The notes beneath the pieces were generated by a model. The model saw only the letters and a program-made list of their open reading frames with translations. It had not been told where the DNA came from and made no database searches. A stretch of DNA of 50,449 nt, taken from contig NZ_NHRY01000144.1 of the NCBI RefSeq assembly GCF_002937115.1, forward strand, positions 797 through 51,245. The letters are read 5' to 3'. How positions within the stretch are numbered: the first letter of the stretch is position 1; each line of letters starts with the position of its first letter. Origin of the DNA: Rhodopila globiformis (GTDB lineage: Bacteria > Pseudomonadota > Alphaproteobacteria > Acetobacterales > Acetobacteraceae). This document shows positions 1 through 50,449 of the stretch, in pieces. Both the position numbers and the translations under genes were made by a program.

Positions 1-141
1 GCGGTGATGGACTGGTTCAGCCGCCGGGTTCTGGCGTGGCGGTTGTCGATCACCATGGACGCGGATTTCTGCGTTGATGCGTTGCAGGACGCCCTGGCGC
101 GCTACGGCAAGCCGGAGATCTTCAACAAGATCGCGGCATAA
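1..141 (+). pseudogene. IS3-family transposase, 5' part (interrupted)
   Basis: This open frame enters from the window edge and reads AVMDWFSRRVLAWRLS, the first catalytic Asp region of the DDE integrase core of IS3-type OrfB (rve family). The family match runs to KPEIFN and then breaks off at about base 127. The next residues (KIAA, stop) are read from inserted DNA. The continuation, TDQGSQFTSGDF, resumes at about 2736, so one transposase gene has been split by about 2.6 kb. Neither half can make an active enzyme alone, because the second Asp and the Glu lie in the right half. The upstream part of the gene lies outside the window. Confidence 0.85.
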
Positions 142-165
142 TGCACCTCTGCACCTCCATCTAAG

Positions 166-2238
166 TTATTGAAATTCCATTGTGGCCTGTCGCAAATCTG
201 CCGATACTGGGGGTATCACTGGCGCCGACCGAACCCCTGGCAGCTCCAGATCCTGGCGGAGTATGACGTAGGGCGCTCCCGGGCAGACCTGGCGGGCGGG
301 AAGCGTCTTATTGTGGATCATGCGGATGACCGTCATCTTGCTGACTCCGAGTTCCCCCGCCACTTCATCGAGCACCAATTCCCCACGGTCAATCCGCTCT
401 CCGTCACGATACGCCAAAAGATGGTGATCGTTGCGGAACAACTGCACCCTGGCCGCGGTCCAGCTCAGTCCGGCGATGGTTCGTTTGCCGAGCCGGTTGA
501 GAACCGGCGCGATACTGGAATCTGGCATCATCCGGACCAAGGCGGTGATCAGCGCCGCTGTTTCCGCTTCGGTGCCGGCGTGCTCAATATCCCGCCAGCG
601 GCCGCGGATCTTTGTGGCAACGTCAAGAGCGGTATGGTCACCGCCATGCCAATGGATCATGGCATGAAGCCGATTGTCTTCCGCCCGTATCACGATCTCG
701 CGGACGACAGTGCGGATAATCCGTTTCTTGAACTCGACTGATGATGCCGGGTCATTCCAGACGACCGACAAGTCTTTCCCAAGCCGGATAAGTGCGTCCC
801 GCTCGGCTATGCTCAATCGAGTGGCGGTGTCGTCGACCATCGCCGCCAGGTGCGCTTCCAGGCGCTGGACGGTCACCAACCGTTCGTTCCAGCGGCGCTC
901 CAACTCTCCCGCCACCAGCCGATTGTCGGGATCGACCTGATCATACTGCCGGCGCGCCAGCCCCGCTTCGTAACGGGCGGCTTCCAAAGCCAGCTCGGCT
1001 TGCCGGCGTTGGTCCCGATGACGATCCTGTCCGCTGTCGATGGCGGACATTGCCGCATCGATGCCCAGAGGCGCCAGAATGCGGAGAACCTCCTCGCTGA
1101 TGGCGCGTTCAAGACGATTGCCGCTGATGACTGTGCAAGTTCTGCCGGCGTTGTCCTCCTCGATTGGCCGGATGCAAAAATATTGGGCTGTCGGTAGATC
1201 GGTTCTGTAGCGGACCTTGAGTTTGCGTCCACACCGTTCACAACGTAGCAGGCCGGGCAACAGCGCCGCACCGTTACGAACGGCCCCTTGAGCGGCTTGA
1301 CCCTTCCGGTTTGCGTTGTCGGCGATCACCCGCCGATTGCGCTCGAATTCCGTCCAGCCGATATAGCCTTCATGCCGATCATGCAGAAGAACACGCCACT
1401 TCTCGCGTGGAAGACGGACACCGTTCCGAACCCGTCGACGGCCATCTTCCAGCGTGGTTTCCCGGCCATTGCGACCATAGGCGTAAGCGCCCGCATAGAC
1501 CGGGTTGGCCAGCATGCTGAGAAGCCCACTGTAAGTCGGCAGCATCCATTCGACCGTTCGACGCGGGCCGCCAGTCGTCAGTTTGGGTAAACAGACATTT
1601 TCCTGTCGCAGCCACAGCACCACCTGCCGAACACTGCCCAGTTCGCGGAACTTGCTGAACACCAGATTGACGGCTTCGCGGGTGCGCTCGTTCGGGTCCT
1701 TCTCCAAACGACCGTTCGCGCCCAGCACATAACCGACGGCGATCAGAGCAAATAATTCGCCCCGTGCTGCCTTCTCCAACTTGGCCTCAAAGGCACGCTG
1801 ACGAATGGCGGAGGACTCCATCACGCTGAATGCACCCTTCAGACCAAGCATCATTTGGTCGTCACTCGATCGCGGATCGTAAATCCCGTCCTCGTCAATA
1901 ATCAAGGTGCCAACGATAGCGCAGAACTCCAGCAACGTATGCCAGTCACGCCCGTTGCGTGCCAGCCGAGACGCTTCGATGGCAAATACGGCTCCCACCT
2001 CACCGCGGCCGATCGCCGTCAACAATCGATCAAAGCCGGGGCGTGCCACGCCACTGCCGGAACGGCCGAGGTCATCATCCACAACCGTCACCTCCTGCCA
2101 GCCAAGCAGTCGCGCCCGCTCACGCAGACCATACTGTCGTCGCTGGCTTTCATGATTGTTCTGTACTTGCGCCATGGTGGATTGCCTTATGTAGACATAG
2201 GCGGTCCGGCTCAAATGATCAACGCTTATCTTGCTCAT
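166..2238 (-). CDS. Large serine recombinase
   Basis: This 690-residue site-specific recombinase probably moves the surrounding element. The N-terminal resolvase catalytic domain (about residues 10-160) contains YVYIRQSTMAQ with the probable nucleophile Ser20, then LGRSGSGVARPGF and ASRLARNGRDW, the usual Arg-rich active-site blocks. A Recombinase domain follows (about 165-300), then a zinc-ribbon-like segment with CERCGRK (about residue 335) and a later Cys, and a long helical C-terminal part. The ATG overlaps the stop of the upstream 62-residue ORF (ATGA), so translation is likely coupled. The length and domain order are complete and no frameshift is seen. The target specificity cannot be read from the sequence. 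Confidence 0.9.
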   Translation of the reverse strand: MSKISVDHLSRTAYVYIRQSTMAQVQNNHESQRRQYGLRERARLLGWQEVTVVDDDLGRSGSGVARPGFDRLLTAIGRGEVGAVFAIEASRLARNGRDWHTLLEFCAIVGTLIIDEDGIYDPRSSDDQMMLGLKGAFSVMESSAIRQRAFEAKLEKAARGELFALIAVGYVLGANGRLEKDPNERTREAVNLVFSKFRELGSVRQVVLWLRQENVCLPKLTTGGPRRTVEWMLPTYSGLLSMLANPVYAGAYAYGRNGRETTLEDGRRRVRNGVRLPREKWRVLLHDRHEGYIGWTEFERNRRVIADNANRKGQAAQGAVRNGAALLPGLLRCERCGRKLKVRYRTDLPTAQYFCIRPIEEDNAGRTCTVISGNRLERAISEEVLRILAPLGIDAAMSAIDSGQDRHRDQRRQAELALEAARYEAGLARRQYDQVDPDNRLVAGELERRWNERLVTVQRLEAHLAAMVDDTATRLSIAERDALIRLGKDLSVVWNDPASSVEFKKRIIRTVVREIVIRAEDNRLHAMIHWHGGDHTALDVATKIRGRWRDIEHAGTEAETAALITALVRMMPDSSIAPVLNRLGKRTIAGLSWTAARVQLFRNDHHLLAYRDGERIDRGELVLDEVAGELGVSKMTVIRMIHNKTLPARQVCPGAPYVILRQDLELPGVRSAPVIPPVSADLRQATMEFQ

Positions 2239-2423
2239 GACTTCGCCTCATCTTTTCGTCCGAGGACCGCTGCTATCCGTCGTTGTTCGTCGATGAGATC
2301 GGTGAGCAGGGCCTGCACCAGCGGCTTGAGCGGCGCTGTCTGAATGTTTTGAGGCGTCCTCGTCACGGTCACAGTTGCCGGCACATCGAATAGATTCGAC
2401 TGAAGCCGCGGCGTCCTTTTCAT
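2235..2423 (-). CDS. Small protein of the recombinase element
   Basis: This 62-residue ORF begins MKRTPRLQSNLFDVPATV and ends GRKDEAKS, with a predicted helical C-terminal half. A strong ribosome site (GGAGG, about 7 bp before the ATG) selects this start over longer in-frame options. The stop overlaps the recombinase ATG by four bases, an arrangement that supports a real, co-translated gene. I recognise no domain. It may be an accessory factor for the recombinase, but that rests only on position. Confidence 0.6.
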   Translation of the reverse strand: MKRTPRLQSNLFDVPATVTVTRTPQNIQTAPLKPLVQALLTDLIDEQRRIAAVLGRKDEAKS

Positions 2424-2649
2424 CCTTGTCCCTCCGATCGGTCGAAGACCGATCATCCGGAGACGGCGAGGTCGCGTCCAACAAGCGTCGAAGATTGCGC
2501 AGCGCCTCAAGGTCAACACGTGGCGCCTCACGCACCGTCATTTCCGCCGCCCCCGGCTCGGTCATCCAGACGGGAACCTGGAATGGCGAGGCGTTGGATC
2601 GCGCAAGGACAAAATAAATCTCGTCACCAAACCGGTTCCAGCCGATCAC
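2248..2649 (-). CDS. DUF5372-like protein of the recombinase element (start uncertain)
   Basis: The reading frame contains VTVHYPHHPYADKRATVIGW, then GDEIYFVLARSNASPFQVPV and WMTEPGA. This pattern (a short beta-rich domain ending in P-x-W-[MT]) is what I recall of DUF5372, a family usually found just upstream of this type of recombinase. The domain clearly begins upstream of the first ATG (2649), around base 2690, and the frame stays open into the element end, so the annotated start is a minimum. The 3' end overlaps the 62-residue ORF in another frame. The function is unknown. The position suggests a role with the recombinase. Confidence 0.5.
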   Translation of the reverse strand: MIGWNRFGDEIYFVLARSNASPFQVPVWMTEPGAAEMTVREAPRVDLEALRNLRRLLDATSPSPDDRSSTDRRDKDEKDAAASVESIRCAGNCDRDEDASKHSDSAAQAAGAGPAHRSHRRTTTDSSGPRTKR

Positions 2650-2735
2650 CGTCGCGCGTTTGTCCGCGTATGGGTGATGTGGATAGTGAACGGTGACTTC
2701 GGTGCCCTGGTACTGGGCAGTGTTCCGCTGTTGTG

Positions 2736-3116
2736 AATACCGATCAAGGTTCTCAGTTCACCAGCGGGGACTTTCTGGAGGCGTTGGCAAGCCGTGGCAT
2801 CCGGATCAGCATGGACGGCAAGGGGCGGTTTCTGGACAACATCTTCATCGAGCGGTTGTGGCGGAGCCTGAAGTACGAGGAGGTGTTCATCAAAGCCTAT
2901 GGCTCGGTGATGGAGGCGCGCCAAGGGATTGGCGGCTGGCTGCGATTTTACAACGAGGAGCGGCCACACCAGGCCTTGGGTTACCGGACGCCGCGCGGGG
3001 TGTTCAATGGCGAAGCCTGCGCGCCTGTGGCCAGCGGCATCGCGGTGGCCGGCTGCGGTGTTGCCGACAAGCTCGCAGGCATACAAGCAAAAGAGGTGTT
3101 GACTTATGTAGAATGA
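2736..3116 (+). pseudogene. IS3-family transposase, 3' part
   Basis: This part reads NTDQGSQFTSGDFLEALA, RGIRISMDGKGRFLDN, then IERLWRSLKYEEVF and YNEERPHQALGYRTP, which is the second Asp, the DDE-spaced Glu and the typical IS3 C-terminus. It continues the 5' part at the window start across the recombinase insertion. The tail (GEACAPVASGIAVAGC to TYVE) is longer and less typical than the family norm. The first codons read from the ATG at 2733, but homology begins with the Asn. It is inactive as it stands. Confidence 0.85.
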
Positions 3117-3229
3117 GGTTTATACTTCATCAATACTTATTCCCTCGGATCGGGAGGGACAGTGGAAGCACGGCGGGACTCTCCCTTAAGTCACCCCGAT
3201 TCCTGTCCAGCCGATGGGGTCCACCTCAC

Positions 3230-3601
3230 CTCGCCCGTTCTTTGGAGCACCTGCTCGATGTGGTCCGCACCCTGGAGGCACGCGGGGCTTATCTCCGCGT
3301 GCTCGGCGACCCGATCGACACGGCAACCCCGCAGGGCCGTTTCATGCTGCAGATGCTCGGCGCCGTTGCTGAATTCGAACGGGCTTTGATCCGCGAGCGT
3401 GTCGCCAGCGGTCTCGCCCGGGCGGCCCGCGAGGGACGCCGCGGCGGCAATCCCGGCGTGGTGGCACGAGACCCGGAGGCCCTCCGCCGCCTGCGACATG
3501 CGCGCGAGGACGCGTATCTTGCCCGGGTGACGGCACACGCCTCGGAGTGGCTGCCGTTGGTGATCCGTCTGCGGACGGAGGAAGGTCGTACTTGGGATGA
3601 T
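3230..3601 (+). pseudogene. Serine resolvase fragment (N-terminus lost)
   Basis: This frame encodes LARSLEHLLDVVRTLEARGA, PIDTATPQGRFMLQMLGAVA and EFERALIRERVASGLARA, the C-terminal part of a resolvase/invertase catalytic domain, the E helix and the start of the DNA-binding region. The N-terminal 60 or so residues with the catalytic Ser are missing. After RTWDD the expected helix-turn-helix is replaced by unrelated sequence running into the MITE-like repeat. It is a dead remnant of a Tn3-type or plasmid resolvase, not related closely enough to the large recombinase to be a copy of it. Confidence 0.75.
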
Positions 3602-3640
3602 AGGGCTGAAATTGTAGGAAAAAGGTCGCGGAGAACGAGA

Positions 3641-3775
3641 CCTCTACAGTTGAGTTTCGCAATTTTTGCCGCCTCGGTGGGCCGTTATCGACCGATAAGC
3701 CCTTGTTTTCCCTGAACTGGATTTCGGCGACATGGGTCCAACCGAGGCCAACGGGCAGAAACTCAACTGTAGAGG
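3641..3775. repeat. MITE-like 135-bp inverted-repeat element
   Basis: A perfect 18-bp terminal repeat, CCTCTACAGTTGAGTTTC at 3641-3658, has its exact reverse complement at 3758-3775. Inside it, GCCTCGGT (3671-3678) is mirrored by ACCGAGGC (3741-3748) and TTATCG/CGATAA flank the centre, so the whole unit can fold into a long hairpin. It has no coding capacity. AGA flanks both ends, which could be a 3-bp target duplication but is too short to prove it. The layout fits a miniature inverted-repeat element mobilised in trans. A strong bidirectional terminator is the alternative. Confidence 0.6.
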
Positions 3776-3814
3776 AGACAGGCCACAGCCATCGCGCGGA
3801 CGGTATGGTGTCGA

Positions 3815-4207
3815 TCAGGCGAGGAACGCTGTGAGGGTCAGCCAGGCGCTGAACGCCAGACCCACACCCATATAGGAACGGAACCATGCCGGGTAGTTCA
3901 GCGCACGGTAGAATGCGATCAGCGCCCCCGGTGGCATCGCCGCCAGCGCGATACCCTTGATCAGCGTTAGCCACCCCAACAGCGTCACGACCACAGGCAG
4001 TGCGCCGCCTGACCAAACATTGTGGCCGACCACCATGGCCGCGCCGCCAGCCATGGTGAAGATCCCGGTGACCAGAACCAGCCCCGGGTTCTCCATCATC
4101 GCGCTGATTGCCGCCAGCGATGTCCTGGGCCTGGCGACCAGGACGGCACACATCAGCAGACAGAAAAGCCCGATGAACCGGCCCAGGAAGACTGTCAGTG
4201 GCGACAT
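3815..4207 (-). CDS. Four-helix inner-membrane protein
   Basis: This 130-residue protein has four hydrophobic segments (about residues 5-27, 40-60, 66-90 and 107-128), short polar loops and no signal peptidase site, so it is probably an inner-membrane protein. A strong ribosome site (GGAGGTGAAGAACG before the ATG) supports the start. I recognise no catalytic residues. Similar short four-helix proteins are common in alphaproteobacteria without known function. It is divergent from the ECF sigma operon and may share that intergenic region for regulation, but nothing links them functionally. Confidence 0.7.
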   Translation of the reverse strand: MSPLTVFLGRFIGLFCLLMCAVLVARPRTSLAAISAMMENPGLVLVTGIFTMAGGAAMVVGHNVWSGGALPVVVTLLGWLTLIKGIALAAMPPGALIAFYRALNYPAWFRSYMGVGLAFSAWLTLTAFLA

Positions 4208-4300
4208 CGTTCTTCACCTCCGCACGTGGAGCCACGTCTCCGGAACACCGCTTCCATGCAGCCGATTTCCCAATGGAACAGCGTTACAGTCGCTGCCTGA

Positions 4301-4591
4301 CGGATAAGCCTATATGGCCTCCTGCCCGACGCCAACGCCCAGATCATCGATGCTACCATGGCCGACGCACTGTACGTCGACGCCTGCCAGAAGCATGTCC
4401 TGGTCGCCTGGATCACCATGTGAATACACATGTGTATCGGGAACGCCGCATGGCGCGCTTGGCGACCAACCGCCCCTCCCCTTACTTGCTTGCTGTCCAA
4501 AACGCCCGTCGGGGCGTGCTGCCCGACGAAATCGCATCCACCGGCGTAGGGTTTCGTCCGGTCGGCCGTAGTTCGGACAGATGCCGTTTGG
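4301..4591 (+). pseudogene. Remnant of a small cytoplasmic protein
   Basis: One frame reads LLPDANAQIIDATMADALYV followed by DACQKHVLVAWITM and a TGA at 4420-4422. A second frame then reads MARLATNRPSPYLLAVQNAR followed by RGVLPDEI. Together they look like the two halves of one short protein of a type I recall from Acetobacteraceae (AMADALYVDAC, then a conserved [VA]ARLAT-RP-PY block), separated by a stop and a frameshift, and with no start codon upstream. The region carries the palindrome at 4424-4437 exactly at the break. The function of the intact family is unknown to me. Confidence 0.4.
4424..4437. promoter_or_regulatory. Perfect 14-bp palindrome upstream of the ECF sigma gene
   Basis: ATACACATGTGTAT is a perfect palindrome lying 161 bp before the sigma factor start and between two divergent genes. 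It could be a dimeric regulator operator or simply the scar at the break of the small broken gene it sits in. No promoter elements could be placed around it with confidence. Confidence 0.3.
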
Positions 4592-4597
4592 GATCCC

Positions 4598-5158
4598 GTG
4601 ACGATCGATGAGCGCGACGCGAGCGACGAAGAGCTGATCCGCCGGGTCGCCGGTGGTGACCGCGTCGCCTTTTCCAGCCTCGTCGAGCGCTACCGTGGGC
4701 CTCTTATACGGCTGGCTTACGGCATCGTCCGCAATCGCAGCGAGGCGGAGGACATCGTGCAGGAAACCTTCATCCGCATCTGGACCCGGGCTGGCGACTG
4801 GGATGCGGCGCGTGGGACGCGGTTCGCCGCGTGGGTATCGCGCATCGCCACCAACCTTGCCATCGACCAGCAGCGCCGGCAGCAGACCGATTCCCTCGAC
4901 GACGCGGCGGATGCCGTTGCACCCGGGCCCGATACCGAAGCGCACAGCATGGCAAGCGAAATCCAGCACCGCATCGAGCGCGCGCTGGGTGCCCTGCCGG
5001 AGCGCCAACGCACCGCCTTTGCCCTCTGCCAGTTCGCGGACCTCAGCAATGCCGAGGCGGCGGCAAGCATGGGGGTCGGCATCGGAACCCTGGAACAGCT
5101 CCTGGTCAGAGCCCGCCGCCGGCTGCGCGCCGAACTGGCCGACCTGTTGGAGGCATGA
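4598..5158 (+). CDS. ECF-type RNA polymerase sigma factor
   Basis: This 186-residue sigma-70 family protein has region 2 at about residues 24-90 (FSSLVERYRGPLIRLAYG, EAEDIVQETFIRIW) and region 4 at about 125-180 (ALGALPERQRTAFALCQF, then NAEAAASMGVGIGTLEQLL). The region-3 linker is only a short polar stretch, as in extracytoplasmic-function sigmas. The start is GTG at 4598, since no in-frame ATG lies before the conserved DEELIRRVAGGD. Its stop overlaps the next gene's ATG, so it is the first gene of a coupled operon with an anti-sigma-like membrane protein and a periplasmic sensor-like protein. It probably directs its own operon. Confidence 0.9.
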   Translation: MTIDERDASDEELIRRVAGGDRVAFSSLVERYRGPLIRLAYGIVRNRSEAEDIVQETFIRIWTRAGDWDAARGTRFAAWVSRIATNLAIDQQRRQQTDSLDDAADAVAPGPDTEAHSMASEIQHRIERALGALPERQRTAFALCQFADLSNAEAAASMGVGIGTLEQLLVRARRRLRAELADLLEA

Positions 5159-5577
5159 TGCGCGAGCGCGATTTCCAGGCCCTGCTTGACCGCTTCGGCC
5201 CCGATCTTTCCCGCTGGCGCGATGCCGCGCTGCGCCGGTCCGCCGAAGCGCTGCTGACGTCGTCGGTCGAGGCGCGGGCAATGCTGGCCCGTGCCAGCCG
5301 TCTCGCGGCGCTGATCGACGCCGCGACCACGCCGCCGCTACCGCCGGTGGCGCGCATCGTCGAACGGGCGACGGCGCGGCCGCAAGTCCCGGTCCGCCGC
5401 CCCACCTTGCCCACGCGCCCGGCGTGGCTGGGGTTGGGTCGCTGGCACGCTGTGGCGTTCGCCTCCTGCCTGGTGGTCGGCGTCCTGATCGGCATCCGCA
5501 GCGCCCATCACCCGGACAACGCCTATGCCCTCTACAACGTGGCCGATGGCTCGGACATTGGAGATCTCCATGAGTGA
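5155..5577 (+). CDS. Probable anti-sigma factor, single-pass membrane protein
   Basis: This 140-residue protein has a charged cytoplasmic N-terminal part (MMRERDFQALLDRFGPDLS, Arg/Ala-rich helices), a Pro-rich linker, one membrane span at about residues 97-117 (WHAVAFASCLVVGVLIGI) and a short periplasmic tail. It overlaps the sigma gene by four bases (ATGA) and the next gene by eight. Size, topology and position match anti-sigma partners of ECF factors such as CnrY-like proteins. No zinc-binding HxxxCxxC motif is seen. The role is therefore inferred from context. Confidence 0.6.
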   Translation: MMRERDFQALLDRFGPDLSRWRDAALRRSAEALLTSSVEARAMLARASRLAALIDAATTPPLPPVARIVERATARPQVPVRRPTLPTRPAWLGLGRWHAVAFASCLVVGVLIGIRSAHHPDNAYALYNVADGSDIGDLHE

Positions 5578-6013
5578 GGTGTCAGAGACCCGGCAGCGTT
5601 CGCCGCTGCTCCTCGCCCTGGCGGTGTCGCTCGCCCTCAATTGCCTCGGGGCGGGCTACCTGATCGGGCATCATGCCGCCTTCGTGCCGTCCCCGCCGCC
5701 GATGGCGCCGGCGGCGGTCAACAGCCTCGGCGAGCGCCTGAAGCATCTGCCCCTGGACGAAAGGCGACGCTTCCAGCGCGCCATGCAACCCGACCGTCCG
5801 GCCATTCGTCAGGCGCGCGAGGAACTGGCCGTGGCGCGGTCCCGGATCGCTCAGGTGATGGCGGCAGAGCCCTACGACCCCGGGCAGATGCGCCAGGCAT
5901 TCGCCGACGCCCGCGCAAAGGCGGAGGTGCTGCGGGAGCGCGTGCAAGTTGCCATGGCCCGGGCCCTGGCTGTGCTCAGCGCTGACTCCCGCCGGCAACT
6001 GGCCGGCCCGTAA
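5570..6013 (+). CDS. Periplasmic heavy-metal sensor/resistance-like protein
   Basis: This 147-residue protein is anchored by an N-terminal membrane segment (about residues 11-32, PLLLALAVSLALNCLGAGYL) with a helical periplasmic domain (LKHLPLDERRRFQRAM, then PDRPAIRQAREELAVARSRI). The helix-hairpin pattern with paired Arg/Leu and many Gln/Ala matches the Metal_resist/CnrX-ZraP-CpxP group, which dampens or senses envelope and metal stress. The start at 5570 has GGAG just upstream and overlaps the previous stop. With the sigma and anti-sigma genes it forms a CnrYXH-like triad. The ligand cannot be read from the sequence, and no His/Met metal site stands out. Confidence 0.75.
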   Translation: MSEVSETRQRSPLLLALAVSLALNCLGAGYLIGHHAAFVPSPPPMAPAAVNSLGERLKHLPLDERRRFQRAMQPDRPAIRQAREELAVARSRIAQVMAAEPYDPGQMRQAFADARAKAEVLRERVQVAMARALAVLSADSRRQLAGP

Positions 6014-6039
6014 GGCATCGTGAAGGAACCTGCAGACCG

Positions 6040-7554
<1,515 letters not shown>

Positions 7555-7582
7555 CCGGATCGCCACGGAGAGGAACCCCCCA

Positions 7583-8800
7583 ATGCGTCTGCATCGCCGA
7601 CATCTCCTGACCCTCGCCGGCTCGTTGATCGGTCTCGGCCGCGATGGCTGGGCGTTCGCCGCCGACGCGCCAGTCAGACGCCGGCTGGTGGTGGTGATGC
7701 TGCGCGGCGCCGTGGACGGGCTGAATGTCGTCGTACCTTATGGCGACCCCGCCTATCACGTCATGCGCCCCACCATCGGACTCATGGCCCCTGGCTCGGA
7801 CGCGGGGGTGCTTGATCTCGACGGGCATTTCGGCCTGCATCCGGCGCTGGCGCCCCTGCTGCCGCTCTGGCGGGAGCGGCGCCTCGCCTTTGTCCATGCC
7901 TGCGGCTCGCCTGATCCAACGCGCTCGCATTTCGAGGCGCAGGACTTCATGGAGAGCGGCACGCCAGGCGTCCGCACCACGCCCGACGGCTGGATGAACC
8001 GGCTGATCACGGTTCTGCCGGCGCCGCACGGTCCGACCCGGGCGCTTAGCCTGGGCGCGACCCGCCCGCGCATCCTGGCGGGTGCGGCGCCCGCCATGAA
8101 CTTTCCGCTGGGACCGGAAGCGGGCAAGCCGCTGCCGCTCGACCGCCCCAGGGTCGCGGCAGCCTTTGCCGCGCTCTATTCGGGCAATGACGCAATGGAC
8201 ATCGCTTTCCGCGAAGGGCGGGCGGCACGCCGGGAGCTGGTCGCCGACCTCGCGAAGCAGACCGCCGCCGACAACGGCGCCCCACCTCCGGCCGGCTTCC
8301 CCGCGACCGCCGCTGGCCTGGGCGATCTGCTGGTTCGCGACGCGCGCATTCAGCTTGCCTTCGCGGATCTGGGCGGATGGGACACGCACGTGAACCAGGG
8401 GGGTGCCACGGGTCAACTCGCCGGCCATCTGCTGCCGCTGGGACAGGGACTGGCCGCGCTCGCCGATCGATTGGGGTCCAGGCTGGATGATACCGTGGTG
8501 CTGGTGATGTCCGAGTTCGGCCGCACCGCGCACGAGAACGGCGACAAAGGGACCGACCATGGCCACGGCAACGTGCTGTGGGTGCTGGGGGGCCGGGTAG
8601 CCGGCGGGCGCGTGCACGGCGGGTGGCCCGGCCTTGCTGCGGATGCTCTCTACCAGGGGCGCGATCTTGCCGTGACATCCGACTTTCGCAGCGTCATCGC
8701 TGCCACGCTGGAGCGTCATCTCGGCCTCTCCGACCGGCAGATCGCCGCGGTGCTGCCTAAGCCGCCATCCGCAAGCCTTCCCAGCCTGTTCGTTGGCTGA
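7583..8800 (+). CDS. DUF1501 family protein, probable Tat substrate
   Basis: This 405-residue protein starts MRLHRRHLLTLAGSL, a twin-arginine-like signal, followed by RRRLVVVMLRGAVDGLNVVV, which is typical of DUF1501 (a sulfatase/alkaline-phosphatase-like fold). Other family blocks are SGTPGVRTTPDGWMNR, GGWDTHVNQGG and VMSEFGRTAHENGDKGTDHG, whose Asp and His residues suggest metal ligands. The start is supported by GGAGAGGAA upstream. It lies 28 bp after the DUF1800 gene and closes the ECF operon. The substrate is unknown; folded export by Tat fits a cofactor- or metal-loaded enzyme. Confidence 0.9.
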   Translation: MRLHRRHLLTLAGSLIGLGRDGWAFAADAPVRRRLVVVMLRGAVDGLNVVVPYGDPAYHVMRPTIGLMAPGSDAGVLDLDGHFGLHPALAPLLPLWRERRLAFVHACGSPDPTRSHFEAQDFMESGTPGVRTTPDGWMNRLITVLPAPHGPTRALSLGATRPRILAGAAPAMNFPLGPEAGKPLPLDRPRVAAAFAALYSGNDAMDIAFREGRAARRELVADLAKQTAADNGAPPPAGFPATAAGLGDLLVRDARIQLAFADLGGWDTHVNQGGATGQLAGHLLPLGQGLAALADRLGSRLDDTVVLVMSEFGRTAHENGDKGTDHGHGNVLWVLGGRVAGGRVHGGWPGLAADALYQGRDLAVTSDFRSVIAATLERHLGLSDRQIAAVLPKPPSASLPSLFVG

Positions 8801-8898
8801 CGTGCCATCGCATCTCCGGCACGAACGTCGCGTAGGATTCAGGACGGGAGGCCGTAATTCCGGGGAAGAGGCCACGGTTCCAGAGGAGAGAGAGCTTT

Positions 8899-9105
8899 AT
8901 GACGCAGTCTGTTGTCCCGCTCCCGGTCGTTTCCTTGCTGACTAAAGCGGTTTCCGTAATGAGGCAGGCCGGCCCGGATCGTTTCAGCCGACTCGCCAGG
9001 GCGACCGTGACATTCTCTTTGGTTGCGCTGCTGATGGGATGCGCCTGTCGGCCTGGCTATGTCGGCCCTTATGGCGTGCGTCCCGCTCGTTGCTGGGTTT
9101 GGTAG
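8899..9105 (+). CDS. Small Cys-rich probable lipoprotein
   Basis: This 68-residue protein starts with a long polar leader, then FSLVALLMGCACRPGYVGPY. ALLMGC fits a lipobox, which would leave a very short mature peptide rich in Gly, Pro, Tyr and Arg and ending CWVW. A purine-rich ribosome site (GAGGAGAGAGAG) precedes the ATG. It lies 98 bp after DUF1501 and just before a second small exported protein. The true start could be further in, nearer the signal. The function is unknown. Confidence 0.6.
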   Translation: MTQSVVPLPVVSLLTKAVSVMRQAGPDRFSRLARATVTFSLVALLMGCACRPGYVGPYGVRPARCWVW

Positions 9106-9116
9106 GAGATATGATC

Positions 9117-9389
9117 ATGAGCCCAACTCGCATTGGTGGACGGATGCTGTTCGCCGTCACTTTGCTGGCGGCTGTCACCATACCGCTGCTGATACCCCAA
9201 CCGGCTGCCGCCTGGTGGGTGCGCGGTGGCTGCTGCTGGCGGCCCCACGTTGTTGTGGGCGTCGCGCCACCGGTGGTGGCAGTGCCGCCTCCCGTGGTCT
9301 ATGGACCGCCGCCGGTCGTCGTCGCCAGGCCGGTCTGGATTCCCGGACACTGGCGTGGCCCTTACTGGATTCCCGGCCACTGGCGGTGA
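9117..9389 (+). CDS. Small secreted Val/Pro-rich protein with WIPGHW repeats
   Basis: The start at 9117 is preferred over the ATG at 9111 because the AGGAG lies about 9 bp before it. The protein has a signal peptide ending near QPAAA, then WWVRGGCCWRP, a run of VAPPVV/VPPPVV repeats and two copies of WIPGHWRGPY-type sequence. The WxxGHW motif recurs in small periplasmic or outer-membrane proteins of proteobacteria, which are often annotated YXWGXW repeat proteins. It probably acts in the envelope. It may be co-transcribed with the preceding small lipoprotein. Confidence 0.7.
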   Translation: MSPTRIGGRMLFAVTLLAAVTIPLLIPQPAAAWWVRGGCCWRPHVVVGVAPPVVAVPPPVVYGPPPVVVARPVWIPGHWRGPYWIPGHWR

Positions 9390-9430
9390 AACCGGTCGGA
9401 CTGATGAGAGGCGTGGCTGCCCACGTCCCC

Positions 9431-9616
9431 TCATCGGTAGCCGAATGTCACCAACACCAACGAACCATTGTGGATGGTGCGTGGCATCCGATGCTTGTCC
9501 GGGTAAATTTCGAAGGCGAGCATCCTGGTATGGAGTGTGCCGGGAAAGCCGCGGATTTCCTGGTTCGGTGCCACAGCCGCTGCTGAGAAAGCCAGACCGA
9601 TAAAGTCGGCCCTCAT
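9431..9616 (-). CDS. Possible small exported protein at the IS5 border
   Basis: This 61-residue frame starts MRADFIGLAFSAAAVA, which resembles the end of a signal peptide, then reads NQEIRGFPGTLHTRMLAFEI and ends SLVLVTFGYR. The composition is protein-like and unlike a shadow frame, but there is no ribosome site. The start lies only 12 bp from the IS5 end, so the gene may have lost its 5' end to the insertion. No family is recognised. Confidence 0.3.
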   Translation of the reverse strand: MRADFIGLAFSAAAVAPNQEIRGFPGTLHTRMLAFEIYPDKHRMPRTIHNGSLVLVTFGYR

Positions 9617-9627
9617 TGTCTTGAGTG

Positions 9628-10609
9628 TCTGTTTGTAGATGTCAGGTGCATGGTTCCTCGGCGACGAGACGCCGCATGCGCCGAGAGAGGATGGAGATGA
9701 ACGCGATAGCAATGAAAGCGATGAGGTGTTCCTTCGAGCGCTCGACGATGACGTTCAACCGCCGGTAGCGGCTGAGCCAAGCAAATGCCGGCCGGGACAA
9801 ACCTTCCGTCGCGGCCGCGGGCAATGGCCTCGACGCTGATGCCGAGGGCCTGAGCCGCCTCGGCCAGCCGCTCGCCCCGGTAGCCGAGATCGCCGAGCGC
9901 CGCACCGTCGAAGCCAGCCGCAGCGAGCGTGCGCAGCACCGGCACGATCCCTTTGGTGTCATGGCGGTTCGCCGGCGAGACATCAATCGCCAGCGGGATG
10001 CCGTACTTGTCGACCGCAACATGGATCTTGACGCCGCGGATCTTCTTGCCGCCATCGATGCCGCGGTCAAAGCAGCTCGGTGCTGAGCGACAGGATCGAC
10101 TGTCGATCACCACAGCACTTGGCTCCGGCGCATCACCGCAAGCGAGGTGCCAGTTGCGCCGCAGTCGGTCGAGCAGGCGGCGCCACAGGGCAAGCCGGTT
10201 CCAGCGCGCGAACAGCCCGTACAGCGTGCCGAAGGGGATTTCGCACAGCTGACCGATCGCCCGCCACTGCATGCCGCAAAAGCAGACGCACCAGATCGCC
10301 ATGATCGCCTTGCGCAACGCTGCTCCGGCCAGAGGCGGCTTGGGTCCCGACCGGATCGGCCGGTTGCCGTCCTTGGCCATGGCCGCGAGTTCGACCAGCA
10401 CTTCGTCGACGAAGGCGTCAACATCGGCAAACGCATCCCATGGGCCAGGAGAGGTCTTGGCAGGACGGACGGCAGTTCCCATAATCGGGCCTCGATGCTG
10501 GTGCGGACGGTGATCAGCGCCGATTGTCGTCCTCCCGTGCACCACCTGCAACTCGACCGCAAGTTGCAATCGGTGTCGCACTGACTGGCTCATGCTCCCT
10601 ACAAACAGA
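9628..10609. mobile_element. IS5-family insertion sequence (degenerate)
   Basis: The ends are taken from an 11-bp inverted match, TCTGTTTGTAG at 9628-9638 and its complement at 10599-10609, which bracket a frameshifted IS5-type transposase. The true terminal repeats may extend a little further with mismatches. The right end lies only 18 bp from the start codon of the small gene at 10628, so the element has replaced the native promoter of that gene. No target duplication is obvious. Confidence 0.6.
9642..10482 (-). pseudogene. IS5-family transposase, frameshifted
   Basis: From MGTAVRPAKTSPGPWDAF the frame carries AMWCVCFCGMQWRAIGQL-like family sequence, then AVVIDSRSCRSAPSCF, KIRGVKIHVAVDKYGIPLAI, SPANRHDTKGIVPV and LGDLGYRGERLAEAA: the DDE core with Asp at DSR and GDLGY. 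Near base 9810 the frame shifts after RGRDGRFVP, and the neighbouring frame continues FAWLSRYRRLNVIVERSKEH and IAFISILSRRM. A few codons (the expected VVER block with the catalytic Glu) also seem lost, so this is probably dead rather than programmed frameshifting. Confidence 0.75.
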
Positions 10610-10627
10610 TTCTGATAGGTTGACCGC

Positions 10628-10876
10628 ATGACAATCTCCCTGTTCCGCCCCGCCAAAGAGCCAGACGTATTCGGGTTCACGGTCGATCCGACCGGCAGCA
10701 ATCTTCCTGCACAGCCAGGGCCTTGGCAGGGCGCTGGTGCCGGCACAGCTGCAACGTCCTACGCCGGAACGAACCTCGACGGGCTTGCCCTGTCCGATCC
10801 AGTGATGAGAGCAGTTAAGCAGGACGCTTTTTACCTGATGCGGAGCGGCCTGCCTGCATACTTTGCCTTTAGATAA
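10628..10876 (+). CDS. Small conserved protein, copy 1 of a tandem pair
   Basis: This 82-residue protein starts MTISLFRPAKEPDVFGFTVD and continues with PTGSNLPAQPGPWQ. It is clearly paralogous to the next gene (shared pattern F-x-x-AK-x-P-[DE]-[VL]-[FY]-GFTVD-x-TG-[SA]-NLP, then GPW). The C-terminus has DPVMRAVKQDAFYLMRSG, matching IERNGYALVKG in the neighbour. I recall similar small proteins in Acetobacteraceae and Methylobacterium with no known role. The IS5 element ends 18 bp upstream, and the ribosome site is weak (ATAGG), so expression may now depend on the element. Confidence 0.6.
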   Translation: MTISLFRPAKEPDVFGFTVDPTGSNLPAQPGPWQGAGAGTAATSYAGTNLDGLALSDPVMRAVKQDAFYLMRSGLPAYFAFR

Positions 10877-10913
10877 GGGGGCATCTACTGATGACCGGCG
10901 CTTTAAGGATGTT

Positions 10914-11162
10914 ATGATATTGCACATTTTCCAGTCTGCCAAAATGCCGGAGCTATATGGGTTCACGGTTGACGCTACCGGGGCAAACCTTCCCGTGAAG
11001 GATGGTCCATGGGAGGTTGCCGGGAACGCAATTCCCCTCGGCACGACCATGGCTTCGACATCTCCCGAGATTGCCCATCAGATTGAGCGTAACGGATATG
11101 CGTTGGTCAAGGGCCATTCGGTACCGCAGCCCCATCTGCGCAGGAATGACAGCAGGCCATGA
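10914..11162 (+). CDS. Small conserved protein, copy 2 of a tandem pair
   Basis: The ATG at 10914 aligns with the start of the upstream paralog: MILHIFQSAKMPELYGFTVD, then ATGANLPVKDGPWEVAGN. The protein is 82 residues from here. Its last residues (QPHLRRNDSRP) do not match the paralog and abut an IS4 transposase relic that begins about 60 bp on, so the 3' end may have been altered by that insertion. A helical C-terminal block, IAHQIERNGYALVKGH, is shared. The function is unknown. Confidence 0.55.
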   Translation: MILHIFQSAKMPELYGFTVDATGANLPVKDGPWEVAGNAIPLGTTMASTSPEIAHQIERNGYALVKGHSVPQPHLRRNDSRP

Positions 11163-11220
11163 CCCGCGCTCCGAATCGCCCCCGTGATAGGAGCAATGCT
11201 CCGCGATCTGACATGATCGC

Positions 11221-11785
11221 GATCTTGGCCTGTTCCTCCATCCAACCATCGCTGTCGACGCGGCTGATGGCAGCATGATCGGGCTGGTCGGTGCGCAGAT
11301 TCCCAACCGCACCGGCGGCAAAGTGACCAGGCTCCAGCGCCGGGCGATCGAAAAGAAGGAATCCTATCGCTGGCTGCCGGGGAAGCCTCGGATGTTCTCG
11401 CGGGTCCGGCGAGCGTCACGATGATCGCCGACCGCGAGGGCGACATCTATGAACCGTTTGCCTGTCGTCCCGAAGGCGTGCAACTGCTGACAAGAGCAGC
11501 TCAGGACAAGGTCGTTACGGAGGGGGACGAGTGTTCGCAACCGTCCGTGCCCGGCCCGGCAGAACCGGGAGAGGATCGAACTGCCTGCAGTACCCGGACG
11601 CCTCGTCCGCACGGCCTGCCTGGCGCTACGCTTCGGCGCGGTGTCGCTCCGCCGTCCCGCAGCGGTCGGCACGAACCTGCCGGCGCAGGTTGACCTATTC
11701 GTGGTTGATGTTGCCGAGGTCGATGCGCCGGTTGGCTGTGAGCCGCTGCATTGGCGGCTGCGGTCTACACATGCGGTGACGACAG
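11221..11785 (+). pseudogene. IS4/Tn5-type transposase fragment, several frameshifts
   Basis: Three frames give one transposase. The first reads LGLFLHPTIAVDAADGSMIG and ends KKESYRWLPG. The second reads GPASVTMIADREGDIYEPFA and EGVQLLTRAAQD. The third reads VPGRLVRTACLALRFGAVSL and ends PLHWRLRSTHAVTTV. DREGDIYE and the LLT-RA block are typical of the IS4/IS50 (Tn5) transposase core. Both ends are missing (no N-terminal recognition domain and no C-terminal Glu helix), so this is an inactive internal fragment. Confidence 0.75.
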
Positions 11786-11890
11786 TGGTATCAGGCGCTC
11801 GGTCCAGCCCTCGACAGCGTAACTGCTCAGGACGCCGCAGGTTTCTTTCGACATCGCGGCTATCTTTTTCTCAACGAGCCTACGGTCTGC
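11786..11890 (+). pseudogene. IS630-like transposase C-terminal scrap
   Basis: Directly joined to the IS4 relic, one frame reads WYQALGPALDSVTAQDAAGF and FRHRGYLFLNE. This resembles the C-terminal tail of IS630-family transposases, where a short A-x-x-AAGFF-x-x-GY motif precedes the stop. Only about 30 residues remain and the frame then drifts, so the assignment is tentative. The abrupt switch from IS4 to IS630 sequence suggests an old recombination or deletion junction here. Confidence 0.35.
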
Positions 11891-12003
11891 TGTCATGGTT
11901 TGAGTATCCGACCCACGCCCATACTCCGAAGGCCAGCGCTTCAAGGAATACGGCAGAAGCGCCGGTCCATAAGTCTTGGAGTGGCATCCCGGATCGACGG
12001 TCT

Positions 12004-12399
12004 CTATTCCTTGGCCGCCATTGGCCTATTCTCGCTGATGAGCTGTTGAGCGCAGATATCCGCCGCTCCGGGCACCGGCTCGGTGCTGCCGGGCATTGTC
12101 GCCCAGCCGCCCTGCTTGATAAAGTCGCCGCGCTCGTAGGTGTCGGCCTTCTTCAGCGCAGCCAGTTGGGTCACCGCATCCGGGCCCTCATTGAACCGGC
12201 TCACACAGTTTGCCGACGCCAGAGTTGCTTGTGCTCCCCTGGCGGCGTCGCTGGCCATGCCTGTCGCCGTCACGCCGGTTACCCAGCCGCCCCAGCTAAA
12301 GCCGACCACCATGGTTGCGACGATGCAGGCCGCGCATGACCAGAACCAAATCGCCTTGGACGGCCGATACGAGCCCCAGCGGCTGCCAATGTTCGCCAT
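12004..12399 (-). CDS. Conserved membrane-anchored protein (MANIGSRWGSY family)
   Basis: The start at 12399 is chosen because AAGGAG lies 6 bp upstream; a longer frame from 12423 has no such site. The protein has 131 residues: a short N-terminal tail, one membrane segment (about residues 17-40, AIWFWSCAACIVATMVVGF), then a periplasmic helical domain with Cys residues in SANCVSRF and ADICAQQL. I recall similar proteins across Methylobacterium and Acetobacteraceae with no assigned function. Two Cys in the exported part could form a disulfide. No promoter box of the window's repeated type is seen upstream. Confidence 0.65.
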   Translation of the reverse strand: MANIGSRWGSYRPSKAIWFWSCAACIVATMVVGFSWGGWVTGVTATGMASDAARGAQATLASANCVSRFNEGPDAVTQLAALKKADTYERGDFIKQGGWATMPGSTEPVPGAADICAQQLISENRPMAAKE

Positions 12400-12585
12400 T
12401 TTCGTCTCCTTGGTTTCATGCATTATTGAAGACAGACAGGGATTTCACCCCGCGCCGAAAGCCATTCTTCAGCTGATCACAGCACGCTCTCTTCGGCGAA
12501 GGAGCGATTCTGATCGATCCACGTCGGGTCGGCATCAGGCTCGCCATCGAACGGCTGAACCGAAATCGCGAGGCGTGGCCTGGCG

Positions 12586-12828
12586 TCAGGCCTGTTCCAG
12601 CTTCACAAGCACCAACTCGCCGTCCGCCGCGCCGTTCGCCCGGAGCCATTGATGCAGTGCCCATTCCTCGGCCGCATCCTGCCAGTCGTAGGTGCCGACC
12701 GTGACCTCCCAGATCGAAGCGGCGTCGACCGTACTGACATGCGCGAGCGCAACAGGGCGTATCGCATCGCGGATAGCGTCCGGTAAGTTACTGAGATCGA
12801 AGAATTTGACGTCCCTATATGCCGTCAT
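12586..12828 (-). CDS. Hypothetical 80-residue cytoplasmic protein
   Basis: The protein starts MTAYRDVKFFDLSNLPDAIR and ends with a Trp-rich acidic part, DWQDAAEEWALHQWLRANGA. It has no membrane segment or signal. The ATG is preceded by GAGGGG, and 35 bp further up lies a TATAGA hexamer spaced 26 bp from a copy of the repeated TTTCCGA-type box on the same strand. This gives it the most compact promoter of the whole set and ties it to the inferred stress regulon. No family is recognised. Confidence 0.55.
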   Translation of the reverse strand: MTAYRDVKFFDLSNLPDAIRDAIRPVALAHVSTVDAASIWEVTVGTYDWQDAAEEWALHQWLRANGAADGELVLVKLEQA

Positions 12829-12865
12829 CAGCCCCTCGACACTGTGTGGAAGTCATGACAAGCGT

Positions 12866-12911
12866 TCTATATTGAGCTGCGGTGGAATAGCACAGCCTCG
12901 GATAATACCTA
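12866..12911 (-). promoter_or_regulatory. FixJ-like box and -10 (box 10) for the 80-residue gene
   Basis: On the minus strand TAGGTATTATCCGA (12898-12911) is followed 26 bp later by TATAGA (12866-12871), 37 bp before the ATG at 12828. One base differs from the core TTTCCGA (TATCCGA). The spacing matches the other copies. Confidence 0.5.
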
Positions 12912-13140
12912 GTTGCATCGCACCCCGGGCTCCCCCCCGCGAGATCGATCCGGGGCGACGGGATCAAATCCGGACTCCTAGCGCTGGCACTGCCTCCGCG
13001 AAGCGAGCCAAGATGTTGCTCAAAGGCAAGAAGCGGCGCCAGAATGCTCCCTCACCCGCTTGCGCCGGATTTCCGGCTGGCCTGTTTTCGTCGCGGCGGC
13101 GGTGTTTGTTTTCACTTGATCCGTCTCAAGCCGGCTTTTC

Positions 13141-13186
13141 TGAGTAGTTTCCGAGCCTCCACGGGTCGCCGGCAGTCGATTATACC
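13141..13186 (+). promoter_or_regulatory. FixJ-like box and -10 (box 1) before BON remnant and response regulator
   Basis: TGAGTAGTTTCCGA at 13141-13154 is followed 26 bp later by TATACC at 13181-13186. The BON-like start codon lies 42 bp further. The core AGTAGTTTCC is, from memory, very close to the FixJ operator of rhizobia. No separate -35 is visible, as expected for an activator site that overlaps that position. Confidence 0.6.
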
Positions 13187-13227
13187 TCCCGTACGACACC
13201 ACCTCCCACCGAGCACCGCGGGGGACA

Positions 13228-13400
13228 TGATGTCTGCCGACAAGCAGTTGCAACAGGCCGTGCTGCCGGAACCGGACCAGGAGCCAAGCGTGGTCGCCGC
13301 GCACATCGGCAGCACCGTCCGCGGGACGATATCGGCCGCGCCCGGGCAACCGGAGTTCGGCATCCTATTTCGATCAAGTAGCAGATGGAGATATGCTGAC
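13228..13400 (+). pseudogene. BON-domain remnant in frame with the response regulator
   Basis: From ATGATG at 13228 (GGGGGAC upstream) the frame reads MSADKQLQQAVLPEPDQEPS and VVAAHIGSTVRGTI, which matches the start of BON-domain proteins (L-x-x-AV, W-EPSV-AAHIGVTA, GVITLTGHV) but loses the pattern after about 35 residues. There is no stop before the response regulator ATG, so a 191-residue fusion could be made. The same order (box, broken BON gene, response regulator) occurs at 44352-45191. I treat it as a decayed BON gene; a functional N-terminal extension is the alternative. Confidence 0.45.
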
Positions 13401-13802
13401 ATGACGGCACTGAGCGTCCTGGTTGTTGAAGATGACGCCATGCTCGCCACGAGCCTGACCGAAATGCTTGAAGATATGGGCTACAACGTGTGCGCGATCG
13501 CCGCCACCGAGGACGGTGCGGTGTCGGAAGCGGCCCGCTGCAAGCCGGGTTTGCTGATCGTGGACGAGCAGTTGCGAGAGGGAAGCGGCGCATCGGCGGT
13601 GGCTCGGATTCTCCGAGCGGGCTCGATTCCGTGCATCTTCATGAGCGGTGCGCGTCGGGATCCAACGCGTCCGGGCGCGATAATGTTGCAGAAGCCCTTT
13701 CATGGAAAAGATCTCGCTCGGGCGATCCGGCATGTGGTTGGCAGTGCGGATACGCCGGCGACGCTGACGCCCGCGCCGGCATACCGGGTCCCGCACGGCT
13801 GA
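13401..13802 (+). CDS. Single-domain response regulator (copy 1)
   Basis: This 133-residue receiver-only protein begins MTALSVLVVEDDAMLATSL and has the acidic pair at residues 11-12, the phosphoacceptor Asp55 in LLIVDEQL, the Ser of FMSGA and Lys in LQKPF. There is no output domain, only a short Pro/Ala tail. It is closely paralogous to the protein at 44832-45191. Receiver-only proteins usually act as phosphate sinks or shuttles for a hybrid kinase; the window's large hybrid kinase is the obvious partner. It is preceded by the box at 13141 and followed 83 bp on by a DHOD-like gene, probably in one transcript. Confidence 0.85.
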   Translation: MTALSVLVVEDDAMLATSLTEMLEDMGYNVCAIAATEDGAVSEAARCKPGLLIVDEQLREGSGASAVARILRAGSIPCIFMSGARRDPTRPGAIMLQKPFHGKDLARAIRHVVGSADTPATLTPAPAYRVPHG

Positions 13803-13885
13803 CGGAAGCCTGGATACAGGCATACCTGAGGCGGCACCTGCGTTGGGTGCCGTTCGATCCCCGGAGGGAGCGCAAGGAGTCCACC

Positions 13886-14920
13886 ATGTCCCTGATCACC
13901 CGGTATCTCGGCCTCACACTGAAGAACCCGATGATTGCATCGGCATCTCCGCTGACCGGCAAGATCGATAATCTCCGCCTTCTGGAAGATGCCGGGGCGG
14001 CCGCCATTGTGCTGCCATCCCTGTTTCAGGAACAGATCGAGGCCGAAACCGAGAACCAGGCAGCCCGGGTCGCGGCATTTGCCAACAGCTCGCCCGAGGC
14101 CCTGTCCTATTTTCCCGCCGCCGCAACCCGCCCGTACGGTTTGTATCCGGAACGCTATCTCGACTTTGTCCGGCGCGCCAAGGAAGCGGTGTCCATCCCC
14201 ATCATTGCCAGCCTGAACGGATCGTCCCGCGCCGGCTGGATCGAGTATTCGAAGCATATCGAGCAGGCGGGAGCGTCGGCGATTGAGTTGAACATGTATC
14301 TCGTGCCCATCAATCTGCTGGAATCAGGCCGTGAGATCGAGGCGCATTACATCGACATCGTGGAGGCCGTGTGCAGTTCCGTCCATCTGCCTGTCTCGGT
14401 CAAGCTGACCCCCTATCTGAGCGCCATCGGGCATTTCGCGGTCACTCTTGCCGAGCACGGCGCGGCCGGCTTTGTGCTGTTCAACCGCCTGATGGAGCCG
14501 GACATCGATCTGTCGCAGATGAAGCTGACGCACACACTGGAGCTCAGCGATCCCGCCGAACTGCGTTTGCCGCTGCTCTGGGCAGCCATCCTTGCCGGCC
14601 GCGTCGATGCTTCCTTGGCCATATCGACGGGCATACGCACGACTGAGGACGTTGTGAAATCGTTGCTGGCCGGCGCAGATGCCGTGATGACGACATCGGC
14701 ATTGCTGCGCTACGGTGCCGGCTACATGGCCACGCTCACCACCGGCCTGGGGCAATGGATGGAGGAACGGGAGATCGCCTCTGTCGCCGACATCCGCGGC
14801 AGGTTGAGCTGGCAGCGCAGCCAGGACCGCAGCGTCTACACCCGGACCGACTACCTGCATATCCTTGAACATTATCCGGCTTCCGCAGAAAATCATTTTC
14901 CATTCCCTCGTATTGACTAA
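13886..14920 (+). CDS. Dihydroorotate dehydrogenase-like flavoprotein
   Basis: This 344-residue TIM-barrel protein starts MSLITRYLGLTLKNPMIASA and continues with SPLTGKIDNLRLLEDAGAAA, the FMN-binding start of DHOD class 1 enzymes. VSVKLTPYLS carries the FMN-contacting Lys, ISTGIRTTEDVVKSLLAGAD is the phosphate-binding end, and VMTTSALLRYG follows. The catalytic base region and the length agree with the DHOD-like group often annotated in anaerobes and stress islands, not pyrD itself, which normally sits with other pyrimidine genes. AAGGAG precedes the ATG. Its place behind a stress response regulator suggests a redox role rather than pyrimidine synthesis. Confidence 0.8.
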   Translation: MSLITRYLGLTLKNPMIASASPLTGKIDNLRLLEDAGAAAIVLPSLFQEQIEAETENQAARVAAFANSSPEALSYFPAAATRPYGLYPERYLDFVRRAKEAVSIPIIASLNGSSRAGWIEYSKHIEQAGASAIELNMYLVPINLLESGREIEAHYIDIVEAVCSSVHLPVSVKLTPYLSAIGHFAVTLAEHGAAGFVLFNRLMEPDIDLSQMKLTHTLELSDPAELRLPLLWAAILAGRVDASLAISTGIRTTEDVVKSLLAGADAVMTTSALLRYGAGYMATLTTGLGQWMEEREIASVADIRGRLSWQRSQDRSVYTRTDYLHILEHYPASAENHFPFPRID

Positions 14921-14938
14921 GCGATATACTACCGCGTC

Positions 14939-14986
14939 TAGGTAGTTTCCGAGTCTGCCCCGACCGGCTCCGCGGCCCCATATGAC
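14939..14986 (+). promoter_or_regulatory. FixJ-like box and -10 (box 2) for the 160-residue membrane protein
   Basis: TAGGTAGTTTCCGA at 14939-14952 begins 18 bp after the DHOD-like stop. A TATGAC hexamer follows 28 bp later at 14981-14986, and the next start codon is at 15141, leaving a leader of about 150 bases in which I see no gene. Confidence 0.5.
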
Positions 14987-15140
14987 GAGGACCGGTCTCC
15001 TCATGCGAGGTTATCGAGGCCGCCCGGACGTGTTTCTTCGATCCGTCCGGCAGAACCACCGGGCCGCTGTCTGCGGCGATCATCGGCGGTTGATCACGAT
15101 CGTTGACCCGCATGACGATTGAATACAGGAGAAAGATGCG

Positions 15141-15623
15141 ATGACGACACGCCCCGATGCCTTCGCTCTGCCACACTCCGATCTGAACGCGTTTCTCTTT
15201 GCAGATGTGGGCACCGAGTTGAACGGTTCTCCGCTGACGATTCTCTCCATCCTGGCACGACTCGGGGAGGATCCCTGGGCGGAGGCGGCACGACTGGCGA
15301 AATTGCCGAAGGGCGAGGCATTCGATCGCCTGATACAGATCATGAGCAAAATGCCGCTTGGCCCGCAGGCTGTTCGCAACGTCGGCGCAACCGTTTCCCG
15401 CGTCATCCGGTTGCTGCCGGAGCCTACCCGAAACCCCGTGCAAGCCATCAACGGAGCGGTTGCCAACGCGGCGCGTCCGGGCTGGGTGCCGATAGCACTA
15501 CTGTGCGTATCGCTCGTGTTTGGTCTGATAGGTATGTTGATGATGATTCAGCCGGCACCTCCAACAATGACTGTGCCGGCAGAACAGACGGCTGTGCAAA
15601 GCAGCCCGGACAAGCTCAATTAG
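15141..15623 (+). CDS. Hypothetical protein with C-terminal membrane anchor
   Basis: This 160-residue protein has a soluble helical N-terminal part (about residues 1-105; LTILSILARLGEDPWAEAAR, LPKGEAFDRLIQIM), one membrane segment at about 114-135 (WVPIALLCVSLVFGLIGMLM) and a Pro/Thr/Gln tail. AGGAGAAAGATGCG provides the ribosome site. No domain is recognised. It lies alone between two copies of the repeated box, and its stop codon overlaps the second of these, so it is probably a monocistronic member of the inferred regulon. Confidence 0.65.
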   Translation: MTTRPDAFALPHSDLNAFLFADVGTELNGSPLTILSILARLGEDPWAEAARLAKLPKGEAFDRLIQIMSKMPLGPQAVRNVGATVSRVIRLLPEPTRNPVQAINGAVANAARPGWVPIALLCVSLVFGLIGMLMMIQPAPPTMTVPAEQTAVQSSPDKLN

Positions 15624-15666
15624 GTAAAGTCCGAGTCTACGTGGCCTGATAAGACAGAGATAAAGC
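15621..15666 (+). promoter_or_regulatory. Divergent FixJ-like box (box 3) before the GSP17M-like gene
   Basis: TAGGTAAAGTCCGA at 15621-15634 keeps the ends of the motif but has AAAG for (G/T)TTT, followed by the usual GTCT. Its first three bases are the stop codon of the preceding gene. A weak TAAAGC lies 26 bp further, and the next start codon is at 15770. Confidence 0.4.
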
Positions 15667-15769
15667 CGCCATTCATCACGACACGAGAATACGGTTTGTA
15701 TTGAAGACGAGTCCAGTCGACTGATCATGCCGGAAGATCATTGCAACACCCATCCCGAAGGAATATCCA

Positions 15770-16306
15770 GTGGAACTTACGAATTCCGTGGTCGCCGTCT
15801 TCCCCGATCACACCGCGGCGGAGGAGGCGGTGAAAAGATTGACCGGCGCCGGCTTCGACATGAAGACCCTCAGCGTTGTCGGCAAGGGGTATCATACCGA
15901 CGAAAAAGTCGTTGGCTTCTACAACACCGGCGATCGAATCAAATTTTGGGGCACGCGCGGCGCCTTTTGGGGCGGCTTCTGGGGCTTGTTCTTCAGCGGC
16001 CTGTTCATGACGATTCCCTTTGTGGGACATGTGATCGTGCTTGGCTATCTGGCCACCGTGGCGATCTCCGCGATCGAGAACGCTGTCCTGGTCGGCGGGT
16101 TGAGCGCGCTGGGAGCAGCGATCTACAGTCTCGGCATACCCAAGGACAGCGTGCTCCAGTACGAGACCGCCATCAAAGCGGATGGTTTTCTGGTCATGGC
16201 CCATGGCAGTTCAGACGAAGTGGCTCGTGCCAAATCGATTCTGGGCACATCCAATCCGTCCTCTCTCATCGTGCATAGTGGCGAGCAAGTTCCCATGCCG
16301 GTATAG
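15770..16306 (+). CDS. General stress protein 17M-like membrane protein
   Basis: This 178-residue protein starts MELTNSVVAVFPDHTAAEEA, then VKRLTGAGFDMKTLSVVGKG, the ferredoxin-like fold of the GSP17M/YflT domain. A Gly/Phe-rich block (RGAFWGGFWGLFFSG) leads to hydrophobic segments at about residues 65-85 and 92-125. A second alpha-beta part follows (VLQYETAIKADGFLVMAHG). Proteins of this layout are usually annotated as general stress proteins or DUF1269-like, with no known reaction. It is the only gene between box 3 and box 4. Confidence 0.7.
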   Translation: MELTNSVVAVFPDHTAAEEAVKRLTGAGFDMKTLSVVGKGYHTDEKVVGFYNTGDRIKFWGTRGAFWGGFWGLFFSGLFMTIPFVGHVIVLGYLATVAISAIENAVLVGGLSALGAAIYSLGIPKDSVLQYETAIKADGFLVMAHGSSDEVARAKSILGTSNPSSLIVHSGEQVPMPV

Positions 16307-16397
16307 GCGGCCACTCAATGCTATAGCCGGACGGGCAATCATCCACCTCAGCGCGGCCTCCGATGTTCAAAAGGCAGCGTCGAGGGCCGATACCCCC

Positions 16398-16442
16398 TAG
16401 GTATTTTCCGATCCTGGCGTCGCGCCGAGTATGCATTATAGT
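16398..16442 (+). promoter_or_regulatory. FixJ-like box and -10 (box 4) before the slipin gene
   Basis: TAGGTATTTTCCGA at 16398-16411 is followed 25 bp later by TATAGT at 16437-16442. The spacer holds the small inverted repeat GGCGTCGCGCC. The slipin start is at 16575. This is one of the clearest copies. Confidence 0.6.
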
Positions 16443-16574
16443 CTCTCCTGTAATCCGTTAAGTATTCAGCGCGATCTGCCATCCCTATCGGCAAGCCGGC
16501 GGATCGGCGCAGCGTGTGACTTTATCTCCTCCCCTGTAAGGAGAAGCACTTTCTCTTTTCGAAAGGTAGAACCT

Positions 16575-17408
16575 ATGTATGCCTGGTCTCTTTACATCAT
16601 CCCTCCGATCATCCTGATTGTGGGCTTCGCCCTGATCACGGCGACCGTGAAAATCCTCCGCGAATACGAACGCGCCGTGGTTTTCACGCTCGGACGCTTT
16701 GAGAAGGTGAAGGGACCGGGCCTGGTGCTGCTGCTTCCATTCATCCAGGAAATGGTCCGGGTGGATCTGCGTATCCAGGTCATCGAGATACCGACCCAGG
16801 ACGTAATCTCGCACGACAACGTCTCGATGAAGGTTGACGCGGTGCTCTACTTCAACGTCGTCAATCCCGAGCGCGCGATCATCCAGGTGCAGAATTATCG
16901 TCCCGCTACGAACATGCTGGCACAAACCACCTTGCGGGCCGTGCTCGGGCAGCACGAGCTGGACGAAATGCTGTCCGAACGCAAGAAGCTGAGCGCGGAT
17001 GTCCAGAGCATCATCGACACGCAGACCGAAACCTGGGGGATCAAGGTCAGCAACGTCGAGATCAGAACCGTGGAGCTGACCGACAACATGGTGAAAGCCA
17101 TCGCCAAACAGGCCGAGGCGGAACGCGATCGGCGCGCCAAGATCATCCATGCCGAAGCCGAATTCCAGGCCTCGCAAACCCTGGTCGACGCGGCGAGAGT
17201 CCTCTCCGGCATTCCCGCCGCCATGCAGCTACGCTATCTGCAGACGCTGGCGGAGATCGGCGCCGAGCAGAACTCCACCATCATATTTCCAATGCCGATC
17301 GATATCATTAAGCCGTTCCTGGAACTTCTTGACAAGGCTGGGAAAGCGCCGCGTGGGAATGGTGTCGTCCGTGAGCCAGTGGCAATGGAGTTCCCGGCGA
17401 GGGCGTGA
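16575..17408 (+). CDS. Slipin/stomatin-like SPFH protein
   Basis: This 277-residue band-7 protein has an N-terminal membrane segment (about residues 5-25, YIIPPIILIVGFALITAT), followed by REYERAVVFTLGRFEKVKGP and GLVLLLPFIQEMVRVDLR, the start of the SPFH domain. IPTQDVISHDNVSMKVDAVL and the C-terminal helix AIAKQAEAERDRRAKIIHAE with FPMPIDI complete the slipin pattern. Slipins form oligomers on the inner membrane and often pair with NfeD proteases; no nfeD is present here. An entericidin-like lipoprotein gene follows 170 bp on. Confidence 0.9.
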   Translation: MYAWSLYIIPPIILIVGFALITATVKILREYERAVVFTLGRFEKVKGPGLVLLLPFIQEMVRVDLRIQVIEIPTQDVISHDNVSMKVDAVLYFNVVNPERAIIQVQNYRPATNMLAQTTLRAVLGQHELDEMLSERKKLSADVQSIIDTQTETWGIKVSNVEIRTVELTDNMVKAIAKQAEAERDRRAKIIHAEAEFQASQTLVDAARVLSGIPAAMQLRYLQTLAEIGAEQNSTIIFPMPIDIIKPFLELLDKAGKAPRGNGVVREPVAMEFPARA

Positions 17409-17578
17409 GCATGAGTTCACGCAAAGATGGAAGCCGCCACCGCGGTTCAGTCCGCTCAGGGTTTCGGTGCGCCGTCGGCCGGGGTGGGTGCGCACCGATC
17501 GTTGTTTTTCACCGGCATCTTGTACCGGCTTGGATCGCAACAGTCGGGTTAACGATACGAATCCAAAAGGAGCCACAA

Positions 17579-17740
17579 ATGCGTCGTATTATCTTGATAG
17601 CTCTCCTCAATCTCGTCCTGCTGTCCGGCGCAACCGGGCTGTTGAGCGCCTGCAACACAACGGCTGGCGTCGGCAAGGACGTGAGTGCCACAGGCCATGC
17701 GGTAACGAACACCGCCGATAAGGTGAAATCGGGCATGTAG
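17579..17740 (+). CDS. Entericidin-like small lipoprotein (copy 1)
   Basis: This 53-residue protein has a signal segment ending LLSAC, a good lipobox, then NTTAGVGKDVSATGHAVTNT and ADKVKSGM. The mature CNT-x-x-GxGxDVxxxGxAxxxxA pattern is that of the entericidin EcnA/EcnB family of envelope lipoproteins. AAAAGGAG precedes the ATG. It follows the slipin gene and may share its transcript from box 4. In enterobacteria the family is linked to osmotic or stationary stress; the role here is inferred from family and context. Confidence 0.8.
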   Translation: MRRIILIALLNLVLLSGATGLLSACNTTAGVGKDVSATGHAVTNTADKVKSGM

Positions 17741-17925
17741 CCGCTTTCCAATGACAGGACGTCCGATGGCGGCGAAGCATACGGCCGGCAGTGGCCACGT
17801 TTCCCCGTTCCCGGGCGCTACATGTGTCGTTCACGCGCAAACCTTGAGGATCCCGGCGAGCTTTCGTCTGATCGAATGCTTTCCGTGTCGCGGGGGCGGC
17901 TATTAAGATTGTGGGAGACTCTACA

Positions 17926-18576
17926 ATGGATACCATTGAGCCAAAATATCCCGAGACAACCGGGGCAAAGGCAAGTCCTGCCCCCACGGTCGAAAAAACA
18001 GACCGAGCGCCCCGGATGGACCAGGTCGCTTCATTCGAGCCTCAGTCGGTCGCATTACGCTGGCTCCGGAACGACATACCGTATATCGCAATGCTGCTGC
18101 TCGCCCTGGCGGGCGTTGTTTTCAGGCTGCCGGTTATCTACTGGGTCATTCTGATCCCGGTCTTCGGCATAGTCTCAGTTGTCGCGGGTTGGCGTAATTT
18201 CGTCACGACCAAAGAACGTACCGGACTCGTCCGGCGTGTTGCGCTGGACTGGTGCGCCCTCCTGCTCGCCATCTACCTGCTCTACGACAGCGGCGTACAG
18301 GGAGTGATGAACCGCAACGCCACGTCGCTGGAGATGATGACCCTGCTGGCTCTTGGTACGTTCATCGCCGGCGTGCAGGCCAGCGTTTGGCAAATCTGTG
18401 CCGTCGGCGGGGTGTTGTTCCTGGCGGTTCCCGCTTTGGGCTGGCTTGATCAATCACCCCTGCTTTTGACGGCCGCGACGTGCGTGATCATCGCGCTCGG
18501 TGGTGTTGCATGGTGGGTCATTCAGGGGCGCCCACAGGTGGGAGGCCAAATCCCGTCCCCGACTTCGTCGCTATGA
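17926..18576 (+). CDS. Polytopic membrane protein upstream of the proton ATPase
   Basis: This 216-residue protein has a polar 45-residue N-terminus, then about five hydrophobic segments (near residues 53-70, 73-90, 110-128, 145-165 and 180-200). GGGAG precedes the ATG at 17926. I recognise no family. It ends 34 bp before the P-type ATPase start, so the two are likely co-transcribed, and it may be an accessory subunit of the pump, though nothing in the sequence shows this directly. Confidence 0.6.
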   Translation: MDTIEPKYPETTGAKASPAPTVEKTDRAPRMDQVASFEPQSVALRWLRNDIPYIAMLLLALAGVVFRLPVIYWVILIPVFGIVSVVAGWRNFVTTKERTGLVRRVALDWCALLLAIYLLYDSGVQGVMNRNATSLEMMTLLALGTFIAGVQASVWQICAVGGVLFLAVPALGWLDQSPLLLTAATCVIIALGGVAWWVIQGRPQVGGQIPSPTSSL

Positions 18577-18610
18577 AGCGCTGCCCAGTCGGCGGCATGG
18601 AGGCTTTCTG

Positions 18611-21388
18611 ATGGCACTCGCGACTGACGGCACCCCGGGCCTACCGGCAATCTCCGTCCATGGCGCCCTCGACACCATCGGCAGCGGACTCCAGGCGCTG
18701 GCCACCGCGTTGGCCGAACGCCTCATCGCCCTCCGAGAGGCCGCGACCGTTTTCCTGGACGGCATGATCCAGCACAAGGCCCTGATGACCACGGGCGTGG
18801 TGGCGGGGGCCGCGAGCGTAATCCTGGTGTTGCTCGTGATCAAGATTGTGCGGCATTCGATTGGCAACGGAACACCGCGAAGGCCCCGGGCGCCGCCGTC
18901 GCCTGCGGTCGAGACAAAGGATGACTTGCAGACGCTGCCGTTGCCGGAGTTGGAAAAAATCCTGGCGTCATCGCCGAACGGTCTGAGTGCATCCGAATCA
19001 GCGAAACGGCTGACGCAATATGGACCGAACGAGATCGAAAAGAAACGAACCAATGTCCTGCTGAAGATCCTGTCCTACTTCTGGGGCCCCATCCCGTGGA
19101 TGATCGAAGTGGCGGTGATCCTGTCGGGCGTGGTTCGGCACTGGCCCGATTTTTCCATCATCCTCGTGCTTCTGGTCGCCAACGCCGCGGTTGGTTTCTT
19201 CGAAGAACGCCAGGCGGGCAACGCCATCGAAGCCCTGAAGGCCAAACTGGCGATCAAGGCTCGGGTGCGGCGCGACGGGACGTGGATCACACCGCCGGCG
19301 CGAGAACTGGTGCCGGGTGATGCAATCCGCTTGCGCCTCGGCGACATCGTGCCAGCCGACGCGCGCCTGCTGGACGGTGATGAGGTCTCCGTCGATCAGT
19401 CCGCGCTGACCGGTGAATCTTTGCCGACGACGCGTAAGACCGGTGACGCCGTGTTCTCCGGGTCAATCATACGCCGGGGCGAGGTCAATGCGCTGGTCTA
19501 CGCGACGGGAGGGAAAACCTACTTCGGCAGGACAGCGGACCTGGTCCAGAGCGCCGCTACCGTCAGCCATTTTCAGAGGGCCGTCCTCCGGATTGGCAAC
19601 TACCTGATCATGCTGGCGGTGGCCATGGTAGCGGTGATCATTGCCGCCGCGGTCTGGCATGGCGACCCGATCCTGACGACGTTGCAGTTTGCCCTGGTGT
19701 TGACAGTGGCGGCAATCCCCGTGGCAATGCCCACGGTTCTGTCGGTGACGATGGCGGTCGGTGCCCGTCTGCTCGCGAAGAAGCAGGCGATTGTCAGCAA
19801 ACTGGTCGCGATAGAGGAACTGGCCGGCGTGGACGTGTTGTGTGCGGACAAGACCGGCACCCTGACGCAGAACAAGCTGACCTTGGGTGATCCGTTCTGC
19901 CTGGACAAAATCACTGTCGATCAACTCATCCTTGCCGGCGCGTTGGCCTCTCGGGCCGAGGACGACGTCATCGACCTCGCGGTCCTGGGAGGCCTGAGGA
20001 ACAAGCAGGCGCTGAAGCCGTTTCAGGTCACGCACTTCATGCCGTTCGATCCGGTTCACAAACGGACCGAGGCCGCGGTCACGGGGGCGGATGGCAGCAC
20101 ATTCAAAGTGACGAAGGGGGCGCCTCAGGTCATCCTCGGCCTGTCGGCCAATGAAGCCGCCGTTAAGGCGGCAGTGGACAAAGCTGTCAACGACTTTGCT
20201 GCGCGCGGCTTTCGCGCGCTGGGTGTGGCGCGGGCGGATGGCGACGGGAAATGGCAGTTTCTTGGTATCTTGCCGCTGTTCGATCCCCCGCGAGACGACG
20301 CCAAAGCCACTGTCGCGACCGCGGCCACGATGGGCGTGAAGATCAAGATGGTGACAGGCGATGCCCTGGCGATCGCCCGGGAGACAGCCAGGACGCTGGG
20401 GATGGGCACGAATATTCTCGACGGCGCCACCCTGGGTGACGCCCGGACCGAAGAGACCGCTTCGGTCGCCCGGTCCATCGAGCAGGCCGACGGTTTTGCC
20501 CAGGTGTTCCCGGAGCACAAATTCCACATCGTGGATGTGCTGCAGAAACATGGCCATGCCGTGGGCATGACCGGGGACGGGGTGAATGACGCCCCGGCGC
20601 TGAAGAAGGCCGATTGCGGCTTTGCCGTTTCCGGCGCGACGGATGCGGCACGGGCGGCGGCCTCCATCGTGCTGGTGGCGCCAGGGCTAACCGTGCTGAT
20701 CGACGCGATCAAGGAGAGCCGGAAGATCTTCCAGCGCATGAACAGCTACGCGATGTACCGCATCGCCGAGACGCTGCGCGTGTTGCTGTTCATGACGCTG
20801 GCGATCGTCGTCTTTAATTTCTATCCGCTGACGGCGATCATGATCGTGATGCTGGCGTTGCTGAATGACGGGGCGATTTTGTCCATCGCCTATGACAATG
20901 TCGTCTACAGGAACCAACCTGAGGCATGGAATATGCGGGTGGTTCTTGGCATCGCCACGGTGCTGGGACTCGTTGGTCCGATTGCCGCGTTCGGACTGTT
21001 TTTTCTCGGCGACCGCGTCCTGCACATCGACCGTCCGCAGATCCAGACCATGATGTACCTGCTGCTGTCGGTGGCCGGGCATCTGACGATCTTCCAGACG
21101 CGCACCCGCGGCGCGTGGTGGACGATACGCCCGGCGCCGATACTGTTGCTGGCAGTTGTCGGAACGCAGGTGGTGGCAACAGTGATTTGCGTCTCCGGCT
21201 TCCTTGTGGCCCCTCTCTGGTGGGGATGGGCAGCCATGGTTTGGGGCTATGCCCTGGCTTGGTTCCTGGTGACCGACCCTGTGAAACTGCTCGCGTATCG
21301 GCTGCTCGATCGAACCGGGGGAGGGGGCGAGGTTCCGACCACGCCGGTAACGGCCGGGTTCGAGCCGCAGGCGTTAGCGTCGCACTGA
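18611..21388 (+). CDS. Plasma-membrane H+-exporting P-type ATPase (P3A)
   Basis: This 925-residue pump has an N-terminal extension of about 110 residues with an additional hydrophobic segment, then the cation-ATPase N domain (LPLPELEKILASSPNGLSAS). Other hallmarks are DQSALTGES (actuator, TGE loop), the phosphorylated Asp413 in CADKTGTLTQNKL, the KGAPQVIL nucleotide site, MTGDGVNDAPALKKAD (hinge) and a multi-helix C-terminus. The membrane segment AIPVAMPTVLSV is typical of P3A proton pumps (Pma1-like) and not of Ca, Na/K or heavy-metal types. GGAGG lies before the ATG. Proton export fits acid tolerance. A fragment of a second pump follows directly. Confidence 0.88.
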   Translation: MALATDGTPGLPAISVHGALDTIGSGLQALATALAERLIALREAATVFLDGMIQHKALMTTGVVAGAASVILVLLVIKIVRHSIGNGTPRRPRAPPSPAVETKDDLQTLPLPELEKILASSPNGLSASESAKRLTQYGPNEIEKKRTNVLLKILSYFWGPIPWMIEVAVILSGVVRHWPDFSIILVLLVANAAVGFFEERQAGNAIEALKAKLAIKARVRRDGTWITPPARELVPGDAIRLRLGDIVPADARLLDGDEVSVDQSALTGESLPTTRKTGDAVFSGSIIRRGEVNALVYATGGKTYFGRTADLVQSAATVSHFQRAVLRIGNYLIMLAVAMVAVIIAAAVWHGDPILTTLQFALVLTVAAIPVAMPTVLSVTMAVGARLLAKKQAIVSKLVAIEELAGVDVLCADKTGTLTQNKLTLGDPFCLDKITVDQLILAGALASRAEDDVIDLAVLGGLRNKQALKPFQVTHFMPFDPVHKRTEAAVTGADGSTFKVTKGAPQVILGLSANEAAVKAAVDKAVNDFAARGFRALGVARADGDGKWQFLGILPLFDPPRDDAKATVATAATMGVKIKMVTGDALAIARETARTLGMGTNILDGATLGDARTEETASVARSIEQADGFAQVFPEHKFHIVDVLQKHGHAVGMTGDGVNDAPALKKADCGFAVSGATDAARAAASIVLVAPGLTVLIDAIKESRKIFQRMNSYAMYRIAETLRVLLFMTLAIVVFNFYPLTAIMIVMLALLNDGAILSIAYDNVVYRNQPEAWNMRVVLGIATVLGLVGPIAAFGLFFLGDRVLHIDRPQIQTMMYLLLSVAGHLTIFQTRTRGAWWTIRPAPILLLAVVGTQVVATVICVSGFLVAPLWWGWAAMVWGYALAWFLVTDPVKLLAYRLLDRTGGGGEVPTTPVTAGFEPQALASH

Positions 21389-21418
21389 CAATGAGACAGA
21401 ACATGGGAACGACCGCCC

Positions 21419-21850
21419 ATGCTCACGGGCGAACCGATACCGATCGAAGTCGGTGCGGGTGTGCAGCCTTATGCCGGGGCCCGGGTAAGACGCGGTGAGA
21501 CGGTGGCGGAGGTCTCCGCGACCGGAGCACGCGCCAGGTTCGGCCGCACCGCGGAACTGGGGCGCACCGCCCGGGTCGTCAGGTCCCGGCAGAAGACAGT
21601 ATTGCCTATCGTGCGCAATCTCGCCTGTTTCAGCGGCGCGGTCATTGTGATGCTGTTGGCCTATGCGTATTGGCTTGGGCTGCCCCTGGGCCGACATCAT
21701 TCCGCTCATTTTGACCGCGGTCCTTGCATCGACTCCCGTAGCGCTGCCGGCGACGTTCACGCTCGCATCCGCGCTGGGCGCCCGTGCGCTGGCACGAAAG
21801 GGCGTCCTGCCGACGCGCCTGTCCGCGGTCAATGAAGCCGCGACAAGGAT
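21419..21850 (+). pseudogene. Fragment of a second P-type ATPase
   Basis: This remnant starts at the TGE loop (MLTGEPIPIEVGAGVQPYAG) and reads through ARVRRGETVAEVSATGARAR and VRNLACFSGAVIVMLLAYAY; a frameshift near 21690 then gives PLILTAVLASTPVALPATFT and VLPTRLSAVNEAAT. It stops before the DKTGT site. Residues such as PVALPATFTLASALGARAL place it in the same P3A group as the intact neighbour, but the sequence differs enough to be a separate paralog rather than a recent copy. It is dead: no start, no phosphorylation site, a frameshift. Confidence 0.8.
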
Positions 21851-21974
21851 GTTGGAGGCCGCCGTCACGGACCCCGGCGGCGAGAGTCGCCGCACGTCGC
21901 GAAGGGCGTCTATGCCATCGTCATCGGCCTCGCCCGGGCTTCGCCGAGGGCGGCCGCGGCAGCCCGTTCGCCTG

Positions 21975-22574
21975 CTACGCTGGCGCCACGACGCATGACG
22001 GCACGACATTCCACAGCGTGATAACCCGCACGCCAGGGTGGCTGCGGCTATATCCAAGAATGCTCAAAGCCGCAGGGTCGAAGGTGAAATGCTGCCCTTC
22101 CATCACCGACAGGCCGATCCATCGCGACGCCAGGACACAGCCGAACTGGCCATGGAAGAATAGTGCGACGTTTCCATCCAACTCGCCAAGCCGACTGATA
22201 AGCCGATCGGCGCGGGCGGAAACCTGTGCTGTGGCTTCGCCACCGGGACAGCCGTCGCGAAAGATGTTCCAACCCGGGCGGCTTTGCAGAATGTCCTCGG
22301 AACGCCGCCCTTCGTAATCGCCGTAGTCCCATTCCGCCAGGTCCGGTTCGACGACGGCCGCCTGCCCCGGCATGGCCAGCTCACAGGTTCGCCGGGCGCG
22401 CTGCCGCGGGCTGGTCAATACATGTGCGAACGCAATACCGCGAAGGGCGGGACCGAGTTTGCGCACTTCGTCCTCGCCACGCTCGGTCAAGGGAATGTCC
22501 GAGCGCCCGGTGTGCCTGCCGGAGCGCGACCACTCGGTTTCGCCGTGACGGATCAGATAGAGCCGTAGGGCCAT
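21975..22574 (-). CDS. Histidine phosphatase (phosphoglycerate mutase-like)
   Basis: This 199-residue protein starts MALRLYLIRHGETEWSRSGR, the RHG box with His10 as phosphate acceptor. It continues with HTGRSDIPLTERGEDEVRKL and LTSPRQRARRT (catalytic Arg), EWDYGDYEGR (Glu) and LFFHGQFG (second His). All four catalytic positions are present. The group covers cofactor-dependent phosphoglycerate mutases and broad phosphatases, and this short form is more like the phosphatases. It lies 74 bp after phosphoketolase on the same strand, so it is probably co-transcribed and acts on sugar phosphates. Confidence 0.85.
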   Translation of the reverse strand: MALRLYLIRHGETEWSRSGRHTGRSDIPLTERGEDEVRKLGPALRGIAFAHVLTSPRQRARRTCELAMPGQAAVVEPDLAEWDYGDYEGRRSEDILQSRPGWNIFRDGCPGGEATAQVSARADRLISRLGELDGNVALFFHGQFGCVLASRWIGLSVMEGQHFTFDPAALSILGYSRSHPGVRVITLWNVVPSCVVAPA

Positions 22575-22648
22575 GCGCTATGACACCCGCGTTTTCGCCG
22601 TTGCGGTTGTCGCGTCTGGGACTTTGGCGGCGGCGTCGCGACGGTCGT

Positions 22649-25066
22649 TCATGCGCGACTGCCCCATTTCCAGTTCCGGATCTCCGGCAGGTCCTGGCCG
22701 TGTTTGTCGATGTAGACTTTGTGCTCGATCAGCTTGTCCCGAACAATTTGCTTCAGGTAGTCGCCCTTGCCGCCCAAGCCGGGGACGCGATCCACGACGT
22801 CCTGCACAAGATGGAAGCGGTCCAGATCGTTCTGCACCCGCATATCGAAGGCCGTCGTGATGGTCCCCTCCTCCTTGTAGCCCCGCACATGAAGGTCGCG
22901 GTTGGTTCGGCGATATGTCAGCCGATGCACCAGGGAGGCATAGCCGTGAAAGCCGAAAATAATGGGCTTGTCCCGGGTGAAGAGCGAGTCATAGTCCCGG
23001 TCACTCAGGCCATGCGGGTGCTCGCTCGCGGATTGCAGCCGCATCAGATCAACCACGTTGACAACGCGGATTTTCAGCTCCGGCAGAAGCTCTCGCAGGA
23101 TCGACACTGCCGCCAGGATCTCCAGCGTCGGCGTATCGCCGCAGCACGCCATCACCACATCCGGCTCGCCGCCCTGATCGTTACTGGCCCATTGCCAGAT
23201 GCCAAGGCCCTGGGTGCAGTGCAGGACGGCCTCATCCATGGTCAGCCATTGCGGCAGGGCATGTTTGCCGGCCACCACCACATTGACGTAATGACGGCTG
23301 CGCAGGCAGTGATCGAAGACCGAGAGCAGACAATTGGCGTCAGGCGGCAGGTAGACGCGGACGATATCAGCCTTCTTGTTGATGACATGGTCCAGGAAGC
23401 CGGGATCCTGGTGGGTGAACCCGTTGTGATCCTGCTGCCAGACATGGGACGCGAGCAGATAGTTCAATGATGCGATTTTCCGCCGCCACGGCAGTTCATT
23501 GGTCACTTTCAGCCATTTCGCATGCTGGCTGAACATCGAATCGATAATGCGAATGAACGCCTCATAGCTGTTGAACAGCCCGTGCCGCCCGGTCAGAAGA
23601 TATCCTTCCAGCCAGCCTTCGCACTGATGCTCGCTGAGCATCGAGTCCAGCACTTGCCCGTCCGGCGCGAGAAATTCATCATTATCCTGGACCCGGGCCT
23701 CCCATTGCCGGTTGGTGACTTCGAAGACGGCGCCCAAAAGATTCGATAGCGTCTCGTCAGGGCCGAAGACGCGGAAGTTGCGTTCCGCCGCGTTCAGTTT
23801 GGCGGTGTCGCGCAGGAAGCCGCCCAGCACCATCGTGTCCTGTGCATCGACCGCCCCGGGCGACGGCACGGTGACCGCGTGAAGGTGAAAATCCGGCATC
23901 CGCAGGTCGCGCAACAAAATCCCGCCGTTGGCATGCGGATTGGCGCCCATACGCCGATTGCCCGCCGGCGCCATTTCGGCCAGCTCGGGGATCAGGCGAC
24001 CACTGTCATCAAACAACTCGTCGGCCTTGTAGCTTTTCATCCAGCTTTCGAGGTGCGTGACATGTTCGGGATGGTCCGCATCCACGATCAGGGGCACCTG
24101 ATGCGCCCTGAACGTGCCCTCGACCTTCAGGCCATCGACAAATTTCGGCCCCGTCCAACCCTTGGGCGATCTCAGAACGATCATCGGCCACCGCGGCCGG
24201 GCGGATTCGCTGCGAGTTCGGGCGTTTTCCCGGATCAGCCGGATGTCCGCAATGGCTTTGTCCAGCGTCGTGGCCATCAACCCGTGCATCGTGTCCGGGT
24301 CATCCCCTTCGACGAAATAGGGTGTCCAGCCGCAGCCCTGGAAGAAGTGTTCCAGTTCCCGATGCTCGATCCGCGACAGCACCGTGGGATTGCTGATCTT
24401 GTAGCCGTTCAAATGCAGGATCGGCAGCACGGCGCCGTCGGTGGCGGCGTTGAGAAACTTGTTGGAGTGCCACGCCGTCGCAAGCGGGCCGGTTTCCGCC
24501 TCGCCGTCGCCAACCACGCAGGCGACAATCAGATCGGGGTTGTCGAAGGCAGCCCCGAAGGCGTGGCTGAGGGAATATCCCAGTTCGCCACCTTCATGAA
24601 TCGAACCCGGCGTGCTCGGCGCGACGTGGCTGGAAATGCCGCCCGGAAACGAGAACTGGGTGAACAGCTTTTTCAGCCCGGCTTCGTCCTGGCTGATGTT
24701 CGGGTAAACCTCGCTGTAGGTGCCTTCAAGGTAGGTGTTGCCGACGAGCGCCGGACCGCCATGACCGGGGCCGGCGATGTAGATCATATCGATATCGTGT
24801 TTCTTGATGACACGGTTCAGATGGACATAGATGAAGTTCTGACCCGGCGTTGTGCCCCAATGCCCGACGACCAGCGGTTTGACATGATCCAGCGTCAGCG
24901 GCTCGCGCAGCAGCGGATTGTCATAGAGGTAGATCTGTCCGACCGACAGGTAGTTGGCGGCGCGCCAATAGGCGTCCATCTTGCGCAACTCTTCTGAACC
25001 CGGGGCGGGCGAAAAGCCGGTGTCGTTGCCGATCCGGGACTCCGGCGTCGGAAGGGGACTGTCCAT
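22649..25066 (-). CDS. xfp: Phosphoketolase (xylulose-5-P/fructose-6-P)
   Basis: This 805-residue thiamine-diphosphate enzyme cleaves xylulose 5-phosphate and/or fructose 6-phosphate to acetyl phosphate plus a shorter sugar phosphate. Family blocks are [58 protein letters not shown], the TPP/Mg site [31 protein letters not shown] and a C-terminal DxxNWKWG-like end. The length is normal for the family. Substrate preference cannot be read. A copy of the repeated box and TATAGT lie 123-169 bp upstream on the same strand. The gene sits beside GH65/beta-phosphoglucomutase genes that feed hexose phosphate into it. Confidence 0.95.
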
Positions 25067-25188
25067 TTAAATAACTCCGGTTATATAACGAAATAAATTG
25101 GCTGCGTGCCGTGTGGTTAATATTCGGCAGCGGCAGGTTCCAACTCGTTACGATACGCCGCGGGTGCTGCCGCCCGGTCAAGATCCTC

Positions 25189-25235
25189 ACTATAATGCGC
25201 CGCGATTCACCCGGAGTAGGTTCGGAAAATACTCA
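25189..25235 (-). promoter_or_regulatory. FixJ-like box and -10 (box 8) for phosphoketolase
   Basis: On the minus strand TGAGTATTTTCCGA (25222-25235) is followed 27 bp later by TATAGT (25189-25194), in the context GCATTATAGTG, which closely resembles the -10 of box 4. The phosphoketolase ATG lies 123 bp downstream. The direction is away from the GH65 operon, which has its own copy. Confidence 0.65.
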
Positions 25236-25288
25236 TAATGCATTTCGGCGAAGCGCCGCGCGGAAACCCGGGCTTTCCGCCGGTTCGC

Positions 25289-27775
25289 TTATCCTTGCTC
25301 GATCGGGACTGGGTCGGGGTTCGGCTTACCGTTGTTTAACTGGAATACACGCGTGGTGCCGCTTGAGAACGCGTGGGTTGTACCGGCGACGGACAAGGAA
25401 ATCGGCGCCGCGTCGAGATCTTCGCCCCGCAGCGAGAGGGCGTCGTGCGTGACGCGCAGATCGATCGAATGGCCTCGATAGCGGATGCGCATGTCGAGGC
25501 ATTCTATTTCCGGCGGCAGTTCGGGATTGAACCGCAACACGTCGTCCTTGACCTCGATCCCTGTCGAGACGCGCAATACCTGGTCCACGGTACCCGCCAT
25601 GGCGCCGAGGTGAACCCCTTCGGCCGTGGTTCCATGCTGGATGTCGGATACGTCGCTTTGCAGCGCCTCGGCAAAGAAGGTCATCGCACTCGGCCGATCG
25701 GCACGCGCCAGGACCCAGGCGTAGACGACACGGCAGAGGGTGGAGCCGTGCGACGTGCGTGCGGCATAATACATGACATTCTTCGGAATTGTATCGTAGG
25801 CGAGCGGATAACCCAGCCGCCCGAACAGCTCCCCAAGTTCCTCGGAGGAAAACAAATAGAACAGCATCACAAGATCAGCTTGTTTCGATGCCTTGTAGCG
25901 GTTAGGACTGTCATTCTCCGCCTCCAGGATCAGATCGAGGCGCTGGATATTGCCGTACCGTGTTCGGTATTTCTGCCAGTCGAGTTCCTGCAGCATGCCG
26001 TAGCCCTCGAACTGGCTGATGATGCCATCGTCATGAAACGGAACGTACATTCGCCTGCTGACGTCGTCCCAACGGGCGATGTCGTCCGATGTTATGCCGA
26101 GCCGCGCCATGAGTTCAGTACGGCGGGTGCCGGCTAACAGGTCCAGCACGTCCATGGTGCGGCATAGCACCCACACGGCCATGACATTCGTATAGGCATT
26201 GTTGTTCAGTCCGGGAGCCGCCGCATCCGGATCGGCGTCGTGGAATTCATCGGGCCCCATGACGCCACTAATTTCGTAGCGTCCACGTTCGGCATTGAAC
26301 CTGGCGATCGAGGACCAGAAGCAGGCGATCTCAAGCATCAGTTCGGCGCCGTAGAACTGCAGAAATTCGATGTCGCGGGTGACCTGGAAATACTGCCAGA
26401 CATTGTAAGCGATCGCGCTTCCCACGTGACGCTGAAGATAGGAGTTATCGGGCACCCAGCGGTTCGAGCGCGGGTTGAGGTTGAACGTATCCGTCTCCTC
26501 CTGGCCGTCGCTACCGCTCTGCCATGGAAACATCGCGCCCTTGTAGCCGGCGGCGCGGGCGGCAACGCGGGCTTCGCCAAGGCGCCGGTAGCGGTAGGTC
26601 AGAAGGGCGCGGGTAATCTCCGGCAGGCGATAGTTGAAGAACGGGAAGATGAACAACTCATCCCAGAAAATATGGCCCTGGTACGCCTCCCCGGTCCAGC
26701 CGCGCGCGGGCACGCCGATGTCGAGGCCGATGGAATGCAGCGAAATGGTCTGCAGCAGGTGGAACATGTTCAGCCGAAGCAGCATCGGGATGTTCAGCTT
26801 GAACTCCGCGCCCGCGTGCTTGATACGCACGTCGAAGCGATGCCACAAATGGTCCCAGATCAACTCATGATCCGCCCTGACTGCGTCGAAGCGGCCAGCG
26901 CGTGCGACGGCCTTGCGCGCTGCCAGCCCGCATTCCGAGATCGCGTTGTCGCGTGAGGTATAGACGGCGGCCAGCTTCTCCACCGTCACCACATCGCCTT
27001 GCTCCAGGACGATCGTCTGTTCCTGGCCGATATAGCCTTGCTCCTCGATGGCGGTGCGCTGCCCCTCGATCCGGCGGCCGTTGGTGAACATCTGCATCCG
27101 GGCCGCCTCGGCGACACCGAGTTGCGACTGGGAGGTGCGCGCCATCAGAAAGACGGTATCCTCGCCAACAATCTCGCCTGTCAGCTCCTCCAGGTGTACG
27201 CCGTTGAATTTTTGATATAGCTTCGCGCCAGCGTTGACGATCCGCCCGTCGATCCCCGAGCGGATTGTCACCGGTCCCGACCAGTTCTCGGCCATCAGCG
27301 TGAGCTGCAGCGCCCCGAGATGCATGTCGGACATCGACACAAGCCGTTGCTCCTGCAACAGGCTTCGTCGCCGCATAGTGTCCTCGAAGCGTATGGCAAG
27401 GCACAGGATGCCGCGCCGCAGATCGAGTTCCTGGCGATAGGATAAGATCGTAACCGAGCGAACATCGAACCAGGCCCCGCCGGCGATCCGAAACTGCAGC
27501 GAGAGCCAGTTAGGAAAATTGACAAGATCTTCGTTCTCCACGACCCGGCCCGCAATATCCGTTTTCAGCCGGTTATAGCCGCCGGCCACATAGGTTCCCG
27601 GATAGTGCACGCCGTCCGCCACCGCCCCGCAGGCGGCCGCGCGCGTGGCGAAATAGCCGTTACCCAGAGTGCAGAGGGCTTCCCGGATGCCCTCCTTGTC
27701 CGGCTCGAACCCGTCGAATACCAGCGACCATACGGAACCGGGCTGCGCCGGCAGGCTTCCTGTGCTGGTTAGCAT
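25289..27775 (-). CDS. GH65 disaccharide phosphorylase (copy A)
   Basis: This 828-residue glycoside hydrolase family 65 enzyme uses phosphate to split an alpha-linked glucose disaccharide (trehalose, maltose or kojibiose type) to beta-glucose 1-phosphate. It has an N-terminal beta-sandwich (WSLVFDGFEPDKEGIREALC, LGNGYFATRA), an (alpha/alpha)6 barrel with WDELFIFPFFNYRLPEI, the general acid Glu510 in GVMGPDEFHD, and a phosphate-site TSHGSTLCRVVYAW. The start at 27775 overlaps the stop of the preceding GH65 gene by seven bases. A longer frame upstream is a shadow. Specificity cannot be assigned. Confidence 0.9.
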   Translation of the reverse strand: MLTSTGSLPAQPGSVWSLVFDGFEPDKEGIREALCTLGNGYFATRAAACGAVADGVHYPGTYVAGGYNRLKTDIAGRVVENEDLVNFPNWLSLQFRIAGGAWFDVRSVTILSYRQELDLRRGILCLAIRFEDTMRRRSLLQEQRLVSMSDMHLGALQLTLMAENWSGPVTIRSGIDGRIVNAGAKLYQKFNGVHLEELTGEIVGEDTVFLMARTSQSQLGVAEAARMQMFTNGRRIEGQRTAIEEQGYIGQEQTIVLEQGDVVTVEKLAAVYTSRDNAISECGLAARKAVARAGRFDAVRADHELIWDHLWHRFDVRIKHAGAEFKLNIPMLLRLNMFHLLQTISLHSIGLDIGVPARGWTGEAYQGHIFWDELFIFPFFNYRLPEITRALLTYRYRRLGEARVAARAAGYKGAMFPWQSGSDGQEETDTFNLNPRSNRWVPDNSYLQRHVGSAIAYNVWQYFQVTRDIEFLQFYGAELMLEIACFWSSIARFNAERGRYEISGVMGPDEFHDADPDAAAPGLNNNAYTNVMAVWVLCRTMDVLDLLAGTRRTELMARLGITSDDIARWDDVSRRMYVPFHDDGIISQFEGYGMLQELDWQKYRTRYGNIQRLDLILEAENDSPNRYKASKQADLVMLFYLFSSEELGELFGRLGYPLAYDTIPKNVMYYAARTSHGSTLCRVVYAWVLARADRPSAMTFFAEALQSDVSDIQHGTTAEGVHLGAMAGTVDQVLRVSTGIEVKDDVLRFNPELPPEIECLDMRIRYRGHSIDLRVTHDALSLRGEDLDAAPISLSVAGTTHAFSSGTTRVFQLNNGKPNPDPVPIEQG

Positions 27776-30078
27776 GAAGCTGCACCGGGTTTGCGGAACC
27801 GGACCGCGAGCATCGCAGCACGACCTAGCGGGTGCGGATCGCCGCCAACGGTCAGTGCCATCGGCTCGCCTGCTTCCAGCGTCGCCTCGACGCTCTGGTT
27901 GGCCTGGTCTATGGCGATTTTGAGGTGCCGGCCACGCCACTGAATCCTGAAGACCATACTGTCCCAGCCAGCCGGCAATCGGGGATCGATGGCGATGCCG
28001 TCGTTTCGTAACGTCAACCCCGCGAAGCCGAACACCGCCAGCATCCAGATCCCGCCGAGAGCTGCTATATGAATCCCGCCGTCAGCCGCCACATGTGTTT
28101 CCGCGAGATCGATCGCGGCGGTTTGGCGAAGGTAACGCAGCGCCATTTCGGCATCACCCAGCCGGGCGGCCACCAGCCCGTGCATCGCCGGGCTCAATGA
28201 ACTGCCGTGACTGCAACGAGGCTCATAGTAGCGAAAGTTCGTCTCTGCCGCCGCGCCGGCAAATTCTTCCGGGAGCAGGCCCAGCAGGGCCACGACATCG
28301 GACTGTTTGACCACCTGCGATGCTTGCGTCCGCTCGCGCCCCAGCACCACGTCCATCGGCACCGAGCGCCCTGCGTAATGAGACAGATCGATGTCCTCCA
28401 GCGCGAAATAACCCGAGAACTGCTCGAACAGTCCCGTTTCCGGATCGCGGCCGATGGCGATCGTTTCGGCGACATCCAGCCATTGCGCCAGCTCGGCATC
28501 CTCCAGGCCGAGATGCCGCGCGAGGCTGATCCACCGCACGGGCCAATGTTCGCGCAACAAGGCAGCGATATCCAGCGCGCGGCGGATGTTCCAACGCGCC
28601 ATGACGTTCGTATAGGCATTGTCATCGACATGCTCGTGATATTCGTCCGGTCCGATGACACCGCGAATATGGCATCGTCCGTCGGCTTCTCGTTGCGCCC
28701 GGCTGGCCCAGAAGCGCCCGGTTTCGAGCAGGATCTCGGCGCCGGCCTCCAGCAGGAAAGCGTCGTCTCCGGTCGCCTGCCAGTATTGCCAGACCGCGTA
28801 TGCCACGTCGGCGCTGATATGCTGTTCCAGCTTTCCGCACAGGATGGCGATGACCCGATGATCCGGACCGATGACCTGCTCCGGCGTCACGTCCGCGCCG
28901 GTATCGGCGGACTCCCACGGATACAGCGCGCCGCGCCAGCCCATTGCGGCGGCCTTCGCCCTTGCGCCGTTCAGCAGGTGAAAGCGATACATCAGCAGCG
29001 TCCGTGCCGCTTCCGGCCAGGTCAGGATATAGAACGGCAGCAGGAAGATCTCGGTGTCCCAGAAAACGTGGCCGTGGTAATTGTCGCCGGTCAGCGCGCG
29101 GGCGCCGATGGAAACCCGCTCATCAGCCGGGTTGGCCGCACCGTTCAGATGGTAGAGGGCGAACCGCAACATGCGCTGCGCCTTCGCGTCGCCATCGACC
29201 TCGACATCGCTGTTGTGCCATCGCCGACCCCAGGCCGCCTTATGCGCCGCAACGACGTCTTGCCAACCGACGTGCCGGGCAGAGCCAAGCTTGTCGCGGG
29301 CTTCCGGGCCTGGATCCAGGTCCGGTGCGTCGCTGCGCACGACGGCAACGAAACGCTGGAACGTTGCGATTTGTCCCGGGCGGGTTTTCCAATTCCAGGA
29401 CCAGGTCAGCGGACCCCGGGCCGCGGGCTCCAGATCGCGCCCGTCGATCTGCAGCGACGACGTGGTCGCCATGGCAAGGCGTTTCCCCGAATGCCGCGTT
29501 CGCCACGTGCCGAGGTCCTGATCGAGACGATCGATGACCAGCCCGAGTTCCACGCCCTCGAACGAGGCTTCGACGGCGACATCGACCTCCCCCTGTTCGA
29601 TCTCCATCTGGATCAGTTGCAGCCCGAGCGCTCGGTCGCTGATTGATGCAAGGCGCAGGGTTCGCACCTGAATGCCCAGGTCCGGTGAGTCGAAGTGGCG
29701 GCCTGCGCTGAACAATGCGCCCTGCCTCACGTCGAGCGTCATGTGATGCGACGACATATCACCGGGATGATGCAGCAACGGACCGCCGGCCATCATGATG
29801 CGAAATCGTAACCAGTCGGCGGCGGGGACGAGTCCGGTGGTGGCGTGCTCGGTCCCGGAGGTGTCGAACAGGCCGGCCACATAGGTTCGCGCGGGAACAA
29901 TCCAACGCTGACCGCGGCTTGTCGCTCGGGCGCCGCGTATACCCAGGAAACCGTTGCTGATCGCGAAGCGCGACTCAACGCTGTTTTCAAGCAGCGGATC
30001 GTAACCATCCAGGCAGAAGGTCCAACCGGGATCAGCCCCGGGACCGGGGATACCGGCCTTCATCTCCGGCCCGGTCAT
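27769..30078 (-). CDS. GH65 disaccharide phosphorylase (copy B)
   Basis: This 769-residue GH65 protein is paralogous to, but clearly diverged from, copy A. It has the N-terminal sandwich (LDGYDPLLENSVESRFAISN), the barrel with FWDTEIFLLPFYILTWPEAA, acid Glu479 in GVIGPDEYHEH and phosphate-site CSHGSSLSPAMHG. The ATG at 30078 overlaps the beta-phosphoglucomutase stop (ATGA); 30093 is an alternative. All three genes are thus translationally coupled. Two different GH65 enzymes in one operon suggest either two disaccharide substrates or a heteromeric enzyme. Confidence 0.9.
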   Translation of the reverse strand: MTGPEMKAGIPGPGADPGWTFCLDGYDPLLENSVESRFAISNGFLGIRGARATSRGQRWIVPARTYVAGLFDTSGTEHATTGLVPAADWLRFRIMMAGGPLLHHPGDMSSHHMTLDVRQGALFSAGRHFDSPDLGIQVRTLRLASISDRALGLQLIQMEIEQGEVDVAVEASFEGVELGLVIDRLDQDLGTWRTRHSGKRLAMATTSSLQIDGRDLEPAARGPLTWSWNWKTRPGQIATFQRFVAVVRSDAPDLDPGPEARDKLGSARHVGWQDVVAAHKAAWGRRWHNSDVEVDGDAKAQRMLRFALYHLNGAANPADERVSIGARALTGDNYHGHVFWDTEIFLLPFYILTWPEAARTLLMYRFHLLNGARAKAAAMGWRGALYPWESADTGADVTPEQVIGPDHRVIAILCGKLEQHISADVAYAVWQYWQATGDDAFLLEAGAEILLETGRFWASRAQREADGRCHIRGVIGPDEYHEHVDDNAYTNVMARWNIRRALDIAALLREHWPVRWISLARHLGLEDAELAQWLDVAETIAIGRDPETGLFEQFSGYFALEDIDLSHYAGRSVPMDVVLGRERTQASQVVKQSDVVALLGLLPEEFAGAAAETNFRYYEPRCSHGSSLSPAMHGLVAARLGDAEMALRYLRQTAAIDLAETHVAADGGIHIAALGGIWMLAVFGFAGLTLRNDGIAIDPRLPAGWDSMVFRIQWRGRHLKIAIDQANQSVEATLEAGEPMALTVGGDPHPLGRAAMLAVRFRKPGAASC

Positions 30079-30815
30079 GCCGCCACCCGGCACAGCCGGT
30101 GGTGTGCCAGTTCATCGAGAGCGATGCCATCAAGGCTGTTGACCACGACGTCGGCGCCCGCCATGTGGAGGCTGGCCGCGTCGCTATGCCGGGCAACACC
30201 AAGCGCGGCCATTTTTCCCGCGCGGGCGGCCGCGATGCCGGCGGGGGCGTCCTCGGCGACGAAACAGAAAGTCGGTTCGACATGCAGTTCCGCGGCCAGC
30301 AGGAAAATCGCCGGGTCGGGCTTGCCCCGCGGCAAGTCGCGCCCGCAGACATTGGCACTGAACACGTCAAGCAGATTCTGGCCGGAGTCGAGGTGGATCA
30401 GCTGCATCATTCCATTGGCGTTCCTGGACGAGGACGCGACTGCCATCGGCCAACCCAGCGCCGCCAGCGCCTGAACGAAACGAAGTGCATCCGGGAAGCC
30501 CGCGATGCTGCCCGCTTCGATCAACGCCTCAAGCCGCTTCTGCTTGCGCTCCGCATACGGGGCAGCCTGCCGCCCGGCGTCCGGTACGCCAAGTGCTTCA
30601 AGGGCAGCGCGGGCTCCCATCAGGCGGGGCTTGCCCGCGACGGCGCGCTGGTACATGGCGGTGGTGAAACGTTCAGCGTCAGCCAGGCCATTCAGCGCTT
30701 CGCGCCAGGCGCGTTCATGCGGCGATGCGAGTAAGACGCCGTCAACGTCCAAAATCGCCGCCTTCAACGCCCCAAGTTGGTTGTATCGCGGCGCGAGTAA
30801 GTCATGGACTGTCAT
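30075..30815 (-). CDS. pgmB: Beta-phosphoglucomutase-type HAD hydrolase
   Basis: This 246-residue HAD protein has the nucleophile Asp23 and the acid/base Asp25 in AAILDVDGVL, motif II Ser in VASSSRNANGM, motif III Lys in LPRGKPDPAIFLLAA and motif IV in VAEDAPAGIAAARAG. The helical cap (residues about 35-105) is of the beta-PGM size. It converts beta-glucose 1-phosphate from the GH65 enzymes to glucose 6-phosphate. It is first in a coupled pgmB-GH65-GH65 operon, with a repeated box and TAAGAT upstream on the same strand. Confidence 0.88.
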   Translation of the reverse strand: MTVHDLLAPRYNQLGALKAAILDVDGVLLASPHERAWREALNGLADAERFTTAMYQRAVAGKPRLMGARAALEALGVPDAGRQAAPYAERKQKRLEALIEAGSIAGFPDALRFVQALAALGWPMAVASSSRNANGMMQLIHLDSGQNLLDVFSANVCGRDLPRGKPDPAIFLLAAELHVEPTFCFVAEDAPAGIAAARAGKMAALGVARHSDAASLHMAGADVVVNSLDGIALDELAHHRLCRVAA

Positions 30816-30985
30816 ACGCCTACACCTTGCTGTTTAACCGGACTCTGTTTCGGTAGGGCCGGCGCGGTAGTCTGGCGGCCTGGTAAACCGGCATTCCCTC
30901 GGGATCCGGATTTCCATCCGATTTTGAGGCGCTGCTGCCACTGTCGCATATCTGGCGGCCGATCCATGCACCGCCCGCTGGCGCC

Positions 30986-31032
30986 ATCTTAGCGGGCAGG
31001 CGTCATGACAGGACAGGTTCGGAAACTACTCA
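30986..31032 (-). promoter_or_regulatory. FixJ-like box and -10 (box 9) for the pgmB-GH65 operon
   Basis: On the minus strand TGAGTAGTTTCCGA (31019-31032) is identical to boxes 1 and 5. TAAGAT follows 27 bp later (30986-30991), and the pgmB ATG is 171 bp downstream. Confidence 0.6.
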
Positions 31033-31332
31033 CGCCCGGGAACCGGGTCTGCAACGACCAACGGGCCCCGAGAAGCGCCAGTCCCCGTGACCCCGTCGTA
31101 GCGGCAACCGCATAGGGGTTTTCCGAAGCTACCGCCGCACCATCGGCGACCGGTATGATCGGGGATCACTTTAAAACTTGCTGTCCAGGCTGCCGGGCGG
31201 CCGTCGAAGGTTCGGCGCGCGGTCACCCTGCGCGGAACGCGTACAGGGTGTGAATCGCGCGATCAAACAAAGGGCCAGAGCATTTCGGCCTGCACGTTCA
31301 GGCTGAAAAAGCTCTGGCGGGAGCCCCTGACC
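31033..31332. other. Intergenic region between divergent pgmB and GT4 genes
   Basis: There are about 300 bases with no credible gene on either strand. The only recognisable elements are box 9 at its left edge and GGGAG before the GT4 start on the right. No copy of the box faces the GT4 gene. Short inverted stretches (for instance GGGGTTTTCCGAAGC near 31115) do not match the box spacing. Confidence 0.5.
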
Positions 31333-32400
31333 ATGCGCATCGCCCAGATCGCTCCGTTATACGAAGCGGTTCCGCCAAAGCTATACGGTGGGACGGAACG
31401 GGTCGTTTCGTTCCTTACCGAGGAGCTCGTCGCGCTCGGCCACAACGTTACCTTGTTCGCGAGTGGAGATTCGGTCACCGCGGCCGAGCTCGAGTCGGTC
31501 ATACCGCGGGCACTGCGGCTGGATCCGTCGATCCGCGACCTGCTCGCACCCCAGATGCTGCTGATGGAAGCCGTCCGCAGGCGCGCGGACGAGTTCGATA
31601 TCCTGCACTTCCATTTGGACTACCTGCCGTTCAGCCTGTTCAGTCGGCAGCAAACACCGTTCGTGACGACGTTGCATGGCCGGCTCGATCTTCCCGAGTT
31701 GAAGCCGATGTTCAAAGCGTTCCCGGACGTTTCTGTCGTCAGCATCTCGGACAGCCAGCGCGAGCCACTGCCGGGTGCGCGCTACGTTGGGACCGTCCAC
31801 CATGGCTTGCCCGCGGGGCTGCTGCTACCGCAACAGCGGGCGAAGCCGGACTATCTCGCCTTCCTCGGCCGTATCGCGCCGGAAAAAGGGCCCGACAGCG
31901 CCATCCGCATTGCGCGGGCCTGCGGGATCCCGCTCAAGATCGCGGCGAAGGTGGACCGGGCGGACCAATCCTGGTTCGACGCTGTCATTCGCCCGCTGCT
32001 GCAAGACGGCGGCGTCGAGATGGTGGGCGAGATCTCCGACGACCGGAAGGCGGCCTTTCTGTCCGGTGCGGTTGCGCTGCTGATGCCGATTGCCTGGCCG
32101 GAACCGTTCGGCCTGGTGATGATCGAGGCGATGGCTTGCGGCACGCCGGTTATCGCCTTCAACCGCGGCTCGGTGCCAGAGATCATTGACGATGGCGTTT
32201 CCGGCTACATCGTCGAGGACGAAGCCGGGGCGATTGCCGCCGTTTCGAGCTTGGTTCGTTTGTCGCGAAACACTGTGCGAGCGAGTTTCATGGCGCGATT
32301 TACCGCTCGGCGGATGGCCCAGGATTACCTCACGATCTACCGCAAACTCGCTCGGCAGCATGGCGCGGCGGACGTGGCCCTGGCGCAGGCGGCAGATTGA
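31333..32400 (+). CDS. GT4-family glycosyltransferase
   Basis: This 355-residue GT-B protein begins MRIAQIAPLYEAVPPKLYGG followed by TERVVSFLTEELVALGHNV, typical of family 4 transferases. DILHFHLDYLPFSLF and TLHGRLDLPE follow. The C-terminal donor site contains FLGRIAPEKGPDSAIR and PEPFGLVMIEAMACGTPVIA, with the E-x7-E pair. GGGAG precedes the ATG. The acceptor is unknown. Similar genes often sit next to glgX or GH65 genes in alphaproteobacteria, which suggests an alpha-glucan or disaccharide role. Its stop is followed 40 bp on by a glgX fragment. Confidence 0.85.
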   Translation: MRIAQIAPLYEAVPPKLYGGTERVVSFLTEELVALGHNVTLFASGDSVTAAELESVIPRALRLDPSIRDLLAPQMLLMEAVRRRADEFDILHFHLDYLPFSLFSRQQTPFVTTLHGRLDLPELKPMFKAFPDVSVVSISDSQREPLPGARYVGTVHHGLPAGLLLPQQRAKPDYLAFLGRIAPEKGPDSAIRIARACGIPLKIAAKVDRADQSWFDAVIRPLLQDGGVEMVGEISDDRKAAFLSGAVALLMPIAWPEPFGLVMIEAMACGTPVIAFNRGSVPEIIDDGVSGYIVEDEAGAIAAVSSLVRLSRNTVRASFMARFTARRMAQDYLTIYRKLARQHGAADVALAQAAD

Positions 32401-32439
32401 ACCGCGGCAAGTTGCCCCCATCTCGACCCGATCAAGCGG

Positions 32440-32670
32440 GCGCGGCCTACGCAATTATTGGGGCTATAACACCATCGGGTTCTTCGCGCCGCATCTCGAA
32501 TATCGCGGAGCAGAGGCGCTCGGAGGGTTCAAGGGATTCGTACAGTAAATACACGACGCCGGCATCGAGGTCATCCTTGACGTTGTCTACAACCATACTG
32601 CCGAAGGCAACCAGTTGGGGCCGACCCTCCGCTTTCGGGGAATTGACAACAAATCCTATTACTTTCTAAA
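32440..32670 (+). pseudogene. Duplicated internal fragment of glgX
   Basis: These 231 bases align without gaps to 34870-35100 inside the intact glgX, a constant offset of 2430. I count 12 mismatches (about 95% identity). The frame encodes [20 protein letters not shown], then a stop replaces the Gln in FVQQIHD, then [20 protein letters not shown]. The copy has no start and is cut off sharply at both ends. It may be a leftover of an earlier glgX copy next to the GT4 gene, broken by the IS701-like insertion. Confidence 0.85.
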
Positions 32671-32700
32671 CTCGACTTTCCGCCCCTCATTTCTTGACGC

Positions 32701-32982
32701 TCATATCAGCGCCCAGAAGACGGCCTCGGCGGCGATGAAGCGGAGGGCCTGGTCGAGCGGCAGGATGGTGCGGCCGAATGGGCCGGTGGGTGACCAGCGG
32801 TCGGTCCGCAGCGACCAGTAGAGCACCTCGACATGTTCGTCGTCGGTGTCGGGGCGCAGGCGCGCCGCCGGCGCACCTGTGGCGGCATGGGTGAGCGTGT
32901 AGCCGCGATTGCGGCGTTCGGCGCGCACGGCGCCTTGCGGGAAGGAGAAGCGCTCGATGCGCCGGATGATCGCGTCGGTCAT
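32701..32982 (-). CDS. Hypothetical 93-residue protein next to the IS701-like relic
   Basis: It starts [20 protein letters not shown] and continues [20 protein letters not shown]; a second part, [20 protein letters not shown], ends in [12 protein letters not shown]. It has no signal or membrane segment and looks like a small alpha-beta domain. I have a faint memory of similar proteins in Acetobacteraceae but no function. It is divergent from the transposase relic, 98 bp away, and could be cargo of that element or an older chromosomal gene. Confidence 0.5.
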
Positions 32983-33079
32983 GCCGACATCACCATAACC
33001 CGTACGGTGGTTGCACATCGCCACAGCGGGTACACAGCGGTGTGAATGGCGGCAGCGGCATCCTGCGCGTTTCCCGCCG

Positions 33080-33828
33080 ATGACACCTGATCGTCGCCCC
33101 ACGCCCGCCTGCTCGCTTCCCGCTGTCCCTGTGCCGCCGGTGCTGGCCGCTTGGTTGGTGCTGGTCACCGGCGCGATACTGGCGCCGGGGCAGCGCACCG
33201 TCAGCGCCGCGCTGCGGGTGATGGGGCTGGCGGATCGGCCAGGTTTCGGCCGCTACCACGAGGTGCTGAGTGAGGCGCGCTGGGATGCCCGCGCGCTGGC
33301 GCGCAAACTGCTGCTGCACCTGCTCGAGGTGCTGCTGCCCGAAGGCCAGCTGGTGATCGTCCCCGACGACAGCATCGAGCGGCGCTGGGGCCCCACATCC
33401 GCGACCGCGGCATCTATCGCGATCCGGTGCGCTCCTCGCGCGGCTTCTTCGTCAAAACCAGCGGCCTGCGCTGGCTGTCGCTGGCGCTGGTGCTGCCGAT
33501 CCCATGGGCGAAGCGCCGCTGGGCGAAGCTGGAAGGTTCCACCGGCCTAGCCGGTGGAATGCCAGATGAGGGGCTGCCGTTCCTGACCATCCTCGCGCCC
33601 TCGCAGCGCACCAACGCCGAGCGCGGCCGGCACCACAAACCGCTGACCCGCTGGGCCATCCAGGCGATCCTGCAAACCCGGCGCTGGTTGCCCGACCGCG
33701 CCATCACCATTGTCGGCGACAGCAGCTTCGCCTGCCTCGAGTTGATAGCCGCGGTGCGCCGCCACGTCCGCCTGATCACCCGCTTGCGGCTGGATGCCAA
33801 CCTGTTCGACGCCGATATACTTGCTGCG
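33080..33828 (+). pseudogene. IS701-like transposase, frameshifted and truncated
   Basis: Frame 1 reads VLAAWLVLVTGAILAPGQRT, SAALRVMGLADRPGFGRYHE and PEGQLVIVPDDSIERRWGP (first catalytic Asp). A frameshift near 33395 leads to IYRDPVRSSRGFFVKTSGLR, then LPFLTILAPSQRTNAERGRH, AITIVGDSSFACLELIAAV (second Asp) and HVRLITRLRLDANLFDA. The last third with the catalytic Glu is missing. An added 48-bp segment with a palindrome interrupts it at 33525. The N-terminal pattern and VPDDSIERR fit the IS701 or related DDE group. Confidence 0.75.
33525..33572. repeat. 48-bp in-frame insertion with a perfect 10-bp-arm palindrome
   Basis: Within the transposase relic the expected RRWA-LPFLT junction is broken by 16 additional codons (KLEGSTGLAGGMPDEG). 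The insert contains TTCCACCGGC at 33537-33546, a CTA centre, and GCCGGTGGAA at 33550-33559, a perfect hairpin. It keeps the reading frame. It looks like a small REP/BIME-type or palindromic mobile sequence, though no second copy is visible in this window. Confidence 0.5.
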
Positions 33829-33840
33829 GTTCGCATGCGC

Positions 33841-34198
33841 CTGTGGTGGCCAGAGGAATTTGTCACGTCCAGGTCAGGCAAGGAGACATGAAAATCCCAA
33901 CCGCGCTGTCCGAACGCTTGATTGATGCTTTCTGCTATGCCGCGTGACGGCCAAAGTCGAGCTAAGGAAGTATCCTCGATCCGATAAGGAGCAGCCCCAA
34001 CGGGCACCGTCAAGTTGAGCGGCCCTTCCGCTATTCCATCGAACGACGAGTTGACGGTGTCACGGCTCAGTCAGACATTGGCGTCGACCCCTGATCTACC
34101 GGCCGTTCGAGAGACCTATACCTACCACATACGCCGGGGGGTCCCTGCTTTTCAGTCAATAAGACAATTTAGCTTAACTCCCGCCAGGAAAATCACAG
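33841..34198. other. Region between the IS701-like relic and glgX
   Basis: About 360 bases follow the truncation point of the transposase relic. I see no complete gene. The first part may be the flank of a lost insertion and has no recognisable coding pattern. A ribosome-site-like CAGGAAAA occurs just before the glgX ATG. No copy of the repeated box precedes glgX. Confidence 0.4.
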
Positions 34199-36370
34199 AT
34201 GAGCGCATCTGACCTTCGCGTATGGCCCGGCCGACCTGGTCCGATCGGCGCGACATGGGACGGTTCGGGTACGAACTTCGCGCTGTTCTCGGCACACGCC
34301 GAAAAGGTCGAGCTTTGTCTGTTCGATGGCGGTGGCAAGAGCGAAATCGCACGGATCCGACTGCCGGAATACACGCACGAGATCTGGCACGGTTACCTGC
34401 CGGATGTGCGGCCGGGTCAACTCTATGGTTATCGGGTATACGGACCGTACGCGCCCGAGGCAGGCCATCGCTTCAACCATCACAAATTGCTGATCGACCC
34501 TTATGCCAAGGCGCTCGTCGGTGCGCTCGAATGGAACGACGCCCTGTTCGGTTACAAGGTTGGCGACGACGCGAAGGACTTGTCCTTCGACGATCGCGAC
34601 AGCGCCTCTTTCGTTCCGAAATGCCAAGTGGTCGACTCCGCCTTCACGTGGGGACGGCGGCCGGATCAACGCCCGTGGCACGAAACCGTCATCTACGAAT
34701 TGCACGTGAAGGGGTACACGATGCGTCACCCTGAGGTCGGAGAGGGCGTGCGCGGCACGTTCGCCGGCCTTGCCGCGGCACCGGTCGTGGCATATTTGCG
34801 CGACCTCGGCATTACCGCGGTCGAGCTCCTCCCGATCCATGCGTTTATCCATGACCGCCATCTGATTGAGCGCGGCCTACGCAACTATTGGGGCTATAAC
34901 ACCATCGGGTTCTTCGCGCCGCATCCCGAATATCTGGGAACAGAGGGGCTCGGAGGGTTCAAGGCGTTCGTACAGCAAATACACGACGCCGGCATCGAGG
35001 TCATCCTTGACGTTGTCTACAACCATACTGCCGAAGGCAACCAGTTGGGGCCGACCCTCAGTTTTCGGGGAATTGACAACAAATCCTATTACTTTCTGAA
35101 GCCCGGGGCGGAGCGGTACTACAGCGATTTCACGGGCACAGGGAACGCGCTCGAACTTCGCCATCCCTATGTGCTGCGCATGGTAATGGACAGCTTGCGT
35201 TACTGGGTCCATGAAATGGGTGTGGACGGTTTCCGCTTCGATCTCGCCACAACTCTCGCGCGCGTCAATGGCGAGTTTACCGAGAATGCTGGCTTCCTTG
35301 ACGCCATGGCACAGGACCCCTCGCTGTCGGCGGTCAAGCTGATCGCCGAGCCCTGGGATACTGGCACGGGCGGATACCAGCTCGGCAACTTCCCGCCGGG
35401 CTGGGCGGAGTGGAACGACCAGTATCGGGACACCGTTCGCAGGCTCTGGAAGGGTGACGAGGGCCTCCTGCCAGTCCTCGCCTCACGGTTTTCGGGATCA
35501 GCCGACATCCATGATCGACGCGGGCGCCGTCCCTGGGCCAGCATCAACTTCGTCACCGCCCATGATGGGTTCACGCTGCGCGACCTCGTGAGCTACAATG
35601 AGAAGCACAACGACGCGAACAACGAGGACAACCACGACGGGTCCGACAACAATAACAGCTGGAATTGCGGCGCCGAAGGGCCGACCGACGACCCCGAGGT
35701 TGTGGCGCTTCGCAAGCGGCAAATGCGCAATTTCCTGGCAACACTGCTGCTGTCGCAGGGGGTTCCCATGCTCCTCGGCGGCGACGAGTTCGGCCGAAGC
35801 CAGGGCGGCAACAGCAACGCGTACTGCCAGGACAGCGTAATCAGCTGGTTCGACTGGGAGGGCATGGGCCAGGAAGGCAAAGCGCTGCTCTCCTTCGCCC
35901 GCAAGCTCATTGCGCTTCGGCGCGCGCATATTGTCTTCCACCGCCACCGGTTCTTCCACGGCGAGACCATTCCTGGCACCGAGGTCAAGGATGTCGTCTG
36001 GCTTCGCCCGGATGGTGCAGAGATGTCCGAGACGGACTGGGGAAACGCCCAAGCAAAGGCGCTTGCGGTGCGGTTGAGCGGTGAGCCCGGGCACATGCAT
36101 CTGACCGAGCGTGGGGAGCAGGAACCGGATAACACGTTCCTCATTCTCCTGAATGCCTCTCATGATGCCGTGACATTCCGGATTCCGGCGGATCCAGCCG
36201 GCACAAGCTGGAACGTGGTGGTGGATACCGCTGCCGAGACGGACGAGGAGACGGGGCGGACACTTGCGGCCGGCGTCGAAGCTTTGGTCATCGCAAATTC
36301 CTTCTGCCTCCTTATGGTGCACACCCCAGTGGCGGGACCAGTTCAGGGCGACCGAGGGAGCGGGTTGTGA
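34199..36370 (+). CDS. glgX: Glycogen debranching enzyme GlgX
   Basis: This 723-residue GH13 isoamylase-type enzyme hydrolyses alpha-1,6 branches of phosphorylase-trimmed glycogen. The N-terminal CBM48 domain ([40 protein letters not shown]) is followed by the barrel with [30 protein letters not shown], nucleophile Asp348 in VDGFRFDLA, acid Glu384 in LIAEPWDTG and Asp456 in [26 protein letters not shown] and [12 protein letters not shown] are GlgX hallmarks. It is complete. A 231-bp fragment of a close copy lies 2430 bp upstream. Confidence 0.95.
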
Positions 36371-36548
36371 CAAGAAGGTCTTGGCGTTCCCATCGGCGCA
36401 GAAGTCGCACCGGCGCGTCGGCTATGCGCTCAAAACGCAGCCGAACCCACATCATCAACCTCTGATCCGTGCAACAACGCCGCGTTCACCCTCGACCTGA
36501 TCTTGCATAAAGACGCCATGTCTGGGCTCCCGTGGAGCCTCATAGGTC

Positions 36549-36582
36549 TGAGTATTTTCCGAATCTGGCGCGATGTCGCGCC
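36549..36582 (+). promoter_or_regulatory. FixJ-like box (box 6) with adjoining inverted repeat
   Basis: TGAGTATTTTCCGA at 36549-36562 is followed by the perfect inverted repeat GGCGCGA-TG-TCGCGCC at 36567-36582. No good -10 is found at the usual spacing (the bases there read GCATCATCC). The next gene on this strand is CsbD-like, at 36943, 360 bp away. Confidence 0.45.
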
Positions 36583-36942
36583 CCCGTGCATCATCCGGCT
36601 ATCCGGTCGGATCGAACAGTCACATACTGCGAGGCTGCAGCAGACCGGCGGGCTACCAGGTTCGGGTGAGCGTCTGGACCAGCGTCGGCTCTCATTGCTG
36701 AAGGCAAAGCCGCTGCGAACCATGTAATAGGCGCCTATGACACAGTCTTGATTGATCCCGGATCTCCTAGGAGTTCGGACCCTTGATACGACGGCCTATG
36801 CGAGCACCAACGCGGTCCACGACCAGACGCATGACCTGAAATACGCCCAGAGGCCCGTCGTGGTCGGTTGGTACGCACCATCCCGCGGCTGTTGGCCGCG
36901 TGACTCGCCCGAATAGGGCATCAACAAGCGGAGAGACAAGAA
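36583..36942. other. Long leader between box 6 and the CsbD gene
   Basis: There are 360 bases without a convincing gene. Frames on both strands are short and lack ribosome sites. A second promoter nearer the CsbD gene is possible but cannot be placed; GGAGAGACAAGA just before its ATG is a good ribosome site. Confidence 0.4.
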
Positions 36943-37116
36943 ATGATTGACAAAGATCGGATAGCCGGGTCGGCCAAGCAGGTCGAGGGCACCGTCAAGG
37001 AAGCGGTCGGAAAGGTTATCGGCGACGCAAAGCTGGTCGCTGACGGGAAAAGTGAGAAGGTCGAGGGCAAGATCCAGAACACCGTCGGCGGGATCAAGGA
37101 CGCGCTGAAGGAGTGA
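36943..37116 (+). CDS. CsbD-family stress protein
   Basis: This 57-residue, highly charged helical protein begins MIDKDRIAGSAKQVEGTVKE and continues with AVGKVIGDAKLVADGKSEKV and EGKIQNTVGGIKDALKE. The repeated G-x-x-K-x-x-x-G-x-x-K-E pattern is that of CsbD (YjbJ-like) proteins, which are abundant in stress and stationary phase with no known reaction. GGAGAG precedes the ATG. It follows box 6 and precedes a small membrane protein by 224 bp. Confidence 0.9.
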   Translation: MIDKDRIAGSAKQVEGTVKEAVGKVIGDAKLVADGKSEKVEGKIQNTVGGIKDALKE

Positions 37117-37340
37117 TGACTGCCGAAGCCGTCAGGGGCAGGACAATCTGCCTGCCCATCCGGCTCCGGCCTGCATCGTTACTGGGTTCAACGAACTCGT
37201 CGTCCAACATTCACGCGGACTCCTGGCGGCGTCGTCCGCGGCAGGCGTTACGAGGCCGGAATTGCTCCAGCCAGAAGCCGCGCCTGCCGGGATCGGCAAG
37301 AGCTGAGGAACGAGCCTGACAAGCAAGGAGACATAGTAAC

Positions 37341-37484
37341 ATGTTACAGCTTATTTTTCCGGTGGCCATGGTCGGCATTGTCTGGTACCTCGGCATTTGG
37401 CCCTTCAACCGTAGCTACGCCTATCTTCCGAAGTACACTGACATTGGGACCAAGAAAACGGAAGTCCCCCCGCCGCCCATGTGA
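37341..37484 (+). CDS. 47-residue single-pass membrane protein
   Basis: MLQLIFPVAMVGIVWYLGIW forms one membrane segment, followed by a short polar tail PFNRSYAYLPKYTDIGTKKT ending in EVPPPPM. AAGGAG lies 11 bp before the ATG. Too short for domain assignment, but the composition and ribosome site make it a likely real gene within the small-protein cluster. The tail is probably cytoplasmic or periplasmic in a free form. Confidence 0.5.
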   Translation: MLQLIFPVAMVGIVWYLGIWPFNRSYAYLPKYTDIGTKKTEVPPPPM

Positions 37485-37751
37485 ATGGGAGACCTCGTGC
37501 GCGGACGATTCCCGTGAGAGAAATACTTGATGAACCAGCAATAGACGGTTGAGCATCGGCCGGGCGCCGCGGAGCGACCGCCAGAGTTTCTGGGACCAGG
37601 GCGCAGCCGCGGCGCCCATCCATTGCGACCTCGTCCCGGCGGCAGCATAGTGTTTGCTGGAAGGCGAAGCGTTGTGTTGGTCGCTGAGGCTTATACCAGG
37701 GAGCAGGTTTCAGCGCGCGTTTCCTGTTGTTCAACCGATCTGTTGCTGATC
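37485..37751. other. Gap before box 5
   Basis: About 270 bases (with the box leader, 456 to the next gene) hold no supported gene. Frames on the minus strand here are shadows without ribosome sites. The only functional element recognised is the box that begins at 37752. Confidence 0.4.
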
Positions 37752-37765
37752 TGAGTAGTTTCCGA
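37752..37765 (+). promoter_or_regulatory. FixJ-like box (box 5) before the DUF3309 cluster
   Basis: TGAGTAGTTTCCGA is identical to boxes 1 and 9 and is followed by GTCT. At the usual spacing the bases read TCTCTT, so no convincing -10 is seen. The DUF3309 start codon lies 175 bp downstream; CCGGC/GCCGG arms (37771-37790) lie between. Confidence 0.5.
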
Positions 37766-37940
37766 GTCTACCGGCATCGCAGGACGCCGGAGTCTCTTGC
37801 GGCCAGGTCGAAATCCACCGCTGCTGCAAGAGCGTGAACAGATAGCGGCCATGGGTTCGCGGCGGACATCGAGCCGACTGCATTGTTCACAAGGCTGCCG
37901 GACCGGTCGTCGTCCGGCACGCGTCTCCGGAGGCTCTACC

Positions 37941-38099
37941 ATGAATCTTGGCACAATTCTATTGATCGTTCTGGTTCTGATGCTGATCGGCGTGCTCCCG
38001 ACCTGGTCGCACAGTGCACACTGGGGCTACTTCCCGAGCGGCGGGCTGGGCCTGATCATCATCCTTGTCATTGTCCTCGTGGTTACTGGGCGAATTTAG
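37941..38099 (+). CDS. DUF3309 family small membrane protein
   Basis: This 52-residue protein reads MNLGTILLIVLVLMLIGVLP, TWSHSAHWGYFPSGGLGLII and ILVIVLVVTGRI: two hydrophobic segments joined by a W-x-H-x-x-x-WGY-x-PSGGLG loop, the signature of DUF3309. GGAGG lies 7 bp before the ATG. The function is unknown. Members are common in stress clusters of alphaproteobacteria. It heads a run of four small genes after box 5. Confidence 0.9.
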   Translation: MNLGTILLIVLVLMLIGVLPTWSHSAHWGYFPSGGLGLIIILVIVLVVTGRI

Positions 38100-38130
38100 C
38101 CCGCACCCCGCAAACTCAGAGAGTATTAAA

Positions 38131-38247
38131 ATGCGATACCATAACAAAATGCCGACAGTCGCGCTGCTGGCAGCCTGCCATACCACTGCGGAGACCTCGG
38201 CGACCGGACAGGTCATCGAAAAGTCCGCGAAGAAGGCGGTCCCCTGA
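38131..38247 (+). CDS. Entericidin-like small lipoprotein (copy 2)
   Basis: This 38-residue protein has a short signal with the lipobox LLAAC, then HTTAETSATGQVIEKSAKKA. The pattern C-x-T, with TATG near the middle and a helical Lys/Ala end, resembles entericidins but is shorter than the copy at 17579 and lacks its GxGxD block. The start at 38131 has only a weak ribosome site; 38149 is an alternative ATG. It is 31 bp after DUF3309. Confidence 0.55.
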   Translation: MRYHNKMPTVALLAACHTTAETSATGQVIEKSAKKAVP

Positions 38248-38337
38248 GGCAGCGGCATAATGCCTGAGCGCCCTGGGCAATCATCCCGAAAAACTCAATG
38301 CTCCGACAATATCGCAGAGCTTTCATGAAGGTGTGCC

Positions 38338-38505
38338 ATGAGCACCATTCTAATCATCGTCGTGCTGATCTTGCTGTTCGGTGGGGGCGGCGGCTATTAC
38401 GGCTACAACCGCTACGGTGGGGCGGGACTGGGCGGCGTGCTCAGCCTCGTGCTGGTCGTGTTGCTGGTGCTGTGGCTGCTCGGCGCACTCGGCATCCAGT
38501 CCTGA
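38338..38505 (+). CDS. Gly-rich two-span small membrane protein
   Basis: This 55-residue protein reads MSTILIIVVLILLFGGGGGY and YGYNRYGGAGLGGVLSLVLV: a first membrane helix, a GGGGGYYGYNRYGG loop, then a second helix (VLVVLLVLWLLGALG). The layout is like DUF3309 with a different loop; it is a recurrent family of unknown role. GAAGGTG precedes the ATG. A truncated relative lies on the other strand at 39632-39718. Confidence 0.75.
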   Translation: MSTILIIVVLILLFGGGGGYYGYNRYGGAGLGGVLSLVLVVLLVLWLLGALGIQS

Positions 38506-38678
38506 TCGCGGTGGAGGGTGAACGCACATTACGTTCACCTGACCGCGTAATCGGTTCCACGGATCAAGAGTCAGGATGGATCGATTTCATATCGGAACGC
38601 TCTCGGCCCCTGCCTGCCCCTGCTGCCGGCTGTTCCGGCCCGGCACGGCCTGATCCGGCCTGCGATCGCAAGACGAAC

Positions 38679-38945
38679 TTGGGGAAAGTGGGCACGGAGG
38701 CTGTCGCGCTTGCCAAGACCACGAGCGACAAACTCGTCGCAATCGTCAATGCCACCGGCCCGCGCGACGATAAGCGTCGCCGACTGCAGCACGTGGTATC
38801 GGTCTTTGTGATTGTGCAGTAGGCACTCAACTGGCTGGTCGACAATGATGCCGGCCTGGCCGCATACCTCTCGTGTGTGAAAGGGGTTGCTGCGTTGCTC
38901 TTGGCGCTGGAGCTGTTCGATCACGACAGCGACAGTAAAAAGTGA
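38679..38945 (+). pseudogene. Helical protein gene with in-frame amber stop
   Basis: The frame encodes LGKVGTEAVALAKTTSDKLV, NATGPRDDKRRRLQHVVSV, then a TAG at 38820-38822, then NWLVDNDAGLAAYLSCVKGV and ALLLALELFDHDSDSKK. The two parts lie in the same frame and look like one roughly 90-residue helical protein. A clear start codon is missing (TTG at 38679 is in frame but has no ribosome site). I recall similar proteins in alphaproteobacteria with no assigned role. Unless the stop is suppressed, the gene is broken. Confidence 0.5.
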
Positions 38946-39160
38946 ACCTGTTCGGAAACCACCAGTCAGGTCCACCAATGCGACGAGCGAGATTGAGGCC
39001 GTGACGGGTCCAAGCCCAACTCCGCGGCCCGCCAGGATCGACCTGGTGGGCCGTGCCCGCGGCAATTTTGAACCGGCTGCGCCAGCAGGTGATCTGGAAA
39101 CCCCGGTGGGGTCCTGCCATGCGCAGGTGTCGTCGATCCCGGACGCGATAGCGAAATCGA

Positions 39161-39379
39161 TCAGACGCCGGAACGCAGGGCCGAAATCGGTCGGTCTGTT
39201 ACGCCGACGGTCAAATAGATCGCCATTAGCACACGGGTATCGTGATCGCTGATCGTCTCAACACTGTCTGCGAGATCAGCGAATGTCGCACTCTCCGCAA
39301 GGCTGAAAGAGGTCACGCTAGTCGAGAACAGCGCCGTTACGACGTTTGTCGGTCTCTCGTATGTTGCAATGTTGTGCAC
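39161..39379 (-). CDS. Small protein with GTG start
   Basis: This 72-residue protein starts at GTG 39379, chosen because GGAGG lies 6 bp upstream; a much longer frame runs through it without a better start. It reads HNIATYERPTNVVTALFSTS, then TSFSLAESATFADLADSVET, then ISDHDTRVLMAIYLTVGV. ATFADLADxV and the following IYL block match small proteins I recall from Methylobacterium and Acetobacteraceae. No function is known. The 250 bases upstream on this strand hold no copy of the repeated box. Confidence 0.55.
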   Translation of the reverse strand: MHNIATYERPTNVVTALFSTSVTSFSLAESATFADLADSVETISDHDTRVLMAIYLTVGVTDRPISALRSGV

Positions 39380-39631
39380 GATTTTCCTCCGGAACTGTAT
39401 CTGTACCAGGATGACAGCCACTATGTCTAAACTGGTTATGCGGCCCCTATGACTGCAGGCGATGGTTGCTTTATCCGCTCGACCAGCCGACCCTATCTCT
39501 TGATGAAAATTGCGAAAGGATCGGAATCTACTTATCCAGCAGCCTTGCGAACGAATCGAGCCGGAAAAGCTTCCCGGCTCACGACCTGCCGTCGTGTCCT
39601 TTAGCGCAAGTACGGCATGCCACCGACGGAC

Positions 39632-39718
39632 TAGAGCACCAGAAGTAAAGCCATGAGGACACCCGCCACTGCCGAACAGCAGCACCAGCACGACAACCAA
39701 CAGAATGAGACCCATCAT
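39632..39718 (-). pseudogene. Truncated Gly-rich small membrane protein
   Basis: From ATG 39718 (GGAGGTAT upstream) the frame reads MMGLILLVVVLVLLFGSGGC, matching the first helix and the start of the Gly loop of the protein at 38338, then continues PHGFTSGAL with no loop or second helix. The frame runs on without homology. It is probably a decayed paralog. A weak copy of the repeated box lies about 90 bp upstream on the same strand. Confidence 0.4.
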
Positions 39719-39805
39719 ATACCTCCACGACAGCAGTACGTTGAGTAAGCTGCCGTTACGGAACAAGCGCTCTTGCTGTAGGTACCGATGGATACAGATG
39801 GGCGA

Positions 39806-39819
39806 TCTGGAAAATACTG
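39806..39819 (-). promoter_or_regulatory. Degenerate FixJ-like box (box 11)
   Basis: On the minus strand CAGTATTTTCCAGA keeps GTATTTTCC but not the flanking TGA or the CGA end. No clear -10 lies at 25-28 bp. It is about 90 bp upstream of the truncated small membrane protein gene, so it may be a decaying site. Confidence 0.3.
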
Positions 39820-39848
39820 TCTTTCCGGTCGTTACCCGCGCGCCTGAG

Positions 39849-42800
39849 TTAGGAGTCTGCTCCGGTTGCCGCGAGCGCCACTCTTGCCAGTGCAGGCAAC
39901 GATTTCACACCGAGCCGCTTCATGATCGCGGCCCGATGGTTCTCTACGGTGCGTTGGCTGATGCCAAGATCGGCGGAAATGTTCTTGCTAGGATGGCCGG
40001 CGAGCACCAGATCCATGACCTGACGCTGCCGCGGGGTCAGGCCGGCGACGTGATGTGCCGCATCCTCGCGCCTAGCGGACAGCTTGCTCGTATCGTGCGA
40101 TTGTTCCAGTGCGCAATCGACACTTGCCTGCAATTCGCTCCGGCTGATCGGCTTTTCAATAAAGTCCATCGCGCCCGCCTTCATGGCTGCGACCGCGACC
40201 GAAACATCGCTGTTGCCGGTGATCATGATCGCCGGCAACGTGTGGCCCAGGTTGTGAAGCTGCTTCAGCAACTCAAGGCCGGACATCCCGGGAAGATAGG
40301 CATCAATCACCAGGCACCCTTCATGCCCTGGACGGAACGTCTCCAGGAACGCCTCACAACTGGCGAAGTCGGTCACGGCTCGGCCGTCGTCTTCCAAAGC
40401 GGCTCGGATTGCGGCCCGCACGCCGGCATCGTCGTCAACAACGAATACCATTGGCGGCGATGGTGGATCGACCGCTTCAGCCGCACACGCCGCTCGTGGC
40501 TCAGCCATGGTTTGCGAACGCGGCAACAGGTGCTGAACGGTCTGCGTCAGTCCGGCCAGTTTCACCGGTTTGGTGAGTCGGATGCAGTCCGGAAGCGCAA
40601 TGTCCCGGACGCTGCCGAGCAGGATATCACCGGTCAGGATGATGACCGGAATGGCTCGGTGGAGCAGTTCCCGAATCTTCTCCGTGGTTTGAACACCATT
40701 CAGGCCGCCTGGAAGGTTGTAATCAGCGAGAATCAGATCGGGCCGCATCGCGCCTGTTTTCAGCATTGTCAGTGCCGTTGGGCCGTCCGGCGCGGTCGCC
40801 ACGTCGTAGCCGTCTTCTCTGAGAAATACCTCCAGCAGATCTCTGACATCCGGATCATCTTCGATCAGCAGGATTTCGCCGGTATGACGCGCAGGCTCAG
40901 TCGCGTTCTCTTCGGCAGTGGCCGCTTGCTCTGTGGTAAGCGCCGTCGGTGCCCCGGATGCCAGACCAACCTCCACAGTGAAGACCGACCCGCGTCCTGG
41001 CTGCGACCGAACACCAACCTCGTGACCCAACAGTTTCCCGAGGCGATAGACAATGGACAGTCCAAGCCCAAGGCCACGACTTCGCTCACGGGCCGGGTTG
41101 TCGATCTGATGGTATTCGTCAAAGATCGCTTGGAGATCGCCGTCCGCGATACCGATCCCGGTGTCCCAGACTTCGATACGAAGCTTTCCAGCGTGCCGGC
41201 GGCAGCCAAGCAGAATCGCGCCATGCCTGGTGTATTTCAAGGCGTTTGAAACAAGATTGCGGATCATCTGCGCCAGCAGGCGCGGATCGCTTTCGATTGA
41301 CAATCCGCAAAGAACCACGCGCAAACGCAGGCCCTTGGCCTGGGCATGATAGTTGAATTCGTCCCGCAATTGCTCAAGCAGGCTGTTGACAGGGAAGCAG
41401 ATTTTTTCAGCGCTTACCGTGCCGGATTCAATCTGATTGATGTCGAGCAGGGCGTTGAGCATGCCTTCCATCGCGCTCAGGGTTTCATCAAGGCGGCCGA
41501 TCAGCACCTGGCCTCGCTCGGTTTGAACATGCTTTCCCAGCAGGCCTTGCAACAGGACAAGCGTTTGCAGAGGCTGTCGCAGATCATGGCTTGCGGCGGC
41601 CAGAAACCGCGACTTCGCGGCATTCGCCTGCTCGGCATGGCGCTTCGCTATGCCAAGCTCGTCCGTCACGCGCCGCCTTTCAGTCATGTCGGAAAATGTG
41701 ATGACCACGCCCTCCACCCCGCCGTTCTGCGCGCGATAGGGCAGGACGCGGCGGAGGTAGCAGGCGCCGTTTTCCGTTTCGATCTCGCGGTCGATCGGAT
41801 TCAGGGTCCGCAGAACGGTTCTGGCATCGGCGGAAAGATCGCCTTCCGTTATGACCCATGAATGCAGGTCGGACAGCGGACGCCCGATATCGCCCGGTAG
41901 GATGGTGAAAAGCGCCCGCGTGGTTGGCGTGAAGAACCGGATGCTAAGATCGAGGTCGAGGAACAGCGTCGCTACGTTGGTGCTGTAAAGTACATTCTGC
42001 AGATCATTGGCCGTCGTGCGTTGCCGTTCCAGCGTTTCCTGAAGCTGGCTGTTCAGTGCAGTCAACTCTTCATTCAGCGACTGCAGCTCTTCCTTCGAGG
42101 TCAGAAGCTCCTCGTTGGTCGACTGGTACTCTTCCTGAACGGAGAGAGCCTCTTCGTGGATCACCTTCTGTTCTTCGGCGGAAATCTCCAGGTTATGGAC
42201 CGCACCTTGCAACTCGATGCGCGTGGCCTCCAGCTCCTGCTCCAGTTCCGTCACGCGGGTTGTGTCCCCCCCGCTCCCGGACCGTTGCCGCGCCCGTTCG
42301 GCTTTCAGATCGTCAACAAAACAAACGAGCAGCAGATCCTCACCGTTGGTGCGGGCAGGTTGAACCGCGATGCTGAATGTCCGGCCGCTGTCATCCTGGC
42401 TTGTGCGCCCGCCGGCGATGACGATGCGCGCATTCGCCTGGGTCGCCTGTTGTATCGCGGAACGAACCTTGGTACGTATCGCCGGCTGAACGAGCGCCAG
42501 CAGATCCTGGGTCGGATGTCCGGACACGACCCGGAGATAGCGGTCGGTCGGACCAAGGGAATAGAGACACTCATGGCTGCGGTTGATCAGCATGGCCGCG
42601 GGCGCATAGGTGTCGATCACCAGTCGCCGGCAGAGTTCCGCCAGCGCAGCCTGACGTGAGATGGTCTGATCTTGAACGTGCCGCACCGGCGCGCGCAACC
42701 CATCGATGGCGCCCCTGATAAAGCCGATCTCGCCCGGCCGGCAGTGACCAATGTGCCGATACAGCCGGGCGGTCTTTGAAATCGGCTCAAACCGGCCGTC

Positions 42801-44234
42801 GTCGCTGCCCACCGTCTCGGATGTGCCAAGCAGAAGGACGCCGCCTTGACGCAGCGCGAAATGGAACAGGGCCAGGACTTTTTCCCGTGCCTCGGCTTGC
42901 AAATAGATCAGCAAATTCCGGCAGGATACGAAATCAATATGGGAAAACGGTGGATCTGCGAGCAGATCCTGTACAGTGAAGACAACCGCGGAACGCAGTT
43001 CGGCCGAGATCCGGTATTGCTTATCCTCTTTCGAAAAGAAGCGGGCGAGTCTTTCCTTTGAGACATCGGTCTGGATCGTTTCCGGATAGCGACCCTCACG
43101 CGCGCTGGCGACAGCGTCCGGATCAATGTCGGAGGCGAATACCTGCAGCTTGATATCGCGGTTCGCTGCGGAAATCGCCTCCCGGAACAGCATGGCCAGC
43201 GAGTAGGCTTCTTCACCGGTGCTGCAACCGGCGATCCAGATGCGGATCGGCTGGCCCTGCGGGTGGGCGCTTACCAGATCCGGAATGATCTTGTCGGCCA
43301 GCAGGGTGAACACGTGTTGATCGCGGAAGAAGCCGGTCACGTTGATCAGCAATTCCTTGGCAAGAGTGTTGAGTTCGGCCTGATCGGAAAGCAGCAACTG
43401 CATGTAGCGCTCGATGTCGTGGACGTCGATTGCCGCTACTGCCATTCGCCGCTCGATCTGCCGCTGCAGCGTGCCCGGCTTGTAAAGCGTGAAATCATGG
43501 CTGGTTCTGCCGCGGAGCAATTCTATTACGCCGGGTAGCCAGTCTTTGGGTGTATCCTGAGCCTGCGTTTGTTGGCGCAGGCTGCCGGTGTCAGCGTACC
43601 TGGCAAGCGCATCTGGCATATCGGCGATCGGCAGCACATGATCCACGACACTCGCCAGAATGGCGCTTTCCGGCATGCCCGCATATCCGGCTTCGGCCGG
43701 GTCCTGCGCGATCACCAGGCCGCCTGCTTTCTTGACCGCCGCGAGCCCGACACTGCCGTCGCTCCCGGTTCCCGACAGGATGATGCCCGCAGACCGGTCC
43801 CGGTATTCGGCGGCCAGGGAGTGCAACAGGAAATCGAACGGGAGCCGCGCGCCGTGTAGGGCCTGGGGGTGAGACAAATGCAGGCAGCCGCTCACGACTG
43901 ACAGATAGGTTCCAGGCGGAATGATATAGAGATGATCCGGTTCGACCGGCGTCCCTTCCATTGCCTGCGCCACGAGCATCGACGTTTGGCTGCTCAGCAG
44001 CTCTACCAGCATGCTGTCATGCGTCGGATCGAGATGCTGAACAAGAATGAAGGCCATCCCGGGCTTGGGGGGCAGCGCGGCGAGGAGCTTCTTGCAGGCA
44101 TCCAGGCCACCCGCGGACGCACCGATCGCGACGACGGCAAAATCAGCAGAATGTTCGGCGGGGCCGCGCGCCGTAACCTGGTCTCTCGGTGCAAAAAGGA
44201 CGACGCTGGCCGGCCTCCAGAGTTCTTCTGTCAT
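39849..44234 (-). CDS. CheB-CheR-PAS hybrid histidine kinase with REC-REC-LuxR C-terminus
   Basis: Taking the ATG at 44234 (longer forms reach into box 7), this protein has 1461 residues. A CheB methylesterase domain has AIGASAGGLDACKK, VQHLDP and SGTGSDGSVG. CheR follows with AGCSTGEEAYSLAML (about 340) and FVSCRNLLIYL. A coiled coil (QKVIHEEALSVQEEY, LLTSKEELQSLNEEL), a PAS domain (LFLDLDLSIRFFTPTT) and HisKA (ASHDLRQPLQT, His about 883) lead to a HATPase_c with NLVSNALKY and GLGLGLS. REC1 has Asp about 1171 (LILADYNLPG), REC2 Asp about 1311 (LVIDAYLPG), and a LuxR helix-turn-helix ends it (LTPRQRQVMDLVLAGHPSKN). REC2-HTH is FixJ-like. An internal start at MAEPRAACAAE (40508) could also give the FixJ-like part alone, but has no ribosome site. 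Confidence 0.9.
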   Translation of the reverse strand: MTEELWRPASVVLFAPRDQVTARGPAEHSADFAVVAIGASAGGLDACKKLLAALPPKPGMAFILVQHLDPTHDSMLVELLSSQTSMLVAQAMEGTPVEPDHLYIIPPGTYLSVVSGCLHLSHPQALHGARLPFDFLLHSLAAEYRDRSAGIILSGTGSDGSVGLAAVKKAGGLVIAQDPAEAGYAGMPESAILASVVDHVLPIADMPDALARYADTGSLRQQTQAQDTPKDWLPGVIELLRGRTSHDFTLYKPGTLQRQIERRMAVAAIDVHDIERYMQLLLSDQAELNTLAKELLINVTGFFRDQHVFTLLADKIIPDLVSAHPQGQPIRIWIAGCSTGEEAYSLAMLFREAISAANRDIKLQVFASDIDPDAVASAREGRYPETIQTDVSKERLARFFSKEDKQYRISAELRSAVVFTVQDLLADPPFSHIDFVSCRNLLIYLQAEAREKVLALFHFALRQGGVLLLGTSETVGSDDGRFEPISKTARLYRHIGHCRPGEIGFIRGAIDGLRAPVRHVQDQTISRQAALAELCRRLVIDTYAPAAMLINRSHECLYSLGPTDRYLRVVSGHPTQDLLALVQPAIRTKVRSAIQQATQANARIVIAGGRTSQDDSGRTFSIAVQPARTNGEDLLLVCFVDDLKAERARQRSGSGGDTTRVTELEQELEATRIELQGAVHNLEISAEEQKVIHEEALSVQEEYQSTNEELLTSKEELQSLNEELTALNSQLQETLERQRTTANDLQNVLYSTNVATLFLDLDLSIRFFTPTTRALFTILPGDIGRPLSDLHSWVITEGDLSADARTVLRTLNPIDREIETENGACYLRRVLPYRAQNGGVEGVVITFSDMTERRRVTDELGIAKRHAEQANAAKSRFLAAASHDLRQPLQTLVLLQGLLGKHVQTERGQVLIGRLDETLSAMEGMLNALLDINQIESGTVSAEKICFPVNSLLEQLRDEFNYHAQAKGLRLRVVLCGLSIESDPRLLAQMIRNLVSNALKYTRHGAILLGCRRHAGKLRIEVWDTGIGIADGDLQAIFDEYHQIDNPARERSRGLGLGLSIVYRLGKLLGHEVGVRSQPGRGSVFTVEVGLASGAPTALTTEQAATAEENATEPARHTGEILLIEDDPDVRDLLEVFLREDGYDVATAPDGPTALTMLKTGAMRPDLILADYNLPGGLNGVQTTEKIRELLHRAIPVIILTGDILLGSVRDIALPDCIRLTKPVKLAGLTQTVQHLLPRSQTMAEPRAACAAEAVDPPSPPMVFVVDDDAGVRAAIRAALEDDGRAVTDFASCEAFLETFRPGHEGCLVIDAYLPGMSGLELLKQLHNLGHTLPAIMITGNSDVSVAVAAMKAGAMDFIEKPISRSELQASVDCALEQSHDTSKLSARREDAAHHVAGLTPRQRQVMDLVLAGHPSKNISADLGISQRTVENHRAAIMKRLGVKSLPALARVALAATGADS

Positions 44235-44351
44235 AACAGTATTGTCTTTCGAGGGCACGTGAAACCGAGGCGTGCACGAAAAAGCGCATAGCACCACATC
44301 AATTTCAAAGCAATAGAGGACCTGGCTGATCTCGGACATTCCAGGATACTC

Positions 44352-44398
44352 TGAGTAATTTCCGAGCCTCCACAAACCGGTCCGTCATCCGATATAGT
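44352..44398 (+). promoter_or_regulatory. FixJ-like box and -10 (box 7) before BON remnant and response regulator
   Basis: TGAGTAATTTCCGA at 44352-44365 is followed 27 bp later by TATAGT at 44393-44398. The BON-like GTG start lies 52 bp further. The box sits in the 215-bp divergent region between the hybrid kinase and this cassette, so the kinase gene may also respond to it. Confidence 0.65.
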
Positions 44399-44449
44399 GG
44401 CGCATGACGTTGCCATTTAGCCTATTGCATAGAACTTCTGGAGGACGCC

Positions 44450-44816
44450 GTGTCTCTCGACGGTCAGTCACACCGGGCCGTGCTCACGGATCGGCACTGG
44501 GAGCCCAGCGTGCCCGAGGCAGCTATCCGAGTCACGGCGAATCATGCGGTCATCACCTTGACCGGTCATGTCGGGTCGTCCGGAGAAAAACATGCAGCGG
44601 AACCCGGCGCATCAAGGGGGTCAGGATGGTCGCTGGGGAGACCGACGTGAGGCTTCCCTTCGAACAAATACGGCGTGATGACGATAGTGGCGCGGCTGCG
44701 GGCAGAGTTCACCTGAGCAGAACGGTCCGCACGCCACATGACCGCCTTGTGACCGCAGGGACAGCCTGGGCAACGCCAGGAGCATTGAGCGTCGAAAACG
44801 ATATACTGATCCTCTG
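44450..44816 (+). pseudogene. BON-domain protein gene, frameshifted
   Basis: From GTG 44450 the frame reads SLDGQSHRAVLTDRHWEPSV followed by PEAAIRVTANHAVITLTGHV, a typical BON start (W-EPSV, AI-VTA, VITLTGHV). Near 44600 the frame shifts; the next frame reads RIKGVRMVAGETDVRLPFEQ, the end of a first BON repeat (R-IKGV, VA-EI-V), then drifts to SVENDILIL and a stop. GGAGGACGCC precedes the GTG. BON proteins bind membranes or phospholipid in the periplasm, but no signal is seen here, as is usual for this small group. It is broken like its counterpart at 13228. Confidence 0.7.
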
Positions 44817-44831
44817 ATGGACAGGCGACAG

Positions 44832-45191
44832 ATGGCCATGACCGCTCTGAGTGTCCTGATTGTTGAGGACGATGCAATCATCGGCCAGCTGCTCGCCGAA
44901 ATTCTGGAAGACATGGGCCACATGGTCTGTGCGATTGTCGCCACTGAAGACGAAGCCGTGGCAGATGCCATGCGGCACCAACCGGGATTGATGCTCGTCG
45001 ACTTAAATCTGCAGGAAGGCGATGGTATCTCCGCGGTCGATCGCATTCTCAAGAATGGTCCGAAACCCTACGTCCTCATGAGCGGAGCGCCCATGCGGGC
45101 GGGTCGGCCAAGTGCGACGGTGCTGCGCAAGCCGTTTAGCGAACAGGATCTTGCTCAGGCCATCCAGCGTGTGGTCGCCCCACGGTCGTAG
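44832..45191 (+). CDS. Single-domain response regulator (copy 2)
   Basis: This receiver-only protein of about 120 residues shares MTALSVL-VVEDDA with copy 1 at 13401 (ATG 44838 matches that start; 44832 and 44817 are alternatives). It has the acidic pair, the phosphoacceptor Asp in LMLVDLNLQ, the Ser of LMSGA and Lys in LRKPF. Like copy 1 it follows a box and a broken BON gene. It lies 600 bp from the hybrid kinase gene in divergent orientation and probably takes phosphate from it or its receivers. Confidence 0.88.
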   Translation: MAMTALSVLIVEDDAIIGQLLAEILEDMGHMVCAIVATEDEAVADAMRHQPGLMLVDLNLQEGDGISAVDRILKNGPKPYVLMSGAPMRAGRPSATVLRKPFSEQDLAQAIQRVVAPRS

Positions 45192-45574
45192 TTCAGTGAC
45201 CATCCCCGGCGCGGCGCACAGCGTCCCGACCCATTGAGGGGGCGAGATGCGCAGCCGCTCGTGGACGGGGAGAGTGCGACCGCCGCATCGCCGCGCGCGC
45301 CAGAATTTGTTTCGCTGGACGGAAGTGGCGGACCGACGCGGATGGGCTGGCGCCACGGGCCGAGTGGCCGATATGGGCTTTGGCAGTTATCGTGAACTGT
45401 CAACAGGCGTTGCGTACTTCCCGATCCTGCCTCAACGGTATCCGGTGATTGAGGGTTGTGTCGCCCGACCTGCGCCGGCATGGCAACGGCCGGGTCCCAT
45501 TCCGTTAATGTCATGCGTTCAAATTGAGCGGACGCACGCGAGAACCGCGCCTGACAAAGCAGGAGCCCTTTGCA
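45192..45574. other. Intergenic region before mgtA
   Basis: About 380 bases with no supported gene. The only clear element is AGGAG before the mgtA start. No copy of the repeated box and no obvious Mg-responsive leader (hairpin series or short Pro-rich ORF) was recognised, though such a leader would be hard to see by eye. Confidence 0.4.
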
Positions 45575-48181
45575 ATGAATGATCATTCCAGTGGCGCGCT
45601 GCTTGGCGGTTTGGTCGCGGACGCGCACCCCGACACCGGCGAGCCGGAGCCTGAACAAGTTTGGCAGGAGCCAGTGGACCGGCTGCTGGCGGGGCTCAGG
45701 ACGAAGGCCGCCGGGCTAACCACCGCGGAGGTACAGTCCCGTCTTGCGACTTATGGGCCAAACGATGCCGCAACCGTTAAACGCAGACCGCTCTGGCTCC
45801 AATTCCTCGCCCGCTTCAGTAACCCGCTGATCATTATCCTGCTGATCGCCAGCGCCGTGTCCGCAGCGACGGGTGACGTCGCAAGCTTCGTCATCATTTT
45901 TTGCATCGTAATGCTCAGCATCATCTTCGACTTCGTCCAGGAGGTTCGAGCGCAGAACGCTGTCGAGGCGCTGCGACAGTCGGTCGCTGTGCAGGCGACC
46001 GTGCGACGCGACGGGGCGAGCGTTTCGGTACCGATCCACCAACTGGTCCCCGGCGACATCGTCGAGTTGATCGCCGGCGATCTTGTCCCGGCCGACTCCC
46101 GACTGCTGGAAAGCCGGGACCTCTATGTCAACCAGGCGCTGCTGACCGGTGAACCCTATCCCGCCGAGAAGCGGGCCAGTGAGGCAGCCTCCGGTGCAGA
46201 AGACCCTGCGGGCGCCTCCAATGCTGTATTCGCCGGCACCTCAGTCATCAGTGGAACCGCAACAATTCTGATCTGTCGAACGGGTGGCAGGACGGCACTT
46301 GGCCACCTCGCCACCAGCCTGGCGGAGAAGCCACCGGCCACCGCGTTCACCGTCGGCATTCGCCGCTTCGGCCTTCTGATCATGCGCCTCACCGTGCTGA
46401 TGGTGCTGTTCGTTCTTGTCATGAACATCGCCTTCGCCCGGCCGATGCTGCAGTCGTTGATGTTCGCCGTCGCCCTCGCCGTCGGTCTCACACCCGAACT
46501 GCTGCCGATGATCGTTACGGTAACGTTGGCTCGGTCGGCCATGCAGATGGCCAGGCGGAAGGTCATCGTGAAGCGCCTTTCGGCGATCCACGACCTTGGT
46601 GCCATGAACGTGCTGTGCACCGACAAGACGGGCACGCTGACCGAAGCGTCGATCAAGCTCGTGCGTACGATCGACGGCCACGGCGCCGAAAGTCGACATG
46701 CGTACACCTATGCCTACGTCAACAGCCAGTTCGAGAGCGGGATGAAAAGTCCGCTCGACAAGGCGATTCTCGCTGCCGAGCCATTCGACATGACCGCGTT
46801 CAGGAAGATCGACGAAGCGCCGTTCGATTTCGAGCGGCGGCGGGTCTCGGTTCTGGTCGAGCACGATGCGACACGCCGCCTGATCGTCAAGGGCGCGCCT
46901 GAGGATTTGCTGCGGCTGTCAGGACACTATCAAGACGCCGATGGCGTGGAGAAGCCACTGGATACGGCGAGGCGGGCCGCGTTCCAGACCACGCTCGACG
47001 GGATCGGCGCGCACGGGTTCCGCGCGCTGGGTATCGCCAGCCGCGTGGTCGATGTCAGCCATCAAACTGCGGCGATTGCCGATGAAGCCGATCTGGTTTT
47101 TGCTGGTTTCGCGATCTTCCTTGATCCGCCGAAAACCAGTGCAGGCGCAACGATCAAGGCGATGGCGGAAGCCGGAATCACCGTGAAGGTGCTGACCGGC
47201 GACAACGAACACGTATCCCGCCACGTCTTCACTGAAATCCAGGTGCCGGTCCTTGGCGTGCTCACCGGCGATGTGCTGGAGCACATGACGGAGGAGGCGC
47301 TGATCGGCCAGCTTCCGCATGTCAACCTGTTCTGTCGGGTCAATCCGCAGCAGAAACTGCGGATCCTGCTGGCTCTGAAGCGGCTGGGCAATGTCGTCGG
47401 CTTTCTGGGCGACGGCATCAACGACGCGCCGGCGCTGCACGCCGCGGATGTCGGGATTTCGGTCGATGGAGCGGCCGACGTCGCCCGGGCAGCAGCCGAT
47501 CTGATCCTGCTGGAGCACGACCTGTCGGTGGTGCGTGAAGCCGTGGTCGCCGGGCGGGCCACGGTGCAGAACGTTTCCAAGTACGTACTGATGGGCGCGA
47601 GCTCCAACTTCGGCAACATGTTCAGCATGGCCGGTGCCACACTGATCCTGCCGTTCCTGCCGATGCTGCCGATGCTGCCGATCCAGATCCTGCTGAACAA
47701 CCTGATCTACAACGTGTCGGAAATCGCCATACCATTCGACAGCGTCGATCCCGAGGCCACCGTCGCGCCGGTAAAATGGGACATCCGGCTGATCGAACGC
47801 TTCATGCTGGTGTTCGGTCCGGTCAGTTCGGTCTTCGATTTCATCACGTTCTACGCGCTGTTGGTCTTCTTCGGCGCGGGTGAGGCCCTGTTCCAGACCG
47901 GCTGGTTCATCGAGTCGATGACGACGCAAACCCTTGTGGTGTTTTGCATCCGCACGCGCCGGCAGTTCTTTCGCAGCATGCCATGCCGGTTTCTGATTGC
48001 CACGAACCTTGGGGCTGTCGCCTTTGCGATCGTTCTGCCGCTTGTTTCCTGGGGTCGTTGGTTTGGATTCGTGACGCCGCCGCCGCTGTTCTTTGTGTTC
48101 CTGGTGGGGGCGACCCTGGCGTATCTGGGGCTGGTTGAAGTCACCAAGGTGATTTTCTACCGTTTTAGGGCAAGCCGATGA
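45575..48181 (+). CDS. mgtA: Magnesium-transporting P-type ATPase (P3B)
   Basis: This 868-residue pump carries the P3B set: a long N-terminal cytoplasmic part (EPEPEQVWQEPVDRLLAGLR), LVPGDIVELIAGDLVPADSR, TGE in ALLTGEPYPAEK, GLTPELLPMIVTVTLARSA, the phosphorylated Asp350 in CTDKTGTLTEA, KGAPEDLLR, GDGINDAPALHAAD and a 10-helix membrane domain. MIVTVTLARSAMQMARRKVI is characteristic of MgtA/MgtB. AGGAG precedes the ATG. It imports Mg2+ across the inner membrane when external levels are low. It overlaps the next transporter gene by four bases. Confidence 0.92.
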   Translation: MNDHSSGALLGGLVADAHPDTGEPEPEQVWQEPVDRLLAGLRTKAAGLTTAEVQSRLATYGPNDAATVKRRPLWLQFLARFSNPLIIILLIASAVSAATGDVASFVIIFCIVMLSIIFDFVQEVRAQNAVEALRQSVAVQATVRRDGASVSVPIHQLVPGDIVELIAGDLVPADSRLLESRDLYVNQALLTGEPYPAEKRASEAASGAEDPAGASNAVFAGTSVISGTATILICRTGGRTALGHLATSLAEKPPATAFTVGIRRFGLLIMRLTVLMVLFVLVMNIAFARPMLQSLMFAVALAVGLTPELLPMIVTVTLARSAMQMARRKVIVKRLSAIHDLGAMNVLCTDKTGTLTEASIKLVRTIDGHGAESRHAYTYAYVNSQFESGMKSPLDKAILAAEPFDMTAFRKIDEAPFDFERRRVSVLVEHDATRRLIVKGAPEDLLRLSGHYQDADGVEKPLDTARRAAFQTTLDGIGAHGFRALGIASRVVDVSHQTAAIADEADLVFAGFAIFLDPPKTSAGATIKAMAEAGITVKVLTGDNEHVSRHVFTEIQVPVLGVLTGDVLEHMTEEALIGQLPHVNLFCRVNPQQKLRILLALKRLGNVVGFLGDGINDAPALHAADVGISVDGAADVARAAADLILLEHDLSVVREAVVAGRATVQNVSKYVLMGASSNFGNMFSMAGATLILPFLPMLPMLPIQILLNNLIYNVSEIAIPFDSVDPEATVAPVKWDIRLIERFMLVFGPVSSVFDFITFYALLVFFGAGEALFQTGWFIESMTTQTLVVFCIRTRRQFFRSMPCRFLIATNLGAVAFAIVLPLVSWGRWFGFVTPPPLFFVFLVGATLAYLGLVEVTKVIFYRFRASR

Positions 48182-48885
48182 TCGGAACACGCATGATTCC
48201 CAAACAGGAACACCACCGCAGCGGACACACCGGTTGGCTGCGCGCAGCTGTGATGGGGGCGGATGACGGCATCCTGTCGACCGCGAGCCTGGTCCTCGGG
48301 GTTGCCGCGGCACATGGGACCCACAGCAGCGTCCTGATCGCCGGAATTGCCGGGCTGGCCGCCGGAGCCATGTCGATGGCGGCCGGAGAGTATGTGTCGG
48401 TGCACTCCCAGAAGGATACCGAACAGTCCGATCTGGCGAAGGAGCGAACAGAGCTTCGCGTGGACAGTGCCGGCGAGCATCGGGAACTGGCGGCGATCTA
48501 CGTCGGCCGTGGCCTGGATCCAGCGCTGGCCAGGCAGGTCGCGCAACAACTCATGGCGCGCGATGCGCTCGGGGCGCACGCCCGCGATGAACTCGGTATC
48601 TCCGAGGCGCTCATGGCCCGCCCGCTCCAGGCGGCCATGGCGTCGGCCGCCAGCTTTTCCGTGGGCGCGGCAATGCCTCTGCTGGTCACGGCCCTGGCAC
48701 CGGACGCATGGCTGATCGTCGCTGTGTCGGTCAGTTCGCTGCTATCACTGGCGGTGTTGGGAACCCTGGCGGCGAGCGTTGGCGGCGCCCGGATGGTCCC
48801 GGCTGCGATTCGGGTCACATTCTGGGGAGCGCTGGCCATGGGTGTCACTGCGGGCGTGGGTGCTTTGTGCGGAACGATTATCTGA
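48178..48885 (+). CDS. VIT1/CCC1-family metal transporter
   Basis: This 235-residue membrane protein begins with a short polar stretch, then WLRAAVMGADDGILSTASLV, AGLAAGAMSMAAGEYVSVHS and QKDTEQSDLAKER, the VIT1 signature with the metal-binding Glu/Asp loop. Three more hydrophobic segments complete the five-helix fold (about residues 160-235). The family moves Fe2+ or Mn2+. The ATG overlaps the mgtA stop (ATGA), so the two divalent-cation transporters are coupled. Confidence 0.9.
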   Translation: MIGTRMIPKQEHHRSGHTGWLRAAVMGADDGILSTASLVLGVAAAHGTHSSVLIAGIAGLAAGAMSMAAGEYVSVHSQKDTEQSDLAKERTELRVDSAGEHRELAAIYVGRGLDPALARQVAQQLMARDALGAHARDELGISEALMARPLQAAMASAASFSVGAAMPLLVTALAPDAWLIVAVSVSSLLSLAVLGTLAASVGGARMVPAAIRVTFWGALAMGVTAGVGALCGTII

Positions 48886-48915
48886 GCGGGGCGTGGGGTT
48901 CTCGGTGACTGGCAG

Positions 48916-49149
48916 TTGCCAAGGCTGGTGATCACCGTTAACTTGGACCGCTTCCTCAGCCCGGAGAGCCGCCACTTTCCGGCGGGGGGTTACGAGATCA
49001 TCGGCGCCGACGAAGGTGCGCCGAAATTGCAGATCGGCGCGCAAAATTGCGTGCACTGCAAGACCTGCGATACCAAGGACCCGACGCAGAACATCGACTG
49101 GGTGCCGCCGGCAGGCGGTGGCGGACCGGGTTATCCGGGCGGAATGTAG
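48916..49149 (+). pseudogene. Orphan C-terminal fragment of ETF-ubiquinone oxidoreductase
   Basis: The frame reads [20 protein letters not shown] then [20 protein letters not shown] and [17 protein letters not shown], the 4Fe-4S domain and tail of ETF-QO. Three of the four cluster Cys are present (CVHCKTC); the fourth, in the usual YCPAGVYE, is Phe here. The flavin domains, over 450 residues, are missing, and only TTG is available as a start. It is a relic fused next to the VIT gene, not a functional ferredoxin-like gene. Confidence 0.75.
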
Positions 49150-49360
49150 CCTCCATTCGGAGAAGAAGCGCGCCTCCTTGGTTCGGCCCAGCGGGTTGCG
49201 CTGATTATTTGGTCCTGGACGATCGGGATCATGCCGGGCCGTGGCAGGATCATTTTCCGCATCAGATACTCATATCAGTGGGTGCTGGAACAGCACAACG
49301 AAACGAAAAGCCAGACAAGGCGTCTCGACGGTAGTCCATCAACGACTCGAAAAGGGCAGC

Positions 49361-50245
49361 ATGGCATCTCACAGCACCAGGACGGTGATCTACGCTGCGC
49401 TGGCCGGCAACATGCTGATCGCGATCTCCAAATTTGGCGCCGCCTGGTTCACTGGAAGCTCGGCCATGTTGAGCGAGGCGATCCATTCGCTGGTGGACAC
49501 CGGCAATCAGGGGCTGCTGCTGCACGGAATGCGCCAGGCGGCAAAGCCCGCCAACTCCGAGCATCCGTTCGGGCACGGCTTGCAGCTCTATTTCTGGACT
49601 TTCATCGTCGCGATCCTGATCTTCGGCTTGGGTGCTGGGGTGGCGATGCTGGAAGGGATCCAGAAGATCCTCAAACCCCATCCGCTGGAGAGCCCCTGGG
49701 TCAACTATTCCGTGCTGGCGCTGAGCTTGATGTTTGAGGGGATCACCTGGCTGGTCGCCCTGCGCGCCTTCGCTGCCGGAAAAGGGGGGCGCCGCTGGCT
49801 CGATGCCATTCGCTCGAGCAAGGACCCCACCGTTTTCACGGTGCTGTTCGAGGACACGGCGGCTCTTCTGGGTTTGTTGATAGCCGCCGCTGGGATCGCG
49901 GCCGGGCAGATGTTCAATTTGCCGATCGCGGACGGGATGGCATCCGTCGCCATCGGCCTGCTGCTGGCCGTAACTGCCGCGTTCCTCGCCTACGAAAGTC
50001 AGAGCCTATTGACGGGTGAAGGCGTGCACCCGGAGATCCGAGCAAGCATGCGGCGTCTGGCGGAAGCCGAGCCCGGCGTTTTGCGGATGAATGAGTTACT
50101 GACCATGCATTTCGGGCCTCGGGACGTACTGGTGGCTCTGAGCCTGGATTTTGAAAATGCACAGCCAGCCTCGTCGGTAGAGAGTACAGTCAGTCGCCTG
50201 GAACGGCGGATTAGGGCGTGTCGTCAATTGGAGCCAGCCGAGTGA
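49361..50245 (+). CDS. Cation diffusion facilitator transporter, C-terminus cut by an IS
   Basis: This 294-residue protein has the CDF pattern: a first helix with IYAALAGNMLIAISKFGAAW, SSAMLSEAIHSLVDTGNQ (metal-site region, His/Asp), HPFGHGLQLYFWTF, DPTVFTVLFEDTAALLGLLI and ADGMASVAIG (second metal-site Asp), then the cytoplasmic domain ending MNELLTMHFGPRDVLVALSL. The end, RLERRIRACRQLEPAE, is replaced after about 50212 by the inverted-repeat end of an IS5-type element, so the last part of the cytoplasmic domain is lost. The start has AAAAGGG upstream. It probably exports Zn2+, Fe2+ or Co2+. Confidence 0.85.
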   Translation: MASHSTRTVIYAALAGNMLIAISKFGAAWFTGSSAMLSEAIHSLVDTGNQGLLLHGMRQAAKPANSEHPFGHGLQLYFWTFIVAILIFGLGAGVAMLEGIQKILKPHPLESPWVNYSVLALSLMFEGITWLVALRAFAAGKGGRRWLDAIRSSKDPTVFTVLFEDTAALLGLLIAAAGIAAGQMFNLPIADGMASVAIGLLLAVTAAFLAYESQSLLTGEGVHPEIRASMRRLAEAEPGVLRMNELLTMHFGPRDVLVALSLDFENAQPASSVESTVSRLERRIRACRQLEPAE

Positions 50246-50449
50246 GTCTGGGCTGCAACAGTGCGGCGGAATCGTTGATCAACAAGCGGCTTCCCGATTC
50301 CAGCAGCCCCGGTTCTTCGATGCATAGGCAGTCAGCTTTGGAGAGGCTGACCGATGCATCGACATGCCTTGCGCGACGACCAGTGGGAGCGGATCAAGGA
50401 CCATTTGCCGGGCCGTCCGGGGTCCGTTGGCGTGACCGCTGCGAACAAC
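50213..50449. mobile_element. IS5-type insertion sequence (left end, runs out of window)
   Basis: GGGCGTGTCGTCAATTGGAG begins exactly where the CDF coding sequence stops being family-like and has the look of an IS5-group terminal repeat. A transposase start follows 140 bp on. TTA lies just before it and may be part of a target site. The right end is outside the window. Confidence 0.6.
50354..50449 (+). CDS. IS5-family transposase, N-terminal part
   Basis: The frame MHRHALRDDQWERIKDHLPG followed by RPGSVGVTAANN is the start of an IS5-group transposase (the L-D-x-Q-W-x-x-I-x-x-L-P-G pattern recurs in this group). It reaches the window edge still open. It appears intact so far, which suggests a recent insertion, unlike the degenerate copies elsewhere. 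Confidence 0.75.
   Translation, partial: MHRHALRDDQWERIKDHLPGRPGSVGVTAANN

Follow-up and report, generated by a model that had tools for sequence, protein, structure and literature searches.

In Rhodopila globiformis, a short box repeated upstream of stress genes very probably acts as operator for a local stress regulon and is most likely bound by the C-terminal, FixJ-like helix-turn-helix of a large hybrid sensor kinase encoded between two of its copies. The window, that is, the whole stretch of DNA analysed, spans 50,449 nucleotides, and judging from a genome-wide search the regulon appears largely confined to a 32 kb island within it. The operator, the promoter geometry, the candidate regulator and the target list are thereby proposed together for a stress regulon spread across many alphaproteobacterial genera.

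The box was well above chance in the window. Allowing up to two mismatches, TRRGTADTTTCCGA gave 12 matches, against a mean of 0.78 and a maximum of 3 in shuffled sequences. A weight matrix built from other genomes, with the window and the contig C54 site withheld, gave 12 sites in the window a score of at least 19.0, the best score in 10 Markov shuffles being 15.4; a further site at 45411 (+) was borderline at 16.7. All nine strong copies named in the sequence-only reading were recovered, eight of them exact and the one at 12898 (-) with one mismatch (TAGGTATTATCCGA). As for the degenerate copies it had listed, 15621 (+) was borne out at 19.0, and 39806 was dropped, as it is not among the 12 sites. 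Two boxes missing from that earlier list, 31113 (+) and 39534 (-), are. Genome-wide (7.25 Mb), nine exact copies were found, eight in the window and one on C54, and TRRGTANTTTCCGA with at most one mismatch occurred 14 times (10 in the window) versus 5 for the reversed pattern. The TATAGT-like hexamers reported downstream lie where they had been placed, but several are merely TATA-like (TATACC at 13181, TATGAC at 14981, TAAGAT at 30986 and TATAGA at 12866).

Table 1. Boxes, predicted target genes and the proposed regulator in the window
Feature	Start	End	Strand	Genes or remarks	-10-like element	Matrix score
Box	12894	12911	-	one mismatch in 14-mer; toward 12586-12828 (-)	TATAGA 12866-12871	23.2
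Box	13141	13158	+	precedes REC 13227-13802 and dihydroorotate-dehydrogenase-like 13886-14920	TATACC 13181-13186	33.7
Box	14939	14956	+	precedes 15141-15623	TATGAC 14981-14986	37.4
Weaker box	15621	15638	+	precedes YflT/GSP17M-like 15770-16306	TAAAGC 15661-15666	19.0
Box	16398	16415	+	precedes slipin (Band_7) 16575-17408 and following genes	TATAGT 16437	32.5
Genes after slipin, behind 16398 box			+	entericidin-like 17579-17740; 17926-18576; P-type ATPase 18611-21388
Box	25218	25235	-	precedes phosphoketolase 22649-25066 and histidine phosphatase 21975-22574	TATAGT 25189-25194	40.4
Box	31015	31032	-	precedes HAD hydrolase 30075-30815 and two GH65 genes	TAAGAT 30986-30991	41.1
Box	31113	31130	+	precedes glycosyltransferase 31333-32400	TATGAT 31154-31159	25.1
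Box	36549	36566	+	394 bp ahead of CsbD 36943-37116	weak (CATCAT)	38.2
Box	37752	37769	+	precedes DUF3309 37941-38099 and second DUF3309 38338-38505	weak (TCTCTT)	36.6
Box	39517	39534	-	downstream of regulator gene; toward 86-aa frame 39161-39421 (-)	TAGGGT 39490-39495	29.1
Box	44352	44369	+	between regulator gene and divergent REC 44832-45191	TATAGT 44393-44398	37.4
Proposed regulator (hybrid)	39849	44234	-	CheB-CheR-coiled coil-PAS-HisKA-HATPase-REC-REC-GerE
Stand-alone single-domain REC protein	44832	45191	+	divergent from regulator gene
REC protein behind box	13227	13802	+	nearest NCBIfam family is PhyR (its REC region), scoring under the cut-off
Phosphoketolase (XFP)	22649	25066	-	target type found behind boxes in other genomes too

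The open frame of the hybrid extends to 44375, and its start probably lies near 44234, where relatives begin to match. The protein, of ~1460-1508 residues, unites kinase, receivers and DNA-binding domain, catalytic residues included, on a single chain, as one-polypeptide hybrid two-component systems do; culturable relatives such as Skermanella, Bosea and Humitalea also have it; the kinase His and both receiver Asp were invariant in 54/54 hybrids. The tail is FixJ-like: a REC is followed by a LuxR-type helix-turn-helix, as in FixJ, and the closest solved relative is FixJ itself (5xso, E 7e-41). The recognition helix reads SQRTVENHRA in the hybrid and S[AP]RTVEVHRAN in FixJ. The hybrid is predicted to work like FixJ, yet it scored under the NCBIfam FixJ equivalog cut-off of 255 bits (whole protein 218.7, 199-aa tail 197.7). 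It also differs from FixJ in being fused to its own kinase in one frame, whereas FixJ stands alone and has a separate haem-PAS kinase, FixL, and in its predicted regulon, whose targets are stress genes. Its best NCBIfam match, at 354.6 bits and below the cut-off of 400, was NF041832 (NahK/ErcS), which it resembles in the kinase and first receiver, but to which it adds a CheB-CheR front and a REC-HTH tail. Bacteroides-type one-protein hybrids share this single-chain build of kinase, receiver and DNA-binding domain; their sensor is periplasmic and their chain has an AraC-type domain, unlike the CheB-CheR-PAS front and GerE tail seen here.

Box and hybrid occurred together across genomes. The extended box TRRGTADTTTCCGARYCT was present in 35/299 genomes of the same family and its reversed pattern in 0/299, and a single reversed-pattern match turned up among the 385 genomes of a class-wide sample. 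In the family, the hybrid was found in 33/35 box genomes versus 29/264 box-less ones (Fisher 2e-24, relatedness ignored), and a match reaching the helix-turn-helix in 28/35 versus 23/264 (Fisher 4e-19, relatedness ignored). The link was weaker in the class sample, with a full hybrid in 7/13 box genomes versus 9/372 others (Fisher 7e-8, relatedness ignored) and missing from the other 6/13. Hybrid genomes (n=62) were read by hand from the match table, at 43% identity or more, beyond the class of CheB-CheR kinases, and the box was absent from all 31 genomes with just the weaker CheB-CheR-PAS kinase match. The exact 18-mer was lacking in 29/62 hybrid genomes, many of which hold degenerate copies, and in 11/62, five of them box genomes, the match stopped short of the helix-turn-helix. 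Among the eight box genomes without a full hybrid, four had the same helix-turn-helix type behind another sensor or none (G010, G357, G363, G557) and one a contig-end CheB-CheR fragment alone (G637); no relative at all turned up in G469 and G665 (class sample) or G193 (family). The operator and DNA-binding domain are thus kept in places while the sensor in front changes.

The two were also neighbours. A box lay within 1 kb of 50/61 hybrid genes, against 2 with the reversed matrix and 0 with a permuted one, and 11/61 had no box nearby. This count used 61 of 68 loci, leaving out six partial matches and one locus without a hybrid, and contains two contigs present twice under different names (L065/L142, box-less; L066/L143, with box).

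The box had been called FixJ-like from its sequence. The likeness stood: the core GTADTTTCC is common to the box, to the FixJ site obtained by in vitro selection, GTAGTTTCCC, and to the S. meliloti fixK site TAAGTAATTTCCCTTA, as these sites are quoted in PMC4999443, and the box differs in its 3' half, GARYCT. The binder could then be the stand-alone canonical FixJ encoded on contig C29, regulating the island in response to oxygen. That protein is above the NCBIfam FixJ cut-off (299.3 vs 255), the core of the box equals the quoted FixJ core, and the box was commoner in FixJ genomes (11/36) than in others. However, the box was found in 0/21 FixJ-positive hybrid-negative genomes versus 22/47 hybrid-positive FixJ-negative ones, and 24/35 box genomes had no FixJ at E 1e-60. 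The lack of boxes in genomes with FixJ and without the hybrid speaks against canonical FixJ, as does the position of boxes next to the hybrid gene. We therefore consider C29 FixJ improbable as the main binder, and the likely binder is narrowed to the FixJ-like tail of the hybrid; cross-talk at the box between the two proteins is possible.

Promoter geometry was analysed over 129 distinct box sites. Information peaked at +40 to +46 from the box start, with a -10-like hexamer beginning 40-41 bp past it, and no conserved -35 element was seen across these sites. TANNNT occurred at offsets 38-43 in 65/129 sites, with a mean of 3.85 (0-9) over 20 control bins, and was absent in half of the sites. 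This is the layout of a class II activated promoter, with a -10, no -35 and a predicted activator site over the -35 region, and it agrees with the activator site upstream of -35-less promoters proposed initially. Boxes just as frequent within genes would have refuted the sequence-only reading; 0/129 lay within a predicted gene, against 4434/6450 random positions. An element of 18-21 bp that is strictly conserved and keeps a constant distance to a -10-like hexamer might instead be the upstream part of an alternative sigma factor promoter, with no activator site at all. We regard this as very improbable, as the conserved TTTCCGA, ~26 bp ahead of the -10, is too distant to serve as a -35, box promoters have a plain TAnnnT hexamer, the box co-occurs with a LuxR-type helix-turn-helix, and EcfG-type promoters (GGAAC-N15-18-GTT) were not enriched in the window (7 vs 4.6 expected). 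That the boxes, clustered on one contig that also has transposase sequence, belong to a dispersed mobile repeat or serve as recombination sites for the island is hardly credible, since conservation is limited to the box and the -10 with no longer repeats around them, flanking and intervening sequences vary, box orientation follows the next gene, and within the family sample 21 genera show this arrangement.

With the tail of the hybrid as binder, the cytoplasmic N-terminal half would sense a signal through PAS, perhaps under tuning by the CheB and CheR domains, and so set the kinase. Phosphate would then move to the first and on to the second receiver within the same chain, and the tail would dimerise, bind the box (roughly -52 to -35) and recruit RNA polymerase in class II activator fashion at -10-only promoters. 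The predicted targets would serve carbohydrate and acetyl-phosphate metabolism (phosphoketolase, GH65, HAD hydrolase, glycosyltransferase) or be membrane and small stress proteins (slipin, entericidin-like, YflT, CsbD, DUF3309). Most boxes at the 5' end of the hybrid gene face away from it, an orientation that does not speak for direct autoactivation. The divergent stand-alone receiver, itself a predicted target, may feed back. Similar REC genes were divergent to the hybrid gene in 17/61 relatives, and in standing alone this receiver recalls FixT, which gives feedback in FixLJ according to PMC7078487.

An acceptable downstream frame was present at 118/129 sites, and 117 of these frames went into the scan, a single very long one being excluded; at least one listed site (G258:C284) lay outside the fetched set. 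The Pfam tally of the 117 proteins, which bears on control of fixK or nifA as by FixJ, counted 141 families and listed 25 of them. PRC-barrel, response regulator, CsbD and phosphoketolase genes, among others, lie behind boxes in other genomes too, in line with the single regulon suggested earlier. The 15141-15623 family, also behind boxes in two other genomes, had no Pfam or NCBIfam match, nor had ORF 44404-44817, between the 44352 box and the REC gene, or the gene behind the single C54 box.

CsbD, PRC-barrel and entericidin are also target kinds of the PhyR-NepR-EcfG general stress response, which the predicted regulon resembles in this respect. NepR was not found in the Rhodopila globiformis genome, although the Caulobacter control was detected, and it was negatively associated with the hybrid (16/62 hybrid genomes vs 130/237 others, p 5e-5). 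A more tentative idea is that the hybrid may stand in for this response in several lineages; among the genomes with the regulon are some that gave no sign of the known response. The comparison of related genomes suggests that box and hybrid form a bacterial stress switch, and no published account of the box or of the fusion appeared among the open-access papers listed by the searches. As the whole putative circuit sits in one compact island, with a single polypeptide as regulator, it is directly testable and movable between strains.

The hybrid also raises the possibility that chemotaxis-type methylation acts on a transcriptional switch. Between CheR and PAS, the coiled coil bears four Glu-Glu pairs spaced exactly 7 residues apart (748/749, 755/756, 762/763, 769/770). 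The pattern was found in its strict form in 52/54 hybrids and in a loose form in 54/54, a count that leaves out L300, L078 and L080, in whose frames the search motif had no match. It was absent from 3/3 box-associated variants without CheB-CheR and from 502/505 background frames. The CheB Ser, His and Asp were present in 52/54 hybrids and the CheR residues in 50-54/54. A tentative reading, which we consider rather doubtful, is that CheR and CheB methylate and demethylate these pairs so that kinase output adapts to lasting stress; if true, the hybrid would be a stress-response transcription factor with chemotaxis-type memory.

The sequence TRRGTADTTTCCGA matched 12 times in the window at up to two mismatches, against a mean of 0.78 in shuffled sequence. 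With the window and C54, a contig of the same genome with a single box, left out of its training, a weight matrix gave 12 sites scoring at least 19.0 in the window, while the best of 10 shuffles reached 15.4. A borderline box at 45411 (+), scoring 16.7 against 15.4 for that shuffle, lies ahead of a second P-type ATPase gene (45575-48181). Of the nine exact copies in the 7.25-Mb genome, eight are in the window, which also holds 10 of the 14 matches to TRRGTANTTTCCGA at up to one mismatch (reversed pattern, 5) and 9 of the 11 matches to the 21-mer TNRGTADTTTCCGANYCTNCC at up to two mismatches. Since these copies lie mostly inside the window, the regulon is largely local to the island.

Boxes scoring at least 19.0 in the matrix scan of the window, and the proposed regulator and a relative with coordinates
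Feature	Position	Strand	Context or domains
Box	12911	-	ahead of 80-aa protein
Box	13141	+	ahead of REC and dihydroorotate-dehydrogenase-like pair
Box	14939	+	ahead of 160-aa protein without Pfam or NCBIfam match
Box	15621	+	ahead of YflT
Box	16398	+	ahead of slipin, entericidin-like, P-type ATPase
Box	25235	-	ahead of phosphoketolase
Box	31032	-	ahead of HAD hydrolase and two GH65 enzymes
Box	31113	+	ahead of glycosyltransferase
Box	36549	+	ahead of CsbD
Box	37752	+	ahead of DUF3309 proteins
Box	39534	-	ahead of 86-aa frame
Box	44352	+	ahead of REC protein
Hybrid regulator frame, window	39849-44375	-	CheB, CheR, PAS, HisKA, HATPase, two receivers, GerE helix-turn-helix
204-aa protein, genome G557 (locus L310)	7822-8436	-	helix-turn-helix, no recognisable receiver; adjoins box

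Promoter anatomy was examined on 129 distinct box sites, including seven from the window and one from C54. Equal frequency inside genes, which the sequence-only reading had named as a refuting result, did not occur: none of the 129 sites fell within predicted genes, whereas 4434 of 6450 positions drawn at random from the stretches that contain them did. A second information peak, reading TAnnnT, was observed at +40 to +46, counted from where the box begins; TANNNT occurred at offsets 38-43 in 65 of the 129 sites, whereas 20 control bins averaged 3.85 (range 0-9). No -35-like element was found directly after the box across the 129 sites, only a weak RCC. If the hexamer is assumed to start at -12, the box would span about -52 to -35. 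Downstream start codons, as chosen for 118 sites, lay at a median distance of 175 bp, and 85 of the 118 were at most 250 bp away.

The 18-mer TRRGTADTTTCCGARYCT was found in 35 of 299 same-family genomes, from 21 genera, and in all seven sampled genomes of the window's genus; its reversed pattern occurred in none of the 299. In a class sample of 385 genomes, the counts were 13 and 1, respectively. Among the best 25 of 141 families listed for the 117 box-downstream proteins scanned, PRC-barrel was found in 10, receiver in 6, CsbD in 5, phosphoketolase in 4, PAS domains in 3, and KaiC, BON and MCRA in 2 each. Downstream clusters common to the window and other genomes were response regulator, CsbD, phosphoketolase, HAD hydrolase and the 160-aa family.

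The box goes with the hybrid regulator. In the family sample, the hybrid was present in 33 of 35 box genomes versus 29 of 264 boxless ones (Fisher 2e-24), and a match reaching the helix-turn-helix in 28 versus 23 (Fisher 4e-19), kinship being ignored in both tests. In the class sample it was present in 7 of 13 box genomes versus 9 of 372 others (7e-8, kinship again ignored), and in 6 of 12 once the window's own genome was removed. None of the 31 family genomes with only a weaker CheB-CheR-PAS kinase match had the box. At up to one mismatch, the 18-mer was found in the flanks of 13 of 20 close-relative loci of named genomes (L055-L074) and of none of the 60 loci whose relatives are more remote. 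At 50 of 61 hybrids, a box lay no more than 1 kb from an end of the gene (reversed matrix 2, permuted matrix 0). Kinship is ignored in these last two comparisons as well.

Eight box genomes lacked a full hybrid. In G357 and G363, a PAS kinase with a REC-HTH tail and without CheB-CheR shares its stretch with boxes; G010 (L323, contig C81) has a 644-residue relative also without CheB-CheR; the helix-turn-helix of the G557 protein is of the hybrid's type, with about 70% identity; in G637, a CheB-CheR piece lies where a contig ends; and no relative was detected at E 1e-15 in G193, G469 and G665. As four of the eight exceptions (G010, G357, G363 and G557) keep the helix-turn-helix behind another sensor or none, the box follows the helix-turn-helix and not the sensor.

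Could canonical FixJ, whose site sequences are given in PMC4999443, be the binder? The hybrid tail resembles FixJ best among solved structures (5xso, E 7e-41; StyR-like 1yio second), but the hybrid scores below the NCBIfam FixJ cut-off, whereas a separate protein of the same genome, on contig C29, scores above it. Stand-alone FixJ-like matches (defined at E 1e-60) were found in 36 of 299 family genomes. The box occurred in 0 of 21 genomes with FixJ only, 22 of 47 with the hybrid only, 11 of 15 with both and 2 of 216 with neither. The recognition helix S[AP]RT[VI]EV[HY]RAN of three FixJ proteins differs from SQRTVENHRA of the hybrids, 53 of 54 of which have the Q and 50 the N. Canonical FixJ was rejected as the principal binder of the box. 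FlcA of Azospirillum, presented in PMC4264754 as a LuxR-UhpA type regulator for flocculation and cyst-like forms, might be a functional parallel for L115, L123 and other FixJ-like relatives.

In the 54 aligned hybrids, the kinase His, both receiver Asp and the receiver Lys residues were invariant, and the CheB Ser, His and Asp were found in 52. Between CheR and PAS, a Glu-rich coiled coil contains four Glu pairs, each exactly seven residues from the next, a pattern strict in 52 of 54 hybrids and absent from all three variants without CheB-CheR. It resembles the methylation helices of chemoreceptors. This likeness suggests that the hybrid may methylate itself as a memory, a speculative reading based on few exceptions. 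The 644-residue relative lacks the stretch holding the Glu pairs, and its ATPase domain is seemingly missing. In parts of PMC4618731, CheB and methyltransferase domains are listed among Azospirillum kinase inputs, and these parts name no fusion of such inputs to a FixJ-like tail. No account of the box or the hybrid was found in the open-access literature searched.

Sequence features and co-occurrence are what was seen directly. The hybrid would most likely sense a cytoplasmic signal, phosphorylate its own receivers by a predicted phosphate path, and bind and activate box promoters from the -35 region. A box-driven stand-alone receiver gene was divergent to 17 of 61 hybrids; by analogy with FixT, described in PMC7078487, this receiver could act in feedback. 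NepR was not detected in the window's own genome, and in the family it occurs in 16 of the 62 genomes with the hybrid versus 130 of 237 others (p 5e-5, weak matches included, kinship ignored). Because of these weak matches and of kinship, replacement of the known general stress response by the hybrid system is only a suggestion.

Some traits of the island itself were also noticed. The N-terminal stretch of the REC protein at 13227-13802 resembles the start of BON proteins behind boxes in G017 and G258 (L189 and L243), as though two genes of the island had fused or decayed. The P-type ATPase gene (18611-21388) is immediately followed by a 138-aa E1-E2 ATPase piece (21419-21835), which looks like what is left of another copy. 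Lastly, a large frame at 166-2238, site-specific recombinase-like by eye, and an IS4/5-type transposase (9613-10746) lie on the same side of the island, which suggests mobility.
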